In this document: piece after piece, positions 1 through 64,000 of the stretch
How positions within the stretch are numbered: the stretch's first letter is position 1
Layout: each line of letters opens with the position of its first letter
Source of the DNA: Cristatella mucedo
Taxonomy: Eukaryota > Bryozoa > Phylactolaemata > Cristatellidae
Assembly: GCA_009760855.2 (NCBI GenBank)
Contig: WPIO01000032.1
Coordinates: 436,501-500,500 of the forward strand
Length of the DNA stretch: 64,000 nucleotides
Direction of reading: 5' to 3'
Translations under genes and position numbers: made by a program
Notes under the pieces: generated by a model
Database searches by the model: none
The model's input: only the letters and a program-made list of their open reading frames with translations
What the model was told of the DNA's origin: nothing

Positions 1-1029
1 GACCAATCCTAGGCGCCGTCAAGAGCACGTCTTTTTCGTTCCTTTGTTAAGGTTGATGGACGACTTGACCGGGAAAATCGTAGTAGCGTTTCATCCAGAG
101 TACCTGTTTATGGCCCACTACGAGCTCTTCGTATATTCAGAGTCAAAATAACAAGGCGGCGGGCGATTAAGGCCATCGCTGTGGGGGGCTATTTCCTGTC
201 TCCTGCAAAATAAGGCAATATTTTCACGCCCACTCGGGTGGGGGCGTGTTGAACAAGTAGGAAGCTAGACGTAAAGAGAAAAACTGAAGATTCAACTCTG
301 TTGCAAGAATGAAGACCAAGGCGGTACAGAAACATGACACAGGCCGCTTTTCACCGGAAGCGCTTTCGCAGCACATTAAAAACCATTAGAGCCTCGTGTG
401 CTGTCGCACTTTTAGGCAGTATGCTATGCGAATTAATAGATTAATCGGCCTTCGCCCTGGTGCGCCAGCTGTGAAGCTACCGTTACATCGCCTTTCACCA
501 GGCTGTTCTTCGAGAAAGAAATTGATAGCCTGGTGCGGTAGCTCTACTGGTCCGCATAAACGTCCGCGACACTTCCCAGAGCAAGACTCTGGGTCAAGAT
601 GAATAGCGACAGGCCAGGCTGGTGCAGAGTGGAGGGTTTAGCGCTGCCGCATAGTGGAATACTTGGTGCCCTATTGCGGCTGCTTGGAAAGAGCTGCATT
701 AAAAAAAAAAATTTGCGTGGGACATGACATTTCTCTTTATGTCTGTTGCAGTACTGTCCTTTGGCTGTGGCAGACAGACATTGCAAGTCAGCTCTATGGC
801 GGCCGTCATACAGAAGAATGAACAAACAAAATTAGCCCCTCTAAGTGACTTTCGCACTACAATTTCTTAAACTGTATTGACATGGCGATTTATCGCTTAT
901 AGTTTAGGGCCTTAACGATCAAGGTTGTATGTAGGCTCGGGCCCAGAGTCGTATGCGAAGTTCACGGAGAGAGGGAGAGAGCAAGTTTTGTTTGGTGCTC
1001 CGAAAATTAATCTGTTTGTTTTTAATTAT
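1..1029. other. Left-edge sequence, no gene recognised
   Basis: No open frame here resembles a known protein and none shows convincing exon signals on either strand. The short open frames are about 60-95 codons and of ordinary random character. A gene exon that begins outside the window cannot be excluded. Confidence 0.4.
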
Positions 1030-1132
1030 GTGTTTTGACATCAACGCTCTGGAGTGCCCCACTGACATAGTACTGAACCATAGCAGTGCAGTGCTTGAAA
1101 TGCTCAGGTAAGTTGTACTCCCTGTCAAGTAT
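1030..1132 (-). mobile_element. Line-A reverse transcriptase scrap
   Basis: About 100 bases match, base for base with scattered changes, the part of the neighbouring Line-A at roughly 2555-2635 that encodes the segment between RT motifs A and B (compare the shared blocks around 'ctctggagt' and 'ctgaaccat'). It is an isolated fragment with no 3' tail, probably left by deletion or by recombination with the larger copy next door. Confidence 0.6.
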
Positions 1133-1255
1133 CAAATTGACTTTTAGATCCTCTCAATGGCTTGCAGGTCGCTTCATGAGCATGCACCGGCCAATCAAAT
1201 TCAAGCTATTGAAATTGCATACCATTTTTTAGCTGATTTTAAACCATTGACATAA

Positions 1256-1690
1256 TAGTAATAATACACTTGATAAAGCGCCCTCAGAGAACTCAATCTC
1301 TTTCTAGGCGCTTTAAATTTGCTGCAAAGGAAACACGATCGAATGGTGAGTGATATCGTGCTTGACAAACAACATGAATAACATGGTTAGGGGTGACAGG
1401 CACAGGGTCAGCATGCGAGTGGGGTTAGTGGCAGCATGCAACAGTGTCAGCACTCATCAGCACATAAAGGATGAATCACAGGGACAAACTAAATGCTGTC
1501 ATAAATAGATGCGTTTCTAAGTGCTTTTTAAATGTGGCCAAGTCAGGGGATGTCGTGAGTCAAGTCAGGAGTGAGTTCAAGGTTTGGGATCAAACGAACT
1601 AAATGTACGGTCACCAAAGAATTTAAGGTTTGTACGAGGCATAGGTAAACAGTTAGTTTCCAAAAATCAGGTGGTACGATGCTTGGCCTC

Positions 1691-1789
<99 letters not shown>

Positions 1790-3815
1790 TCTGATAGGTA
1801 GGCTGGAACCACAGAATGAAGGGACCTAAAAATGAGTAACAAAACCTTGAAGTCAATCCGTTGCTTGACTGGTAGCCAATGCAGTTCATCGAGAACTGGT
1901 GTGATGTGGCAACTGCAACGCTCACGACAGACAAGCCTAGCTGCAGAGTTTTGCACTAGCTGTAAGCACCAGATTGCACATGCTGCTTGGTCAGCAAGCA
2001 GTGAGTTACAGAAGTCGACGGGATGTCATAAATGCATGGACCAACTTGGACATGGTATCCTTATCTAAACAAGCTCTCATTTTAGCAATGTTATGTAGCT
2101 GAAAGTTGGCAGACTTGATTGTGGAGCTGATGTGGTCGTCTAATGAGTGGTCGCTTTGGAACAAGACACCTAGATTTCGCGAAGATTCAACAGGAGGTAT
2201 GCTGGCAGAGCCGATTTCAAGCATTAGCCCTTCCAATTTCTGAATCGCACGTGGTTTGCCCCTAACTAGTAAGTTATTTTTATCATCGCTTAGTTCAAGA
2301 AAATTAGCTGCCCTCCATGTGAGGATGTCATCAATACATGCAGCCAGGGAGTTGAGAGAATTTGAGGTGCTCGAAGGCTGGGAGGAATCAAAGGAAAGGG
2401 ACAACTGAGTGTCATCCGCATAGAAGTGAAAGCCTAGATTATGCTTAGCCATCACAAAGGTAAGAGGGAGAGTATAAACCGTGAAAAGAACTGGACCTAG
2501 CACGGAGCCCTGAGGTACCCCATATTTCAGAGGTACCTCGGATGATCTTTGTCCATTCACATCAATACTCTGGAGTCTTCCACTAAGATAGGACCTGAAC
2601 CATTGCAGAGCAGTGTCAGTAATGCCCAGGCGAGATGAGAGCCGCCCAAGAAGACCTTGGTTATCGATAGTATCAAAAGCTGCCAAAAGATAAAGCAAAA
2701 CAAGCAGATATACTCTACCCATGCCTGCGTTCCTAAGTAGGCCGTTTTACACCCGAAGCAATTCTTACTCTTTGGAGTGATTAGCTCTAAAGCCAGACTG
2801 GACCTTACTCGCTAGGCTTGAAGTTTCAATATATGAGTTCAGCTGGTCTGCCATGACTCGTTCCAGTGTCTTTGATAGGAATGTTAGAAGGAAGACCGGG
2901 CGGAGACCGTTGCTCCAGTTGTCTTGGTCTAGTGTCGCTTTCTTGAGAAGTGGCCTGACCACAGCTTTTTTGAAAGGTGCTGGGACATGACCTGAAGCTC
3001 AGGACATATTAATGCTGCAGTTAGGCATGGCAGCAGCAGGTCAATGCGACGTAGGAGCAGGACAGTGGGAATAGGGTCCATAGTACTTGTTGTTTTCTTT
3101 GATTGGGATACAAACTTCACGACGAGATCACCACCGATCTGCTTGAATGTAGACATTGAGGTGCTGCAAGGAATCGAGGGACAGCATTCTGGCGGAGACG
3201 CTGCCATCGCAGGGATGCACTCCCTGATCTTGTCTATCTTCTGGACAAAGAATTGAGAGAAGCGATCTGCCAGATCGTCACATGAATCATCATGCAAGGA
3301 GCTAGGCTGGGAGTGATTGAGGAAATAGGTGATTGTCGACATCAGCATTTTTGGATCGTGCATCCGTGATTCAACAATATTTTTATAGAAGCAAGACTCG
3401 ACCTTTGCTAGGATTGATTGGCATGACCTACAGTAGTCCTTGTAGGCCTGTCGATGGACAGTCAGTCTTGATCTTTTGTATTCTTTTTCAAGCTTTCGCT
3501 TAGTAGACCTAGCTAGTTTAATGTCTGTGGTAAACCATAGGCCGTCTGGGCGAGGGTGCACCGTGTGCTTAGTCAGAGGTGCAAACTCGTCGAGCTGGTC
3601 GGCTAGTGTCATGTTGTAGCTATCTACCAATGATGACAGATCGGAGGGAGGACTGAGCAGCTGAGGCGAGGCAGATATTATCGCATCGACAGCATCGATG
3701 TCAAGGGTCTAGAGGTTTCGAGATTCACAGGTGATTTTGGAGGAGGATAAGGAGGCGGCACACACTGTAGACTAAATGAGAAATGCAAGTGATCAGATAA
3801 CCAGGATTTGATAAT
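1256..3815 (-). mobile_element. Line-A non-LTR retrotransposon, degenerate
   Basis: The minus strand reads from a truncated endonuclease end (about 3815, near the SDH-type motif) through a linker (fragment 3630-2929), the reverse transcriptase (2722-2006) and the C-terminal region (1956-1543) to a 3' hairpin and ATA-rich tail at 1256-1325. In the RT fragment motif A (FDTID, residues 16-20), motif B (GVPQGSVLG, from residue 68) and motif C (YADD, residues 101-104) are all present. The C-terminal 'WLPVKQRIDF' block and the 3' hairpin suggest the L2/CR1 group of LINEs; that assignment is inference. Frameshifts, stops and an (AG)n expansion show it is dead. It is the best-preserved RT of the family in the window. 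Confidence 0.85.
1693..1785. repeat. (GA)n microsatellite inside Line-A
   Basis: About 93 bases of uninterrupted GA lie inside the Line-A C-terminal region. In other Line-A copies (for example near 56395) this place reads 'gggagagtagatctga', so the tract probably grew from that short gagag seed. The long Leu-Ser or Arg-Glu open frames across it are translation artefacts. Confidence 0.95.
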
Positions 3816-4680
3816 ACTTATATAATAATAATTTGGTAATAATATAATTCCTATCTAAGACGTCCCCTCTAAGCAGTTTATCGAATCACTAATACAGAGT
3901 TCCTCTAACTGTCAGATGCGATGGTGACAGCTGAGAAAAGTAGGCAGTTTCAAAGCCTTTTAATCCTCTCGATCTATTTCTTTGTCGGTTGCGAGGGTCC
4001 TGGCCATTGACGCGGAAGTGGAAACAATTAAATATAGGCTCTTATTACTTTCGCCGCCTTAGAAAACGTGTGCTTGAATTTAGTACTTGAAATGCAAGCA
4101 ACGAGTCTCAACGTCATCGAATAAAAATTGGACAGCCATGGATGTTAATGTTGAAAATGATTAACATTGATACCGGTATTAATATAACTTATTAAGATGA
4201 TTATGAATTGATAATTATTAGCGTCAACTTCTTAGCTCCAGCAGCACGACCAGCTCCACCAGCGGGCGATGGAATTTCCAATGGATTGCAAGAAGGCAGC
4301 CGTAGCATTTATTTTATGTAGGGCACGAAACTCGTCAACTATAAAATAGTGGCACCGTAGCATCCGAAGAGTGCTCGTGATGCAAGACGAGTCGAGCGCA
4401 AATCCACGCCACAAATCCCGGACTAACCTGTACGACAACCCTTCCCGGTATAACTCCTGAGGCCAGAGGCGTAGAAGGGGGTTGGATGGGGTGGTTGGGT
4501 GACAGATGTCCCCGGGCGCCAAAATAGATTGAGCATATTTCTAAAAAGAAAACTTCATGCGAGAATACCGATTTTGATTTCAAGCAAGTACCTTTTTAAA
4601 TGGACTTACTACTATCGGCTGAGCTAGTTAAACACGTTTACAGACTTAGACCGAGCTGTAGCTTGAAACTCTGCCGGCAT
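3816..4680. other. Intergenic, AT-rich, no gene recognised
   Basis: This stretch contains AT-rich patches near 3820-3860 and 4160-4225 and short random open frames. No repeat family seen elsewhere in the window was recognised here. Confidence 0.4.
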
Positions 4681-4770
4681 AATAATAATAATAATAATAA
4701 TAATAATTCACTTGATAAAGCGCCCTCAGAGAACTTAATCTCTCTCTAGGCGCTTTACATTTGCTGTAAA
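4681..4770 (-). mobile_element. Line-A 3' tail only
   Basis: An (ATA)n tract is followed, on the plus strand, by the inverted-repeat block 'agcgccctcagaga...tctctctaggcgct' and the start of the 3' UTR, then the match stops at about 4770. This is the complement of the Line-A 3' end, so it is a severely 5'-truncated insertion or the tail of a SINE that borrowed the same end. Confidence 0.8.
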
Positions 4771-5307
4771 GTTACATGAGATGAGGCGGAAACACCGAGG
4801 GGGCTTCAGCCACTACGTATTTCGCTGGCGTTCGAAGCAGAACACATCATGGCCGTTCAGCCCCTCCGTCCGCATCCCAGCATGCCCTTCTCGTCCGTTG
4901 GCCCCATACTGCCTGCCACACGCAGGCTGTGTAGCCTCAAGTTCGAGCCCGCCCTGCTACGTCAAGGTCAAGGTCGAGACAGCCTGCAGTAGCTGAGCAG
5001 CGACAGGCTATTAGACCGCAAAAGATAAGCATAATTAACTGGCTGCGCTATGCCAACGCAGCCGTCGTGTCAGGCCACAGGTCAGGTGTCCAAAATAGAA
5101 TACTGTCCAGAAATGAGAGGGCACTTTTTTGTAAACCGTGATAACCACAGCTTGAACCTGGCACGTGTTCACGCTGCTTGTCGCGATTCCATTGTCGATA
5201 ACTTTTATTTGGAACAATAGAATAGAGAGCACCTAGTACCTAATTCTTTCAAAGATAGACTCTGAGGTGGGAAGAACGGAAGACATTCTTAGCCATCACT
5301 GTCAGAC
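4771..5307. other. Intergenic, no gene recognised
   Basis: No recognisable coding or repeat content was seen. It precedes the hAT-like pseudogene. Confidence 0.35.
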
Positions 5308-6025
5308 GTGACTCCGCAGCAAGGTGGAAGAGTGGAGGCTGTGAAAGCTACCAGTGATAGACTGAACAGCATTGTAGGTCTTTCTAAGGACACAAATGGA
5401 ACATTGGAAGCAATAAGTGAAGTAGGCAGTCTCCTAAATTGCATTTTATACTTTAACTGTCTTACACTGTTGCTATTTAGATACTTCATCGTTAAGGAGG
5501 ATTGACTGCGTTCAAAAAAGACTGCAGGATAAATAGTTGAACTTAAAAGATGCCTCTTGTGTCATCGACTCTCAGGAGATTTAGTTGTCAAGACTTCGAG
5601 AAGACCTGTGCCAGGAATCACTACCAGATGTCAAAAGGAGATGTGAGTTGTGGAGAATTTCAGTTGAGCGAAGAATCCAAAAAAGACTTGGATGTCTGTA
5701 GAACTTTCTCACGATGTTGGTCTCATGGCAGAGGAAGAAATTTAAAAAATACTGAAGGACAGGATAGACTATCCCCGACAAGAAATTACAACAAGATTTT
5801 CCTGGCTCACAGATCTTTATGCCGAATGTGGTTTCTTTCTGGAAATGGAAGCTTTTGAAGACACTTGGCCAGACCAAACTAAGCCAGCAATGTCTAGATC
5901 TTGATGGCTTGTATTGTTCAGACGTTAATGAAACCGAGTTGTACAACGAAATATGTGACTGTAACATGCTTCTTGCCACACGTCACGACTCGGCACTAAG
6001 GACAGGACTGAAACTCATGTCTTAA
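5308..6025 (+). pseudogene. hAT/ZMYM1-like transposase remnant
   Basis: Two adjoining plus-strand frames read like the C-terminal half of the hAT-derived ZMYM1 / '52 kDa repressor'-type proteins. The first (5308-5505) has 'RLNSIVGLSKDTNGTLEAIS' and a hydrophobic helix. After a shift near 5500 the next frame has 'CVQKRLQDK', then, past several in-frame stops, 'LDGLYCSDVNETELYNEI', which resembles the D-V-x-x-x-E-L-Y-x-E-I block typical of those proteins. The frameshift and about five stops make it non-functional. Family assignment is from remembered motif patterns, not a search. No inverted terminal repeats were identified, so it could be an old transposon or a retrocopy of a domesticated gene. 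Confidence 0.6.
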
Positions 6026-6352
6026 ATTGCCAGTTACGGAGAATGTGTGTTTCCTAATTTGAGAGTTGCCTTGCAAGTTCTTCTATAGCTTTGTGAGTTA
6101 CCAGTTGTGAGTGTTCCTGTAGCAAGCTGAAGCTAGTCCTGCCTAATCTGAGAGCGTGAAAGGTGCAAGGTTGACTCTCCGATATGGCATTGTTAAGCAT
6201 AGAGAAAGAATCAGTGGAAAATAATTGACTTTCAAACTGTAATAGACCACTTTGCCAGGTCCTGGCCTAAACAATTCACCTAAGTTAAAGCTGTGACAGC
6301 TTAATTGTACCTGTATTGCTAATACAAGACCTGTACCTGTTAATCAGCCCTA
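6026..6352. other. Unique left flank of the tandem array
   Basis: This sequence does not match what precedes units 2-4, so the left end of the array is at about 6353. No gene is seen. Confidence 0.6.
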
Positions 6353-6407
6353 CGCCAATTTTTTGTAAACAATATTGCAATACTCAATTGCATCTGATGC
6401 TAGTGAC

Positions 6408-6612
6408 AGGGCGGGGTAGGGCTGGGTAGGGCAGGGTAGGGCGAGGTAGGGCGGGGCAGGACAAGGAATGAGGCAGGGCAGGGCAGGGCAGGGCAGGGCA
6501 GGGCAGGGCAGGGCAGGGCAGGGCAGGGCAGGGCAGGGCAGGGCAGGGCAGGGCAGGGCAGTACAGGGCAGAGAAGGGCAGGGCAGGGCAGGACAAGGGA
6601 TCGGGCAGGGGA
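6408..6612. repeat. GGGCA / GGGTAGGGC minisatellite, expanded, unit 1
   Basis: A 5-base GGGCA repeat runs about 22 times between 6475 and 6590, flanked by irregular GGGGTAGGGC repeats. Runs of three or four G at close spacing on the plus strand could form G-quadruplexes. It lies about 1 kb upstream of the gene. The long Gly-Arg-Ala or Pro-Ala-Leu frames over it are not genes. Confidence 0.9.
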
Positions 6613-6619
6613 ACAGTAT

Positions 6620-7430
6620 CTCAAGACTGCTAGTCTTTTACTGCGTTATTCCCGAAGGCTAATTCCCTAAGAGGTGTTATTGACAGGATACCCTTGCAGC
6701 TTGACAGACACACACACTGATTCTCTAATCGGTGTTTCAGTTTCGTGGTCGTAATCGTCAGCTCCTCATTAAGCCGCTCTCTTCGATAACTGCTTGTCGC
6801 ATAAAAGCTACATTCAGATTTACACTTCCGCAGCTAGTGATCGTGGTCGACCAATCACTAAGTTTAAGGTCTGCCTACCCTGATAGAATTCCAAAAGTCG
6901 TGATTGACCGATGGACGATCAAAAAACAAGCAATTTGGGTAGCTGGCAACTAGGAAATGTATTCAAGACTCGAATCCACTCATAAATGGGTGCTGTAAAG
7001 CTATTCGGACTGTACTCCCATCAGCCGTCACGGCTTAGTCAAGTAGTCCGAGATCAGTCGCACGCCCACATTCACCACTGCAAGCGGATGACGTAACCGA
7101 ATACAAAGTCGAGGGACATCTAGTCTTGCTAATACCAATCGAGGAATTTGTGACATGGAGCAGGAGATTAATTTGGGTTGCCTGTTTGACTAATTTATGC
7201 GGAGCTGTTTGCAGTTCAGCAGGTATAGTTTTTGTGTAACCTAGTTGCATCATGGACGCAACATAGCGGCACCTGATAAAATCGCCGGAGAGGGGCGTCT
7301 CACAATCGCTTGTATTAAAACATTCAGGGTAACCTGCCAACTCGTTGCATCGGAATTTTGTCTACGGAGCAATGCATTCGGATGTGGCTGCCACTGTTGG
7401 TGCTAGATAGGAGCGCATTAAGCTTAATCA
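6620..7430. other. Unit-conserved upstream segment, no gene assigned
   Basis: The segment between minisatellite and promoter is present in every unit (about 19066-19873, 31618-32421 and 43318-44133). A 73-codon frame at 6732-6953 (also 19175-19396, 31724-31945, 43429-43650) stays open in all units. It has no recognisable domain, its few differences between units change amino acids, and no exon signals or Kozak-like start stand out. I treat it as noncoding. Confidence 0.4.
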
Positions 7431-7472
7431 TGAAACTGGCATTTTGCCCTAAGCTTCCTTTGGAAACATACA

Positions 7473-7571
7473 GTTGGGCGTGGTTCATGCATATTTATCC
7501 ACTGCCTCCGGCTAACGCCTGGCAGTAAGGCTTGGCTGCTGTAATTAAGGATCGCGTTCTCCGTATTTATA
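7473..7571 (+). promoter_or_regulatory. Promoter of unit 1 repeat-protein gene, TATA at 7564-7571
   Basis: Three blocks are shared with the diverged paralog at 58288-58388: 'gttgggcgtggttcatgca' (a GGGCGTGG CACCC/KLF-like box), the palindromic 'ggctaacgcctggc' region, and 'gtaattaagg' (TAATTAA, homeodomain-like) 22 bases ahead of a TATTTATA TATA box. The TATA box lies 83 bases before the ATG. A start site near 7595 would leave a 5' UTR of about 50 bases. A 'gacgtcag' half-CRE-like motif precedes the ATG in both. Binding-factor names are inference from motif resemblance. Confidence 0.8.
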
Positions 7572-7646
7572 CCCGTCAAAGCTCACTGAACCGGCACAAG
7601 ACAGCTCTGAGCAGCTCTGGCAAGTTTCGGTGCTGAGACGTCAGTC

Positions 7647-8238
7647 ATGAAGATAGCCGTGGTCGTACTCGCTCTATGCGTTCTTTCGGTTCAAGGTGAG
7701 TGCTCGGCGCTGAGTCTTGTAGGCAGCTGCCCAGTCACTCAGTCATGTCTTACCATCGTTCTCAAAAATGCCACGTCCCGCTGTACTCAAAGGACGGTGA
7801 GAAGGAGCGTTCTAAAAGCGCATTGCAACCGAGTGCTATATTGCAAGGACTAAATCGTGACATTTACTTGTTGCAGCAGGTGGATGGGGAGGAAAAGAAA
7901 GCAACAACAACAACAACAACAACAATAACAACGCTGGCGGAAATAACAACAACAATAATAATAACAACAACGCTCGGGGTCACCACGAAAGGACCGTCAT
8001 CAAGAAGGTTCCAGTGCCCTACACGGTGGTTGAGAAAGTTCCACAGCCTTATGAGGTCATCAAGGAGGTGAAGGTTCCCGTGGAAGTGATCAAGGAGGTC
8101 AAGGTACCAGTGGAGGTCATCAAGGAGGTGAAAGTGCCCTATCCAGTGGTTGAGAAAGTGCCAGTTCCCTATACAGTGGTGGAGAAAGTCCCTGTTCCGG
8201 TGAAAGTTCACCGCGAGTACGAGCCTGAAGGATGGTAA
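7647..8238 (+). CDS. Secreted Asn-rich Val-Pro repeat protein, unit 1, two exons
   Basis: Exon 1 is 7647-7695, ending CAAG|gtgagt in phase 1. The 181-base intron ends ttgcag at 7876, and exon 2 is 7877-8238, giving 136 residues. The first 17 residues (MKIAVVVLALCVLSVQ plus Ala) are a clear signal peptide with a V-x-A cleavage site. Then follow GGWGGKES, ten Asn (26-35), AGG, ten Asn (39-48), a basic linker ARGHHERTVIKK, six 10-residue repeats (65-124; for example YEVIKEVKVP), and a VKVHREYEPEGW tail. Pro every tenth residue and alternating Val with charged residues suggest short beta segments. There are no Cys in the mature part. It is likely an extracellular matrix, cuticle, shell, silk or adhesive type protein by composition only. 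An acceptor three bases downstream (ttgcagcag) would remove one Ala. Confidence 0.85.
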
Positions 8239-8287
8239 ATGTTGCGGATAAGCTATTCGCAATGGATAGGCATTATAATTTTAGGTG

Positions 8288-8293
8288 AATAAA
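8288..8293 (+). terminator. AATAAA polyadenylation signal, unit 1
   Basis: A canonical AATAAA lies 50 bases after the stop codon of the repeat-protein gene, with a GT-rich 'gtacatgtacctgtaaatgtg' stretch just after it. It implies a 3' UTR of roughly 70-80 bases. Confidence 0.75.
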
Positions 8294-8299
8294 TTATGT

Positions 8300-9800
8300 A
8301 CATGTACCTGTAAATGTGCATCTGTATCGGATTATGCTTATTAGAGTTCAAAGACTTGCTTAGTTTGATGGTCTAAAAGCTATGCTAGCAACGTGTTTCC
8401 AAAATAAGGAACCCTTACCACATTTCTCAACAATATATTCCTTAGTAACGGCCAATGTGGTTTGCTGGTAATTAGCGAATTCAACTTGATTAACAGAAAA
8501 AAGAAAGTCAGATTTGGTAGTTTTTTCTTGACGGAATGGTGACTTGGATGGGCGGACAGAAAGTCACCCAAGCCTTACGTAAGAATATCGCTGGTTCCGA
8601 CAAGCTATGTCTAAGTGATGAAGCTTAATTATTTTAGAGCGAGTACAAAAATCAGTAAAAGCACTACCGGATAAATCAATTTCTTTCATAAGTTTGCTAG
8701 AAGGAAAACCATTCGATAGGCCAATGATGTACGCTAATACCTGAAAATATTTCGAGGCGTGTCTTTACTTTAATTGCATATTTTAGGCAGCATATGTGAA
8801 GGTTTATGTAGAAACGCTGATCGGAAGAGTCCTTTCGCAAAAGGAACTGCCAAAAAGGCGTCGTACAGCCGATTTAAGCTGCGCTAAAGTCGTTCGAGAA
8901 AATGGGCAACACACATACATTTTCCACAGAACTACATGTTCTGCGCCCAGATTTAAATAATGACGATTATTTAGGGTAGGTACGAGATAAAGCTTAAAAG
9001 AAGATTGAGCTAAGCTCGTTTAGTGAACTATAGCTACTAGTTGCGACCGAAATTTCTATCCGAACTTTCTCTTAGTCAGGGCTCAGTCTTCTGATGAGGC
9101 AAAGAGTGCTGACTTGCTCGAAGTGAGCTCACGCACAGCCATATACATATTTTGTTTTCCACGTCATTACGATCATGATAGCACTACTACGCATAGCGTT
9201 CAAGAATGTGCTTAAAGGGCAACCAAATAATTTTAACTCATTGGGGTTATGTACAACCTCAAGCGATATATGGCAATTGACTGAGATGGCAGAAAAAAGC
9301 AATCAGTAATCCCCATTCAGATCCCTCGAAAATAAGTAAAGTGGCTGAGAAAAGCTCCGACTTTGCTTGCGTGTAATAGCACAATGTTTGTAAAGTCCAC
9401 CCAGAGTTTTTAGCCCATTGAGGATGTTCGATTTCGGATAATGTCTCGGGTAATGTAATGTAATGCAATAAGCAAAATAAGCCGCACATAAACCACACAC
9501 CTGCTGTGCAAAGCTCCGATTTAAAATGCATTAAACAGGCCACGTTTTTTAAGTGCACCTCTTCCTGGAAAAAGAGTTTGAAGACACCTATTGAGTTGCA
9601 CGTAATTCGCCTTCATTGCATCTGGTCGTCAGTTTCCCGTTTGGAAACGTGTGATATCAATCTCCACTCTGTCCACCTCTTTGAAAACGGTCCGATGAAT
9701 TTGAATAACGATAGGGGTTGGCAATCAACGGTCTATTGAAAGGCATGGTGCCATTTAAGGAATGACATGATTTAAATAGATATAAATACATATATACATA
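8300..9800. other. Intergenic part of the unit, no gene recognised
   Basis: This stretch is conserved between units (about 20743-22240, 33293-34800 and 45003-46500) only because they are recent duplicates. The diverged paralog shares nothing here. Open frames of up to 99 codons on the minus strand around 9259-9558 change reading frame between units through small indels, which argues against coding. Confidence 0.5.
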
Positions 9801-9802
9801 TG

Positions 9803-9808
<6 letters not shown>

Positions 9809-9839
<31 letters not shown>
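9809..9839. repeat. (TA)n microsatellite, unit 1
   Basis: A TA-repeat tract of about 30 bases with imperfect ATA/CATA flanks. Its length and interruptions vary between units. Confidence 0.9.
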
Positions 9840-9843
<4 letters not shown>

Positions 9844-10010
9844 CGGAAACAAGTAGGCCATTTCATTGGAATATATAAATTACGATAAATAATAAATTAA
9901 CCCCAAATACAGGTAATTTCATCAATATTCAAGCCCATCAACACTTGAATAAATCCGAAATGATAGTACTGCCAGCTTACGAACGTCAGGGAATCGTCAA
10001 CGCAACGAAT

Positions 10011-12350
10011 GTAATGTAATGTATCTCCGTCTGTAACTCCACAAAGCCATAAAGACTACATGGGTGTTAGGCAGGAGAGTTTTGTACAGCTCGCTCATGG
10101 TCTCAGCGGCTTTCGGTACACACTCGGTAGCCAACAGACTTCGTCTCACCAAACAAAGAGAAAGTGGGAAGCATAGCAGAGTCAGGAGAGCAGTTGAGGT
10201 AGTGAGTAGCATGGAAGAAGCAGCTCTGGACCGCTGAAATGGATGAGTCATAGTCGGCAGCCGGAGGGTAACTGTCGTTGCCTAAGAATTGTAGAAGCGG
10301 GTTCCACAGTCTAGGACCTGCTGAACTAAAGCTGCTGTCGCCAACGGTCTTTAAGCGGAGCAATGGAACAGCTAATTTATTGTCCACACAGGACCCGAGG
10401 GCACGAAAATGCTGAAACTGGTGCAGCAGTTCAGCTAGGTACGAATGAGCCAAGCCGTCGCGGGCTTCCTTCTGGGTCAGCATAAGAACTTTGCTGTGCA
10501 TCCGTTGATCAACCGGCATCCATCCTAGCTCTTTTAGCAAAGGAGACACGTGCTCAAACCTCTGGGGCTTGAAACCTAGCCTTACAGCTATATTCATAGT
10601 CAGCTGCAGTGGGCTAGTTGCATTCTTTGGTAGCCCAGCCCAAAGGGAATTACAATAATCAAGCCGACACAGAACTAAGGAGCTAGTTAAATTTTTGCAA
10701 GCCACCGTGGAAGGCAGCTCCTAATCTTGGATAGGGATAGGACGTGATGGCTAGCTGTAAAAGCATTCTTTTGAATTAGGCTTAAAGTTGTGGCCGTTGT
10801 CGAAAAAGACACCTACATTTCGAGCACGTGGTGATGGTCGCATAATAGCATCACCTATTACAAGCTCAAGCCATTTAATCCAGCCACTCGCTTAGGGTGT
10901 CTTATGAGCAGCAATTTGATATTTATCGTCATTTAGCTTCAAGAAGTTTTCCGATATCCATGATCGAATGTCGGCAAGGCAAGCATTCATTTTCTAAGGT
11001 GGTGCAGCAGATTCCGATGGTTTGAATGACAGATACAGCTTAGTATCGTCAGCATAAAAGTGATATCATATTCCATGGGCCTTAATCACTTTTCCCAGAT
11101 GTTGAGTGTAAATGGAGAACAGCCAGAGACCAAGAACGGACCCTTGAGGGACTCCACAGGTGACCCGTCTCGTGTGCCAGACCTGACGCCCACACGACAC
11201 GGATTGAACACGAACAGACAAGTACGATATAAACCTCGCCAGCGCGTTGTCTGCCAGATCGATCGTTGTTCTCAATCGTTCGAGTAGAAAATGGTGATAA
11301 ATAGTGTCGATGGCAGCATACAGATCTAGCAGATCTAGCAGAGCTAGGGCAGTGACATTCCCGTCATCGTTGCCACGTAGAATGTCATTGTTAACATGGA
11401 GGAGAGCAGTTTCAGTGGAGTGCTGCCTCTTGAACCCTGGTTGAAATGTTTCCGAAATTTCATTCTTTTCAATATGTTCAACCAGCTGCTTAGCAACATT
11501 TTTTCAAGAATCCTTGCTAAGAAAGAAAGAAGGGAAACTGGGCTATAGTTTACAAGGACATCTGTATCAAATCAAGGCTTTTCAAGTATGGGTCTAACGA
11601 TAACCGATTTGAAGGACTTGGGGACGACCCATTTTCCCAAAGAAGCATTACAAATCTCGGTTATGAAAGGGCTAAGTTGTTCTGCCAGTGAAGACCACAG
11701 AGATGATGGTATAGGGTCTTCAGGAGACGAGCTCTTTTTGCTTTACCTTATTAAGGTAGTCACATTGCATGCAGAAACCTCGGAAAATCTTTTAAGGAAT
11801 GTCACAGGTTGTGATTCCGCAATTGCTCTAGTAGAAGAGGGCTTTATGGAGGCACGGATGTGCACAATTCTTTCATTAAGCAAGGCTGAAAACCATTTGG
11901 CTGAGCCCTTAATATCTGGGGAGTCAGACCTCTCAGCATTGGCCAATAGATCGTTTACTGTCTTATAAATCTGTTTAGGGTCCGTCTGGCAGGAATTCAG
12001 CTTTAGTGTAAAAAAGAAGTCCTGGCTTTTTACTATGCAAACACTTCGAGAAATGACATGGCTGTTTGCGTAATCTAGTATCTCTTGAATAACATGACGG
12101 GTCGTCAAATTAGACATTACATAGTACATGTAAATGAACCTGTTAGAAGCATTCATTTCCTTTAAAAGAGCGGTTGGCTGTACAGCGTTTATCCGGATGG
12201 CCAATCTCAACTGTTTGCCAAACTCGCCTTGCATTATGACGTTCGTGGAATGTGGATATTCTATGCTGTGAGCACATCTTTTTAAAACCTGATATGCTGG
12301 CTAGTTTAGCATTATCACTGCAGCCGGAAAGTTTAGAGCATTTTAATTTT
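10011..12350 (-). mobile_element. Line-B non-LTR retrotransposon, degenerate, unit 1
   Basis: The minus strand reads linker (12234-11743), RT motif [10 protein letters not shown] (about 11155-11129), RT motif C YADD (11056-11045), then a C-terminal region (10705-10103) with LDYCNSLWAGLPK and ELGWMPVDQR, ending in an ATTAC-type 3' tail at 10011. The organisation parallels Line-A and indicates the same broad L2/CR1-like group, but the sequence is a separate family. Stops and frameshifts split it. The endonuclease region was not recognised upstream of 12350. Confidence 0.8.
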
Positions 12351-12814
12351 CCGCAAGAAATAAGATGACATGTCGGACGACCACTGTCAATACAGCAAAG
12401 CTACGGGTCCAATCATTCTAGCAGCGACGTTTGCAGAGTAAGCGTGCACACGAAGGTGCTTGCTCAACATCAGTCGAGGTTCGTGATCCTGCTTGATCCG
12501 TACGTCGGTTCAACATGTTCTCGAAAAGAATTTTAGGCTACATTGTGACAGATTGTTTTGGACAGTATTATCAACCCATTAAAATTACACATACTTGAGC
12601 ATCTACAGTACCTTCTTTAAGCAATAAACACTGCTTTTGTAGCTGTCTAATAGCCTTTGTAGCTGCCAAAAACAGAATCGATTCAAGCCTCGAACCTTTA
12701 GAGAGCGGCTAATAACTTGCTGCCACTGAGTTTTAGCCCAAGGGTAAGGGGTACGCTTTGCAAAAACAGATCTATCGGGTATATATCGAGACAAAAACTA
12801 TGCTATAAAAATAC

Positions 12815-12935
12815 AGCCCCTTAACTCAGGCAGGTTTGAGTCCAGCAGTGGGCGATCCTTTATTGCACAATGCAAGGAAAAATAATATCGGTTAAGACTC
12901 TTTTGCCTCTACATAATCTAGGCTTTTGAACCATG
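12815..12935 (+). mobile_element. SINE-1 fragment, unit 1
   Basis: 'ggtttgagtccagcagtggg' followed by 'cgatcctttattgcac' and 'ggttaagactcttttgcctc' matches the body of SINE-1 copies at 63249-63350 and 54948-55045. The 'ggtttgagtcc' block is a decayed B box. The tRNA-like head upstream is hard to recognise. Confidence 0.55.
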
Positions 12936-13202
12936 TAACCTTAGGTGTAGCAGTAATACACACTCGCCTATGCCGACAGTAATGCAAGCAGTATCATTCA
13001 TGTATCCCCTATGACCGAACGTGCTCGATGCTGGAGGCATTTTGTAAGTGTCCTTTAAATAGAGTGCACTCACGTGTTCGGAAAAATAGATGTGCGTGGT
13101 TCCGATTTGAAGAGAATTTGCGTAGGACTAGAGTGGATTGAGGTATTCTCCAGTGCCACCCCAGTCGGTTGCAGTGCATTTCATTATACCCACAATGAGA
13201 TT

Positions 13203-15215
13203 AGCAATAATAATAATAATAATGATGCATTTGCAAAAATCCTTAGATAAATGAATCTCATTCTAGGCACTTTACAAGTGTTGCAAAGGAAGCGGTAAAG
13301 TATTACTTAGTGCTAACATTCACATAATATTAATAATAATAACTAGAGTAATAGTACATTTGTATAGCGCCCTCAGATAACTATATCTCTCTCTAGGCAC
13401 TTTACAGACCAAGCATTACAAAATGTTTGGTGGTAAAGTCTGCAAGCAGCAGGCAAAGTATAAGCAGGTACATGCATACGAAGGATGAATCACAAAGACC
13501 CACCAAATGCTGTAATACTCAGGTGCATTTTAAGCTTCTTTTTAAATGTCATGTCTGGGGACATTGTGACATGAGTCGGTAGTGAGTTCCAGGCTTTGGG
13601 AGCATAGGAACTAAATGCAGGGTCTCTAACGGCTTTGAGGTTCGCACGAGGTTTGGCTAATCGAATTGAGTCAGAACAGGACGTTGAAGGATTCTTCACC
13701 TAGTAAGGGAGTAGTTCTGATGGGTAGGCTGGAGCCAGAGAATAAAGAGACCTAAAAGTAAGAGACAGATCATTGAAGTCGATTTGCTGCTGGATTGGGA
13801 GCCACTGCAGGTCGGCGAGAAGTGGTGTGATATGGCATTTGCGACGCTTACGACAGATGAGCCTAGCTGCAGAGCTTTGCACCAGCTGGAAGCGCCTGAT
13901 TGCAAATGCCTGTAGACTAGCAAGCAGTGAGTTACAGAAGTCAAGACGCGATGTCACACATGCATTAACCAGTTTAGATGTGTCAGCCCTGTCTAAACAA
14001 GCCCGAATTTTCGCAACTTTATGTAGCTGAAAGTGGGCAGATTTGACTGTGGAACTGATGTGCTGTTGTTTTTGTCATCATTCAATTTAAGAATGTTTGC
14101 TGCCATTAATTTGCAAACGTCATCAATACATGCAGCAAGAGCACACTGAAAATTCGCCGTGCTCGAGGCATGGTAGGGATCAAAGCAATGGTCTGCAACT
14201 GAGTTTCGTCTGCATAGCAGTGGAAGCCTAGACTGTGCTTGACGATCGCATCGGCAAGAAGGAGAATGTAATCTATGAAAAGAAGCTGACCGAGCCCTGA
14301 GGTACTCCGTACTCAGTACTAAAGTGGTTACTCGGATGATCTTTTTCTGCTAACTTCAGTACTCCGGAGTCTCCCAATGAGATAGATCCTGAACCATTGC
14401 AGTGCAGTGCCAGTGATTCCGATGCGAGATTCAAGACCATGGAGGAGGACTTTTTGAACAATAGTGTCAAAGCTGCTGAAAGATCAAGCAGGACAAGCAG
14501 AGAGACTTTACCTTAAGTCTGCATTCATGAGAAGGTCGTTCGTTATGCACCCTAAGCGATGCTGACTCTGTGCTGCGATTAGCTCTAAATACAGACTGTA
14601 ACTAACTTTCTAGGTTTGCGGTCTCAATATAATGGTACAGTTGATCTGCCACAACGTTAATAATAATAATATTGCACTTGATAAAGCGCCCTCAGAGAAC
14701 CTAATCTCTTTCTAGGCGCTTGCGTTCCAGTGTCTTTGATAGGAACGGGAGAAGAGGGACTGTATGGAAGGTGCTCAAAGTATCTCAGTCTAGGATTGCT
14801 GTCTTAATTAGTTACCTGACTAAAGCCTCTTTGAAAGATGCTTGGACCAGGCCTTAGGCTAAGTACATATGTATAATGTTAGTTATGCACGGCAGCAGAA
14901 AATCCAAGCATCGTAGAAGTAGAACAGTAGAATAGGGTCTAGAGGGCTACTAGTCTTCTTGGATAGGGAGATACATTTTTGCATAAGGTAACTCGTGGCC
15001 TCATTGAACGTAGACATCGAGGTAGTGCACGTAATCGATGGACACGAGTCCTGTGTTAACGTAATTGAGGACAATGAGTACAAAAGGAATGCCACAACCC
15101 TAACGATGGACCCTCTGATCTTGTCTACTTCGCTGACAAAGAAGCTAGATAAGCGATCGGCTAGGTTTCCACAAGGATAACTTGGTAAAAACTAATCTGG
15201 GAGCAGTTAAGGAGA
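13203..15215 (-). mobile_element. Line-A, degenerate, with a second detached tail, unit 1
   Basis: Read on the minus strand, RT and C-terminal pieces (15095-14883, 14470-14273, 13957-13700, 13699-13490) end in the family's 3' hairpin and ATA tail at 13326-13410. A second, more decayed tail copy sits at 13203-13290. Motif B GVPQGSV is present, but motif C reads YADE instead of YADD, which removes one catalytic Asp. Relative to units 2-4, 129 bases are missing at 14063/14064. The match to unit 4 stops at about 15215, where the spacer begins. Confidence 0.8.
14659..14722 (-). mobile_element. 64-base Line-A tail insertion, unit 1
   Basis: The ATA tail and 3' hairpin of Line-A, and nothing more, interrupt the older Line-A. 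They are flanked by a 4-base direct repeat cgtt (14655-14658 and 14723-14726). Unit 4 lacks the insert at the same place (51497). Confidence 0.75.
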
Positions 15216-15370
15216 GCAAATTTATAATGGATGCGTTCAATTGAGTGCTGGTTGCCAGTTTGGCTGAAATTACTAGAAATGGATCGACTGCAGTACGCAT
15301 GCCCCTTCCTAATGTTCTTCTAGCTGACAAATTAGAAGGAAAGTGGTCTCTTTAAGGCTTATACACTGAG

Positions 15371-15372
<2 letters not shown>

Positions 15373-15452
<80 letters not shown>
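15373..15452. repeat. (AG)n microsatellite, spacer 1, left
   Basis: Eighty bases of pure AG directly before the plus-strand Line-B fragment. Confidence 0.95.
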
Positions 15453-16434
<982 letters not shown>

Positions 16435-16714
16435 CAAATAGTGTGGACGAAAAAGAAGCCAACTCTTTGATCACGAACCTTTTGGTCAACACAGTTACTT
16501 GCGACAGGATGGTGACAGCGCGATGTTTACTTGAAGCTTTACACATGCACTCCTTAAAGAGACATGTCCGCTTTTGTCATGTGACACTAATCTTTTGTTG
16601 GCATATGAAAGCACGGAACTAAATTCAAGCTCTAGTGCAACGAAGATGGCTTGCAAGACCCAGATATATTTATCAGCTAGGTTTCCTCTTTCCTTTTTCC
16701 TTTAAATAAAGGAA

Positions 16715-16885
16715 CACTAGCTGATTTAACAATCTCTTTTTTAAAGCGACAAAAGAGCCTTTACGGCTATCACCACCACTTGCAGTCGCAATCTAGGATT
16801 GCCAATCGCAGGATTCTAACACACAACCTTGGGACCAAGGTCACGAAAGCAACCACCTTACCTAATGCGCTATTCCTTTCTGCAA
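16715..16885 (-). mobile_element. SINE-1, spacer 1
   Basis: The minus strand reads a tRNA-like head ('gcattaggtaaggtggttgc', 'cgtgaccttggtcccaaggt', a B-box-like 'gtgttagaatcc'), then the SINE-1 body ('ggtgatagccgtaaaggctc') and the 'aaatcagctagtg' end. It is clearly the same family as the plus-strand copies at 54899 and 63190. Confidence 0.75.
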
Positions 16886-17369
16886 ACATCTGAATTCTCT
16901 CAATTTAAAATAAATTGTTCTCAAAGGTGATAGCTTTATTTCATCTGGCCCAATAATGGTGAAGCTGTTGTGAATTCCCTAGCAGTTGGTGGTATTTTTC
17001 CTTTGCCACTAGTTAAGACTTGCTCATTTGGAAGATCAAAACACCTAATCGATTAGTCTGGTGAATGCCTTTGTTGCCAACCTATTCTTGAAGCCGCAGG
17101 TTAAACATTTTCACTTGAAATTGAAAGCTCAATTCGGTCAGTCTGAACCTTAAAAAGAATCATTCAAGGATAATCAACTTATTACTTGCTGAAGAAACAT
17201 AATCAGTGGCTACTAGTTTGCTCTAATTGCTAAACTTAATGCTGATTGGAAATTTCTAGATTTATATAATCTCTCGGAAAAGTCAGAAGATTTAAGGCTG
17301 AAAAGTCAGTTTTATGGTTACATCCAATAGTTGCACTTGTCATTTATACCTTTTGGATAGACTGTGAAA
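16886..17369. other. Spacer 1 interior, nothing recognised
   Basis: AT-rich sequence with no gene or repeat family identified. The same stretch lies in spacers 2 and 3. Confidence 0.35.
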
Positions 17370-17570
17370 GCTGATAAGCTGAATGCCTATTCGGAGATAT
17401 TCTATCGCGGTTCAACTTAGGCTAAACCAAGATAAATTAAAATATTCCTCTCGAGACACGCAACACCTAGGCGGCAGTAGAAATCTCTCATCTATTTAAT
17501 GGTGCATAGCAAAGCCCCAAAAAAAGTGCTCATGATTTAGTATGTCCTTTTTGACGACTGCTTACGACTC
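17370..17570. repeat. Unclassified dispersed repeat, spacer 1
   Basis: Diverged but collinear with 61083-61290: both carry 'cgcaac...g(g)gc(a/g)g...tagaaa...tctcat', then 'ttttaatggtgc' or 'atttaatggtgc', and a 'gtgctc' block in the same order. No coding potential and no known family recognised. Confidence 0.5.
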
Positions 17571-17574
17571 TCAC

Positions 17575-17705
17575 AGTTGAGAGCAGGACTTAGCTCATTG
17601 GTACGGTGTTTCCGCTTCACAATCAAGGCAATAAGCTCGAGCTCATTGGCTGACAATACTTTATTGCTTAATACAAGCGGTATTTATAGTGGCTAAGGTC
17701 CGTCA
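17575..17705 (+). mobile_element. SINE-1-like, old copy, spacer 1
   Basis: 'tagctcattggtacggtgtt' resembles a tRNA A-box region and is close to 'tagcccagaaggtacggtgt' in the SINE-1 at 60495. It is followed by 'tacaagcggta' and 'gtggctaaggtcc' in SINE-1 order. Confidence 0.45.
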
Positions 17706-17894
17706 TTTTCTATTTTTTCGATTAGTTAGAGTTGCTTATGGTACTCAACTGGGCCATTAGAGTCTAATGCAATAAATTACACAACACCATTGACAATAAT
17801 ACTATTCGTATTGCGCATTTAGATATATGAATTTTTTCGGTTAGTTAGGCTACTAATTAGGAGAACAACACTCGGCCAAGGGAACTTAAGCAAC

Positions 17895-18860
17895 TTCCGC
17901 CGTCTCTATTCTACCGTTCCTATCAAAGACGATGGAACGACTTATGGCATACCAGTTGAACTCTTATATTGAAACTTCAAACCTAGCGTGCGAGTTCCAG
18001 TTTGGTTTCAGATGCAATCAGTCCCCCCCCCCCGAGTCATAAATGCCTCGGGTGAATGGTGACGTTTTCAGGAATTAAGAATTGAGTAGAATTTCTCTAC
18101 TTGTCTTGGCTGTATCTTTCGGCAGCGTTCAAGGCGATTGATTGTAAAGTACTTTTCGATAGCCTCTCATCTCAGCTAGGAATCACTGGCACAGCACTCT
18201 AATGGTTCAGACCCTTTCTCAGTAAGAGACTACAGAGACTATTAATGTGAACTGGCAAAGATATCTTATTAATCACTAAAGTACGGTTTTGTTCAGAGCT
18301 CAGCACGCGGCCTGCTTATTTTCAGAGTTTTTAATCTTATTCTCACCGATGTGATCACATGCCTAAGCTAGGCTTTCACTTCAATGCAGGTAATAAAGGC
18401 TTTCACTTCTATGCACATGACACTCAGCTGTACGTTTAATTTGATCCCTCGCTGCCTCCACCAAGTCAAATTCTCTCAACTCGACCTCCCCCGCTCATGT
18501 ATTGCTGACATTCGCACATGGATGGCAACAAACTTTATTGAATTGAACCACGGTTAAAGCAACTTACTAGCCATGGGCAAAACTCGTGCAAAAAATCCTT
18601 TGTAGACCGTGCATTTTGTTGGTAGACCCCAAAGCCCGGAACTCACTTCCGACTGATTTAATGGCATCACATGACTTGACAAAATTTAAAACGAAGCTAA
18701 TCCTCATGTAGCTGTATTTTATATGTTAATAATTTGGGTGTCACCTTTAGCAATGTAATGCATTTTGATATTCCATGTGTTACCACAAACCGTCTTGTCA
18801 TGCTTATTTTACGGTTTATATGCAGTTTTGTGAAAGAGGTAAAGTTCTTTGAGAGCGCTA
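17895..18860 (+). mobile_element. Line-A RT fragment with internal deletions, spacer 1
   Basis: Reads RT pieces such as MAYQLNSYIETSNLA, a decayed motif A region (LSAAFKAID), YAHD in place of YADD, then jumps to the C-terminal 'PKARNSLPT' block and finishes in 'ttctttgagagcgct', the first arm of the Line-A 3' hairpin. A 10-base C run sits at about 18025. The unit boundary falls exactly at this 3' end. Confidence 0.72.
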
Positions 18861-18913
18861 TGCCAATTTTCTGTAAACAATATCGCTATATTCAATTGCA
18901 CCTGATGCTAGTG

Positions 18914-19058
18914 ACAGGGCGGGGTAGGGCGGGGTAGGGCAGGGTAGGGCGGGGTAGGGCGGGGCAGGACAAGGAATGAGGCAGGGCAGGGCAGCGCAGG
19001 GCAGGGCGGGGAAGGGCAGGGCACGGCAGGGCAGGACAAGGGATCGGGCAGGGGAACA
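18914..19058. repeat. GGGCA / GGGTAGGGC minisatellite, unit 2
   Basis: This is the short form of the unit 1 minisatellite, with no long pure GGGCA run. Confidence 0.88.
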
Positions 19059-19915
19059 GTATCTCAAGACTGCTAGTCTTTTACTGCGTTATTCCCGAAG
19101 GCTAATTCCCTAAGAGGTGTTATTGACAGGATACCCTTGCAGCTTGACAGACACACACACTGATTCTCTAATCGGTGTTTCAGTTTCGTGATCGTAATCG
19201 TCAGCTCCTCATTAAGCCGCTCTCTTCGATAACTGCTTGTCGCTTAAAAGCTAAATTCAGATTTACACTTCCGCAGCTAGTGATCGTGGTCGACCAATCA
19301 CTAAGTTTAAGGTCTGCCTACCCTGATAGAATTCCAAAAGTCGTGATTGACCGATGGACGATCAAAAAACAAGCAATTTGGGTAGCTGGCAACTAGGAAA
19401 TGTATTCAAGACTCGAATCCACTCATAAATGGGTGCTGTAAAGCTATTCGGACTGTACTCCCATCAGCCGTCACGGCTTAGTCAAGTAGTCCGAGATCAG
19501 TCCCACGCCCACATTCACCACTGCAAGCGGATGACGTAACCGAATACAAGGTCGAGGGAATCTAGTCTTGCTAATACCAATCGAGAAATTTGTGACATGG
19601 AGCAGGAGATTAATTTGGGTTGCCTGTTGACTAATTTATGCGGAGCTGTTTGCAGTTCAGCAGTTATAGTTTTTTTGTGTAACCTAGTTGCATCATGGAC
19701 GCAGCATAGCGGCACCTGATAAAATCGCCGGAGAGGGGCGTTTCACAATCGCTTGTATTAAAACATTCAGGGTAACCTGCCAACTCGTTGCATCGGAATT
19801 TTGTCTACGGAGCAATGCATTCGGATGTGGCTGCCACTGTTGGTGCTAGATAGGAGCGCATTAAGCTTAATCATGAAACTGGCATTTTGCCCTAAGCTTC
19901 CTTTGGAAACATACA

Positions 19916-20014
19916 GTTGGGCGTGGTTCATGCATATTTATCCACTGCCTCCGGCTAACGCCTGGCAGTAAGGCTTGGCTGCTGTAATTAAGGATCGCGT
20001 TCTCCGTATTTATA
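19916..20014 (+). promoter_or_regulatory. Promoter, unit 2 gene, TATA at 20007-20014
   Basis: Same blocks and the same 83-base TATA-to-ATG spacing as unit 1. Confidence 0.8.
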
Positions 20015-20089
20015 CCCGTCAAAGCTCACTGAACCGGCACAAGACAGCTCTGAGCAGCTCTGGCAAGTTTCGGTGCTGAGACGTCAGTC

Positions 20090-20681
20090 ATGAAGATAGC
20101 CGTGGTCGTACTCGCTCTATGCGTTCTTTCGGTTCAAGGTGAGTGCTCGGCGTTGAGTCTTGTAGGCAGCTGCCCAGTCACTCAGTCATGTCTTACCATC
20201 GTTCTCAAAAATGCCACGTCCCGCTGTACTCAAAGGACGGTGAGAAGGAGCGTTCTAAAAGCGCATTGCAACCGAGTGCTATATTGCAAGGACTAAATCG
20301 TGACATTTACTTGTTGCAGCAGGTGGATGGGGAGGAAAAGAAAGCAACAACAACAACAACAACAACAATAACAACGCTGGCGGAAATAACAACAACAATA
20401 ATAATAACAACAACGCTCGGGGTCACCACGAAAGGACCGTCATCAAGAAGGTTCCAGTGCCCTACACGGTGGTTGAGAAAGTTCCACAGCCTTATGAGGT
20501 CATCAAGGAGGTGAAGGTTCCCGTGGAAGTGATCAAGGAGGTCAAGGTACCAGTGGAGGTCATCAAGGAGGTGAAAGTGCCCTATCCAGTGGTTGAGAAA
20601 GTGCCAGTTCCCTATACAGTGGTGGAGAAAGTCCCTGTTCCGGTGAAAGTTCACCGCGAGTACGAGCCTGAAGGATGGTAA
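20090..20681 (+). CDS. Secreted Asn-rich Val-Pro repeat protein, unit 2, two exons
   Basis: Exon 1 20090-20138, 181-base intron 20139-20319, exon 2 20320-20681. The predicted 136-residue protein is identical to that of unit 1. The intron differs by one base near its start (ggcgtt for ggcgct). The same ttgcagcag double acceptor is present. Confidence 0.85.
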
Positions 20682-20730
20682 ATGTTGCGGATAAGCTATT
20701 CGCAATGGATAGGCATTATAATTTTAGGTG

Positions 20731-20736
20731 AATAAA
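20731..20736 (+). terminator. AATAAA polyadenylation signal, unit 2
   Basis: Same position relative to the stop codon as in unit 1. Confidence 0.75.
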
Positions 20737-22248
20737 TTATGTACATGTACCTGTAAATGTGCATCTGTATCGGATTATGCTTATTAGAGTTCAAAGACTT
20801 GCTTGCTTAGTTTGATGGTCTAAAAGCTATGCTAGCAACGTGTTTCCAAAATAAGGAACCCTTACCACATTTCTCAACAATATATTCCTTAGTAACGGCC
20901 AATGTGGTTTGCTGGTAATTAGCGAATTCAACTTGATTAACAGAAAAAAGAAAGTCAGATTTGGTAGTTTTTTCTTGACGGAATGGTGACTTGGATGGGC
21001 GGACAGAAAGTCACCCAAGCCTTACGTAAGAATATCGCTGGTTCCGACAAGCTATGTCTAAGTGATGAAGCTTAATTATTTTAGAGCGAGTACAAAAATC
21101 AGTAAAAAGCACTACCGGATAAATCAATTTCTTTCATAAGTTTGCTAGAAGGAAAACCATTCGATAGGCCAATGATGTACGCTAATACCCTGAAAATATT
21201 TCGAGGCGTGTCTTTACTTTAATTGCATATTTTAGGCAGCATATGTGAAGGTTTATGTAGAAACGCTGATCGGAAGAGTCCTTTCGCAAAAGGAACTGCC
21301 AAAAAGGCGTCGTACAGCCGATTTAAGCTGTGCTAAAGTCGTTCGAGAAAATGGGCAACACACATACATTTTCCACAGAACTACATGTTCTGCGCCCAGA
21401 TTTAAATAATGACGATTATTTAGGGTAGGTACGAGATAAAGCTTAAAAGAAGATTGAGCTAAGCTCGTTTAGTGAACTATAGCTACTAGTTGCGACCGAA
21501 ATTTCTATCCGAACTTTCTCTTAGTCAGGGCTCAGTCTTCTGATGAGGCAAAGAGTGCTGACTTGCTCGAAGTGAGCTCACGCACAGCCATATACATATT
21601 TTGTTTTCCACGTCATTACGATCATGATAGCACTACTACGCATAGCGTTCAAGAATGTGCTTAAAGGGCAACCAAATAATTTTAACTCATTGGGGTTATG
21701 TACAACCTCAAGCGATATATGGCAATTGACTGAGATGGCAGAAAAAAGCAATCAGTAATCCACATAGATCCCTCGAAAATAAGTAAAGTGGCTGAGAAAA
21801 GCTCCGACTTTGCTTGCGTGTAATAGCACAATGTTTGTAAAGTCCACCCAGAGTTTTAGCCCATTGAGGATGTTCGATTTCGGATAATGTCTCGGGTAAT
21901 GTAATGTAATGCAATAAGCAAAATAAGCCGCACATAAACCACACACCTGCTGTGCAAAGCTCCGATTTAAAATGCATTAAACAGGCCACGTTTTTTAAGT
22001 GCACCTCTTCCTGGAAAAAGAGTTTGAAGACACCTATTGAGTTGCACGTAATTCGCCTTCATTGCATCTGGTCGTCAGTTTCCCGTTTGGAAACGTGTGA
22101 TATCAATCTCCACTCTGTCCACCTCTTTGAAAACGGTCCGATGAATTTGAATAACGATAGGGGTTGGCAATCAACGGTCTATTGAAAGGCATGGTGCCAT
22201 TTAAGGAATGACATGATTTAAATAGATATAAATACATATATACATATG

Positions 22249-22250
22249 TA

Positions 22251-22288
<38 letters not shown>

Positions 22289-22289
22289 T
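22249..22289. repeat. (TA)n microsatellite, unit 2
   Basis: TA tract interrupted once by 'acatat'. Confidence 0.9.
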
Positions 22290-22460
22290 AAAACGGAAAC
22301 AAGTAGGCCATTTCATTGGAATATATAAATTACGATAAATAATAAATTAACCCCAAATACAGGTAATTTCATCAATATTCAAGCCCATCAACGCTTGAAT
22401 AAATCCGAAATGATAGTACTGCCAGCTTACGAACGTCAGGGAATCGTCAACGCAACGAAT

Positions 22461-24801
22461 GTAATGTAATGTATCTCCGTCTGTAACTCCACAAAGCCAT
22501 AAAGACTACATGGGTGTTAGGCAGGAGAGTTTTGTACAGCTCGCTCATGGTCTCAGCGGCTTTCGGTACACACTCGGCAGCCAACAGACTTCGTCTCACC
22601 AAACAAAGAGAAAGTGGGAAGCATAGCAGAGTCAGGAGAGCAGTTGAGGTAGTGAGTAGCATGGAAGAAGCAGCTCTGGACCGCTGAAATGGATGAGTCA
22701 TAGTCGGCAGCCGGAGGGTAACTGTCGTTGCCTAAGAATTGTAGAAGCGGGTTCCACAGTCTAGGACCTGCTGAACTAAAGCTGCTGTCGCCAACGGTCT
22801 TTAAGCGGAGCAATGGAACAGCTAATTTATTGTCCACACAGGACCCGAGGGCACGAAAATGCTGAAACTGGTGCAGCAGTTCAGCTAGGTACGAATGAGC
22901 CAAGCCGTCGCGGGCTTCCTTCTGGGTCAGCATAAGAAACTTTGCTGTGCATCCGTTGATCAACCGGCATCCATCCTAGCTCTTTTAGCAAAGGAGACAC
23001 GTGCTCAAACCTCTGGGGCTTGAAACCTAGCCTTACAGCTATATTCATAGTCAGCTGCAGTGGGCTAGTTGCATTCTTTGGTAGCCCAGCCCAAAGGGAA
23101 TTACAATAATCAAGCCGACACAGAACTAAGGAGCTAGTTAAATTTTTGCAAGCCACCGTGGAAGGCAGCTCCTAATCTTGGATAGGGATAGGACGTGATG
23201 GCTAGCTGTAAAAGCATTCTTTTGAATTAGGCTTAAAGTTGTGGCCGTTGTCGAAAAAGACACCTACATTTCGAGCACGTGGTGATGGTCGCATAATAGC
23301 ATCACCTATTACAAGCTCAAGCCATTTAATCCAGCCACTCGCTTAGGGTGTCTTATGAGCAGCAGTTTGATATTTATCGTCATTTAGCTTCAAGAAGTTT
23401 TCCGATATCCATGATCGAATGTCGGCAAGGCAAGCATTCATTTTCTAAGGTGGTGCAGCAGATTCCGATGGTTTGAATGACAGATACAGCTTAGTATCGT
23501 CAGCATAAAAGTGATATCATATTCCATGGGCCTTAATCACTTTTCCCAGATGTTGAGTGTAAATGGAGAACAGCCAGAGACCAAGAACGGACCCTTGAGG
23601 GACTCCACAGGTGACCCGTCTCGTGTGCCAGACCTGACGCCCACACGACACGGATTGAACACGAACAGACAAGTACGATATAAACCTCGCCAGCGCGTTG
23701 TCTGCCAGATCGATCGCTGTTCTCAATCGTTCGAGTAGAAAATGGTGATAAATAGTGTCGATGGCAGCATACAGATCTAGCAGATCTAGCAGAGCTAGGG
23801 CAGTGACATTCCCGTCATCGTTGCCACGTAGAATGTCATTGTTAACATGGAGGAGAGCAGTTTCAGTGGAGTGCTGCCTCTTGAACCCTGGTTGAAATGT
23901 TTCCGAAATTTCATTCTTTTCAATATGTTCAACCAGCTGCTTAGCAACATTTTTTCAAGAATCCTTGCTAAGAAAGAAAGAAGGGAAACTGGGCTATAGT
24001 TTACAAGGACATCTGTATCAAATCAAGGCTTTTCAAGTATGGGTCTAACGATAACCGATTTGAAGGACTTGGGGACGACCCATTTTCCCAAAGAAGCATT
24101 ACAAATCTCGGTTATGAAAGGGCTAAGTTGTTCTGCCAGTGAAGACCACAGAGATGATGGTATAGGGTCTTCAGGAGACGAGCTCTTTTTGCTTTACCTT
24201 ATTAAGGTAGTCACATTGCATGCAGAAACCTCGGAAAATCTTTTAAGGAATGTCACAGGTTGTGATTCCGCAATTGCTCTAGTAGAAGAGGGCTTTATGG
24301 AGGCACGGATGTGCACAATTCTTTCATTAAGCAAGGCTGAAAACCATTTGGCTGAGCCCTTAATATCTGGGGAGTCAGACCTCTCAGCATTGGCCAATAG
24401 ATCGTTTACTGTCTTATAAATCTGTTTAGGGTCCGTCTGGCAGGAATTCAGCTTTAGTGTAAAAAAGAAGTCCTGGCTTTTTACTATGCAAACACTTCGA
24501 GAAATGACATGGCTGTTTGCGTAATCTAGTATCTCTTGAATAACATGACGGGTCGTCAAATTAGACATTACATAGTACATGTAAATGAACCTGTTAGAAG
24601 CATTCATTTCCTTTAAAAGAGCGGTTGGCTGTACAGCGTTTATCCGGATGGCCAATCTCAACTGTTTGCCAAACTCGCCTTGCATTATGACGTTCGTGGA
24701 ATGTGGATATTCTATGCTGTGAGCACATCTTTTTAAAACCTGATATGCTGGCTAGTTTAGCATTATCACTGCAGCCGGAAAGTTTAGAGCATTTTAATTT
24801 T
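22461..24801 (-). mobile_element. Line-B, degenerate, unit 2
   Basis: Copy of the unit 1 element. One extra A near 22938 shifts the C-terminal frame, splitting it into 23156-22881 and 22963-22553. Confidence 0.8.
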
Positions 24802-25265
24802 CCGCAAGAAATAAGATGACATGTCGGACGACCACTGTCAATACAGCAAAGCTACGGGTCCAATCATTCTAGCAGCGACGTTTGCAGAGTAAGCGTGCAC
24901 ACGAAGGTGCTTGCTCAACATCAGTCGAGGTTCGTGATCCTGCTTGATCCGTACGTCGGTTCAACATGTTCTCGAAAAGAATTTTAGGCTACATTGTGAC
25001 AGATTGTTTTGGACAGCATTATCAACCCATTAAAATTACACATACTTGAGCATCTACAGTACCTTCTTTAAGCAATAAACACTGCTTTTGTAGCTGTCTA
25101 ATAGCCTTTGTAGCTGCCAAAAACAGAATCGATTCAAGCCTCGAACCTTTAGAGAGCGGCTAATAACTTGCTGCCACTGAGTTTTAGCCCAAGGGTAAGG
25201 GGTACGCTTTGCAAAAACAGATCTATCGGGTATATATCGAGACAAAAACTATGCTATAAAAATAC

Positions 25266-25386
25266 AGCCCCTTAACTCAGGCAGGTTTGAGTCCAGCAGT
25301 GGGCGATCCTTTATTGCACAATGCAAGGAAAAATAATATCGGTTAAGACTCTTTTGCCTCTACATAATCTAGGCTTTTGAACCATG
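25266..25386 (+). mobile_element. SINE-1 fragment, unit 2
   Basis: Same remnant as 12815-12935. Confidence 0.55.
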
Positions 25387-25653
25387 TAACCTTAGGTGTA
25401 GCAGTAATACACACTCGCCTATGCCGACAGTAATGCAAGCAGTATCATTCATGTATCCCCTATGACCGAACGTGCTCGATGCTGGAGGCATTTTGTAAGT
25501 GTCCTTTAAATAGAGTGCACTCACGTGTTCGGAAAAATAGATGTGCGTGGTTCCGATTTGAAGAGAATTTGCGTAGGACTAGAGTGGATTGAGGTATTCT
25601 CCAGTGCAACCCCAGTCGGTTGCAGTGCATTTCATTATACCCACAATGAGATT

Positions 25654-27796
25654 AGCAATAATAATAATAATAATGATGCATTTGCAAAAATCCTTAGATA
25701 AATGAATCTCATTCTAGGCACTTTACAAGTGTTGCAAAGGAAGCGGTAAAGTATTACTTAGTGCTAACATTCACATAATATTAATAATAATAACTAGAGT
25801 AATAGTACATTTGTATAGCGCCCTCAGATAACTATATCTCTCTCTAGGCACTTTACAGACCAAGCATTACAAAATGTTTGGTGGTAAAGTCTGCAAGCAG
25901 CAGGCAAAGTATAAGCAGGTACATGCATACGAAGGATGAATCACAAAGACCCACCAAATGCTGTAATACTCAGGTGCATTTTAAGCTTCTTTTTAAATGT
26001 CATGTCTGGGGACATTGTGACATGAGTCGGTAGTGAGTTCCAGGCTTTGGGAGCATAGGAACTAAATGCAGGGTCTCTAACGGCTTTGAGGTTCGCACGA
26101 GGTATGGCTAATCGAATTGAGTCAGAACAGGACGTTGAAGGATTCTTCACCTAGTGGGAGAGTAGTTCTGATGGGTAGGCTGGAGCCAGAGAATAAAGAG
26201 ACCTAAAAGTAAGAGACAGATCATTGAAGTCGATTTGCTGCTGGATTGGGAGCCACTGCAGGTCGGCGAGAAGTGGTGTGATATGGCATTTGCGACGCTT
26301 ACGACAGATGAGCCTAGCTGCAGAGCTTTGCACCAGCTGGAAGCGCCTGATTGCAAATGCCTGTAGACTAGCAAGCAGTGAGTTACAGAAGTCAAGACGC
26401 GATGTCACACATGCATTAACCAGTTTAGATGTGTCAGCCCTGTCTAAACAAGCCCGAATTTTCGCAACTTTATGTAGCTGAAAGTGGGCAGATTTGACTG
26501 TGGAACTGATGTGCTCGTCTAACGGAAGGTCACTTCGGAATACGCAACCTATATTAAATGCAGATTCAGCAGGAGATATTCTGGCAGAGCCGATTTTAGG
26601 CTTTCTAATTTATGAATACTATTTGGTTTTTCTATAAATACTAAGTTGTTTTTTTTCATCATTCAATTTAAGAATGTTTGCTGCCATTAATTTGCAAACG
26701 TCATCAATACATGCAGCAAGAGCACACTGAAAATTCGCCGTGCTCGAGGCATGGTAGGGATCAAAGCAATGGTCTGCAACTGAGTTTCGTCTGCATAGCA
26801 GTGGAAGCCTAGACTGTGCTTGACGATCGCATCGGCAAGAGGGAGAATGTAATCTATGAAAAGAAGCTGACCGAGCCCTGAGGTACTCCGTACTCAGTAC
26901 TAAAGTGGTTACTCGGATGATCTTTTTCTGCTAACTTCAGTACTCCGGAGTCTCCCAATGAGATAGATCCTGAACCATTGCAGTGCAGTGCCAGTGATTC
27001 CGATGCGAGATTCAAGACCATGGAGGAGGACTTTTTGAACAATAGTGTCAAAGCTGCTGAAAGATCAAGCAGGACAAGCAGAGAGACTTTACCTTAAGTC
27101 TGCATTCATGAGAAGGTCGTTCGTTATGCACCCTAAGCGATGCTGACTCTGTGCTGCGATTAGCTCTAAATACAGACTGTAACTAACTTTCTAGGTTTGC
27201 GGTCTCAATATAATGGTACAGTTGATCTGCCACAACGTTAATAATAATAATATTGCACTTGATAAAGCGCCCTCAGAGAACCTAATCTCTTTCTAGGCGC
27301 TTGCGTTCCAGTGTCTTTGATAGGAACGGGAGAAGAGGGACTGTATGGAAGGTGCTCAAAGTATCTCAGTCTAGGATTGCTGTCTTAATTAGTTACCTGA
27401 CTAAAGCCTCTTTGAAAGATGCTTGGACCAGGCCTTAGGCTAAGTACATATGTATAATGTTAGTTATGCACGGCAGCAGAAAATCCAAGCATCGTAGAAG
27501 TAGAACAGTAGAATAGGGTCTAGAGGGCTACTAGTCTTCTTGGATAGGGAGATACATTTTTGCATAAGGTAACTCGTGGCCTCATTGAACGTAGACATCG
27601 AGGTAGTGCACGTAATCGATGGACACGAGTCCTGTGTTAACGTAATTGAGGACAATGAGTACAAAAGGAATGCCACAACCCTAACGATGGACCCTCTGAT
27701 CTTGTCTACTTCGCTGACAAAGAAGCTAGATAAGCGATCGGCTAGGTTTCCACAAGGATAACTTGGTAAAAACTAATCTGGGAGCAGTTAAGGAGA
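25654..27796 (-). mobile_element. Line-A, degenerate, with detached tail, unit 2
   Basis: As in unit 1 but without the 129-base deletion. The detached tail is at 25654-25741 and the own tail starts at 25776. Confidence 0.8.
27240..27303 (-). mobile_element. 64-base Line-A tail insertion, unit 2
   Basis: Same insertion and flanking cgtt repeats (27236-27239, 27304-27307) as in unit 1, so it predates the split of units 1-3. Confidence 0.75.
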
Positions 27797-27951
27797 GCAA
27801 ATTTATAATGGATGCGTTCAATTGAGTGCTGGTTGCCAGTTTGGCTGAAATTACTAGAAATGGATCGACTGCAGTACGCATGCCCCTTCCTAATGTTCTT
27901 CTAGCTGACAAATTAGAAGGAAAGTGGTCTCTTTAAGGCTTATACACTGAG

Positions 27952-27953
<2 letters not shown>

Positions 27954-28023
<70 letters not shown>
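27954..28023. repeat. (AG)n microsatellite, spacer 2, left
   Basis: Seventy bases of pure AG, ten shorter than in spacer 1. Confidence 0.95.
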
Positions 28024-28026
<3 letters not shown>

Positions 28027-28794
28027 CAGAAGACTGCCTCTACAGCTAGCCATCACATCCGATCCCTATCAAAGATTAGAAGCTGTCTCCCACAGTGGCT
28101 TGTACAAAATTGAACTAGCTCTTTAGTTTTGTCCCGGCTTGATTATTGTAATTCCCTTTTGGCTGGGCTGCCAAAGAAAGCTATTATGCCACTACAGCGG
28201 ACTATGAATATGGCTGAAAGGCTGGTCTTCAAGTCCCAGCGGTTTGAGCACGTGTCACCTTTGCTGAAAGAGCTAGGATGGTTGCCGGTTGAGCAAAGGA
28301 TATAGAGCAAAGTTCTTACGCTGACCCACAAGGCCCGCCACGGCTTGGCTCCTTCGTACCTAGCGGAACTGCTGCATCAGTTTCAGCCTGTTCGCACCCT
28401 CAGGTGTTGTGTCTCCTGTGTGGACATAAATTAGCTGTCCCATTCCTCCGCTTAAAGACAGTTGGCGACAGAAGCTTCAGCTCTGCAGGTCCTAGACTGT
28501 GGAACTCGCTTCCACAATTCCTGCGCAACGACATCTACTCTCCAACTGCCGACTATGGCACATCTTTTTCAGCGGTCCTGAACTGCTACTTCTATGCTAC
28601 TCACTACCTCAACTGCTCTCCTAACTCTGCTATGCTTCCCACTTTCTCTTTGTTTGGTGAGACGAAGTCTGTTGGCTACCGAATGCGTACCGAAAAGCCG
28701 CTTAGGCTGTGAGTGCGCTATGCAAAACTCTCCTGCGAAACACCCACATGGTATTTTTGACTTTGTAGAGTTACTGACGGAGATACATACAGAG
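28024..28794 (+). mobile_element. Line-B C-terminal fragment, spacer 2
   Basis: Same fragment as 15453-16215 with a few small indels (for example gtgttgtgtc near 28405 and an added A near 28695) that break the frame differently. Confidence 0.82.
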
Positions 28795-28982
<188 letters not shown>

Positions 28983-29263
28983 CAAATAGTGTGGACGCGA
29001 AAAAAGAAGCCAACTCTTTGATCACGAACCTTTTGGTCAACACAGTTACTTGCGACAGGATGGTGACAGCGCGATGTTTACTTGAAGCTTTACACATGCA
29101 CTCCTTAAAGAGACATGTCCGCTTTTGTCATGTGACACTAATCTTTTGTTGGCATATGAAAGCACGGAACTAAATTCAAGCTCTAGTGCAACGAAGATGG
29201 CTTGCAAGACCCAGATATATTTATCAGCTAGGTTTCCTCTTTCCTTTTTCCTTTTAAATAAAG

Positions 29264-29430
29264 GAACACTAGCTGATTTAACAATCTTTTTTTTAAAGCG
29301 ACAAAAGAGCCTTTACGGCTATCACCACCACTTGCAGTCGCAATCTAGGATTGCCAATCGCAGGATTCTAACACACAACCTTGGGACCAAGGTCACGAAA
29401 GCAACCACCTTACCTAATGCGCTATTCCTT
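29264..29430 (-). mobile_element. SINE-1, spacer 2
   Basis: Copy of the spacer 1 element. Confidence 0.75.
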
Positions 29431-29922
29431 TCTGCAAACATCTGAATTCTCTCAATTTAAAATAAATTGTTCTCAAAGGTGATAGCTTTATTTCATCTGG
29501 CCCAATAATGGTGAAGCTGTTGTGAATTCCCTAGCAGTTGGTGGTGGTTTTTTTCCTTTGCCACTAGTAAAGACTTGCTCATTTGGAAGATCAAACACCT
29601 AATCGATTAGTCTGGTGAATGCCTTTGTTGCCAACCTATTCTTGAAGCCGCAGGTTAAACATTTTCACTTGAAATTGAAAGCTCAATTCGGTCAGTCTGA
29701 ACCTTAAAAAGAATCATTCAAGGATAATCAACTTATTACTTGCTGAAGAAACATAATCAGTGGCTACTAGTTTGCTCTAATTGCTAAACTTAATGCTGAT
29801 TGGAAATTTCTAGATTTATATAATCTCTCGGAAAAGTCAGAAGATTTAAGGCTGAAAAGTCAGTTTTATGGTTACATCCAATAGTTGCACTTGTCATTTA
29901 TACCTTTTGGATAGACTGTGAA

Positions 29923-30125
29923 AGCTGATAAGCTGAATGCCTATTCGGAGATATTCTATCGCGGTTCAACTTAGGCTAAACCAAGATAAATTAAAATATT
30001 CCTCTCGAGACACGCAACACCTAGGCGGCAGTAGAAATCTCTCATCTATTTAATGGTGCATAGCAAAGCCCCAAAAAAAAGTGCTCATGATTTAGTATGT
30101 CCTTTTTGACGACTGCTTACGACTC
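29923..30125. repeat. Unclassified dispersed repeat, spacer 2
   Basis: Copy of 17370-17570. Confidence 0.5.
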
Positions 30126-30129
30126 TCAC

Positions 30130-30262
30130 AGTTGAGAGCAGGACTTAGCTCATTGGTACGGTGTTTTCCGCTTCACAATCAAGGCAATAAGCTCGAGCTC
30201 ATTGGCTGACAATACTTTATTGCTTAATACAAGCGGTATTTATAGTGGCTAAGGTCCGTCAT
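30130..30262 (+). mobile_element. SINE-1-like, old copy, spacer 2
   Basis: Copy of 17575-17705. Confidence 0.45.
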
Positions 30263-30448
30263 TTTCTATTTTTTCGATTAGTTAGAGTTGCTTATGGTAC
30301 TCAACTGGGCCATTAGAGTCTAATGCAATAAATTACACAACACCATTGACAATAATACTATTCGTATTGCGCATTTAGATATATGAATTTTTTCGGTTAG
30401 TTAGGCTACTAATTAGGAGAACAACACTCGGCCAAGGGAACTTAAGCA

Positions 30449-31414
30449 ACTTCCGCCGTCTCTATTCTACCGTTCCTATCAAAGACGATGGAACGACTTA
30501 TGGCATACCAGTTGAACTCTTATATTGAAACTTCAAACCTAGCGTGCGAGTTCCAGTTTGGTTTCAGATGCAATCAGTCCCCCCCCCGAGTCATAAATGC
30601 CTCGGGTGAATGGTGAAGTTTTCAGGAATTAAGAATTGAGTAGAATTTCTCTACTTGTCTTGGCTGTATCTTTCGGCAGCGTTCAAGGCGATTGATTGTA
30701 AAGTACTTTTCGATAGCCTCTCATCTCAGCTAGGAATCACTGGCACAGCACTCTAATGGTTCAGACCCTTTCTCAGTAAGAGACTACAGAGACTATTAAT
30801 GTGAACTGGCAAAGATATCTTATTAATCACTAAAGTACGGTTTTGTTCAGAGCTCAGCACGCGGCCTGCTTATTTTCAGAGTTTTTAATCTTATTCTCAC
30901 CGATGTGATCACATGCCTAAGCTAGGCTTTCACTTCAATGCAGGTAATAAAGGCTTTCACTTCTATGCACATGACACTCAGCTGTACGTTTAATTTGATC
31001 CCTCGCTGCCTCCACCAAGTCAAATTCTCTCAACTCGACCTCCCCCGCTCATGTATTGCTGACATTCGCACATGGATGGCAACAAACTTTATTGAATTGA
31101 ACGACGGTTAAAGCAACTTACTAGCCATGGGCAAAACTCGTGCAAAAAATCCTTTGTAGACCGTGCATTTTGTTGGTAGACCCCAAAGCCCGGAACTCAC
31201 TTCCGACTGATTTAATGGCATCACATGACTTGACAAAATTTAAAACGAAGCTAATCCTCATGTAGCTGTATTTTATATGTTAATAATTTGGGTGTCACCT
31301 TTAGCAATGTAATGCATTTTGATATTCCATGTGTTACCACAAACCGTCTTGTCATGCTTATTTTACGGTTTATATGCAGTTTTGTGAAAGAGGTAAAGTT
31401 CTTTGAGAGCGCTA
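30449..31414 (+). mobile_element. Line-A RT fragment, spacer 2
   Basis: Copy of 17895-18860, with a shorter C run (about 8) near 30580. Confidence 0.72.
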
Positions 31415-31463
31415 TGCCAATTTTCTGTAAACAATATCGCTATATTCAATTGCACCTGATGGT

Positions 31464-31516
<53 letters not shown>

Positions 31517-31610
31517 GACAAGGAATGAGGCAGGGCAGGGCAGCGCAGGGCAGGGCGGGGAAGGGCAGGGCAGGGCAGGGCAGGACAAGGGATCGGGCAG
31601 GGGAACAGTA
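31464..31610. repeat. 50-base poly(G) run plus minisatellite, unit 3
   Basis: Bases 31464-31513 are an uninterrupted run of about 50 G, replacing the GGGGTAGGGC repeats found here in units 2 and 4. Normal minisatellite sequence resumes at 31514. A run of this kind in just one of four near-identical copies is suspicious and may be a base-calling or gap-filling artefact over a G-rich template. Confidence 0.9.
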
Positions 31611-32463
31611 TCTCAAGACTGCTAGTCTTTTACTGCGTTATTCCCGAAGGCTAATTCCCTAAGAGGTGTTATTGACAGGATACCCTTGCAGCTTGACAGA
31701 CACACACACTGATTCTCTAATCGGTGTTTCAGTTTCGTGATCGTAATCGTCAGCTCCTCATTAAGCCGCTCTCTTCGATAACTGCTTGTCGCTTAAAAGC
31801 TAAATTCAGATTTACACTTCCGCAGCTAGTGATCGTGGTCGACCAATCACTAAGTTTAAGGTCTGCCTACCCTGATAGAATTCCAAAAGTCGTGATTGAC
31901 CGATGGACGATCAAAAAACAAGCAATTTGGGTAGCTGGCAACTAGGAAATGTATACAAGACTCGAATCCACTCATAAATGGGTGCTGTAAAGCTATTCGG
32001 ACTGTACTCCCATCAGCCGTCACGGCTTAGTCAAGTAGTCCGAGATCAGTCGCACGCCCACATTCACCACTGCAAGCGGATGACGTAACCGAATACAAGG
32101 TCGAGGGACATCTAGTCTTGCTAATACCAATCGAGAAATTTGTGACATGGAGCAGGAGATTAATTTGGGTTGCCTGTTGACTAATTTATGCGGAGCTGTT
32201 TGCAGTTCAGCAGTTATAGTTTTTGTGTAACCTAGTTGCATCATGGACGCAGCATAGCGGCACCTGATAAAATCGCCGGAGAGGGGCGTTTCACAATCGC
32301 TTGTATTAAAACATTCAGGGTAACCTGCCAACTCGTTGCATCGGAATTTCGTCTACGGAGCAATGCATTCGGATTTGGCTGCCACTGTTGGTGCTAGATA
32401 GGAGCGCATTAAGCTTAATCATGAAACTGGCATTTTGCCCTAAGCTTCCTTTGGAAACATACA

Positions 32464-32562
32464 GTTGGGCGTGGTTCATGCATATTTATCCACTGCCTCC
32501 GGCTAACGCCTGGCAGTAAGGCTTGGCTGCTGTAATTAAGGATCGCGTTCTCCGTATTTATA
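32464..32562 (+). promoter_or_regulatory. Promoter, unit 3 gene, TATA at 32555-32562
   Basis: Intact, with all blocks present and the same spacing as in unit 1. Confidence 0.8.
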
Positions 32563-32637
32563 CCCGTCAAAGCTCACTGAACCGGCACAAGACAGCTCTG
32601 AGCAGCTCTGGCAAGTTTCGGTGCTGAGACGTCAGTC

Positions 32638-33230
32638 ATGAAGATAGCCGTGGTCGTACTCGCTCTATGCGTTCTTTCGGTTCAAGGTGAGTGCTCGGCG
32701 TTGAGTCTTGTAGGCAGCTGCCCAGTCACTCAGTCATGTCTTACCATCGTTCTCAAAAATGCCACGTCCCGCTGTACTCAAAGGACGGTGAGAAGGAGCG
32801 TTCTAAAAGCGCATTGCAACCGAGTGCTATATTGCAAGGACTAAATCGTGACATTTACTTGTTGCAGCAGGTGGATGGGGAGGAAAAGAAAGCAACAACA
32901 ACAACAACAACAACAATAACAACGCTGGCGGAAATAACAACAACAATAATAATAACAAACAACGCTCGGGGTCACCACGAAAGGACCGTCATCAAGAAGG
33001 TTCCAGTGCCCTACACGGTGGTTGAGAAAGTTCCACAGCCTTATGAGGTCATCAAGGAGGTGAAGGTTCCCGTGGAAGTGATCAAGGAGGTCAAGGTACC
33101 AGTGGAGGTCATCAAGGAGGTGAAAGTGCCCTATCCAGTGGTTGAGAAAGTGCCAGTTCCCTATACAGTGGTGGAGAAAGTCCCTGTTCCGGTGAAAGTT
33201 CACCGCGAGTACGAGCCTGAAGGATGGTAA
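32638..33230 (+). CDS. Secreted Asn-rich Val-Pro repeat protein, unit 3, apparent frameshift
   Basis: Exon 1 32638-32686, 181-base intron, exon 2 32868-33230, one base longer than in the other units. The extra A is in the second Asn block (AAA at 32957-32959, aacaaacaac). As written, the normal frame would leave the Asn block and stop before the first 10-residue repeat is complete. The downstream repeats are otherwise unchanged. Either this copy is a very recent pseudogene or the base is an error; the many other homopolymer gains in this unit make an error plausible. A 179-codon open frame reading through the intron is not the gene. Confidence 0.7.
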
Positions 33231-33280
33231 AATGTTGCGGATAAGCTATTCGCAATGGATAGGCATTATAATTTTAGGTG

Positions 33281-33286
33281 AATAAA
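33281..33286 (+). terminator. AATAAA polyadenylation signal, unit 3
   Basis: Retained. One extra A lies between the stop codon and the signal. Confidence 0.75.
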
Positions 33287-34800
33287 TTATGTACATGTAC
33301 CTGTAAATGTGCATCTGTATCGGATTATGCTTATTAGAGTTCAAAGACTTGCTTAGTTTGATGGTCTAAAAGCTATGCTAGCAACGTGTTTCCCAAAATA
33401 AGGAACCCTTACCACATTTCTCAACAATATATTCCTTAGTAACGGCCAATGTGGTTTGCTGGTAATTAGCGAATTTAACTTGATTAACAGAAAAAAGAAA
33501 GTCAGATTTGGTAGTTTTTTCTTGACGGAATGGTGACTTGGATGGGCGGACAGAAAGTCACCCAAGCCTTACGTAAGAATATCGCTGGTTCCGACAAGCT
33601 ATGTCTAAGTGATGAAGCTTAATTATTTTAGAGCGAGTACAAAAATCAGTAAAAGCACTACCGGATAAATCAATTTCTTTCATAAGTTTGCTAGCAGGAA
33701 AACCATTCGATAGGCCAATGATGTACGCTAATACCTGAAAATATTTCGAGGCGTGTCTTTACTTTAATTGCATATTTTAGGCAGCATATGTGAAGGTTTA
33801 TGTAGAAACGCTGATCGGAAGAGTCCTTTCGCAAAAGGAACTGCCAAAAAGGCGTCGTACAGCCGATTTAAGCTGTGCTAAAGTCGTTCGAGAAAATGGG
33901 CAACACACATACATTTTCCACAGAACTACATGTTCTGCGCCCAGATTTAAATAATGACGATTATTTAGGGTAGGTACGAGATAAAGCTTAAAAGAAGATT
34001 GAGCTAAGCTCGTTTAGTGAACTATAGCTACTAGTTGCGACCGAAATTTCTATCCGAACTTTCTCTTAGTCAGGGCTCAGTCTTCTGATGAGGCAAAGAG
34101 TGCTGACTTGCTCGAAGTGAGCTCACGCACAGCCATATACATATTTTGTTTTCCACGTCATTACGATCATGATAGCACTACTACGCATAGCGTTCAAGAA
34201 TGTGCTTAAAGGGCAACCAAATAATAATTTAACTCATTGGGGTTATGTACAACCTCAAGCGATATATGGCAATTGACTGAGATGGCAGCAGAAAAAAGCA
34301 ATCAGTAATCCCCATTCAGATCCCTCGAAAATAAGTAAAGTGGCTGAGAAAAGCTCCGACTTTGCTTGCGTGTAATAGCACAATGTTTGTAAAGTCCACC
34401 CAGAGTTTTAGCCCATTGAGGATGTTCGATTTCGGATAATGTCTCGGGTAATGTAATGTAATGCAATAAGCAAAATAAGCCGCACATAAACCACACACCT
34501 GCTGTGCAAAGCTCCGATTTAAAATGCATTAAACAGGCCACGTTTTTTAAGTGCACCTCTTCCTGGAAAAAGAGTTTGAAGACACCTATTGAGTTGCACG
34601 TAATTCGCCTTCATTGCATCTGGTCGTCAGTTTCCCGTTTGGAAACGTGTGATATCAATCTCCACTCTGTCCACCTCTTTGAAAACGGTCCGATGAATTT
34701 GAATAACGATAGGGGTTGGCAATCAACGGTCTATTGAAAGGCATGGTGCCATTTAAGGAATGACATGATTTAAATAGATATAAATACATATATACATATG

Positions 34801-34802
<2 letters not shown>

Positions 34803-34840
<38 letters not shown>
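34803..34840. repeat. (TA)n microsatellite, unit 3
   Basis: TA tract preceded by 'tgtatgta'. Confidence 0.9.
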
Positions 34841-34844
<4 letters not shown>

Positions 34845-35011
34845 CGGAAACAAGTAGGCCATTTCATTGGAATATATAAATTACGATAAATAATAAATTA
34901 ACCCCAAATACAGGTAATTTCATCAATATTCAAGCCCATCAACACTTGAATAAATCCGAAATGATAGTACTGCCAGCTTACGAACGTCAGGGAATCGTCA
35001 ACGCAACGAAT

Positions 35012-37356
35012 GTAATGTAATGTATCTCCGTCTGTAACTCCACAAAGCCATAAAGACTACATGGGTGTTAGGCAGGAGAGTTTTGTACAGCTCGCTCATG
35101 GTCTCAGCGGCTTTCGGTACACACTCGGTAGCCAACAGACTTCGTCTCACCAAACAAAGAGAAAGTGGGAAGCATAGCAGAGTCAGGAGAGCAGTTGAGG
35201 TAGTGAGTAGCATGGAAGAAGCAGCTCTGGACCGCTGAAATGGATGAGTCATAGTCGGCAGCCGGAGGGTAACTGTCGTTGCCTAAGAATTGTAGAAGCG
35301 GGTTCCACAGTCTAGGACCTGCTGAACTAAAGCTGCTGTCGCCAACGGTCTTTAAGCGGAGCAATGGAACAGCTAATTTATTGTCCACACAGGACCCGAG
35401 GGCACGAAAATGCTGAAACTGGTGCAGCAGTTCAGCTAGGTACGAATGAGCCAAGCCGTCGCGGGCTTCCTTCTGGGTCAGCATAAGAACTTTGCTGTGC
35501 ATCCGTTGATCAACCGGCATCCATCCTAGCTCTTTAGCAAAGGAGACACGTGCTCAAACCTCTGGGGCTTGAAACCTAGCCTTACAGCTATATTCATAGT
35601 CAGCTGCAGTGGGCTAGTTGCATTCTTTGGTAGCCCAGCCCAAAGGGAATTACAATAATCAAGCCGACACAGAACTAAGGAGCTAGTTAAATTTTTGCAA
35701 GCCACCGTGGAAGGCAGCTCCTAATCTTGGATAGGGATAGGACGTGATGGCTAGCTGTAAAAGCATTCTTTTGAATTAGGCTTAAAGTTGTGGCCGTTGT
35801 CGAAAAAGACACCTACATTTCGAGCACGTGGTGATGGTCGCATAATAGCATCACCTATTACAAGCTCAAGCCATTTAATCCAGCCACTCGCTTAGGGTGT
35901 CTTATGAGCAGCAGTTTGATATTTATCGTCATTTAGCTTCAAGAAGTTTTCCGATATCCATGATCGAATGTCGGCAAGGCAAGCATTCAGTTTCTAAGGT
36001 GGTGCAGCAGATTCCGATGGTTTGAATGACAGATACAGCTTAGTATCGTCAGCATAAAAGTGATATCATATTCCATGGGCCTTAATCACTTTTCCCAGAT
36101 GTTGAGTGTAAATGGAGAACAGCCAGAGACCAAGAACGGACCCTTGAGGGACTCCACAGGTGACCCGTCTCGTGTGCCAGACCTGACGCCCACACGACAC
36201 GGATTGAACACGAACAGACAAGTACGATATAAACCTCGCCAGCGCGTTGTCTGCCAGATCGATCGTTGTTCTCAATCGTTCGAGTAGAAAATGGTGATAA
36301 ATAGTGTCGATGGCAGCATACAGATCTAGCAGATCTAGCAGAGCTAGGGCAGTGACATTCCCCCGTCATCGTTGCCACGTAGAATGTCATTGTTAACATG
36401 GAGGAGAGCAGTTTCAGTGGAGTGCTGCCTCTTGAACCCTGGTTGAAATGTTTCCGAAATTTCATTCTTTTCAATATGTTCAACCAGCTGCTTAGCAACA
36501 TTTTTTTCAAGAATCCTTGCTAAGAAAGAAAGAAGGGAAACTGGGCTATAGTTTACAAGGACATCTGTATCAAATCAAGGCTTTTCAAGTATGGGTCTAA
36601 CGATAACCGATTTGAAGGACTTGGGGACGACCCATTTTCCCAAAGAAGCATTACAAATCTCGGTTATGAAAGGGCTAAGTTGTTCTGCCAGTGAAGACCA
36701 CAGAGATGATGGTATAGGGTCTTCAGGAGACGAGCTCTTTTTGCTTTACCTTATTAAGGTAGTCACATTGCATGCAGAAACCTCGGAAAATCTTTTAAGG
36801 AATGTCACAGGTTGTGATTCCGCAATTGCTCTAGTAGAAGAGGGCTTTATGGAGGCACGGATGTGCACAATTCTTTCATTAAGCAAGGCTGAAAACCATT
36901 TGGCTGAGCCCTTAATATCTGGGGAGTCAGACCTCTCAGCATTGGCCAATAGATCGTTTACTGTCTTATAAATCTGTTTAGGGTCCGTCTGGCAGGAATT
37001 CAGCTTTAGTGTAAAAAAGAAGTCCTGGCTTTTTTTACTATGCAAACACTTCGAGAAATGACATGGCTGTTTGCGTAATCTAGTATCTCTTGAATAACAT
37101 GACGGGTCGTCAAATTAGACATTACATAGTACATGTAAATGAACCTGTTAGAAGCATTCATTTCCTTTAAAAGAGCGGTTGGCTGTACAGCGTTTATCCG
37201 GATGGCCAATCTCAACTGTTTGCCAAACTCGCCTTGCATTATGACGTTCGTGGAATGTGGATATTCTATGCTGTGAGCACATCTTTTTAAAACCTGATAT
37301 GCTGGCTAGTTTAGCATTATCACTGCAGCCGGAAAGTTTAGAGCATTTTTAATTTT
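35012..37356 (-). mobile_element. Line-B, degenerate, unit 3
   Basis: Copy of the unit 1 element. A lost T near 35533 and added bases near 36363, 36505 and 37030 break the frames at places that are open in other units. Confidence 0.8.
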
Positions 37357-37823
37357 CCGCAAGAAATAAGATGACATGTCGGACGACCACTGTCAATACA
37401 GCAAAGCTACGGGTCCAATCATTCTAGCAGCGACGTTTGCAGAGTAAGCGTGCACACGAAGGTGCTTGCTCAACATCAGTCGAGGTTCGTGATCCTGCTT
37501 GATCCGTACGTCGGTTCAACATGTTCTCGAAAAGAATTTTAGGCTACATTGTGACAGATTGTTTTGGACAGTATTATCAACCCATTAAAATTACACATAC
37601 TTGAGCATCTACAGTACCTTCTTTAAGCAATAAACACTGCTTTTGTAGCTGTCTAATAGCCTTTGTAGCTGCCAAAAACAGAATCGATTCAAGCCTCGAA
37701 CCTTTAGAGAGCGGCTAATAACTTGCTGCCACTGAGTTTTTAGCCCAAGGGTAAGGGGTACGCTTTGCAAAAAAACAGATCTATCGGGTATATATCGAGA
37801 AAAAAACTATGCTATAAAAATAC

Positions 37824-37944
37824 AGCCCCTTAACTCAGGCAGGTTTGAGTCCAGCAGTGGGCGATCCTTTATTGCACAATGCAAGGAAAAATAATATCGG
37901 TTAAGACTCTTTTGCCTCTACATAATCTAGGCTTTTGAACCATG
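37824..37944 (+). mobile_element. SINE-1 fragment, unit 3
   Basis: Same remnant as 12815-12935. Confidence 0.55.
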
Positions 37945-38212
37945 TAACCTTAGGTGTAGCAGTAATACACACTCGCCTATGCCGACAGTAATGCAAGCAG
38001 TATCATTCATGTATCCCCTATGACCGAACGTGCTCGATGCTGGAGGCATTTTGTAAGTGTCCTTTAAATAGAGTGCACTCACGTGTTCGGAAAAATAGAT
38101 GTGCGTGGTTCCGATTTGAAGAGAATTTGCGTAGGACTAGAGTGGATTGAGGTATTCTCCAGTGCAACACCCAGTCGGTTGCAGTGCATTTCATTATACC
38201 CACAATGAGATT

Positions 38213-40355
38213 AGCAATAATAATAATAATAATGATGCATTTGCAAAAATCCTTAGATAAATGAATCTCATTCTAGGCACTTTACAAGTGTTGCAAAGGA
38301 AGCGGTAAAAGTATTACTTAGTGCTAACATTCACATAATATTAATAATAATAACTAGAGTAATAGTACATTTGTATAGCGCCCTCAGATAACTATATCTC
38401 TCTCTAGGCACTTTACAGACCAAGCATTACAAAATGTTTGGTGGTAAAGTCTGCAAGCAGCAGGCAAAGTATAAGCAGGTACATGCATACGAAGGATGAA
38501 TCACAAAGACCCACCAAATGCTGTAATACTCAGGTGCATTTTAAGCTTCTTTTTAAATGTCATGTCTGGGGACATTGTGACATGAGTCGGTAGTGAGTTC
38601 CAGGCTTTGGGAGCATAGGAACTAAATGCAGGGTCTCTAACGGCTTTGAGGTTCGCACGAGGTATGGCTAATCGAATTGAGTCAGAACAGGACGTTGAAG
38701 GATTCTTCACCTAGTGGGAGAGTAGTTCTGATGGGTAGGCTGGAGCCAGAGAATAAAGAGACCTAAAAGTAAGAGACAGATCATTGAAGTCGATTTGCTG
38801 CTGGATTGGGAGCCACTGCAGGTCGGCGAGAAGTGGTGTGATATGGCATTTGCGACGCTTACGACAGATGAGCCTAGCTGCAGAGCTTTGCACCAGCTGG
38901 AAGCGCCTGATTGCAAATGCCTGTAGACTAGCAAGCAGTGAGTTACAGAAGTCAAGACGCGATGTCACACATGCATTAACCAGTTTAGATGTGTCAGCCC
39001 TGTCTAAACAAGCCCGAATTTTCGCAACTTTATGTAGCTGAAAGTGGGCAGATTTGACTGTGGAACTGATGTGCTCGTCTAACGGAAGGTCACTTCGGAA
39101 TACGCAACCTATATTAAATGCAGATTCAGCAGGAGATATTCTGGCAGAGCCGATTTTAGGCTTTCTAATTTATGAATACTATTTGGTTTTTCTATAAATA
39201 CTAAGTTGTTTTTGTCATCATTCAATTTAAGAATGTTTGCTGCCATTAATTTGCAAACGTCATCAATACATGCAGCAAGAGCACACTGAAAATTCGCCGT
39301 GCTCGAGGCATGGTAGGGATCAAAGCAATGGTCTGCAACTGAGTTTCGTCTGCATAGCAGTGGAAGCCTAGACTGTGCTTGACGATCGCATCGGCAAGAG
39401 GGAGAATGTAATCTATGAAAAGAAGCTGACCGAGCCCTGAGGTACTCCGTACTCAGTACTAAAGTGGTTACTCGGATGATCTTTTTCTGCTAACTTCAGT
39501 ACTCCGGAGTCTCCCAATGAGATAGATCCTGAACCATTGCAGTGCAGTGCCAGTGATTCCGATGCGAGATTCAAGACCATGGAGGAGGACTTTTTGAACA
39601 ATAGTGTCAAAGCTGCTGAAAGATCAAGCAGGACAAGCAGAGAGACTTTACCTTAAGTCTGCATTCATGAGAAGGTCGTTCGTTATGCACCCTAAGCGAT
39701 GCTGACTCTGTGCTGCGATTAGCTCTAAATACAGACTGTAACTAACTTTCTAGGTTTGCGGTCTCAATATAATGGTACAGTTGATCTGCCACAACGTTAA
39801 TAATAATAATATTGCACTTGATAAAGCGCCCTCAGAGAACCTAATCTCTTTCTAGGCGCTTGCGTTCCAGTGTCTTTGATAGGAACGGGAGAAGAGGGAC
39901 TGTATGGAAGGTGCTCAAAGTATCTCAGTCTAGGATTGCTGTCTTAATTAGTTACCTGACTAAAGCCTCTTTGAAAGATGCTTGGACCAGGCCTTAGGCT
40001 AAGTACATATGTATAATGTTAGTTATGCACGGCAGCAGAAAATCCAAGCATCGTAGAAGTAGAACAGTAGAATAGGGTCTAGAGGGCTACTAGTCTTCTT
40101 GGATAGGGAGATACATTTTTGCATAAGGTAACTCGTGGCCTCATTGAACGTAGACATCGAGGTAGTGCACGTAATCGATGGACACGAGTCCTGTGTTAAC
40201 GTAATTGAGGACAATGAGTACAAAAGGAATGCCACAACCCTAACGATGGACCCTCTGATCTTGTCTACTTCGCTGACAAAGAAGCTAGATAAGCGATCGG
40301 CTAGGTTTCCACAAGGATAACTTGGTAAAAACTAATCTGGGAGCAGTTAAGGAGA
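38213..40355 (-). mobile_element. Line-A, degenerate, with detached tail, unit 3
   Basis: Like unit 2. Bases 39076-39204 are the segment missing from unit 1. Confidence 0.8.
39799..39862 (-). mobile_element. 64-base Line-A tail insertion, unit 3
   Basis: Same insertion as in units 1 and 2. Confidence 0.75.
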
Positions 40356-40510
40356 GCAAATTTATAATGGATGCGTTCAATTGAGTGCTGGTTGCCAGTT
40401 TGGCTGAAATTACTAGAAATGGATCGACTGCAGTACGCATGCCCCTTCCTAATGTTCTTCTAGCTGACAAATTAGAAGGAAAGTGGTCTCTTTAAGGCTT
40501 ATACACTGAG

Positions 40511-40512
<2 letters not shown>

Positions 40513-40571
<59 letters not shown>

Positions 40572-40582
40572 CAGAGTGCGTG

Positions 40583-40677
<95 letters not shown>

Positions 40678-40686
40678 GAGAGAGAG
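40513..40686. repeat. (AG)n with short remnant, spacer 3
   Basis: A single AG tract, broken only at about 40570-40586 by 'gcagagtgcgtgacgg'. In spacers 1 and 2 the two AG tracts are separated by about 0.76 kb of Line-B. The remnant contains 'tgacggag', the last bases of the Line-B 3' UTR, so the Line-B was lost here. Confidence 0.9.
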
Positions 40687-40963
40687 CAAATAGTGTGGAC
40701 GAAAAAGAAGCCAACTCTTTGATCACGAACCTTTTGGTCAACACAGTTACTTGCGACAGGATGGTGACAGCGCGATGTTTACTTGAAGCTTTACACATGC
40801 ACTCCTTAAAGAGACATGTCCGCTTTTGTCATGTGACACTAATCTTTTGTTGGCATCTGAAAGCACGGAACTAAATTCAAGCTCTAGTGCAACGAAGATG
40901 GCTTGCAAGACCCAGATATATTTATCAGCTAGGTTTCCTCTTTCCTTTTTCCTTTAAATAAAG

Positions 40964-41130
40964 GAACACTAGCTGATTTAACAATCTTTTTTTTAAAGCG
41001 ACAAAAGAGCCTTTACGGCTATCACCACCACTTGCAGTCGCAATCTAGGATTGCCAATCGCAGGATTCTAACACACAACCTTGGGACCAAGGTCACGAAA
41101 GCAACCACCTTACCTAATGCGCTATTCCTT
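40964..41130 (-). mobile_element. SINE-1, spacer 3
   Basis: Copy of the spacer 1 element. Confidence 0.75.
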
Positions 41131-41620
41131 TCTGCAAACATCTGAATTCTCTCAATTTAAAATAAATTGTTCTCAAAGGTGATAGCTTTATTTCATCTGG
41201 CCCAATAATAGTGAAGCTGTTGTGAATTCCCTAGCAGTTGGTGGTATTTTTCCTTTGCCACTAGTTAAGACTTGCTCATTTGGAAGATCAAAACACCTAA
41301 TCGATTAGTCTGGTGAATGCCTTTGTTGCCAACCTATTCTTGAAGCCGCAGGTTAAACATTTTCACTTGAAATTGAAAGCTCAATTCGGTCAGTCTGAAC
41401 CTTAAAAAGAATCATTCAAGGATAATCAACTTATTACTTGCTGAAGAAACATAATCAGTGGCTACTAGTTTTGCTCTAATTGCTAAACTTAATGCTGATT
41501 GGAAATTTCTAGATTTATATAATCTCTCGGAAAAGTCAGAAGATTTAAGGCTGAAAAGTCAGTTTTATGGTTACATCCAATAGTTGCACTTGTCATTTAT
41601 ACCTTTTGGATAGACTGTGA

Positions 41621-41823
41621 AAGCTGATAAGCTGAATGCCTATTCGGAGATATTCTATCGCGGTTCAACTTAGGCTAAACCAAGATAAATTAAAATATTC
41701 CTCTCGAGACACGCAACACCTAGGCGGCAGTAGAAATCTCTCATCTATTTAATGGTGCATAGCAAAGCCCCAAAAAAAGTGCTCATGATTTAGTATGTCC
41801 TTTTTGACGACTGCTTACGACTC
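41621..41823. repeat. Unclassified dispersed repeat, spacer 3
   Basis: Copy of 17370-17570. Confidence 0.5.
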
Positions 41824-41825
41824 TC

Positions 41826-41957
41826 ACAGTTGAGAGCAGGACTTAGCTCATTGGTACGGTGTTTCCGCTTCACAATCAAGGCAATAAGCTCGAGCTCATT
41901 GGCTGACAATACTTTATTGCTTAATACAAGCGGTATTTATAGTGGCTAAGGTCCGTC
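41826..41957 (+). mobile_element. SINE-1-like, old copy, spacer 3
   Basis: Copy of 17575-17705. Confidence 0.45.
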
Positions 41958-42146
41958 ATTTTCTATTTTTTCGATTAGTTAGAGTTGCTTATGGTACTCA
42001 ACTGGGCCATTAGAGTCTAATGCAATAAATTACACAACACCATTGACAATAATACTATTCGTATTGCGCATTTAGATATATGAATTTTTTCGGTTAGTTA
42101 GGCTACTAATTAGGAGAACAACACTCGGCCAAGGGAACTTAAGCAA

Positions 42147-43113
42147 CTTCCGCCGTCTCTATTCTACCGTTCCTATCAAAGACGATGGAACGACTTATGG
42201 CATACCAGTTGAACTCTTATATTGAAACTTCAAACCTAGCGTGCGAGTTCCAGTTTGGTTTCAGATGCAATCAGTCCCCCCCCCCGAGTCATAAATGCCT
42301 CGGGTGAATGGTGACGTTTTCAGGAATTAAGAATTGAGTAGAATTTCTCTACTTGTCTTGGCTGTATCTTTCGGCAGCGTTCAAGGCGATTGATTGTAAA
42401 GTACTTTTCGATAGCCTCTCATCTCAGCTAGGAATCACTGGCACAGCACTCTAATGGTTCAGACCCTTTCTCAGTAAGAGACTACAGAGACTATTAATGT
42501 GAACTGGCAAAGATATCTTATTAATCACTAAAGTACGGTTTTGTTCAGAGCTCAGCACGCGGCCTGCTTATTTTCAGAGTTTTTAATCTTATTCTCACCG
42601 ATGTGATCACATGCCTAAGCTAGGCTTTCACTTCAATGCAGGTAATAAAGGCTTTCACTTCTATGCACATGACACTCAGCTGTACGTTTAATTTGATCCC
42701 TCGCTGCCTCCACCAAGTCAAATTCTCTCAACTCGACCTCCCCCGCTCATGTATTGCTGACATTCGCACATGGATGGCAACAAACTTTATTGAATTGAAC
42801 GACGGTTAAAGCAACTTACTAGCCATGGGCAAAACTCGTGCAAAAAATCCTTTGTAGACCGTGCATTTTGTTGGTAGACCCCAAAGCCCGGAACTCACTT
42901 CCGACTGATTTAATGGCATCACATGACTTGACAAAATTTAAAACGAAGCTAATCCTCATGTAGCTGTATTTTATATGTTAATAATTTGGGTGTCACCTTT
43001 AGCAATGTAATGCATTTTGATATTCCATGTGTTACCCACAAACCGTCTTGTCATGCTTATTTTACGGTTTATATGCAGTTTTGTGAAAGAGGTAAAGTTC
43101 TTTGAGAGCGCTA
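42147..43113 (+). mobile_element. Line-A RT fragment, spacer 3
   Basis: Copy of 17895-18860. Ends at the junction with unit 4. Confidence 0.72.
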
Positions 43114-43166
43114 TGCCAATTTTTCTGTAAACAATATCGCTATATTCAATTGCACCTGATGCTAGT

Positions 43167-43310
43167 GACAGGGCGGGGTAGGGCGGGGTAGGGCAGGGTA
43201 GGGCGGGGTAGGGCGGGGCAGGACAAGGAATGAGGCAGGGCAGGGCAGCGCAGTGCAGGGCGGGGAAGGGCAGGGCAGGGCAGGGCAGGACAAGGGATCG
43301 GGCAGGGGAA
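43167..43310. repeat. GGGCA / GGGTAGGGC minisatellite, unit 4
   Basis: Nearly the same as unit 2, with one GGGCA changed to GTGCA. Confidence 0.88.
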
Positions 43311-44175
43311 CAGTATCTCAAGACTGCTAGTCTTTTACTGCGTTATTCCCGAAGGCTAATTCCCTAAGAGGTGTTATTGACAGGATACCCTTGCAGCTTG
43401 ACAGACACACACACTGATTCTCTAATCGGTGTTTCAGTTTCGTGATCGTAATCGTCAGCTCCTCATTAAGCCGCTCTCTTCGATAACTGCTTGTCGCTTA
43501 AAAGCTAAATTCAGATTTACACTTCCGCAGCTAGTGATCGTGGTCGACCAATCACTAAGTTTAAGGTCTGCCTACCCTGATAGAATTCCAAAAGTCGTGA
43601 TTGACCGATGGACGATCAAAAAACAAGCAATTTGGGTAGCTGGCAACTAGGAAATGTATACAAGACTCGAATCCACTCATAAATGGGTGCTGTAAAGCTA
43701 TTCGGACTGTACTCCCATCAGCCGTCACGGCTTAGTCAAGTAGTCCGAGATCAGTCGCACGCCCACATTCACCACTGCAAGCGGATGACGTAACCGAATA
43801 CAAGGTCGAGGGACATCTAGTCTTGCTAATACCAATCGAGAAATTTGTGACATGGAGCAGGAGATTAATTTGGGTTGCCTGTTGACTAATTTATGCGGAG
43901 CTGTTTGCAGTTCAGCAGTTATAGTTTTTGTGTAACCTAGTTGCATCATGGACGCAGCATAGCGGCACCTGATATCATAAAAAATCGCCGGAGAGGGGCG
44001 TTTCACAATCGCTTGTATTAAAACATTCAGGGTAACCTGCCAACTCGTTGCATCGGAATTTCGTCTACGGAGCAATGCATTCGGATTTGGCTGCCACTGT
44101 TGGTGCTAGATAGGAGCGCATTAAGCTTAATCATGAAACTGGCATTTTGCCCTAAGCTTCCTTTGGAAACATACA

Positions 44176-44274
44176 GTTGGGCGTGGTTCATGCATATTTA
44201 TCCACTGCCTCCGGCTAACGCCTGGCAGTAAGGCTTGGCTGCTGTAATTAAGGATCGCGTTCTCCGTATTTATA
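44176..44274 (+). promoter_or_regulatory. Promoter, unit 4 gene, TATA at 44267-44274
   Basis: Intact, with the same blocks and spacing. A small insertion (atatcataaa region, about 43972-43983) lies well upstream of it. Confidence 0.8.
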
Positions 44275-44349
44275 CCCGTCAAAGCTCACTGAACCGGCAC
44301 AAGACAGCTCTGAGCAGCTCTGGCAAGTTTCGGTGCTGAGACGTCAGTC

Positions 44350-44941
44350 ATGAAGATAGCCGTGGTCGTACTCGCTCTATGCGTTCTTTCGGTTCAAGGT
44401 GAGTGCTCGGCGTTGAGTCTTGTAGGCAGCTGCCCAGTCACTCAGTCATGTCTTACCATCGTTCTCAAAAATGCCACGTCCCGCTGTACTCAAAGGACGG
44501 TGAGAAGGAGCGTTCTAAAAGCGCATTGCAACCGAGTGCTATATTGCAAGGACTAAATCGTGACATTTACTTGTTGCAGCAGGTGGATGGGGAGGAAAAG
44601 AAAGCAACAACAACAACAACAACAACAATAACAACGCTGGCGGAAATAACAACAACAATAATAATAACAACAACGCTCGGGGTCACCACGAAAGGACCGT
44701 CATCAAGAAGGTTCCAGTGCCCTACACGGTGGTTGAGAAAGTTCCACAGCCTTATGAGGTCATCAAGGAGGTGAAGGTTCCCGTGGAAGTGATCAAGGAG
44801 GTCAAGGTACCAGTGGAGGTCATCAAGGAGGTGAAAGTGCCCTATCCAGTGGTTGAGAAAGTGCCAGTTCCCTATACAGTGGTGGAGAAAGTCCCTGTTC
44901 CGGTGAAAGTTCACCGCGAGTACGAGCCTGAAGGATGGTAA
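44350..44941 (+). CDS. Secreted Asn-rich Val-Pro repeat protein, unit 4, two exons
   Basis: Exon 1 44350-44398, 181-base intron, exon 2 44580-44941. The predicted protein is identical to those of units 1 and 2. Confidence 0.85.
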
Positions 44942-44990
44942 ATGTTGCGGATAAGCTATTCGCAATGGATAGGCATTATAATTTTAGGTG

Positions 44991-44996
44991 AATAAA
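44991..44996 (+). terminator. AATAAA polyadenylation signal, unit 4
   Basis: Same position as in units 1 and 2. Confidence 0.75.
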
Positions 44997-46509
44997 TTAT
45001 GTACATGTACCTGTAAATGTGCATCTGTATCGGATTATGCTTATTAGAGTTCAAAGACTTGCTTAGTTTGATGGTCTAAAAGCTATGCTAGCAACGTGTT
45101 TCCAAAATAAGGAACCCTTACCACATTTCTCAACAATATATTCCTTAGTAACGGCCAATGTGGTTTGCTGGTAATTAGCGAATTTAACTTGATTAACAGA
45201 AAAAAAGAAAGTCAGATTTGGTAGTTTTTTTCTTGACGGAATGGTGACTTGGATGGGCGGACAGAAAGTCACCCAAGCCTTACGTAAGAATATCGCTGGT
45301 TCCGACAAGCTATGTCTAAGTGATGAAGCTTAATTATTTTAGAGCGAGTACAAAAAATCAGTAAAAGCACTACCGGATAAATCAATTTCTTTCATAAGTT
45401 TGCTAGAAGGAAAACCATTCGATAGGCCAATGATGTACGCTAATACCTGAAAATATTTCGAGGCGTGTCTTTACTTTAATTGCATATTTTAGGCAGCATA
45501 TGTGAAGGTTTATGTAGAAACGCTGATCGGAAGAGTCCTTTCGCAAAAGGAACTGCCAAAAAGGCGTCGTACAGCCGATTTAAGCTGTGCTAAAGTCGTT
45601 CGAGAAAATGGGCAACACACATACATTTTCCACAGAACTACATGTTCTGCGCCCAGATTTAAATAATGACGATTATTTAGGGTAGGTACGAGATAAAGCT
45701 TAAAAGAAGATTGAGCTAAGCTCGTTTAGTGAACTATAGCTACTAGTTGCGACCGAAATTTCTATCCGAACTTTCTCTTAGTCAGGGCTCAGTCTTCTGA
45801 TGAGGCAAAGAGTGCTGACTTGCTCGAAGTGAGCTCACGCACAGCCATATACATATTTTGTTTTCCACGTCATTACGATCATGATAGCACTACTACGCAT
45901 AGCGTTCAAGAATGTGCTTAAAGGGCAACCAAATAATTTTAACTCATTGGGGTTATGTACAACCTCAAGCGATATATGGCAATTGACTGAGATGGCAGAA
46001 AAAAGCAATCAGTAATCCCCATTCAGATCCCTCGAAAATAAGTAAAGTGGCTGAGAAAAGCTCCGACTTTGCTTGCGTGTAATAGCACAATGTTTGTAAA
46101 GTCCACCCAGAGTTTTAGCCCATTGAGGATGTTCGATTTCGGATAATGTCTCGGGTAATGTAATGTAATGCAATAAGCAAAATAAGCCGCACATAAACCA
46201 CACACCTGCTGTGCAAAGCTCCGATTTAAAATGCATTAAACAGGCCACGTTTTTTAAGTGCACCTCTTCCTGGAAAAAGAGTTTGAAGACACCTATTGAG
46301 TTGCACGTAATTCGCCTTCATTGCATCTGGTCGTCAGTTTCCCGTTTGGAAACGTGTGATATCAATCTCCACTCTGTCCACCTCTTTGAAAACGGTCCGA
46401 TGAATTTGAATAACGATAGGGGTTGGCAATCAACGGTCTATTGAAAGGCATGGTGCCATTTAAGGAATGACATGATTTAAATAGATATAAATACATATAT
46501 ACATATATG

Positions 46510-46511
<2 letters not shown>

Positions 46512-46546
<35 letters not shown>
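46512..46546. repeat. (TA)n microsatellite, unit 4
   Basis: TA tract preceded by 'catatatgta'. Confidence 0.9.
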
Positions 46547-46550
<4 letters not shown>

Positions 46551-46717
46551 CGGAAACAAGTAGGCCATTTCATTGGAATATATAAATTACGATAAATAAT
46601 AAATTAACCCCAAATACAGGTAATTTCATCAATATTCAAGCCCATCAACACTTGAATAAATCCGAAATGATAGTACTGCCAGCTTACGAACGTCAGGGAA
46701 TCGTCAACGCAACGAAT

Positions 46718-49060
46718 GTAATGTAATGTATCTCCGTCTGTAACTCCACAAAGCCATAAAGACTACATGGGTGTTAGGCAGGAGAGTTTTGTACAGCTCG
46801 CTCATGGTCTCAGCGGCTTTCGGTACACACTCGGCAGCCAACAGACTTCGTCTCACCAAACAAAGAGAAAGTGGGAAGCATAGCAGAGTCAGGAGAGCAG
46901 TTGAGGTAGTGAGTAGCATGGAAGAAGCAGCTCTGGACCGCTGAAATGGATGAGTCATAGTCGGCAGCCGGAGGGTAACTGTCGTTGCCTAAGAATTGTA
47001 GAAGCGGGTTCCACAGTCTAGGACCTGCTGAACTAAAGCTGCTGTCGCCAACGGTCTTTAAGCGGAGCAATGGAACAGCTAATTTATTGTCCACACAGGA
47101 CCCGAGGGCACGAAAATGCTGAAACTGGTGCAGCAGTTCAGCTAGGTACGAATGAGCCAAGCCGTCGCGGGCTTCCTTCTGGGTCAGCATAAGAACTTTG
47201 CTGTGCATCCGTTGATCAACCGGCATCCATCCTAGCTCTTTTAGCAAAGGAGACACGTGCTCAAACCTCTGGGGCTTGAAACCTAGCCTTACAGCTATAT
47301 TCATAGTCAGCTGCAGTGGGCTAGTTGCATTCTTTGGTAGCCCAGCCCAAAGGGAATTACAATAATCAAGCCGACACAGAACTAAGGAGCTAGTTAAATT
47401 TTTGCAAGCCACCGTGGAAGGCAGCTCCTAATCTTGGATAGGGATAGGACGTGATGGCTAGCTGTAAAAGCATTCTTTTGAATTAGGCTTAAAGTTGTGG
47501 CCGTTGTCGAAAAAAAGACACCTACATTTCGAGCACGTGGTGATGGTCGCATAATAGCATCACCTATTACAAGCTCAAGCCATTTAATCCAGCCACTCGC
47601 TTAGGGTGTCTTATGAGCAGCAATTTGATATTTATCGTCATTTAGCTTCAAGAAGTTTTCCGATATCCATGATCGAATGTCGGCAAGGCAAGCATTCAGT
47701 TTCTAAGGTGGTGCAGCAGATTCCGATGGTTTGAATGACAGATACAGCTTAGTATCGTCAGCATAAAAGTGATATCATATTCCATGGGCCTTAATCACTT
47801 TTCCCAGATGTTGAGTGTAAATGGAGAACAGCCAGAGACCAAGAACGGACCCTTGAGGGACTCCACAGGTGACCCGTCTCGTGTGCCAGACCTGACGCCC
47901 ACACGACACGGATTGAACACGAACAGACAAGTACGATATAAACTCGCCAGCGCGTTGTCTGCCAGATCGATCGTTGTTCTCAATCGTTCGAGTAGAAAAT
48001 GGTGATAAATAGTGTCGATGGCAGCATACAGATCTAGCAGATCTAGCAGAGCTAGGGCAGTGACATTCCCGTCATCGTTGCCACGTAGAATGTCATTGTT
48101 AACATGGAGGAGAGCAGTTTCAGTGGAGTGCTGCCTCTTGAACCCTGGTTGAAATGTTTCCGAAATTTCATTCTTTTCAATATGTTCAACCAGCTGCTTA
48201 GCAACATTTTTTCAAGAATCCTTGCTAAGAAAGAAAGAAGGGAAACTGGGCTATAGTTTACAAGGACATCTGTATCAAATCAAGGCTTTTCAAGTATGGG
48301 TCTAACGATAACCGATTTGAAGGACTTGGGGACGACCCATTTTCCCAAAGAAGCATTACAAATCTCGGTTATGAAAGGGCTAAGTTGTTCTGCCAGTGAA
48401 GACCACAGAGATGATGGTATAGGGTCTTCAGGAGACGAGCTCTTTTTGCTTTACCTTATTAAGGTAGTCACATTGCATGCAGAAACCTCGGAAAAAATCT
48501 TTTAAGGAATGTCACAGGTTGTGATTCCGCAATTGCTCTAGTAGAAGAGGGCTTTATGGAGGCACGGATGTGCACAATTCTTTCATTAAGCAAGGCTGAA
48601 AACCATTTGGCTGAGCCCTTAATATCTGGGGAGTCAGACCTCTCAGCATTGGCCAATAGATCGTTTACTGTCTTATAAATCTGTTTAGGGTCCGTCTGGC
48701 AGGAATTCAGCTTTAGTGTAAAAAAGAAGTCCTGGCTTTTTACTATGCAAACACTTCGAGAAATGACATGGCTGTTTGCGTAATCTAGTATCTCTTGAAT
48801 AACATGACGGGTCGTCAAATTAGACATTACATAGTACATGTAAATGAACCTGTTAGAAGCATTCATTTCCTTTAAAAGAGCGGTTGGCTGTACAGCGTTT
48901 ATCCGGATGGCCAATCTCAACTGTTTGCCAAACTCGCCTTGCATTATGACGTTCGTGGAATGTGGATATTCTATGCTGTGAGCACATCTTTTTAAAACCT
49001 GATATGCTGGCTAGTTTAGCATTATCACTGCAGCCGGAAAGTTTAGAGCATTTTAATTTT
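46718..49060 (-). mobile_element. Line-B, degenerate, unit 4
   Basis: Copy of the unit 1 element with the C-terminal region open over 200 codons (47412-46810). A missing C near 47943 and added A bases near 48495 shift upstream frames. Confidence 0.8.
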
Positions 49061-49524
49061 CCGCAAGAAATAAGATGACATGTCGGACGACCACTGTCAA
49101 TACAGCAAAGCTACGGGTCCAATCATTCTAGCAGCGACGTTTGCAGAGTAAGCGTGCACACGAAGGTGCTTGCTCAACATCAGTCGAGGTTCGTGATCCT
49201 GCTTGATCCGTACGTCGGTTCAACATGTTCTCGAAAAGAATTTTAGGCTACATTGTGACAGATTGTTTTGGACAGTATTATCAACCCATTAAAATTACAC
49301 ATACTTGAGCATCTACAGTACCTTCTTTAAGCAATAAACACTGCTTTTGTAGCTGTCTAATAGCCTTTGTAGCTGCCAAAAACAGAATCGATTCAAGCCT
49401 CGAACCTTTAGAGAGCGGCTAATAACTTGCTGCCACTGAGTTTTAGCCCAAGGGTAAGGGGTACGCTTTGCAAAAACAGATCTATCGGGTATATATCGAG
49501 ACAAAAACTATGCTATAAAAATAC

Positions 49525-49645
49525 AGCCCCTTAACTCAGGCAGGTTTGAGTCCAGCAGTGGGCGATCCTTTATTGCACAATGCAAGGAAAAATAATATCG
49601 GTTAAGACTCTTTTGCCTCTACATAATCTAGGCTTTTGAACCATG
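49525..49645 (+). mobile_element. SINE-1 fragment, unit 4
   Basis: Same remnant as 12815-12935. Confidence 0.55.
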
Positions 49646-49914
49646 TAACCTTAGGTGTAGCAGTAATACACACTCGCCTATGCCGACAGTAATGCAAGCA
49701 GTATCATTCATGTATCCCCTATGACCGAACGTGCTCGATGCTGGAGGCATTTTGTAAGTGTCCTTTAAATAGAGTGCACTCACGTGTTCGGAAAAATAGA
49801 TGTGCGTGGTTCCGATTTGAAGAGAATTTGCGTAGGACTAGAGTGGATTGAGGTATTCTCCAGTGCAACCCCAGTCGGTTGCAGTGCATTTCATTATACC
49901 CACAATGAGATTAG

Positions 49915-52117
49915 CAATAATAATAATAATAATGATGCATTTGCAAAAATCCTTAGATAAATGAATCTCATTCTAGGCACTTTACAAGTGTTGCAAAGGA
50001 AGCGGTAAAGTATTACTTAGTGCTAACATTCACATAATATTAATAATAATAACTAGAGTAATAGTACATTTGTATAGCGCCCTCAGATAACTATATCTCT
50101 CTCTAGGCACTTTACAGACCAAGCATTACAAAATGTTTGGTGGTAAAGTCTGCAAGCAGCAGGCAAAGTATAAGCAGGTACATGCATACGAAGGATGAAT
50201 CACAAAGACCCACCAAATGCTGTAATACTCAGGTGCATTTTAAGCTTCTTTTTAAATGTCATGTCTGGGGACATTGTGACATGAGTCGGTAGTGAGTTCC
50301 AGGCTTTGGGAGCATAGGAACTAAATGCAGGGTCTCTAACGGCTTTGAGGTTCGCACGAGGTATGGCTAATCGAATTGAGTCAGAACAGGACGTTGAAGG
50401 ATTCTTCACCTAGTGGGGGAGTAGTTCTGATGGGTTGGCTGGAGCCAGAGAATAAAGAGACCTAAAAGTAAGAGACAGATCATTGAAGTCGATTTGCTGC
50501 TGGATTGGGAGCCACTGCAGGTCGGCGAGAAGTGGTGTGATATGGCATTTGCGACGCTTACGACAGATGAGCCTAGCTGCAGAGCTTTGCACCAGCTGGA
50601 AGCGCCTGATTGCAAATCCTGATAGACTAGCAAGCAGTAAGTTACAGAAGTCAAGATGCGATGTCACACATGCATTAACCAATTTAGATGTGTCAGCCCT
50701 GTCTTAACAAGCCCGAATTTTCGCAACTTTATGTAGCTGAAAGTGGGCAGATTTGACTGTGGAACTGATGTGCTCGTCTAACGGAAGGTCACTTCGGAAT
50801 ACGCAACCTATATTAAATGCAGATTCAGCAGGAGATATTCTGGCAGAGCCGATTTTAGGCTTTCTAATTTATGAATACTATTTGGTTTTTCTATAAATAC
50901 TAAGTTGTTTTTGTCATCATTCAATTTAAGAATGTTTGCTGCCATCAATTTGCAAACGTCATCAATACATGCAGCAAGAGCACACTGAAAATTCGCCGTG
51001 CTCGAGGCATGGTAGGGATCAAAGCAATGGTCTGCAACTGAGTTTCGTCTGCATAGCAGTGGAAGCCTAGACTGTGCTTGACGATCGCATCGGCAAGAGG
51101 GAGAATGTAATCTATGGAAAGAAGCTGACCGAGCACAGAGCCCTGAGGTACTCCGTACTCAGTACTTAAGTGGTTACTCGGATGATCTTTGTCTGCTAAC
51201 TTCAGTACTCCGGAGTCTCCCAATGAGATAGATCCTGAACCATTGCAGTGCAGTGCCAGTGATTCCGATGCGAGATTCAAGACCACGGAGGACTTTGTGA
51301 ACAATAGTGTCAAAGCTGCTGAAAGATCAAGCAGGACAAGCAGAGAGACTTTACCTTAAGTCTGCATTCATGAGAAGGTCGTTCGTTATGCACCCTAAGC
51401 GATGCTGACTCTGTGCTGCGATTAGCTCTAAATACAGACTGTAACTCACTTTCTAGGTTTGTGGTCTCAATATAAGGGGGTTCAGTTGATCTGCCACAAC
51501 TCGTTTCAGTGTCTTTGATAGGAACGGGAGAAGAGAGACTGTATGGAAGGTGCTCAAAGTCTCTCGGTCTAGGATTGCTGTCTTAATTAGTGACCTGACC
51601 AAAGCCTCTTTGAAAGATGCTTGGACCAGGCCTTAGGCTAAGTACATATGTATAATGTTAATTATGCACGGCAGCAGCAAATCCAAGCATCGTAGAAGTA
51701 GAACAGTAGAATGGGGTCTAGAGGACTACTAGTCTTCCTGGATAGGGAGATACATTTTTGCATAAGGTAACTCGTGGCCTCATTGAACGTAGACATCGAG
51801 GTAGTGCACGTAATCGATGGACACGAGTCCTGTGTTAACGTAATTGAGGACAATGAGTACAAAAGGAATGCCACAACCCTAACGATGGACCCTCTGATCT
51901 TGTCTACTTCGCTGACAAAGAAGCTAGATAAACGATCGGCTTGGTTTTCACACAGATTTATTGGTAAGAAGCTAATCCCGGAGCAGTTAAGAAGACATTT
52001 ACATGTAGATATAAGCATTTTTGAATTGTGCATATGTGATGCAACAATATTTTTCTAGAAGGTAGATTATGTCTTCACCACGGTCGGCTGGTATCATCTA
52101 CAATAGTACCTACCTGC
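49915..52117 (-). mobile_element. Line-A, 3' half, unit 4 and beyond
   Basis: Detached tail at 49915-50002, own tail from 50036. RT motif B and motif C are in one frame (51313-50945: GVPQGSVLG, later YADE), and a linker segment runs at 52033-51662. Unlike in units 1-3 the element does not stop at 51995 but runs on to 52117, is interrupted by a nested insertion, and resumes at 52764. It lacks the 64-base tail insertion. Confidence 0.82.
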
Positions 52118-52763
52118 ATGTGCGATCAGGCGATTGCAGTTGGTGCAAAACTCGGCAGCTAGACTTGTCTGTCGTGAGCGTTGCTGTTGCCACATTACTC
52201 CTATTCTCGCCGACCTGCACTGGCTAGCAGTCAAGCAACGGATTGACTTCAAGGTTTTGTCGCTCACTTTTAGGTCCCTTCATTCTATGGCTCCAGCCTA
52301 TCTTTCAGATATATTACCCCATCAGGCCAAACATCGTACCACCCGCTTTTCGGAATCCAACAGTCTAGAAATACCTTGTACAAACCTTAAATCCTTCGGA
52401 GACCGTGCATTTAGTTCGTATGCTCCCACAGCCTGGAACTCCCTCCCGACCTGTGTCAGAACATCCCCTGACCTGACCACATTTAAAAGGATCCTAAAAC
52501 ACACCCATTTAGGACTGCATTTAGCGGGTCCCTTTGATTCGTCCTTGATGTGCTTATGCGTGCTGACACCGTGCATGCTGCCAATAATTACATTTGCATG
52601 CTGACCCTGTGCATGTCACCCCTAACCATATTATTCATTTTGTTTGTTTTTAAGCATGATTTTACTTACCATTCAATTGCATTTCACTTTGCAGCAAATG
52701 TAAAGCGCCTCGAGAGAGATTAAGTTCTCTGAGGGCGCTTTATCAAGTGAATTATTAATAATA
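52118..52763 (+). mobile_element. Line-A 3' fragment nested in an older Line-A
   Basis: A 5'-truncated but well-kept copy. From 52134 one frame runs 156 codons through LVCRERCCCHITPILADLHW, AYLSDILPHQ and FSSYAPTAWNSLPT to the end of the ORF, then the full 3' UTR, the hairpin (about 52700-52745) and a short ATTATTAATA tail. Similar 'tgcat' sequences flank it on both sides (about 52113 and 52766), as expected for a target-site duplication. It is the best source for the family's C-terminus and 3' UTR. Confidence 0.85.
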
Positions 52764-53660
52764 TTTGCATACATGACGATGGACGTCAATCCTGATCTTT
52801 TAAAGGCTTTCTTAAGTTTGGGCATATTATATACACCTAATTTAATGTCTGCGGTAAAAGTTGGGCTGCTTGGGCGAGGGCTCACATTACGCTTAGTAAG
52901 TGGTGCAAATTTGTTTAGCAGGTCAGCAAGTGTCATGTTGTAGCATTCTACTAATGATAACAGGTCGGATGGAGGTTTGAGCAGCATGGGCAAAGAATAT
53001 ATGTTCGTATCACGGCATAAATGTCAAGGCTCTTGAGGTTTCGTGACCCACAGGTGATTTGGATGCGGAGATCACATTGTAGATTGAACAAGATCTGCAT
53101 ATGGTCTGATGAGCAGGATTTGGTAATAATAGGGGATGATAGCAAACACTTTAGCGAGAATATTTGATCAAGCCTGTGACTTTTGTTGTGAGTGGCGTCC
53201 TGCACATGAGCCACTAGAGAAGTCAGTGCACGAAATTCAGGACATAAAGCGTCTATTAAGTCGTCAAATAAATTTTTAAATCACCCATAACGAAGAAAGT
53301 TTGATTTCTGGCACACATTATTGAAATGGCATTAGAGAAATCTGCGATAAAGGAGGACTTTGTACTTAGTGGGCGATAGATTACATCCACCATTTGCAGC
53401 TTGTTGTCGGAGGGTACTTAAAACAAGAGATTCAAAAGACTGCTTGGAGAGGACTGCAAACGGTTTGTATTTGAGGCTGGAAGGGGGAACACTAGCGACT
53501 CCTCATTCAATTTTTATCGATCTACGGGTAGGAAAAATGAGAAACCCGTTGGAGTGGCATTGGTTATAGCCGGAATGTTATTCAATTTCAGCCAGGTCTC
53601 GTTAAAGTGAGCTGGTCGAGATCGCCATCAATTGCCATCTCATATGTTAATAGGAGTTTA
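52764..53660 (-). mobile_element. Line-A 5' half with AP-endonuclease domain
   Basis: The minus strand continues the element broken at 52117. In order it shows ETWL (codons covering 53592-53600), a frameshift, VIYRPLS, FVMGDLK (decayed GDFN), THNKSHRLDQIF, and SSDH, the usual order of catalytic and structural motifs of the apurinic-type endonuclease of non-LTR retrotransposons. The linker NMTLADLLNKFAPLTK follows. Frameshifts make it inactive. With 49915-52117 it gives about 3 kb of one element. Confidence 0.75.
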
Positions 53661-54898
53661 ACAAACATCGAGCAAAAGTTCCAAAGACAGGCATTAGGTT
53701 GAACTGCAGATGTAATAGTAGGCCTGGCGACCACCAAGTTCGAGCGATTTACATTGTTCTATGGGATATCGGGCAGGGCGGCATGAGACAATGCTTTTAA
53801 CACAGAACGAGCGAAGCCTTTGGCCACCATGGCGGCTCCACTCGGGTTTTCTTTTAGATAAACCCTGGGCACGAATCTCAGCAACCGTACATGTCAAGCA
53901 AAGCAAACGGACGACGCTAGCGTAGCAATACTAGGCGAGCACGATCGAATCCAATGTGCACGTTCGTAACTGTCGATGAAAATAATGCAGAACTACTATA
54001 TACATGTTTGCAATCACTGGGCGAATGTAAGGCCGTAGACTGTGCCTTGACGGGCGCAGCTGAAGCGGCTACATGCAACTAGGCACGACATTTATCAAGC
54101 GGTGCTGTCAAGCAACAATCGGACAACCTTTAAGCATGTCTTAGCTCTGGTAGTTCCGTATTCAATGCTCGATGAAGAGCTTCCGATTTTCGAGAGGGAG
54201 TTCTGCAACGGACAAAAAACGCTGTTAGAGATTGGTATCAAGAGTGCGAAGTGCTACCGTACCTAATGTCATGGTCGGCGGCAACGCGGACAGTGTGAAA
54301 ATGCCTAATATCGTTAGTGGTAGCATGCACAGGGACAGCAAGCCTAGGCATATAAAAGAGAGAAAGCAGTCCCTTTGTGTCGTCTTAAGCTTACAGAAAT
54401 TACGCAGCTGAAAGTAGTCAGGCTGGACAGTAAAGACTTAAACAGATTATATGCATTGACAATAGTAGCGTCGCCGGGAAAAATTGTGAGGGATTTACGG
54501 TAGAGTGCACTCGACTGCAGCGTTTGCCCCCCTATTGCTGTCAAATTCTGCATTGAGGGATATTGTAAGCTTGAAAAGGGCTACAATTAAACTTTGAGTA
54601 CATTGCTCAATAAAAGTTTTTAATTCATATCATTCCTGATCCGATTAGTTGGCATAATGTAGCTTATTGCGGTTGATTTTAGGGTTATTAAGGGCCGCTG
54701 CAATTGATTGTAGTGCATGTAATGAGAACTAAAGTGGTAATTGAAGTGATTTTCAGCAAATAGAATAGAAACGAACATTAAATCCTTTGAAATGAAAGTT
54801 TACGCTTCCACTTTATTATTTCTAGTTACTCTGGGCGAATTGCAGCCAATTGCAGCATTCAAACGAGCTGGTGTACACATACATGGCTTTCGTTATCG
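53661..54898. other. Intergenic, no gene recognised
   Basis: Short open frames only. No repeat family of the window was recognised here. Confidence 0.35.
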
Positions 54899-55050
54899 CA
54901 CACTGGGTTAAGCGGCTGCTTTTCACGACCTCGGTGCAGAGGTTGTGGGTTCAAATCCTGAGGTGGGTGACCCTTTATCGCCACTCCAAGCTGTGGTGAT
55001 AGCCACAAAGGCTCTTCTATCGCTATAAAAAAGGCTGTTTAATTAGCTAA
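54899..55050 (+). mobile_element. SINE-1, clear copy with B box
   Basis: tRNA-like head with 'gggttaagcggctgctttt' and a good RNA polymerase III B box GGTTCAAATCC at 54948-54958. The body is 'gccactccaagctgtggtga' and 'agccacaaaggctcttctat', and the 3' end 'aaaaaaggctgtttaattag'. Not a tRNA gene, because the acceptor and anticodon arms do not close. Confidence 0.75.
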
Positions 55051-55080
55051 TATTTTTTTTTATATAATATAGTTTAATAT

Positions 55081-55223
55081 AATTCATTTATATAGCGCCC
55101 CAAGAGAACTTAATCTCTATTCAGGCGCTTCACATATGCCTCGGGGCTCGAGCCCAAGACCTCAGTCAGACCGTAGTCGGGGCGAGCACCAAGCACCTTA
55201 ACCGCTAGACCAAACCAGCTCGG
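55081..55223 (-). mobile_element. SINE-2, tRNA head joined to a Line-A-type 3' tail
   Basis: On the minus strand a head with a perfect A box (TGGTCTAGCGG, 55212-55202) and a near-perfect B box (GGCTCGAGCCC, 55154-55144) is followed by 'gaagcgcctgaatagagatt' and 'aagttctcttggggcgct', the Line-A 3' hairpin, and an AT-rich end. This is the structure of a SINE that borrows the reverse transcriptase of its partner LINE by sharing its 3' end. Confidence 0.72.
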
Positions 55224-55946
55224 CAATATATGCAGTGAATTCCGAGAGAATGCATTAATGCAATGGTAACAGTTTTGTGGATGCACTTTAAACTGAGTCT
55301 ATGATATATGGAATCTGTTTTAAAGCTTCGTGCTGATGATTTCAGAATGATTTGCAGTGGATAGGAATGGGTCTGTATTCGCCAAGGCCCATTCCGGCGA
55401 TTGCCTAGCTTTTCCGAATATTTAGCGTTAAAAAACGGATGAATTTACACGGAAAATCTCATAAGACGAAACACGTTACTATGTCATAGCAAATTGGCGC
55501 TTGGTGAACCCTATTTTTGGGCATTTTGTATCAGATTGCAGTGGGTTTTCGTATTTGCCCAGCCGCTCGCAGTCGCTTGCAGTTCATTGCACGAGAACGC
55601 CTGTACTTGTTCTTGTGCTGTCGTTCGCATTCGAAAAACCTTGCACATGGGATCTACTTCGCTGTGTGGTGGACTGTGGTCTTATCCAACGCAACTGCAA
55701 GCAGATGCGGTAGATTGCTTGAGAACAAGTTCGCCCAGCGGCACTAAATGTTATTGGCGCACTTTTAGCTTCGCATAATGATAAATGCTATCCAATTTAT
55801 AGCTCTGCCGGTTTCTGGCGGAATGGCAGTCGATTGAAGTGAATTGGGCTGGGCTATGGTGGGTTTCGGGGATTTGAGGTAGCGGCCAGCTTCATCTCAG
55901 CTGATATGCAAGGGAAATAGCTTGCTAAAGTCATACAATTTGGTGG
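55224..55946. other. Intergenic, no gene recognised
   Basis: Three overlapping frames of 70-94 codons at 55494-55778 have no recognisable domain or splice context. Loose 'attgcagtg'-type motifs recur here but do not form a regular repeat. Confidence 0.35.
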
Positions 55947-56840
55947 ATAATAATAATAATAATAATACATTGGATATGGCGCCCATAGAGAACTCATTCT
56001 CTTTCTAGGCACTTTACATGTGCTGCAAAGGAAACACGATCGAATGGTGAGTGCTATCATGCTTGACAAACAACATGGATAATACGGTTAGGGGTGACAT
56101 GCACAGGGTTAGCATGCAAGTGTGGTTAGTGGCATCGTGCAACAGTGTCAGCACTCATAAGCACAAATAGGACGAATTGCAGGAACCCACTAAATGCTAT
56201 CATAAACAGGTGCGTTTTTAATTTCTTTTTCAATGTGATCAAGTCAGGGGATGTAGTGACGCAAGTCAGGAGCGAGTTCCAGGCTTTGGGAGCATGTGAA
56301 CTAAATTTAAGCTCTCCAAAGAATTTGAGGTTTGTACGAGGCATAGGCAAGCAGTTAGTTTCCGAAAAGCGGGTGGTACGATGCTTGGTATATTGGGAGA
56401 GTAGATCTGATAGGTAGGCTGGAGCAAAAGAAAGAAGGGATCTAAAAGTGAGCAACAAATTGAAGTTGATCCATTGCTTGACTGGTAGCCAGTGGAGGTC
56501 AACGAGAACTGGTGTGATGTGGCAAGTGCAACACTCACGACAGACAAGCCTTGCTGCAGAGTTTTGCACCAGATGTAAGCGCTTGATTGCACATGCCAGT
56601 AGGCCAGCAGGCAGTGAGTGACAGAAGTCAAGAAGGGATGTCACAAATGCAGGGACCAACTTGTATGTCGTATCCCTATCTAAATAAGCCCTCATTTTAG
56701 CAATGTTACGTAGCTGAAAGTAGGCAGACTTGATTGTGGTGGTGATGTGGTCGTCCAACGAAAGCTCACTTTGGAACATGATACCTAGATTTCGTGCAGA
56801 TTCAACAGGAAATATGCTGGCAGAGCCAATATATGGATAC
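55947..56840 (-). mobile_element. Line-A, 5'-truncated, long open C-terminal frame
   Basis: ATA tail and hairpin at 55947-56030, 3' UTR, then one uninterrupted minus-strand frame of 243 codons (56857-56126) covering the RT thumb and C-terminal region: SARNLGIMFQSELSLDDHI, LVQNSAARLVCRECCTCH, LHWLPVKQW, AYLSDLLSQYTKH, APKAWNSLLT. It stops abruptly at about 56840, a typical 5' truncation. The open frame suggests a fairly young copy. Confidence 0.85.
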
Positions 56841-57240
56841 ATTAAAAAAGAGTGCATTACACCTTTTAGTTGACCTTTGAGCTTCCCGATGCCTATTTCC
56901 GGTCAATTTTAGCTCAATTGGAGTGAACTGCTATGGCTTTTGTTAATTCGTCCAACGCATGCAGTGCCGGTCCTCCCCCTCCCTGAGCGACTAAGGCCCG
57001 TGTCATCGTGGCACGTGAAAATTTTCTTTTAGGCGGCACTATAATAGGTAGCACTTCGAAGAGAAGTGGGAGTCACCGTAGGGAAGGCTCGGTAGCTGGT
57101 AGAGGCCAAGTTCCTTAGGTCAAAGGCCAAATGCTAAATTAGCTATTGCCTTCTTCTTCTTCTTCTTGATGAGTGTAGGGAACTGAAGCTTTACAGTCTC
57201 AGATCCAAGTCTGTAGGACTCATGTTAATAATTCGCAGGG
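56841..57240. other. Intergenic with a short (TTC)n run
   Basis: A 'ttcttcttcttcttcttg' run lies near 57150. No gene was recognised. Confidence 0.4.
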
Positions 57241-57480
57241 ACCGACATGTGCTCTCTCCGAAAGCCGACTCTGGTAACACCTTTAAAGCCGTCCCTTGTT
57301 ATTTCCAAGCTACTCATATCCTCAACTGGTCCTATAAATGAGCTTCTTACTTTGTCCTTGCTGCTAGAGGAGATGGAATCTGGTAGCAACTGCTTGCACT
57401 GCAGAAGCGGCTTAAGCTTTGCGCTTTGTGCTCTCTATCTTGTATCCCTGCGCAATTCCTACTGACTCTTTGTCGCTTTT
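57241..57480 (+). mobile_element. Probable Line-B C-terminal scrap
   Basis: 'TFKAVPCYFQATHILNWS' parallels the Line-B stretch 'ISAVQSCFFHATHYLNCS' near the end of its ORF. The similarity is short and the remaining bases are too decayed to be sure. Confidence 0.35.
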
Positions 57481-58250
57481 TGGTGTTACAGACTGAGATA
57501 CAATAAACAGAGATACATGACTGTTAAATAGCTGTTTCTCGCAACTCGCGAATGCGATCCTTGATGCCTTAATAAGATTTAAATTGGCTGCAAATTTAAT
57601 GGTCATGACTAGGAAAGAAAAGGTCAAAATCTTGTTCAGTATTTACAATAGTGCGAGGACCAGGTGCTCGAGAGAGAACGAGGATGAGTTTTAGAAGTCC
57701 GATGGCTTCGTGTAGTGAGAGCACCAAACGATGGCTTCGCCCTATTTGCCTCGTCCTAGCTTTTGATTGGTTGGAGGAACGTGTATTCACGATAGAATGA
57801 AGAACTGAAAAATAATTTCAAGCCATGCGTTTGGCTACAGAGTTAAAAATAATCACACTGTCTGACTTGGCTCGAAAAAAAGACGCTGCTGAGCCCGCTG
57901 GATTCTGTCCCTTTTCAGTCTTGGGCGCCATTCAGCCATAGTCAAGTTGACTGTCACTAGTAAACTGCCCTCGCTACTGGAAGTTCGTGACGCAACTAAA
58001 AATAAGAGGAGGTCAATCTGGTCGTCGTAGAACGGCTTGAGAGATTTGCGAATTAAAGATTAATCTCAATTTGCATCTCCCCAATTTGCCAATTTGTGAA
58101 AAGGCGTTTCCAATTGTGCCGGTGGATTTATCGTGTAACCCAGCCGCACCTCAGGCTAAACCCGACCTCGTTTTATTGTAGTGGCGGGCGGAAGTTCTTT
58201 CACACCCACATCATTTTCACACCCACAACCACATTTCACACACACACACA
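57481..58250. other. Upstream region of the fifth gene copy
   Basis: No gene recognised. A CA-rich stretch (58196-58252) ends where homology with the array promoters begins, so the shared promoter region is bounded to about 58255 on the left. Confidence 0.5.
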
Positions 58251-58287
58251 CCCTGGCTTTCGGCACTCAGTTTCCTACGGAAACATG

Positions 58288-58388
58288 CAGTTGGGCGTGG
58301 TTCATGCAAATTTGTAGTCCGCCTCAGGCTAACGCCTGGCGATGAGGCGTGGCGGCTGTAATTAAGGGTCAAGCTCTCCGTATTTATA
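58288..58388 (+). promoter_or_regulatory. Promoter of the diverged paralog, TATA at 58381-58388
   Basis: Contains 'gttgggcgtggttcatgca', 'ggctaacgcctggc', 'taattaagg' and TATTTATA in the same order as the array promoters, with TAATTAA-to-TATA 22 bases and TATA-to-ATG 83 bases. It has a perfect octamer ATGCAAAT at 58304-58311 where the array units read ATGCATAT. Confidence 0.8.
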
Positions 58389-58463
58389 CCCATCGCATCT
58401 ATTTGAAGAAGCACAAGACATCGCCAAGCAGCTCTAGCCAGTTTCAGTACTGCGACGTCAGTC

Positions 58464-59163
58464 ATGAAGACAGCTGTGGTCCTACTAGCTCTGTGCGTTC
58501 TTTCCGTTCAAGGTGAGTGCTCGGCATTCTGTCTCATTCATGTGGCAGCACAGACGTCCAGGCAGAATACTGTTCGTTTCTAGAACGCAGCCGCTTGTTA
58601 CCGGCCTGTAAAGATGCATAGCAAGAAATACCTAAAGCACATAGGAACCCCATGCAATCTTGCCAGGACATCATTTTTTCATTTACTCATTTCAGCGAGC
58701 GGATGGGGTAGAAGAGAAAGCGACGACAACAACAACAACAATAACAACAACAACGCAGGTGGAAACAACAACAACAACAATAATAACAACGGCGGTGGAA
58801 ACAACAACAACAAACAATAATAACAACGGCGGTGACAACAACAACAACAATAATAATAATGGTGGAGGAAACAACAATAACAACAATAACAACAACGCTC
58901 GAGGCCACGCTGAGAAAGCCATCATCAGGAAGGTTCCAGTACCCTACCCGGTGGTGGAGAAAGTTCCGCAACCTTATGAAGTCATCAAGGAAGTGAAGGT
59001 TCCCGTGGAAGTGATCAAGGAGGTCAAAGTACCAGTTGAGGTCGTCAAGGAGGTGAAAGTCCCTTACCCGGTTGTTGAGAAAGTGCCAGTTCCCTATGCA
59101 GTGGTCGAGAAAGTACCTGTTCCGGTGAAGGTTCACCGCGAGTACGAGCCTGAAGCTTGGTGA
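58464..59163 (+). CDS. Diverged fifth paralog of the repeat protein, apparent frameshift
   Basis: Exon 1 58464-58512 (MKTAVVLLALCVLSVQ, donor CAAG|gtgagt, phase 1), 183-base intron ending tttcag at 58695, exon 2 58696-59163. The mature start is A-S-G-W-G-R-R-E-S-D-D, followed by several Asn blocks separated by AGG, GGG or GGD (longer than in the array), ARGHAEKAIIRK, the same six 10-residue repeats, and an ending EPEAW. One extra A (AAA at 58812-58814) in an Asn block breaks the frame. Without it the protein would be about 171 residues. In the repeat part most base differences from the array are silent, which points to a gene kept by selection and so to a sequencing error or a very recent break. 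No AATAAA was seen close downstream. Confidence 0.75.
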
Positions 59164-59228
59164 ATTCGGTATAGAAGCCAGTCGTAAATGTTGGGGTTAT
59201 CTTAAGGGGTACATATGTTGTATATTCA

Positions 59229-59260
59229 AATATATATATAGACATATGTATGTTTGTGTT

Positions 59261-59298
<38 letters not shown>

Positions 59299-59330
59299 TA
59301 CACATATATATGTATGTATACGGATACCTA
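59229..59330. repeat. (TA)n-rich tract after the fifth gene
   Basis: TA and TATG/CATA repeats over about 100 bases, starting about 65 bases after the stop codon. Confidence 0.85.
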
Positions 59331-60487
59331 CACTGAATATGGTTAGTTGTAGTGCAAAGGCATGCTTAAATGAACTGTTTACAGGCTATGCGTGCTACAT
59401 GTTCCCACAATACTGACATCTGGAGCCTTGTTGATTGGCTCACATTTTTGACGAAGGCGGCTCAAATGTAATCGCTTCGAGTTAAGGCACAAACGGCTAA
59501 CGGGAGATGTAAAGTTGCAGATAACAAGCATTTCGACGGATGTTTAGGCTGCAACCACTGTATGTCTGTGGCTTTTGCGTTTCATAGGGAAATAGATAAT
59601 CCAAGCCGTATCCCGCCATTGCTAAGAATAGGTATGCCCCAGTCCGTCTCAAAGTTGACGGGAAAATGAAAATGGTGGTCAGCGTGACGCTACGTAAAAC
59701 GATTAAAGTTATTAGACAACGGACCGCTTTTCAGGTATCTTAAAATGGCTGGAAGCTGAGATAATGTTTGCATACCCAGTGTGGAGGCGCTACGATTACG
59801 GTGCTCGAACTGTAGCCGTTGCACTTTCCGTACATGTCGTATTTACCTAATGACTCATGCTTCAATCGCAACATCCGTTCTCTGTCGTTGGCTTCCACGT
59901 TTTTTTATCTGTTGTTATACTAATGGTGTGATGCTATCTTCTGAAAGAATTAAGTGCGAGAATTTAGTAGTTTAACTACATGGTCGGCTAGTCAGCAACA
60001 GGTGTCCTGAGGCGGATCGCCCATCGCGTAAATCTGAGAGACATCTTAGATCTTGTAGAAAAAGGGAGAGCCAATGTTTAATTGAAGGTGATTGGACGTC
60101 TTTAACAGCCCGAGCCGGATGGCCGTTGCGGTAGGCCTTCGATTGCTCTATGGCTTTCGCGTCATTCAGCATTCACAGCTCAGTAGTCTTTCTGTGATTC
60201 GTCTGAAACAGCTAGCCAGTCGATACGTGGTCGGTCGTGGCTAAAGTATTTAAAAGACTATCCAGCCAGGGCAGTTTTATAAGTGGCTAAAGTATAACTG
60301 CATTCCTGAAAATTAAGAGCTCACTTGAGTTTAAGCAGCGAATTGTGAGGTAGACAAAAACTCCAGCAATTATAAAAACGTGATCACAATGCCTGGAAAG
60401 AGTTTTTTTGTAGAGTTTGCAACCGCAAAATCAGAGATATAGGTCTAGATTCGTATTTTGGCCAAAGTTATGGAATTGAGACGAGCT
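59331..60487. other. Intergenic, no gene recognised
   Basis: Only short open frames without recognisable domains. Confidence 0.35.
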
Positions 60488-60645
60488 TGATAGCCCAGAA
60501 GGTACGGTGTTTGTACTTCACGACCATGGTCGTCGTTTTAAATCCTGAAGTGGGTGATACTGTGTTGCAAACTGCAATCGGAGGTGATAGCCGTTAAGGC
60601 TCTTCTGCCGCTATACTCACGGGGCAGATAAATAGGCTTGTATTG
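60488..60645 (+). mobile_element. SINE-1, decayed copy
   Basis: 'tagcccagaaggtacggtgt', 'acttcacgaccatggtcg', 'tttaaatcctgaagtgggtg', 'ggaggtgatagccgttaagg' follow SINE-1 order. The B box has decayed to gttttaaatcc. Confidence 0.65.
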
Positions 60646-60714
60646 CAGCTGTGCTCCTCTGAATCGACTTACCACATCGACTCTGGATCCAAAATCGAGG
60701 TGATCAACGCATAA

Positions 60715-60965
60715 TTAGGTATTGCATCTCCGTCTGTAACAAAGCTCAACAAAGCCACCGAGACCGTGTGGGTATTGAGCAGGTGAGCTTGGTAAATCAC
60801 ACTTATGGCTTGGGTAGTTTTTTGTACACATTTTGGTAGTGAACTTACTAAATCACACAACAAAGAGAAAGAGAGAATCATAGCCGAGTCAGGAGAGAAG
60901 TCGAGGTAGTGAGTAGCATGTAATTAGCAGCTCAGAACTGCTGGATGGTTTGTATTATAGTCAGC
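60715..60965 (-). mobile_element. Line-B 3' fragment
   Basis: Shares with the Line-B 3' end of the array (10020-10245) the blocks 'catctccgtctgtaac', 'caaagccac', 'acaaagagaaag', 'gagtcaggagag' and 'gaggtagtgagtagcatg', in order. Confidence 0.7.
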
Positions 60966-61082
60966 ATATTTTATGTAATGCCTTTCTGTAAGTCGAGCCT
61001 GCATACATTACTGTTATACTTTCAAATTCCGTACGTATTAAAGCACTTATCCGTCATACCGTTGAGGTTAGCTGCGACAACT

Positions 61083-61290
61083 GATTAACTGAACGTATGC
61101 CTTTTAAGTTTTCAATGACGGAATAATCTTTGGCAAAACCTCGATGAATAAACTATTCTTTATGAGACGCGCAACAATTGGGCAGTTGTAGAAAACAACT
61201 TCTCATTATTTTAATGGTGCGTCATGCAAACCTCATAATCGGTGCTCGAGATTTGTCATTTTTGATTAGTACTTTACGCACAGATTCTCT
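61083..61290. repeat. Unclassified dispersed repeat
   Basis: Counterpart of the spacer segment 17370-17570. The blocks tgattaactgaa/tgataagctgaa, cgcaaca, ttaatggtgc, and ggtgctcgaga/agtgctcatga match in order. Family unknown. Confidence 0.5.
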
Positions 61291-61596
61291 TTGTTAAAAG
61301 CACGACTTCGAACACTGTATTGGAGTTAAACTTGCTTCACGATTTAGGCCGTCTGTTCGAGTTAAGACAGCAGGCCATTATTTATTTCTCAATGCAAGCC
61401 ATGGTAAGAGCAGTTAATGCTCTCCTTTCACTTTATATCAATGCTGTTAAGATATATAAAAATTATTATTCTACTACCATGCTTACATTTATTTCCATAA
61501 AGTTACCCACTTTCCGTGGTAGAAATCATGTTCTATCATCATGCAAGATTAGAGACTAGCTATGAAGGGGCTGGCCAGATATCCTTTTAGCTCCAA

Positions 61597-61990
61597 GGTT
61601 TTATCTAAGCTAGACAATGCAGATCAGTTATTGTAATGCTACCGTAAAAAGCTGGGAAGCCTGTTCTGCCGGTTGTGCATGCATCTGCATGGTCGGTTGA
61701 TAATCCCAAGCATTGCTGCCACCCGTACCTATTTCTGAGGGAGCGGAGATCCATGGTTTAAAAATACATTCAAAGCAAATTTCTTAGGCTCATTCGAAAG
61801 GCATGTCATCGCAGGGCTAATTCAAACTTGCTCAACAACTGCTGTTCCAGTTTCAGCCCACTCGTGCCGTCGGTTCTTATTTATGTAGAATAAATAACCT
61901 GTTCAATACTTTCCCTATTAGATCATCGGTGATTAAACTAATGTTTTACAGGTTCTAAATTATGGAATGAAATACAAAATCCTTGTGCCA
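61597..61990 (+). mobile_element. Line-B C-terminal fragment, old
   Basis: 'ctgttccagtttcagccc', 'cgtgccgtcggttcttat', 'aataaataacctgttc' and 'caggttctaaattatggaat' line up with the Line-B C-terminal region ('ccagtttcagcattttcgtg', 'ggacaataaattagctgttc', 'caggtcctagactgtggaac'). Frames are lost. Confidence 0.55.
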
Positions 61991-63189
61991 TATAGACTTA
62001 TCCCAGATACTAATACTGGTGTATATTTTCCAGCCATCGCGTGATTCATCCTCCTTGCTACACAAACCGAGCGGCAGCTCTCAGGTGCTAAAACTTTTCC
62101 TATGAACTTCAAAATAAAAATGATCGGAGGCCATCTGCAGGGAATTAGACGTGGACTAGACTCCTAACAAGAATTAACCTCAACTTCTAGGCAACCGCTT
62201 CAGAGCTAAAGTTTACAAGATGACGGCCATCTTTCGTTTAGCCATCAGCACAGGGGTTTGTTTCGCGAGACGGAGTTGGTAAACAACACTACGGGAACGG
62301 AAAGCCGTCGCGGCTTTGAGTGTGCTCCTCTAGAGTAAAATCTCCAATGTAAAAGTGAGTCATGAATCAGCTTATTCGAGTACTAAAAGTGCACCCGGCG
62401 GGTTTTCACTAAGGCATCAGAGCATCAGGGACCACCAGCAACTCGCGGCTTTATAAAAGGGACAGAACGACCTTCCTTCGATACTGTACTCGTGAATCAG
62501 ATTCATTGTTACTGAAAAAACATCCATCGGACATTCGGGTTTCTATGACCTCAAGGTTTGCTTCATTCGATTGGCGCCAGCTGGGCAAAGCTCCGATTTG
62601 GAATAGGTAAACTATGGATAACCTTTAGCACTCAGCTAACAGAGCTCTTGCAATTCCAGAGTCTTCTGCCTGTCCACTTGCAAATGTTACTAGTGTAACA
62701 GTGTCTGTGTCAATTTTTAATTGACCGTGGCATTGACGTCAACCACCTGCGAGCAGTTATCGACTACCGTGTTTTACATCAGATGTGGCCCGTCTGTAAG
62801 TTGATGGAATTTTCCCATGGACATGATGCACCTCAAGAGCTGCCGGGAGAGCAGATCAAGCAGACCACGAGGTTGTTGTGTCGGGAAACGAGGGCTTGTA
62901 GCACATGCTGGTACGTGACCGGCGAAATCCTGCCTGTAGCCACAAAACCGACAGCAGGTCGGAATGTTGTGGAATGAGAGCCAAGCCTAGCATTCCTACC
63001 TGGGAGCATGTCGTGGCAGGCAGACTGAAGACATTGATGCTCCGGTTGGAGCCGCACGTGGAGTCTAGTCGATTGAAAGTTTCTCTGGCACTCCAATCGG
63101 CCGTCTAGATTCAGCGGCTCTCACCTTCACTTAGTTTAGCTGTTCGGCTCAAGCAGTATCCTTGGCCTTACAAACCATTGCAGCTTGGT
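61991..63189. other. Intergenic, no confident gene
   Basis: A minus-strand frame at 63096-62833 and an alternative minus frame ending in a CAG|gtagga donor-like site near 62999 have protein-like composition, but no acceptor with a pyrimidine tract was found. Confidence 0.35.
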
Positions 63190-63355
63190 GAGCCGTGATG
63201 CCACACGAGGTAAGGCGGTTGCTTTCACGACCTCGGTCCCGAGGTCATGGGTTCAATTCTTGCAGTGGGCGATTCTTGATCGCCACTGCAAGCGGTGGTA
63301 ATAGCCGTAAAGGCTCTTATGTCGCTATACAAAAAAGGCTGTTTAATCAGCTAGG
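63190..63355 (+). mobile_element. SINE-1, clear copy
   Basis: Head 'acgaggtaaggcggttgctt' and 'acgacctcggtcccgaggtc', B-box-like GGTTCAATTCT at 63249-63259, body 'cgattcttgatcgccactgc' and 'gtaatagccgtaaaggctct', 3' end 'caaaaaaggctgtttaatca', then an AT-rich stretch. Confidence 0.75.
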
Positions 63356-63734
63356 AATTAATTATATTAATTAAATAATTATAGCTTGGTGCATTATATG
63401 CGAGATACGATCGTGCGTTCCCGGGCTCCTAGAGCCTGTAATAACCATCGTTGCTACGTAATCCAGTTCGATGGTTGTGGATGTATGTACGCCATTGTTC
63501 CGTCAGCGGTCGACGGGCTTCATCCTGAGATCGAACACAGTGGGCAACACCAGGCTGCCCTGCCGTAAAGCTGAGGTGTTCACGAAACGCAATCGGCCGC
63601 AGGACAACCCTCGGAAAGCAAGAGACTAGCCTGCTTGCCTAAAGGGTAATGGCGCTCCACTAACCATCTGATCGCCTAGCCCTGCCTGACTCGACGTAAC
63701 ACTTGAAAGAGTGACACCTATGTAAAGCACCTAC

Positions 63735-64000
63735 CTGGGTCGTTTAGAGGGAGCACCATAACAATTCGAGAAGACCTAGGGGCTACCATGGCATGCAAAA
63801 CCTGCACGGAGGGTAGCCCAGTCGAACGCGACACGCTGATCAGTAGAGCCTGTGCATCGAATTGATCACTAAACATGAGATTTTCTACCCTCAGATGGAC
63901 TGGCGGCAGCAGCACATCTATTGCAGGCGGTCGAGCATGCTCTGACAGGGATTGCAGCCAAGCCATCGCTTTGTTGGTTAGTGACGAGAGAGGAGACCGT
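63735..64000 (-). CDS. Candidate internal exon running off the right edge
   Basis: A minus-strand frame stays open from the window edge to 63735 and ends at a strong splice-donor consensus (CCCAG|gtaggt, intron side starting 63734). Its product, including AWLQSLSEHARPP, DVLLPPVHLRVENLMFSDQF and SRIVMVLPLNDPG, has balanced composition, unlike the repeat-derived frames around it. No domain is recognised and only one end is visible, so this is a weak call. Confidence 0.28.

Follow-up and report, generated by a model that had tools for sequence, protein, structure and literature searches.

A young four-unit tandem array of a probably secreted PEVK-type protein gene within a larger cluster of copies with nearly identical coding exons

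Results

Organisation of the array and its gene copies

The stretch of DNA analysed here (the window; 64 kb, C255:436501-500500) belongs to a 572-Mb genome of 688 contigs. It carries three full repeat units of 12.5, 12.55 and 11.7 kb and a partial unit of 8.9 kb, arranged head to tail (n = 4), together with a diverged fifth gene copy (Table 1). The original prediction of four near-identical head-to-tail units is borne out, the central 6 kb differing by 0.13–0.18% pairwise; units 1–3 are full and unit 4 is partial. The predicted unit starts (6353, 18861, 31415 and 43114) are correct, and the repeat itself begins 7 bases earlier at each, the first repeated base of the aligned units lying at 6346, 18854, 31408 and 43107. 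Long blocks shared between units are 98.6–99.4% identical, the final 1.1 kb of unit 4 matches unit 1 at 95–96%, and the match of unit 4 to the other units ends at 51995. Unit 3 contains a G run of 50 bases. Within the 64-kb window, neither a tRNA nor an Rfam family at gathering score was found.

Table 1. Features of the array, in positions of the window.
Feature	Position	Strand	Remark
Unit 1, full	6353..18860	+	repeat alignment
GGGCA-type satellite, left end of unit 1	6407..6592	.	
GGGCA-type satellite counterparts, units 2–4	18915-19053, 31464-31584, 43169-43307		
TATTTATA of copy 1	7564..7571	+	83 nt 5' of ATG
Copy 1 exon 1, signal-like peptide	7647..7695	+	splice sites from sequence
Copy 1 exon 2, intact; codes for poly-Asn blocks and PEVK-like tail	7877..8238	+	
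Unit 2, full	18861..31414	+	repeat alignment
Copy 2, intact	20090..20681; exons 20090-20138, 20320-20681	+	protein identical to copy 1
Unit 3, full, 11.7 kb, deletion relative to units 1 and 2	31415..43113	+	repeat alignment
Copy 3, frame lost as assembled	32638..33230; exons 32638-32686, 32868-33230	+	extra A, Asn tract
Unit 4, partial, ~71% of unit, right 1.6 kb more diverged	43114..51995	+	repeat alignment
Copy 4, intact	44350..44941; exons 44350-44398, 44580-44941	+	protein identical to copy 1
Fifth copy, diverged (subfamily B), frame lost as assembled	58464..59163; exons 58464-58512, 58696-59163	+	extra A

Each unit carries a two-exon gene: exon 1 measures 49 nt and exon 2 362 nt, or 363 nt in unit 3, with 181 nt of intron between them; splice sites were taken from the sequence, and the signal peptide was called by eye. 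A promoter and a poly(A) signal had been proposed for every unit, and all four units do contain TATTTATA, the two exons and, downstream, AATAAA. TATTTATA also recurs at the identical 83-nt spacing in 12 of 14 copies in the wider cluster described below. The claim of a whole gene in every unit holds as far as both exons are concerned and fails on the reading frame of unit 3, which is frameshifted as assembled, its coding length being 1 mod 3 through an additional A within the Asn-codon tract. The diverged fifth copy is present as predicted and is frameshifted as assembled as well, again by a single extra A in the Asn-codon tract. The 50-base G run in unit 3 calls for caution over the base quality of these extra A's. 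Intact copies in the window number three of five (units 1, 2 and 4), all giving the same protein. In copy 1, exon 2 has an alternative in-frame acceptor 3 nt downstream; the array copies have a doubled CAGCAG acceptor, which allows in-frame proteins of 136 or 135 aa.

Age and evenness of the array

The four-way unit alignment has 17 variable sites among 5,994 gap-free core columns, which excludes chance similarity of the units. The same core distance, 0.13–0.18% per pair, supports the recent tandem amplification that had been proposed. With the satellite included, whole-unit distances rise to 0.4–1.0%, with 19–38 indel events per pair. Private substitutions are found at 31, 7, 13 and 47 sites in units 1 to 4, respectively, and they are unevenly placed: in unit 1 the left 0.8 kb holds 8 of 15 private sites (from 6700 onwards, with the satellite left out), and in unit 4 the right 1.6 kb holds 43 of 46. 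The outer edges of the array are thus more diverged than its core. This pile-up at the edges fits unequal exchange and does not fit an assembler repeating one unit; the four-unit array is young and, to the extent that sequence can tell, real.

The predicted protein

The intact copies encode a protein of 136 aa that opens with a signal-like stretch, continues with two poly-Asn blocks and ends in a PEVK-like tail. Exon 1 supplies the hydrophobic, signal-like peptide, and the mature part, if cut after Ala, has 119 aa, a pI of 8.8, 20 Asn and no Cys. The tail of 77 residues is 80.6% Pro/Glu/Val/Lys and is built of ten-residue repeats of the VPVEVIKEVK type. Fold prediction, from a shallow input of two sequences, gave no confident fold (mean pLDDT 56, pTM 0.11). 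The original prediction of a gene for a small secreted protein is supported to the extent that the signal-like start makes secretion probable.

Searches with Pfam returned no family above cut-off, and no chorion protein domain, for two window proteins and five proteins from related or similar loci. Alveolin/articulin VPV-repeat proteins, which we considered as a possible identity of the protein, gave no such Pfam match among these seven family or related proteins either. An open reading frame of the fifth copy matched New_glue below cut-off (E 1.5e-4, 21.9 bits; cut-off 31); we rejected this candidate because the match, on residues 25–71, falls in a Thr-rich stretch outside the reading frame of the gene. 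A PDB sequence search with the protein listed five matches at E values no higher than 1, the best at 0.014 and none of them meaningful, and one with the long repeat relative described below found none up to E 0.1.

We infer secretion, disorder, a structural role and abundance of the product. The signal-like start, the absence of Cys, the low complexity and the PEVK-like tail, together with a low dN/dS and the lack of a confident predicted fold, make a structural protein of the extracellular space the most likely reading.

The array within a larger family

Beyond the four units and their diverged fifth relative, the family runs on outside the window. On C255, 14 plus-strand copies with both exons lie between C255:387149 and 610545, a span of 223 kb, of which the four-copy array is the youngest part. 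Eleven of the 14 are intact and three have lost the frame, the third of these (561k, outside the window) through a 31-bp duplication. The same contig carries a divergent copy at 420k, degraded-looking minus-strand copies at 617k and 626k, and, at 646-649k, a long relative that consists of VPVEVIKEVK-type repeats. Some stretches neighbouring the array are themselves older duplications; the search for these kept matches of at least 88% over 600 bases, and some of the matches are dispersed repeats.

Relatives also occur on two further contigs, C58 and C133. A protein search of the genome gave at least 44 matches on the three contigs, a lower bound in which some genes give several matches, and gene counts are likewise lower bounds. 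In the C58/C133 subfamily, all eight members fetched have a Gly/Tyr-rich block 5' of the Asn tract. A candidate at C653:6795k was rejected as a relative: it has the Asn-codon tract in common and is without the tail.

Coding and non-coding divergence on C255

Introns, promoters and 3' flanks of the older copies have drifted by 25–48%, while their coding sequence is nearly identical. Between the array and seven neighbours, divergence is 0.286 in the core promoter, 0.305 in the intron and 0.42–0.48 in the 3' flank, against 0.023 in exon 1, 0.016 in the tail and 0.041 at tail third positions. Among the seven neighbours, the corresponding values are 0.308, 0.254 and 0.27–0.45 for core promoter, intron and 3' flank and 0.043 and 0.017 for exon 1 and tail, and they include a recent pair (571k/610k, identical in intron and tail) and the pair 561k/594k (core promoter identical, intron 0.071). 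Exons alike between drifted introns and flanks are not a pattern that recent duplication alone leaves.

Tail dN/dS is low, at 0.055 (dN 0.003, dS 0.06) and 0.08. Subfamily B differs from the other copies by 0.21–0.22 at tail third positions, so synonymous change in the tail is possible; subfamily B and the array are not homogenised with each other (0.22 at tail third positions).

Coding and non-coding trees, built from 8 of the 14 copies over 316 coding and 430 non-coding columns, reject each other (AU p 0.0007 and 1.4e-5). The conflict can be followed in two quartets, where 546k and 571k share 5/5 and 4/4 informative coding sites, whereas non-coding sites join 546k to 534k (18 and 20, versus 7 and 6 for 571k). 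The intron taken alone favours 571k in one quartet (6 versus 2) and 534k in the other (9 versus 2).

A sharper case in the second cluster

The C58 cluster shows coding-restricted similarity more sharply than the C255 copies. Four C58 genes agree in every one of their last 216 coding bases (six of six pairs); over 243 bases, three pairs have no differences and three pairs have 3. Across the whole of exon 2 there are 8–29 differences in 348–396 positions, mostly in the Asn tract, which is less homogenised than the tail. The adjacent intron is 47–66% different, compared with 56% on average for ten shuffled controls; introns, like most of the 3' flanks, are thus no more alike than chance. Positions 61–250 of the 3' flank differ by 48–60% in five pairs and by 32% in the sixth (53k/65k), which has 1 difference only in the first 60 bases of the flank. 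Parts of a gene can also have different nearest relatives: C58:907k is closest in its coding sequence to C133:38k and 51k (6/216 differences) and in its 3' flank to C133:9k (3/60; 37/157). Most members of the C58/C133 Gly/Tyr subfamily differ from one another at 6–56 of 216 coding bases.

Discussion

Proposed origin of the cluster

We consider it fairly probable that the cluster reflects tandem duplication, recent unequal exchange and conversion largely confined to coding exons, acting on a gene for a structural extracellular protein. The duplications, the edge effect, the low tail dN/dS, the coding-restricted similarity and the conflicting trees are observations; conversion as the homogenising process is what we infer from these sequence comparisons. 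Repeated tandem duplication would have multiplied the gene and enlarged the cluster. The four-unit array would be of recent origin and would then have been evened out by unequal exchange, giving a near-identical core in all four units and more diverged outer edges. In the older copies, gene conversion largely limited to coding exons may keep the protein alike despite drift around it. Since a simple DNA copy brings its intron along and a retrocopy comes without one, unrelated introns beside identical exons point to later homogenisation. The product would likely be an abundant extracellular material, with cuticle, shell, tube, egg coat and adhesive as candidates; there the PEVK-like tail could serve as a flexible spacer and the Asn blocks could aid association.

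Several observations count against this explanation. Conversion does not usually leave similarity that ends so near the stop codon. In one of the two quartets the intron sides with the coding grouping, 3/14 copies have lost the frame, the Asn tract is less uniform than the tail, and no homogenisation is seen between subfamily B and the array.

A bolder proposal is that these genes form an extracellular elastomer system, an undescribed secreted PEVK-type family of about thirty loci in at least three clusters, whose exons are kept identical by conversion that stops near exon borders, also where introns and flanks have lost all likeness. We hold it tentatively, as somewhat less probable than its converse. 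The in-frame repeats of the gene would, on the same proposal, possibly be its own recombination substrate.

Alternative explanations

The likeness of the exons could instead reflect strong selection on synonymous sites, for codon usage or RNA function, with no conversion involved. The drop in similarity near the stop codon and at the exon borders is what such selection would also give, but tail third positions in subfamily B have tolerated change, most members of the C58/C133 Gly/Tyr subfamily differ within the same 216 coding bases, and the conflict between coding and non-coding trees speaks against it. We therefore regard selection of this kind as an unlikely sole cause, and note that it could contribute to the coding likeness.

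Two further explanations appear less likely still. One is that a single real unit, or two, has been repeated in the assembly, for instance as two haplotypes placed in tandem. Whole-unit divergence does fall within the range of heterozygosity, and the G run in unit 3 hints at poor local base quality; each unit nevertheless has its own substitutions and indels, unit lengths differ, the private sites of units 1 and 4 concentrate at the outer array edges, and more tandem copies of lower identity continue over 223 kb. We judge an assembly duplication very improbable. The other is a neutral, repeat-driven expansion of little function, in which satellite or transposon sequences drive duplications and the copies decay. 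The satellite at the unit junctions, the three frameshifted plus-strand copies and the degraded look of 617k and 626k would suit it. Set against them are 11 of 14 copies that remain intact, both low tail dN/dS values, and the constant distance of TATTTATA in 12/14, and we give neutral expansion equally little credence.

Relation to known systems

Conversion limited to parts of genes has apparent precedents: a 1991 title reportedly concerns localised conversion in an early chorion family, and another title is said to describe concerted evolution limited to open reading frames in mosquito Hsp82 genes. The cluster described here has tandem copies whose coding sequence is homogenised beyond their age (coding 0.016 versus intron 0.305), and in this it is chorion-like in mechanism. 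The silkmoth chorion locus, in the portions of its description drawn on here, comprises two-exon genes in a tandem cluster with pseudogenes and gene conversion; exon 1 is minor (~50 nt) and exon 2 major (300–500 nt) (PMC4639761). A comparison with chorion genes had been part of the original prediction, and the ~50-nt exon 1, the major exon 2, the tandem cluster, the pseudogenes and conversion uphold it as far as that partial account goes. The two systems share the tandem two-exon plan, pseudogenes and, probably, gene conversion; they differ in the Asn/PEVK-type protein found here and in the single orientation of the cluster, which is without A/B pairs.

Insect cuticular protein arrays offer a second parallel. 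Excerpts of PMC2793513 tie conversion tracts to nucleotide repeats in the coding region and indicate that conversion sometimes homogenises part of a gene only. Concerted evolution is alike in the two cases, as far as those excerpts describe it, but no cuticle domain was found here by Pfam in seven proteins.

For the protein itself, there is a likeness in composition to titin. Titin PEVK is 75% P, E, V and K according to the part of PMC9100103 consulted, compared with 80.6% in the tail described here, and KVPVPV-type strings occur in both. The present gene differs in being a short two-exon gene for 136 aa with a signal-like start and poly-Asn blocks, without Ig domains, and we make no claim of homology to titin PEVK. 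Molluscan shematrins and KRMPs are secreted, have low-complexity modular repeats and form families expanded by duplication, in the sections of PMC4897951 that bear on them, and a Gly/Asn-rich shell protein appears for Lottia in an excerpt of PMC3374290. The signal peptide (here by eye), the low-complexity modular repeats and the expanded families are common to shematrins, KRMPs and the present genes; in those same sections of PMC4897951, no VPVEVIKEVK-type tail was found in their descriptions.

A literature search by repeat string matched titin PEVK and pork peptides only, and searches on shell, mantle, Asn-rich, PEVK and conversion turned up no description that we recognised as this protein family. 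The mechanism is of a known kind; for the protein family, these searches brought up no earlier description.

With coding islands of 216–243 bp that are identical or near-identical in DNA otherwise at chance level, the length and borders of conversion tracts become measurable, and the array becomes a testable case of how animals hold sets of structural-protein genes uniform. The small, probably secreted protein, four-fifths of whose tail is Pro/Glu/Val/Lys, is a candidate elastomer outside muscle.

As a separate observation on the assembly, COX1 and mitochondrial gene order hint at a mollusc-type spiralian, although the protein-gene order, as read here, departs from the consensus for molluscs. 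A haemocyanin search gave no match, and its controls gave none either. The Lottiidae orders in PMC7648102 retain less of the nad block than the contig found here. The mitochondrial contig (C688) carries a nad5-nad4-nad4L-cob-nad6-nad1 block, read by eye from open reading frames, and one cox2.

Other ORFs and minor features of the array

Elsewhere on the contig that carries the array (C255), a pair of long ORFs is probably a longer relative of the family with the PEVK-like tail, and a poly-Asn ORF lies on contig C653 (Table). Within the array, the other units contain ORFs resembling the reverse-transcriptase fragments of the left flank or unit 1 at corresponding positions. Unit 3 carries 50 consecutive G at window 31464-31513, where the other units have the GGGCA-type satellite; this run is possibly an artefact of sequencing or assembly.

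Table. Locations of ORFs, reverse-transcriptase fragments and COX1-like stretches (L, sequence stretches taken from contigs C)
Feature	Location	Strand	Remarks
Pair of long ORFs (471 aa; 248 aa)	L036 (C255:646000-650000)	minus	mostly VPVEVIKEVK-type ten-residue repeats
330-aa ORF	L037:1-990, within C653:6794400-6796400	minus	numerous poly-Asn blocks; no PEVK-like tail
Reverse-transcriptase fragment	window 2006-2746	-	left flank of array; Pfam RVT_1
Reverse-transcriptase fragment	window 11066-11503	-	within unit 1; Pfam RVT_1
COX1-like stretch	C166:4375626-4376390 (L039/L040 pair)		stops present; large contig
COX1-like stretch	C83:3121-3735 (L039/L040 pair)		stops present; large contig

Mitochondrial sequences

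Contig C688 (stretches L041, L042, L038 and L043) is the mitochondrial contig, 21,008 bp long, with an exact tandem repeat of 2.1 kb and exact inverted copies of 1.8 kb. Its gene order is rearranged, yet the nad5-nad4-nad4L-cob-nad6-nad1 block is retained. The COX1-like stretches of C166 and C83 are probably mitochondrial DNA copied into the nucleus.
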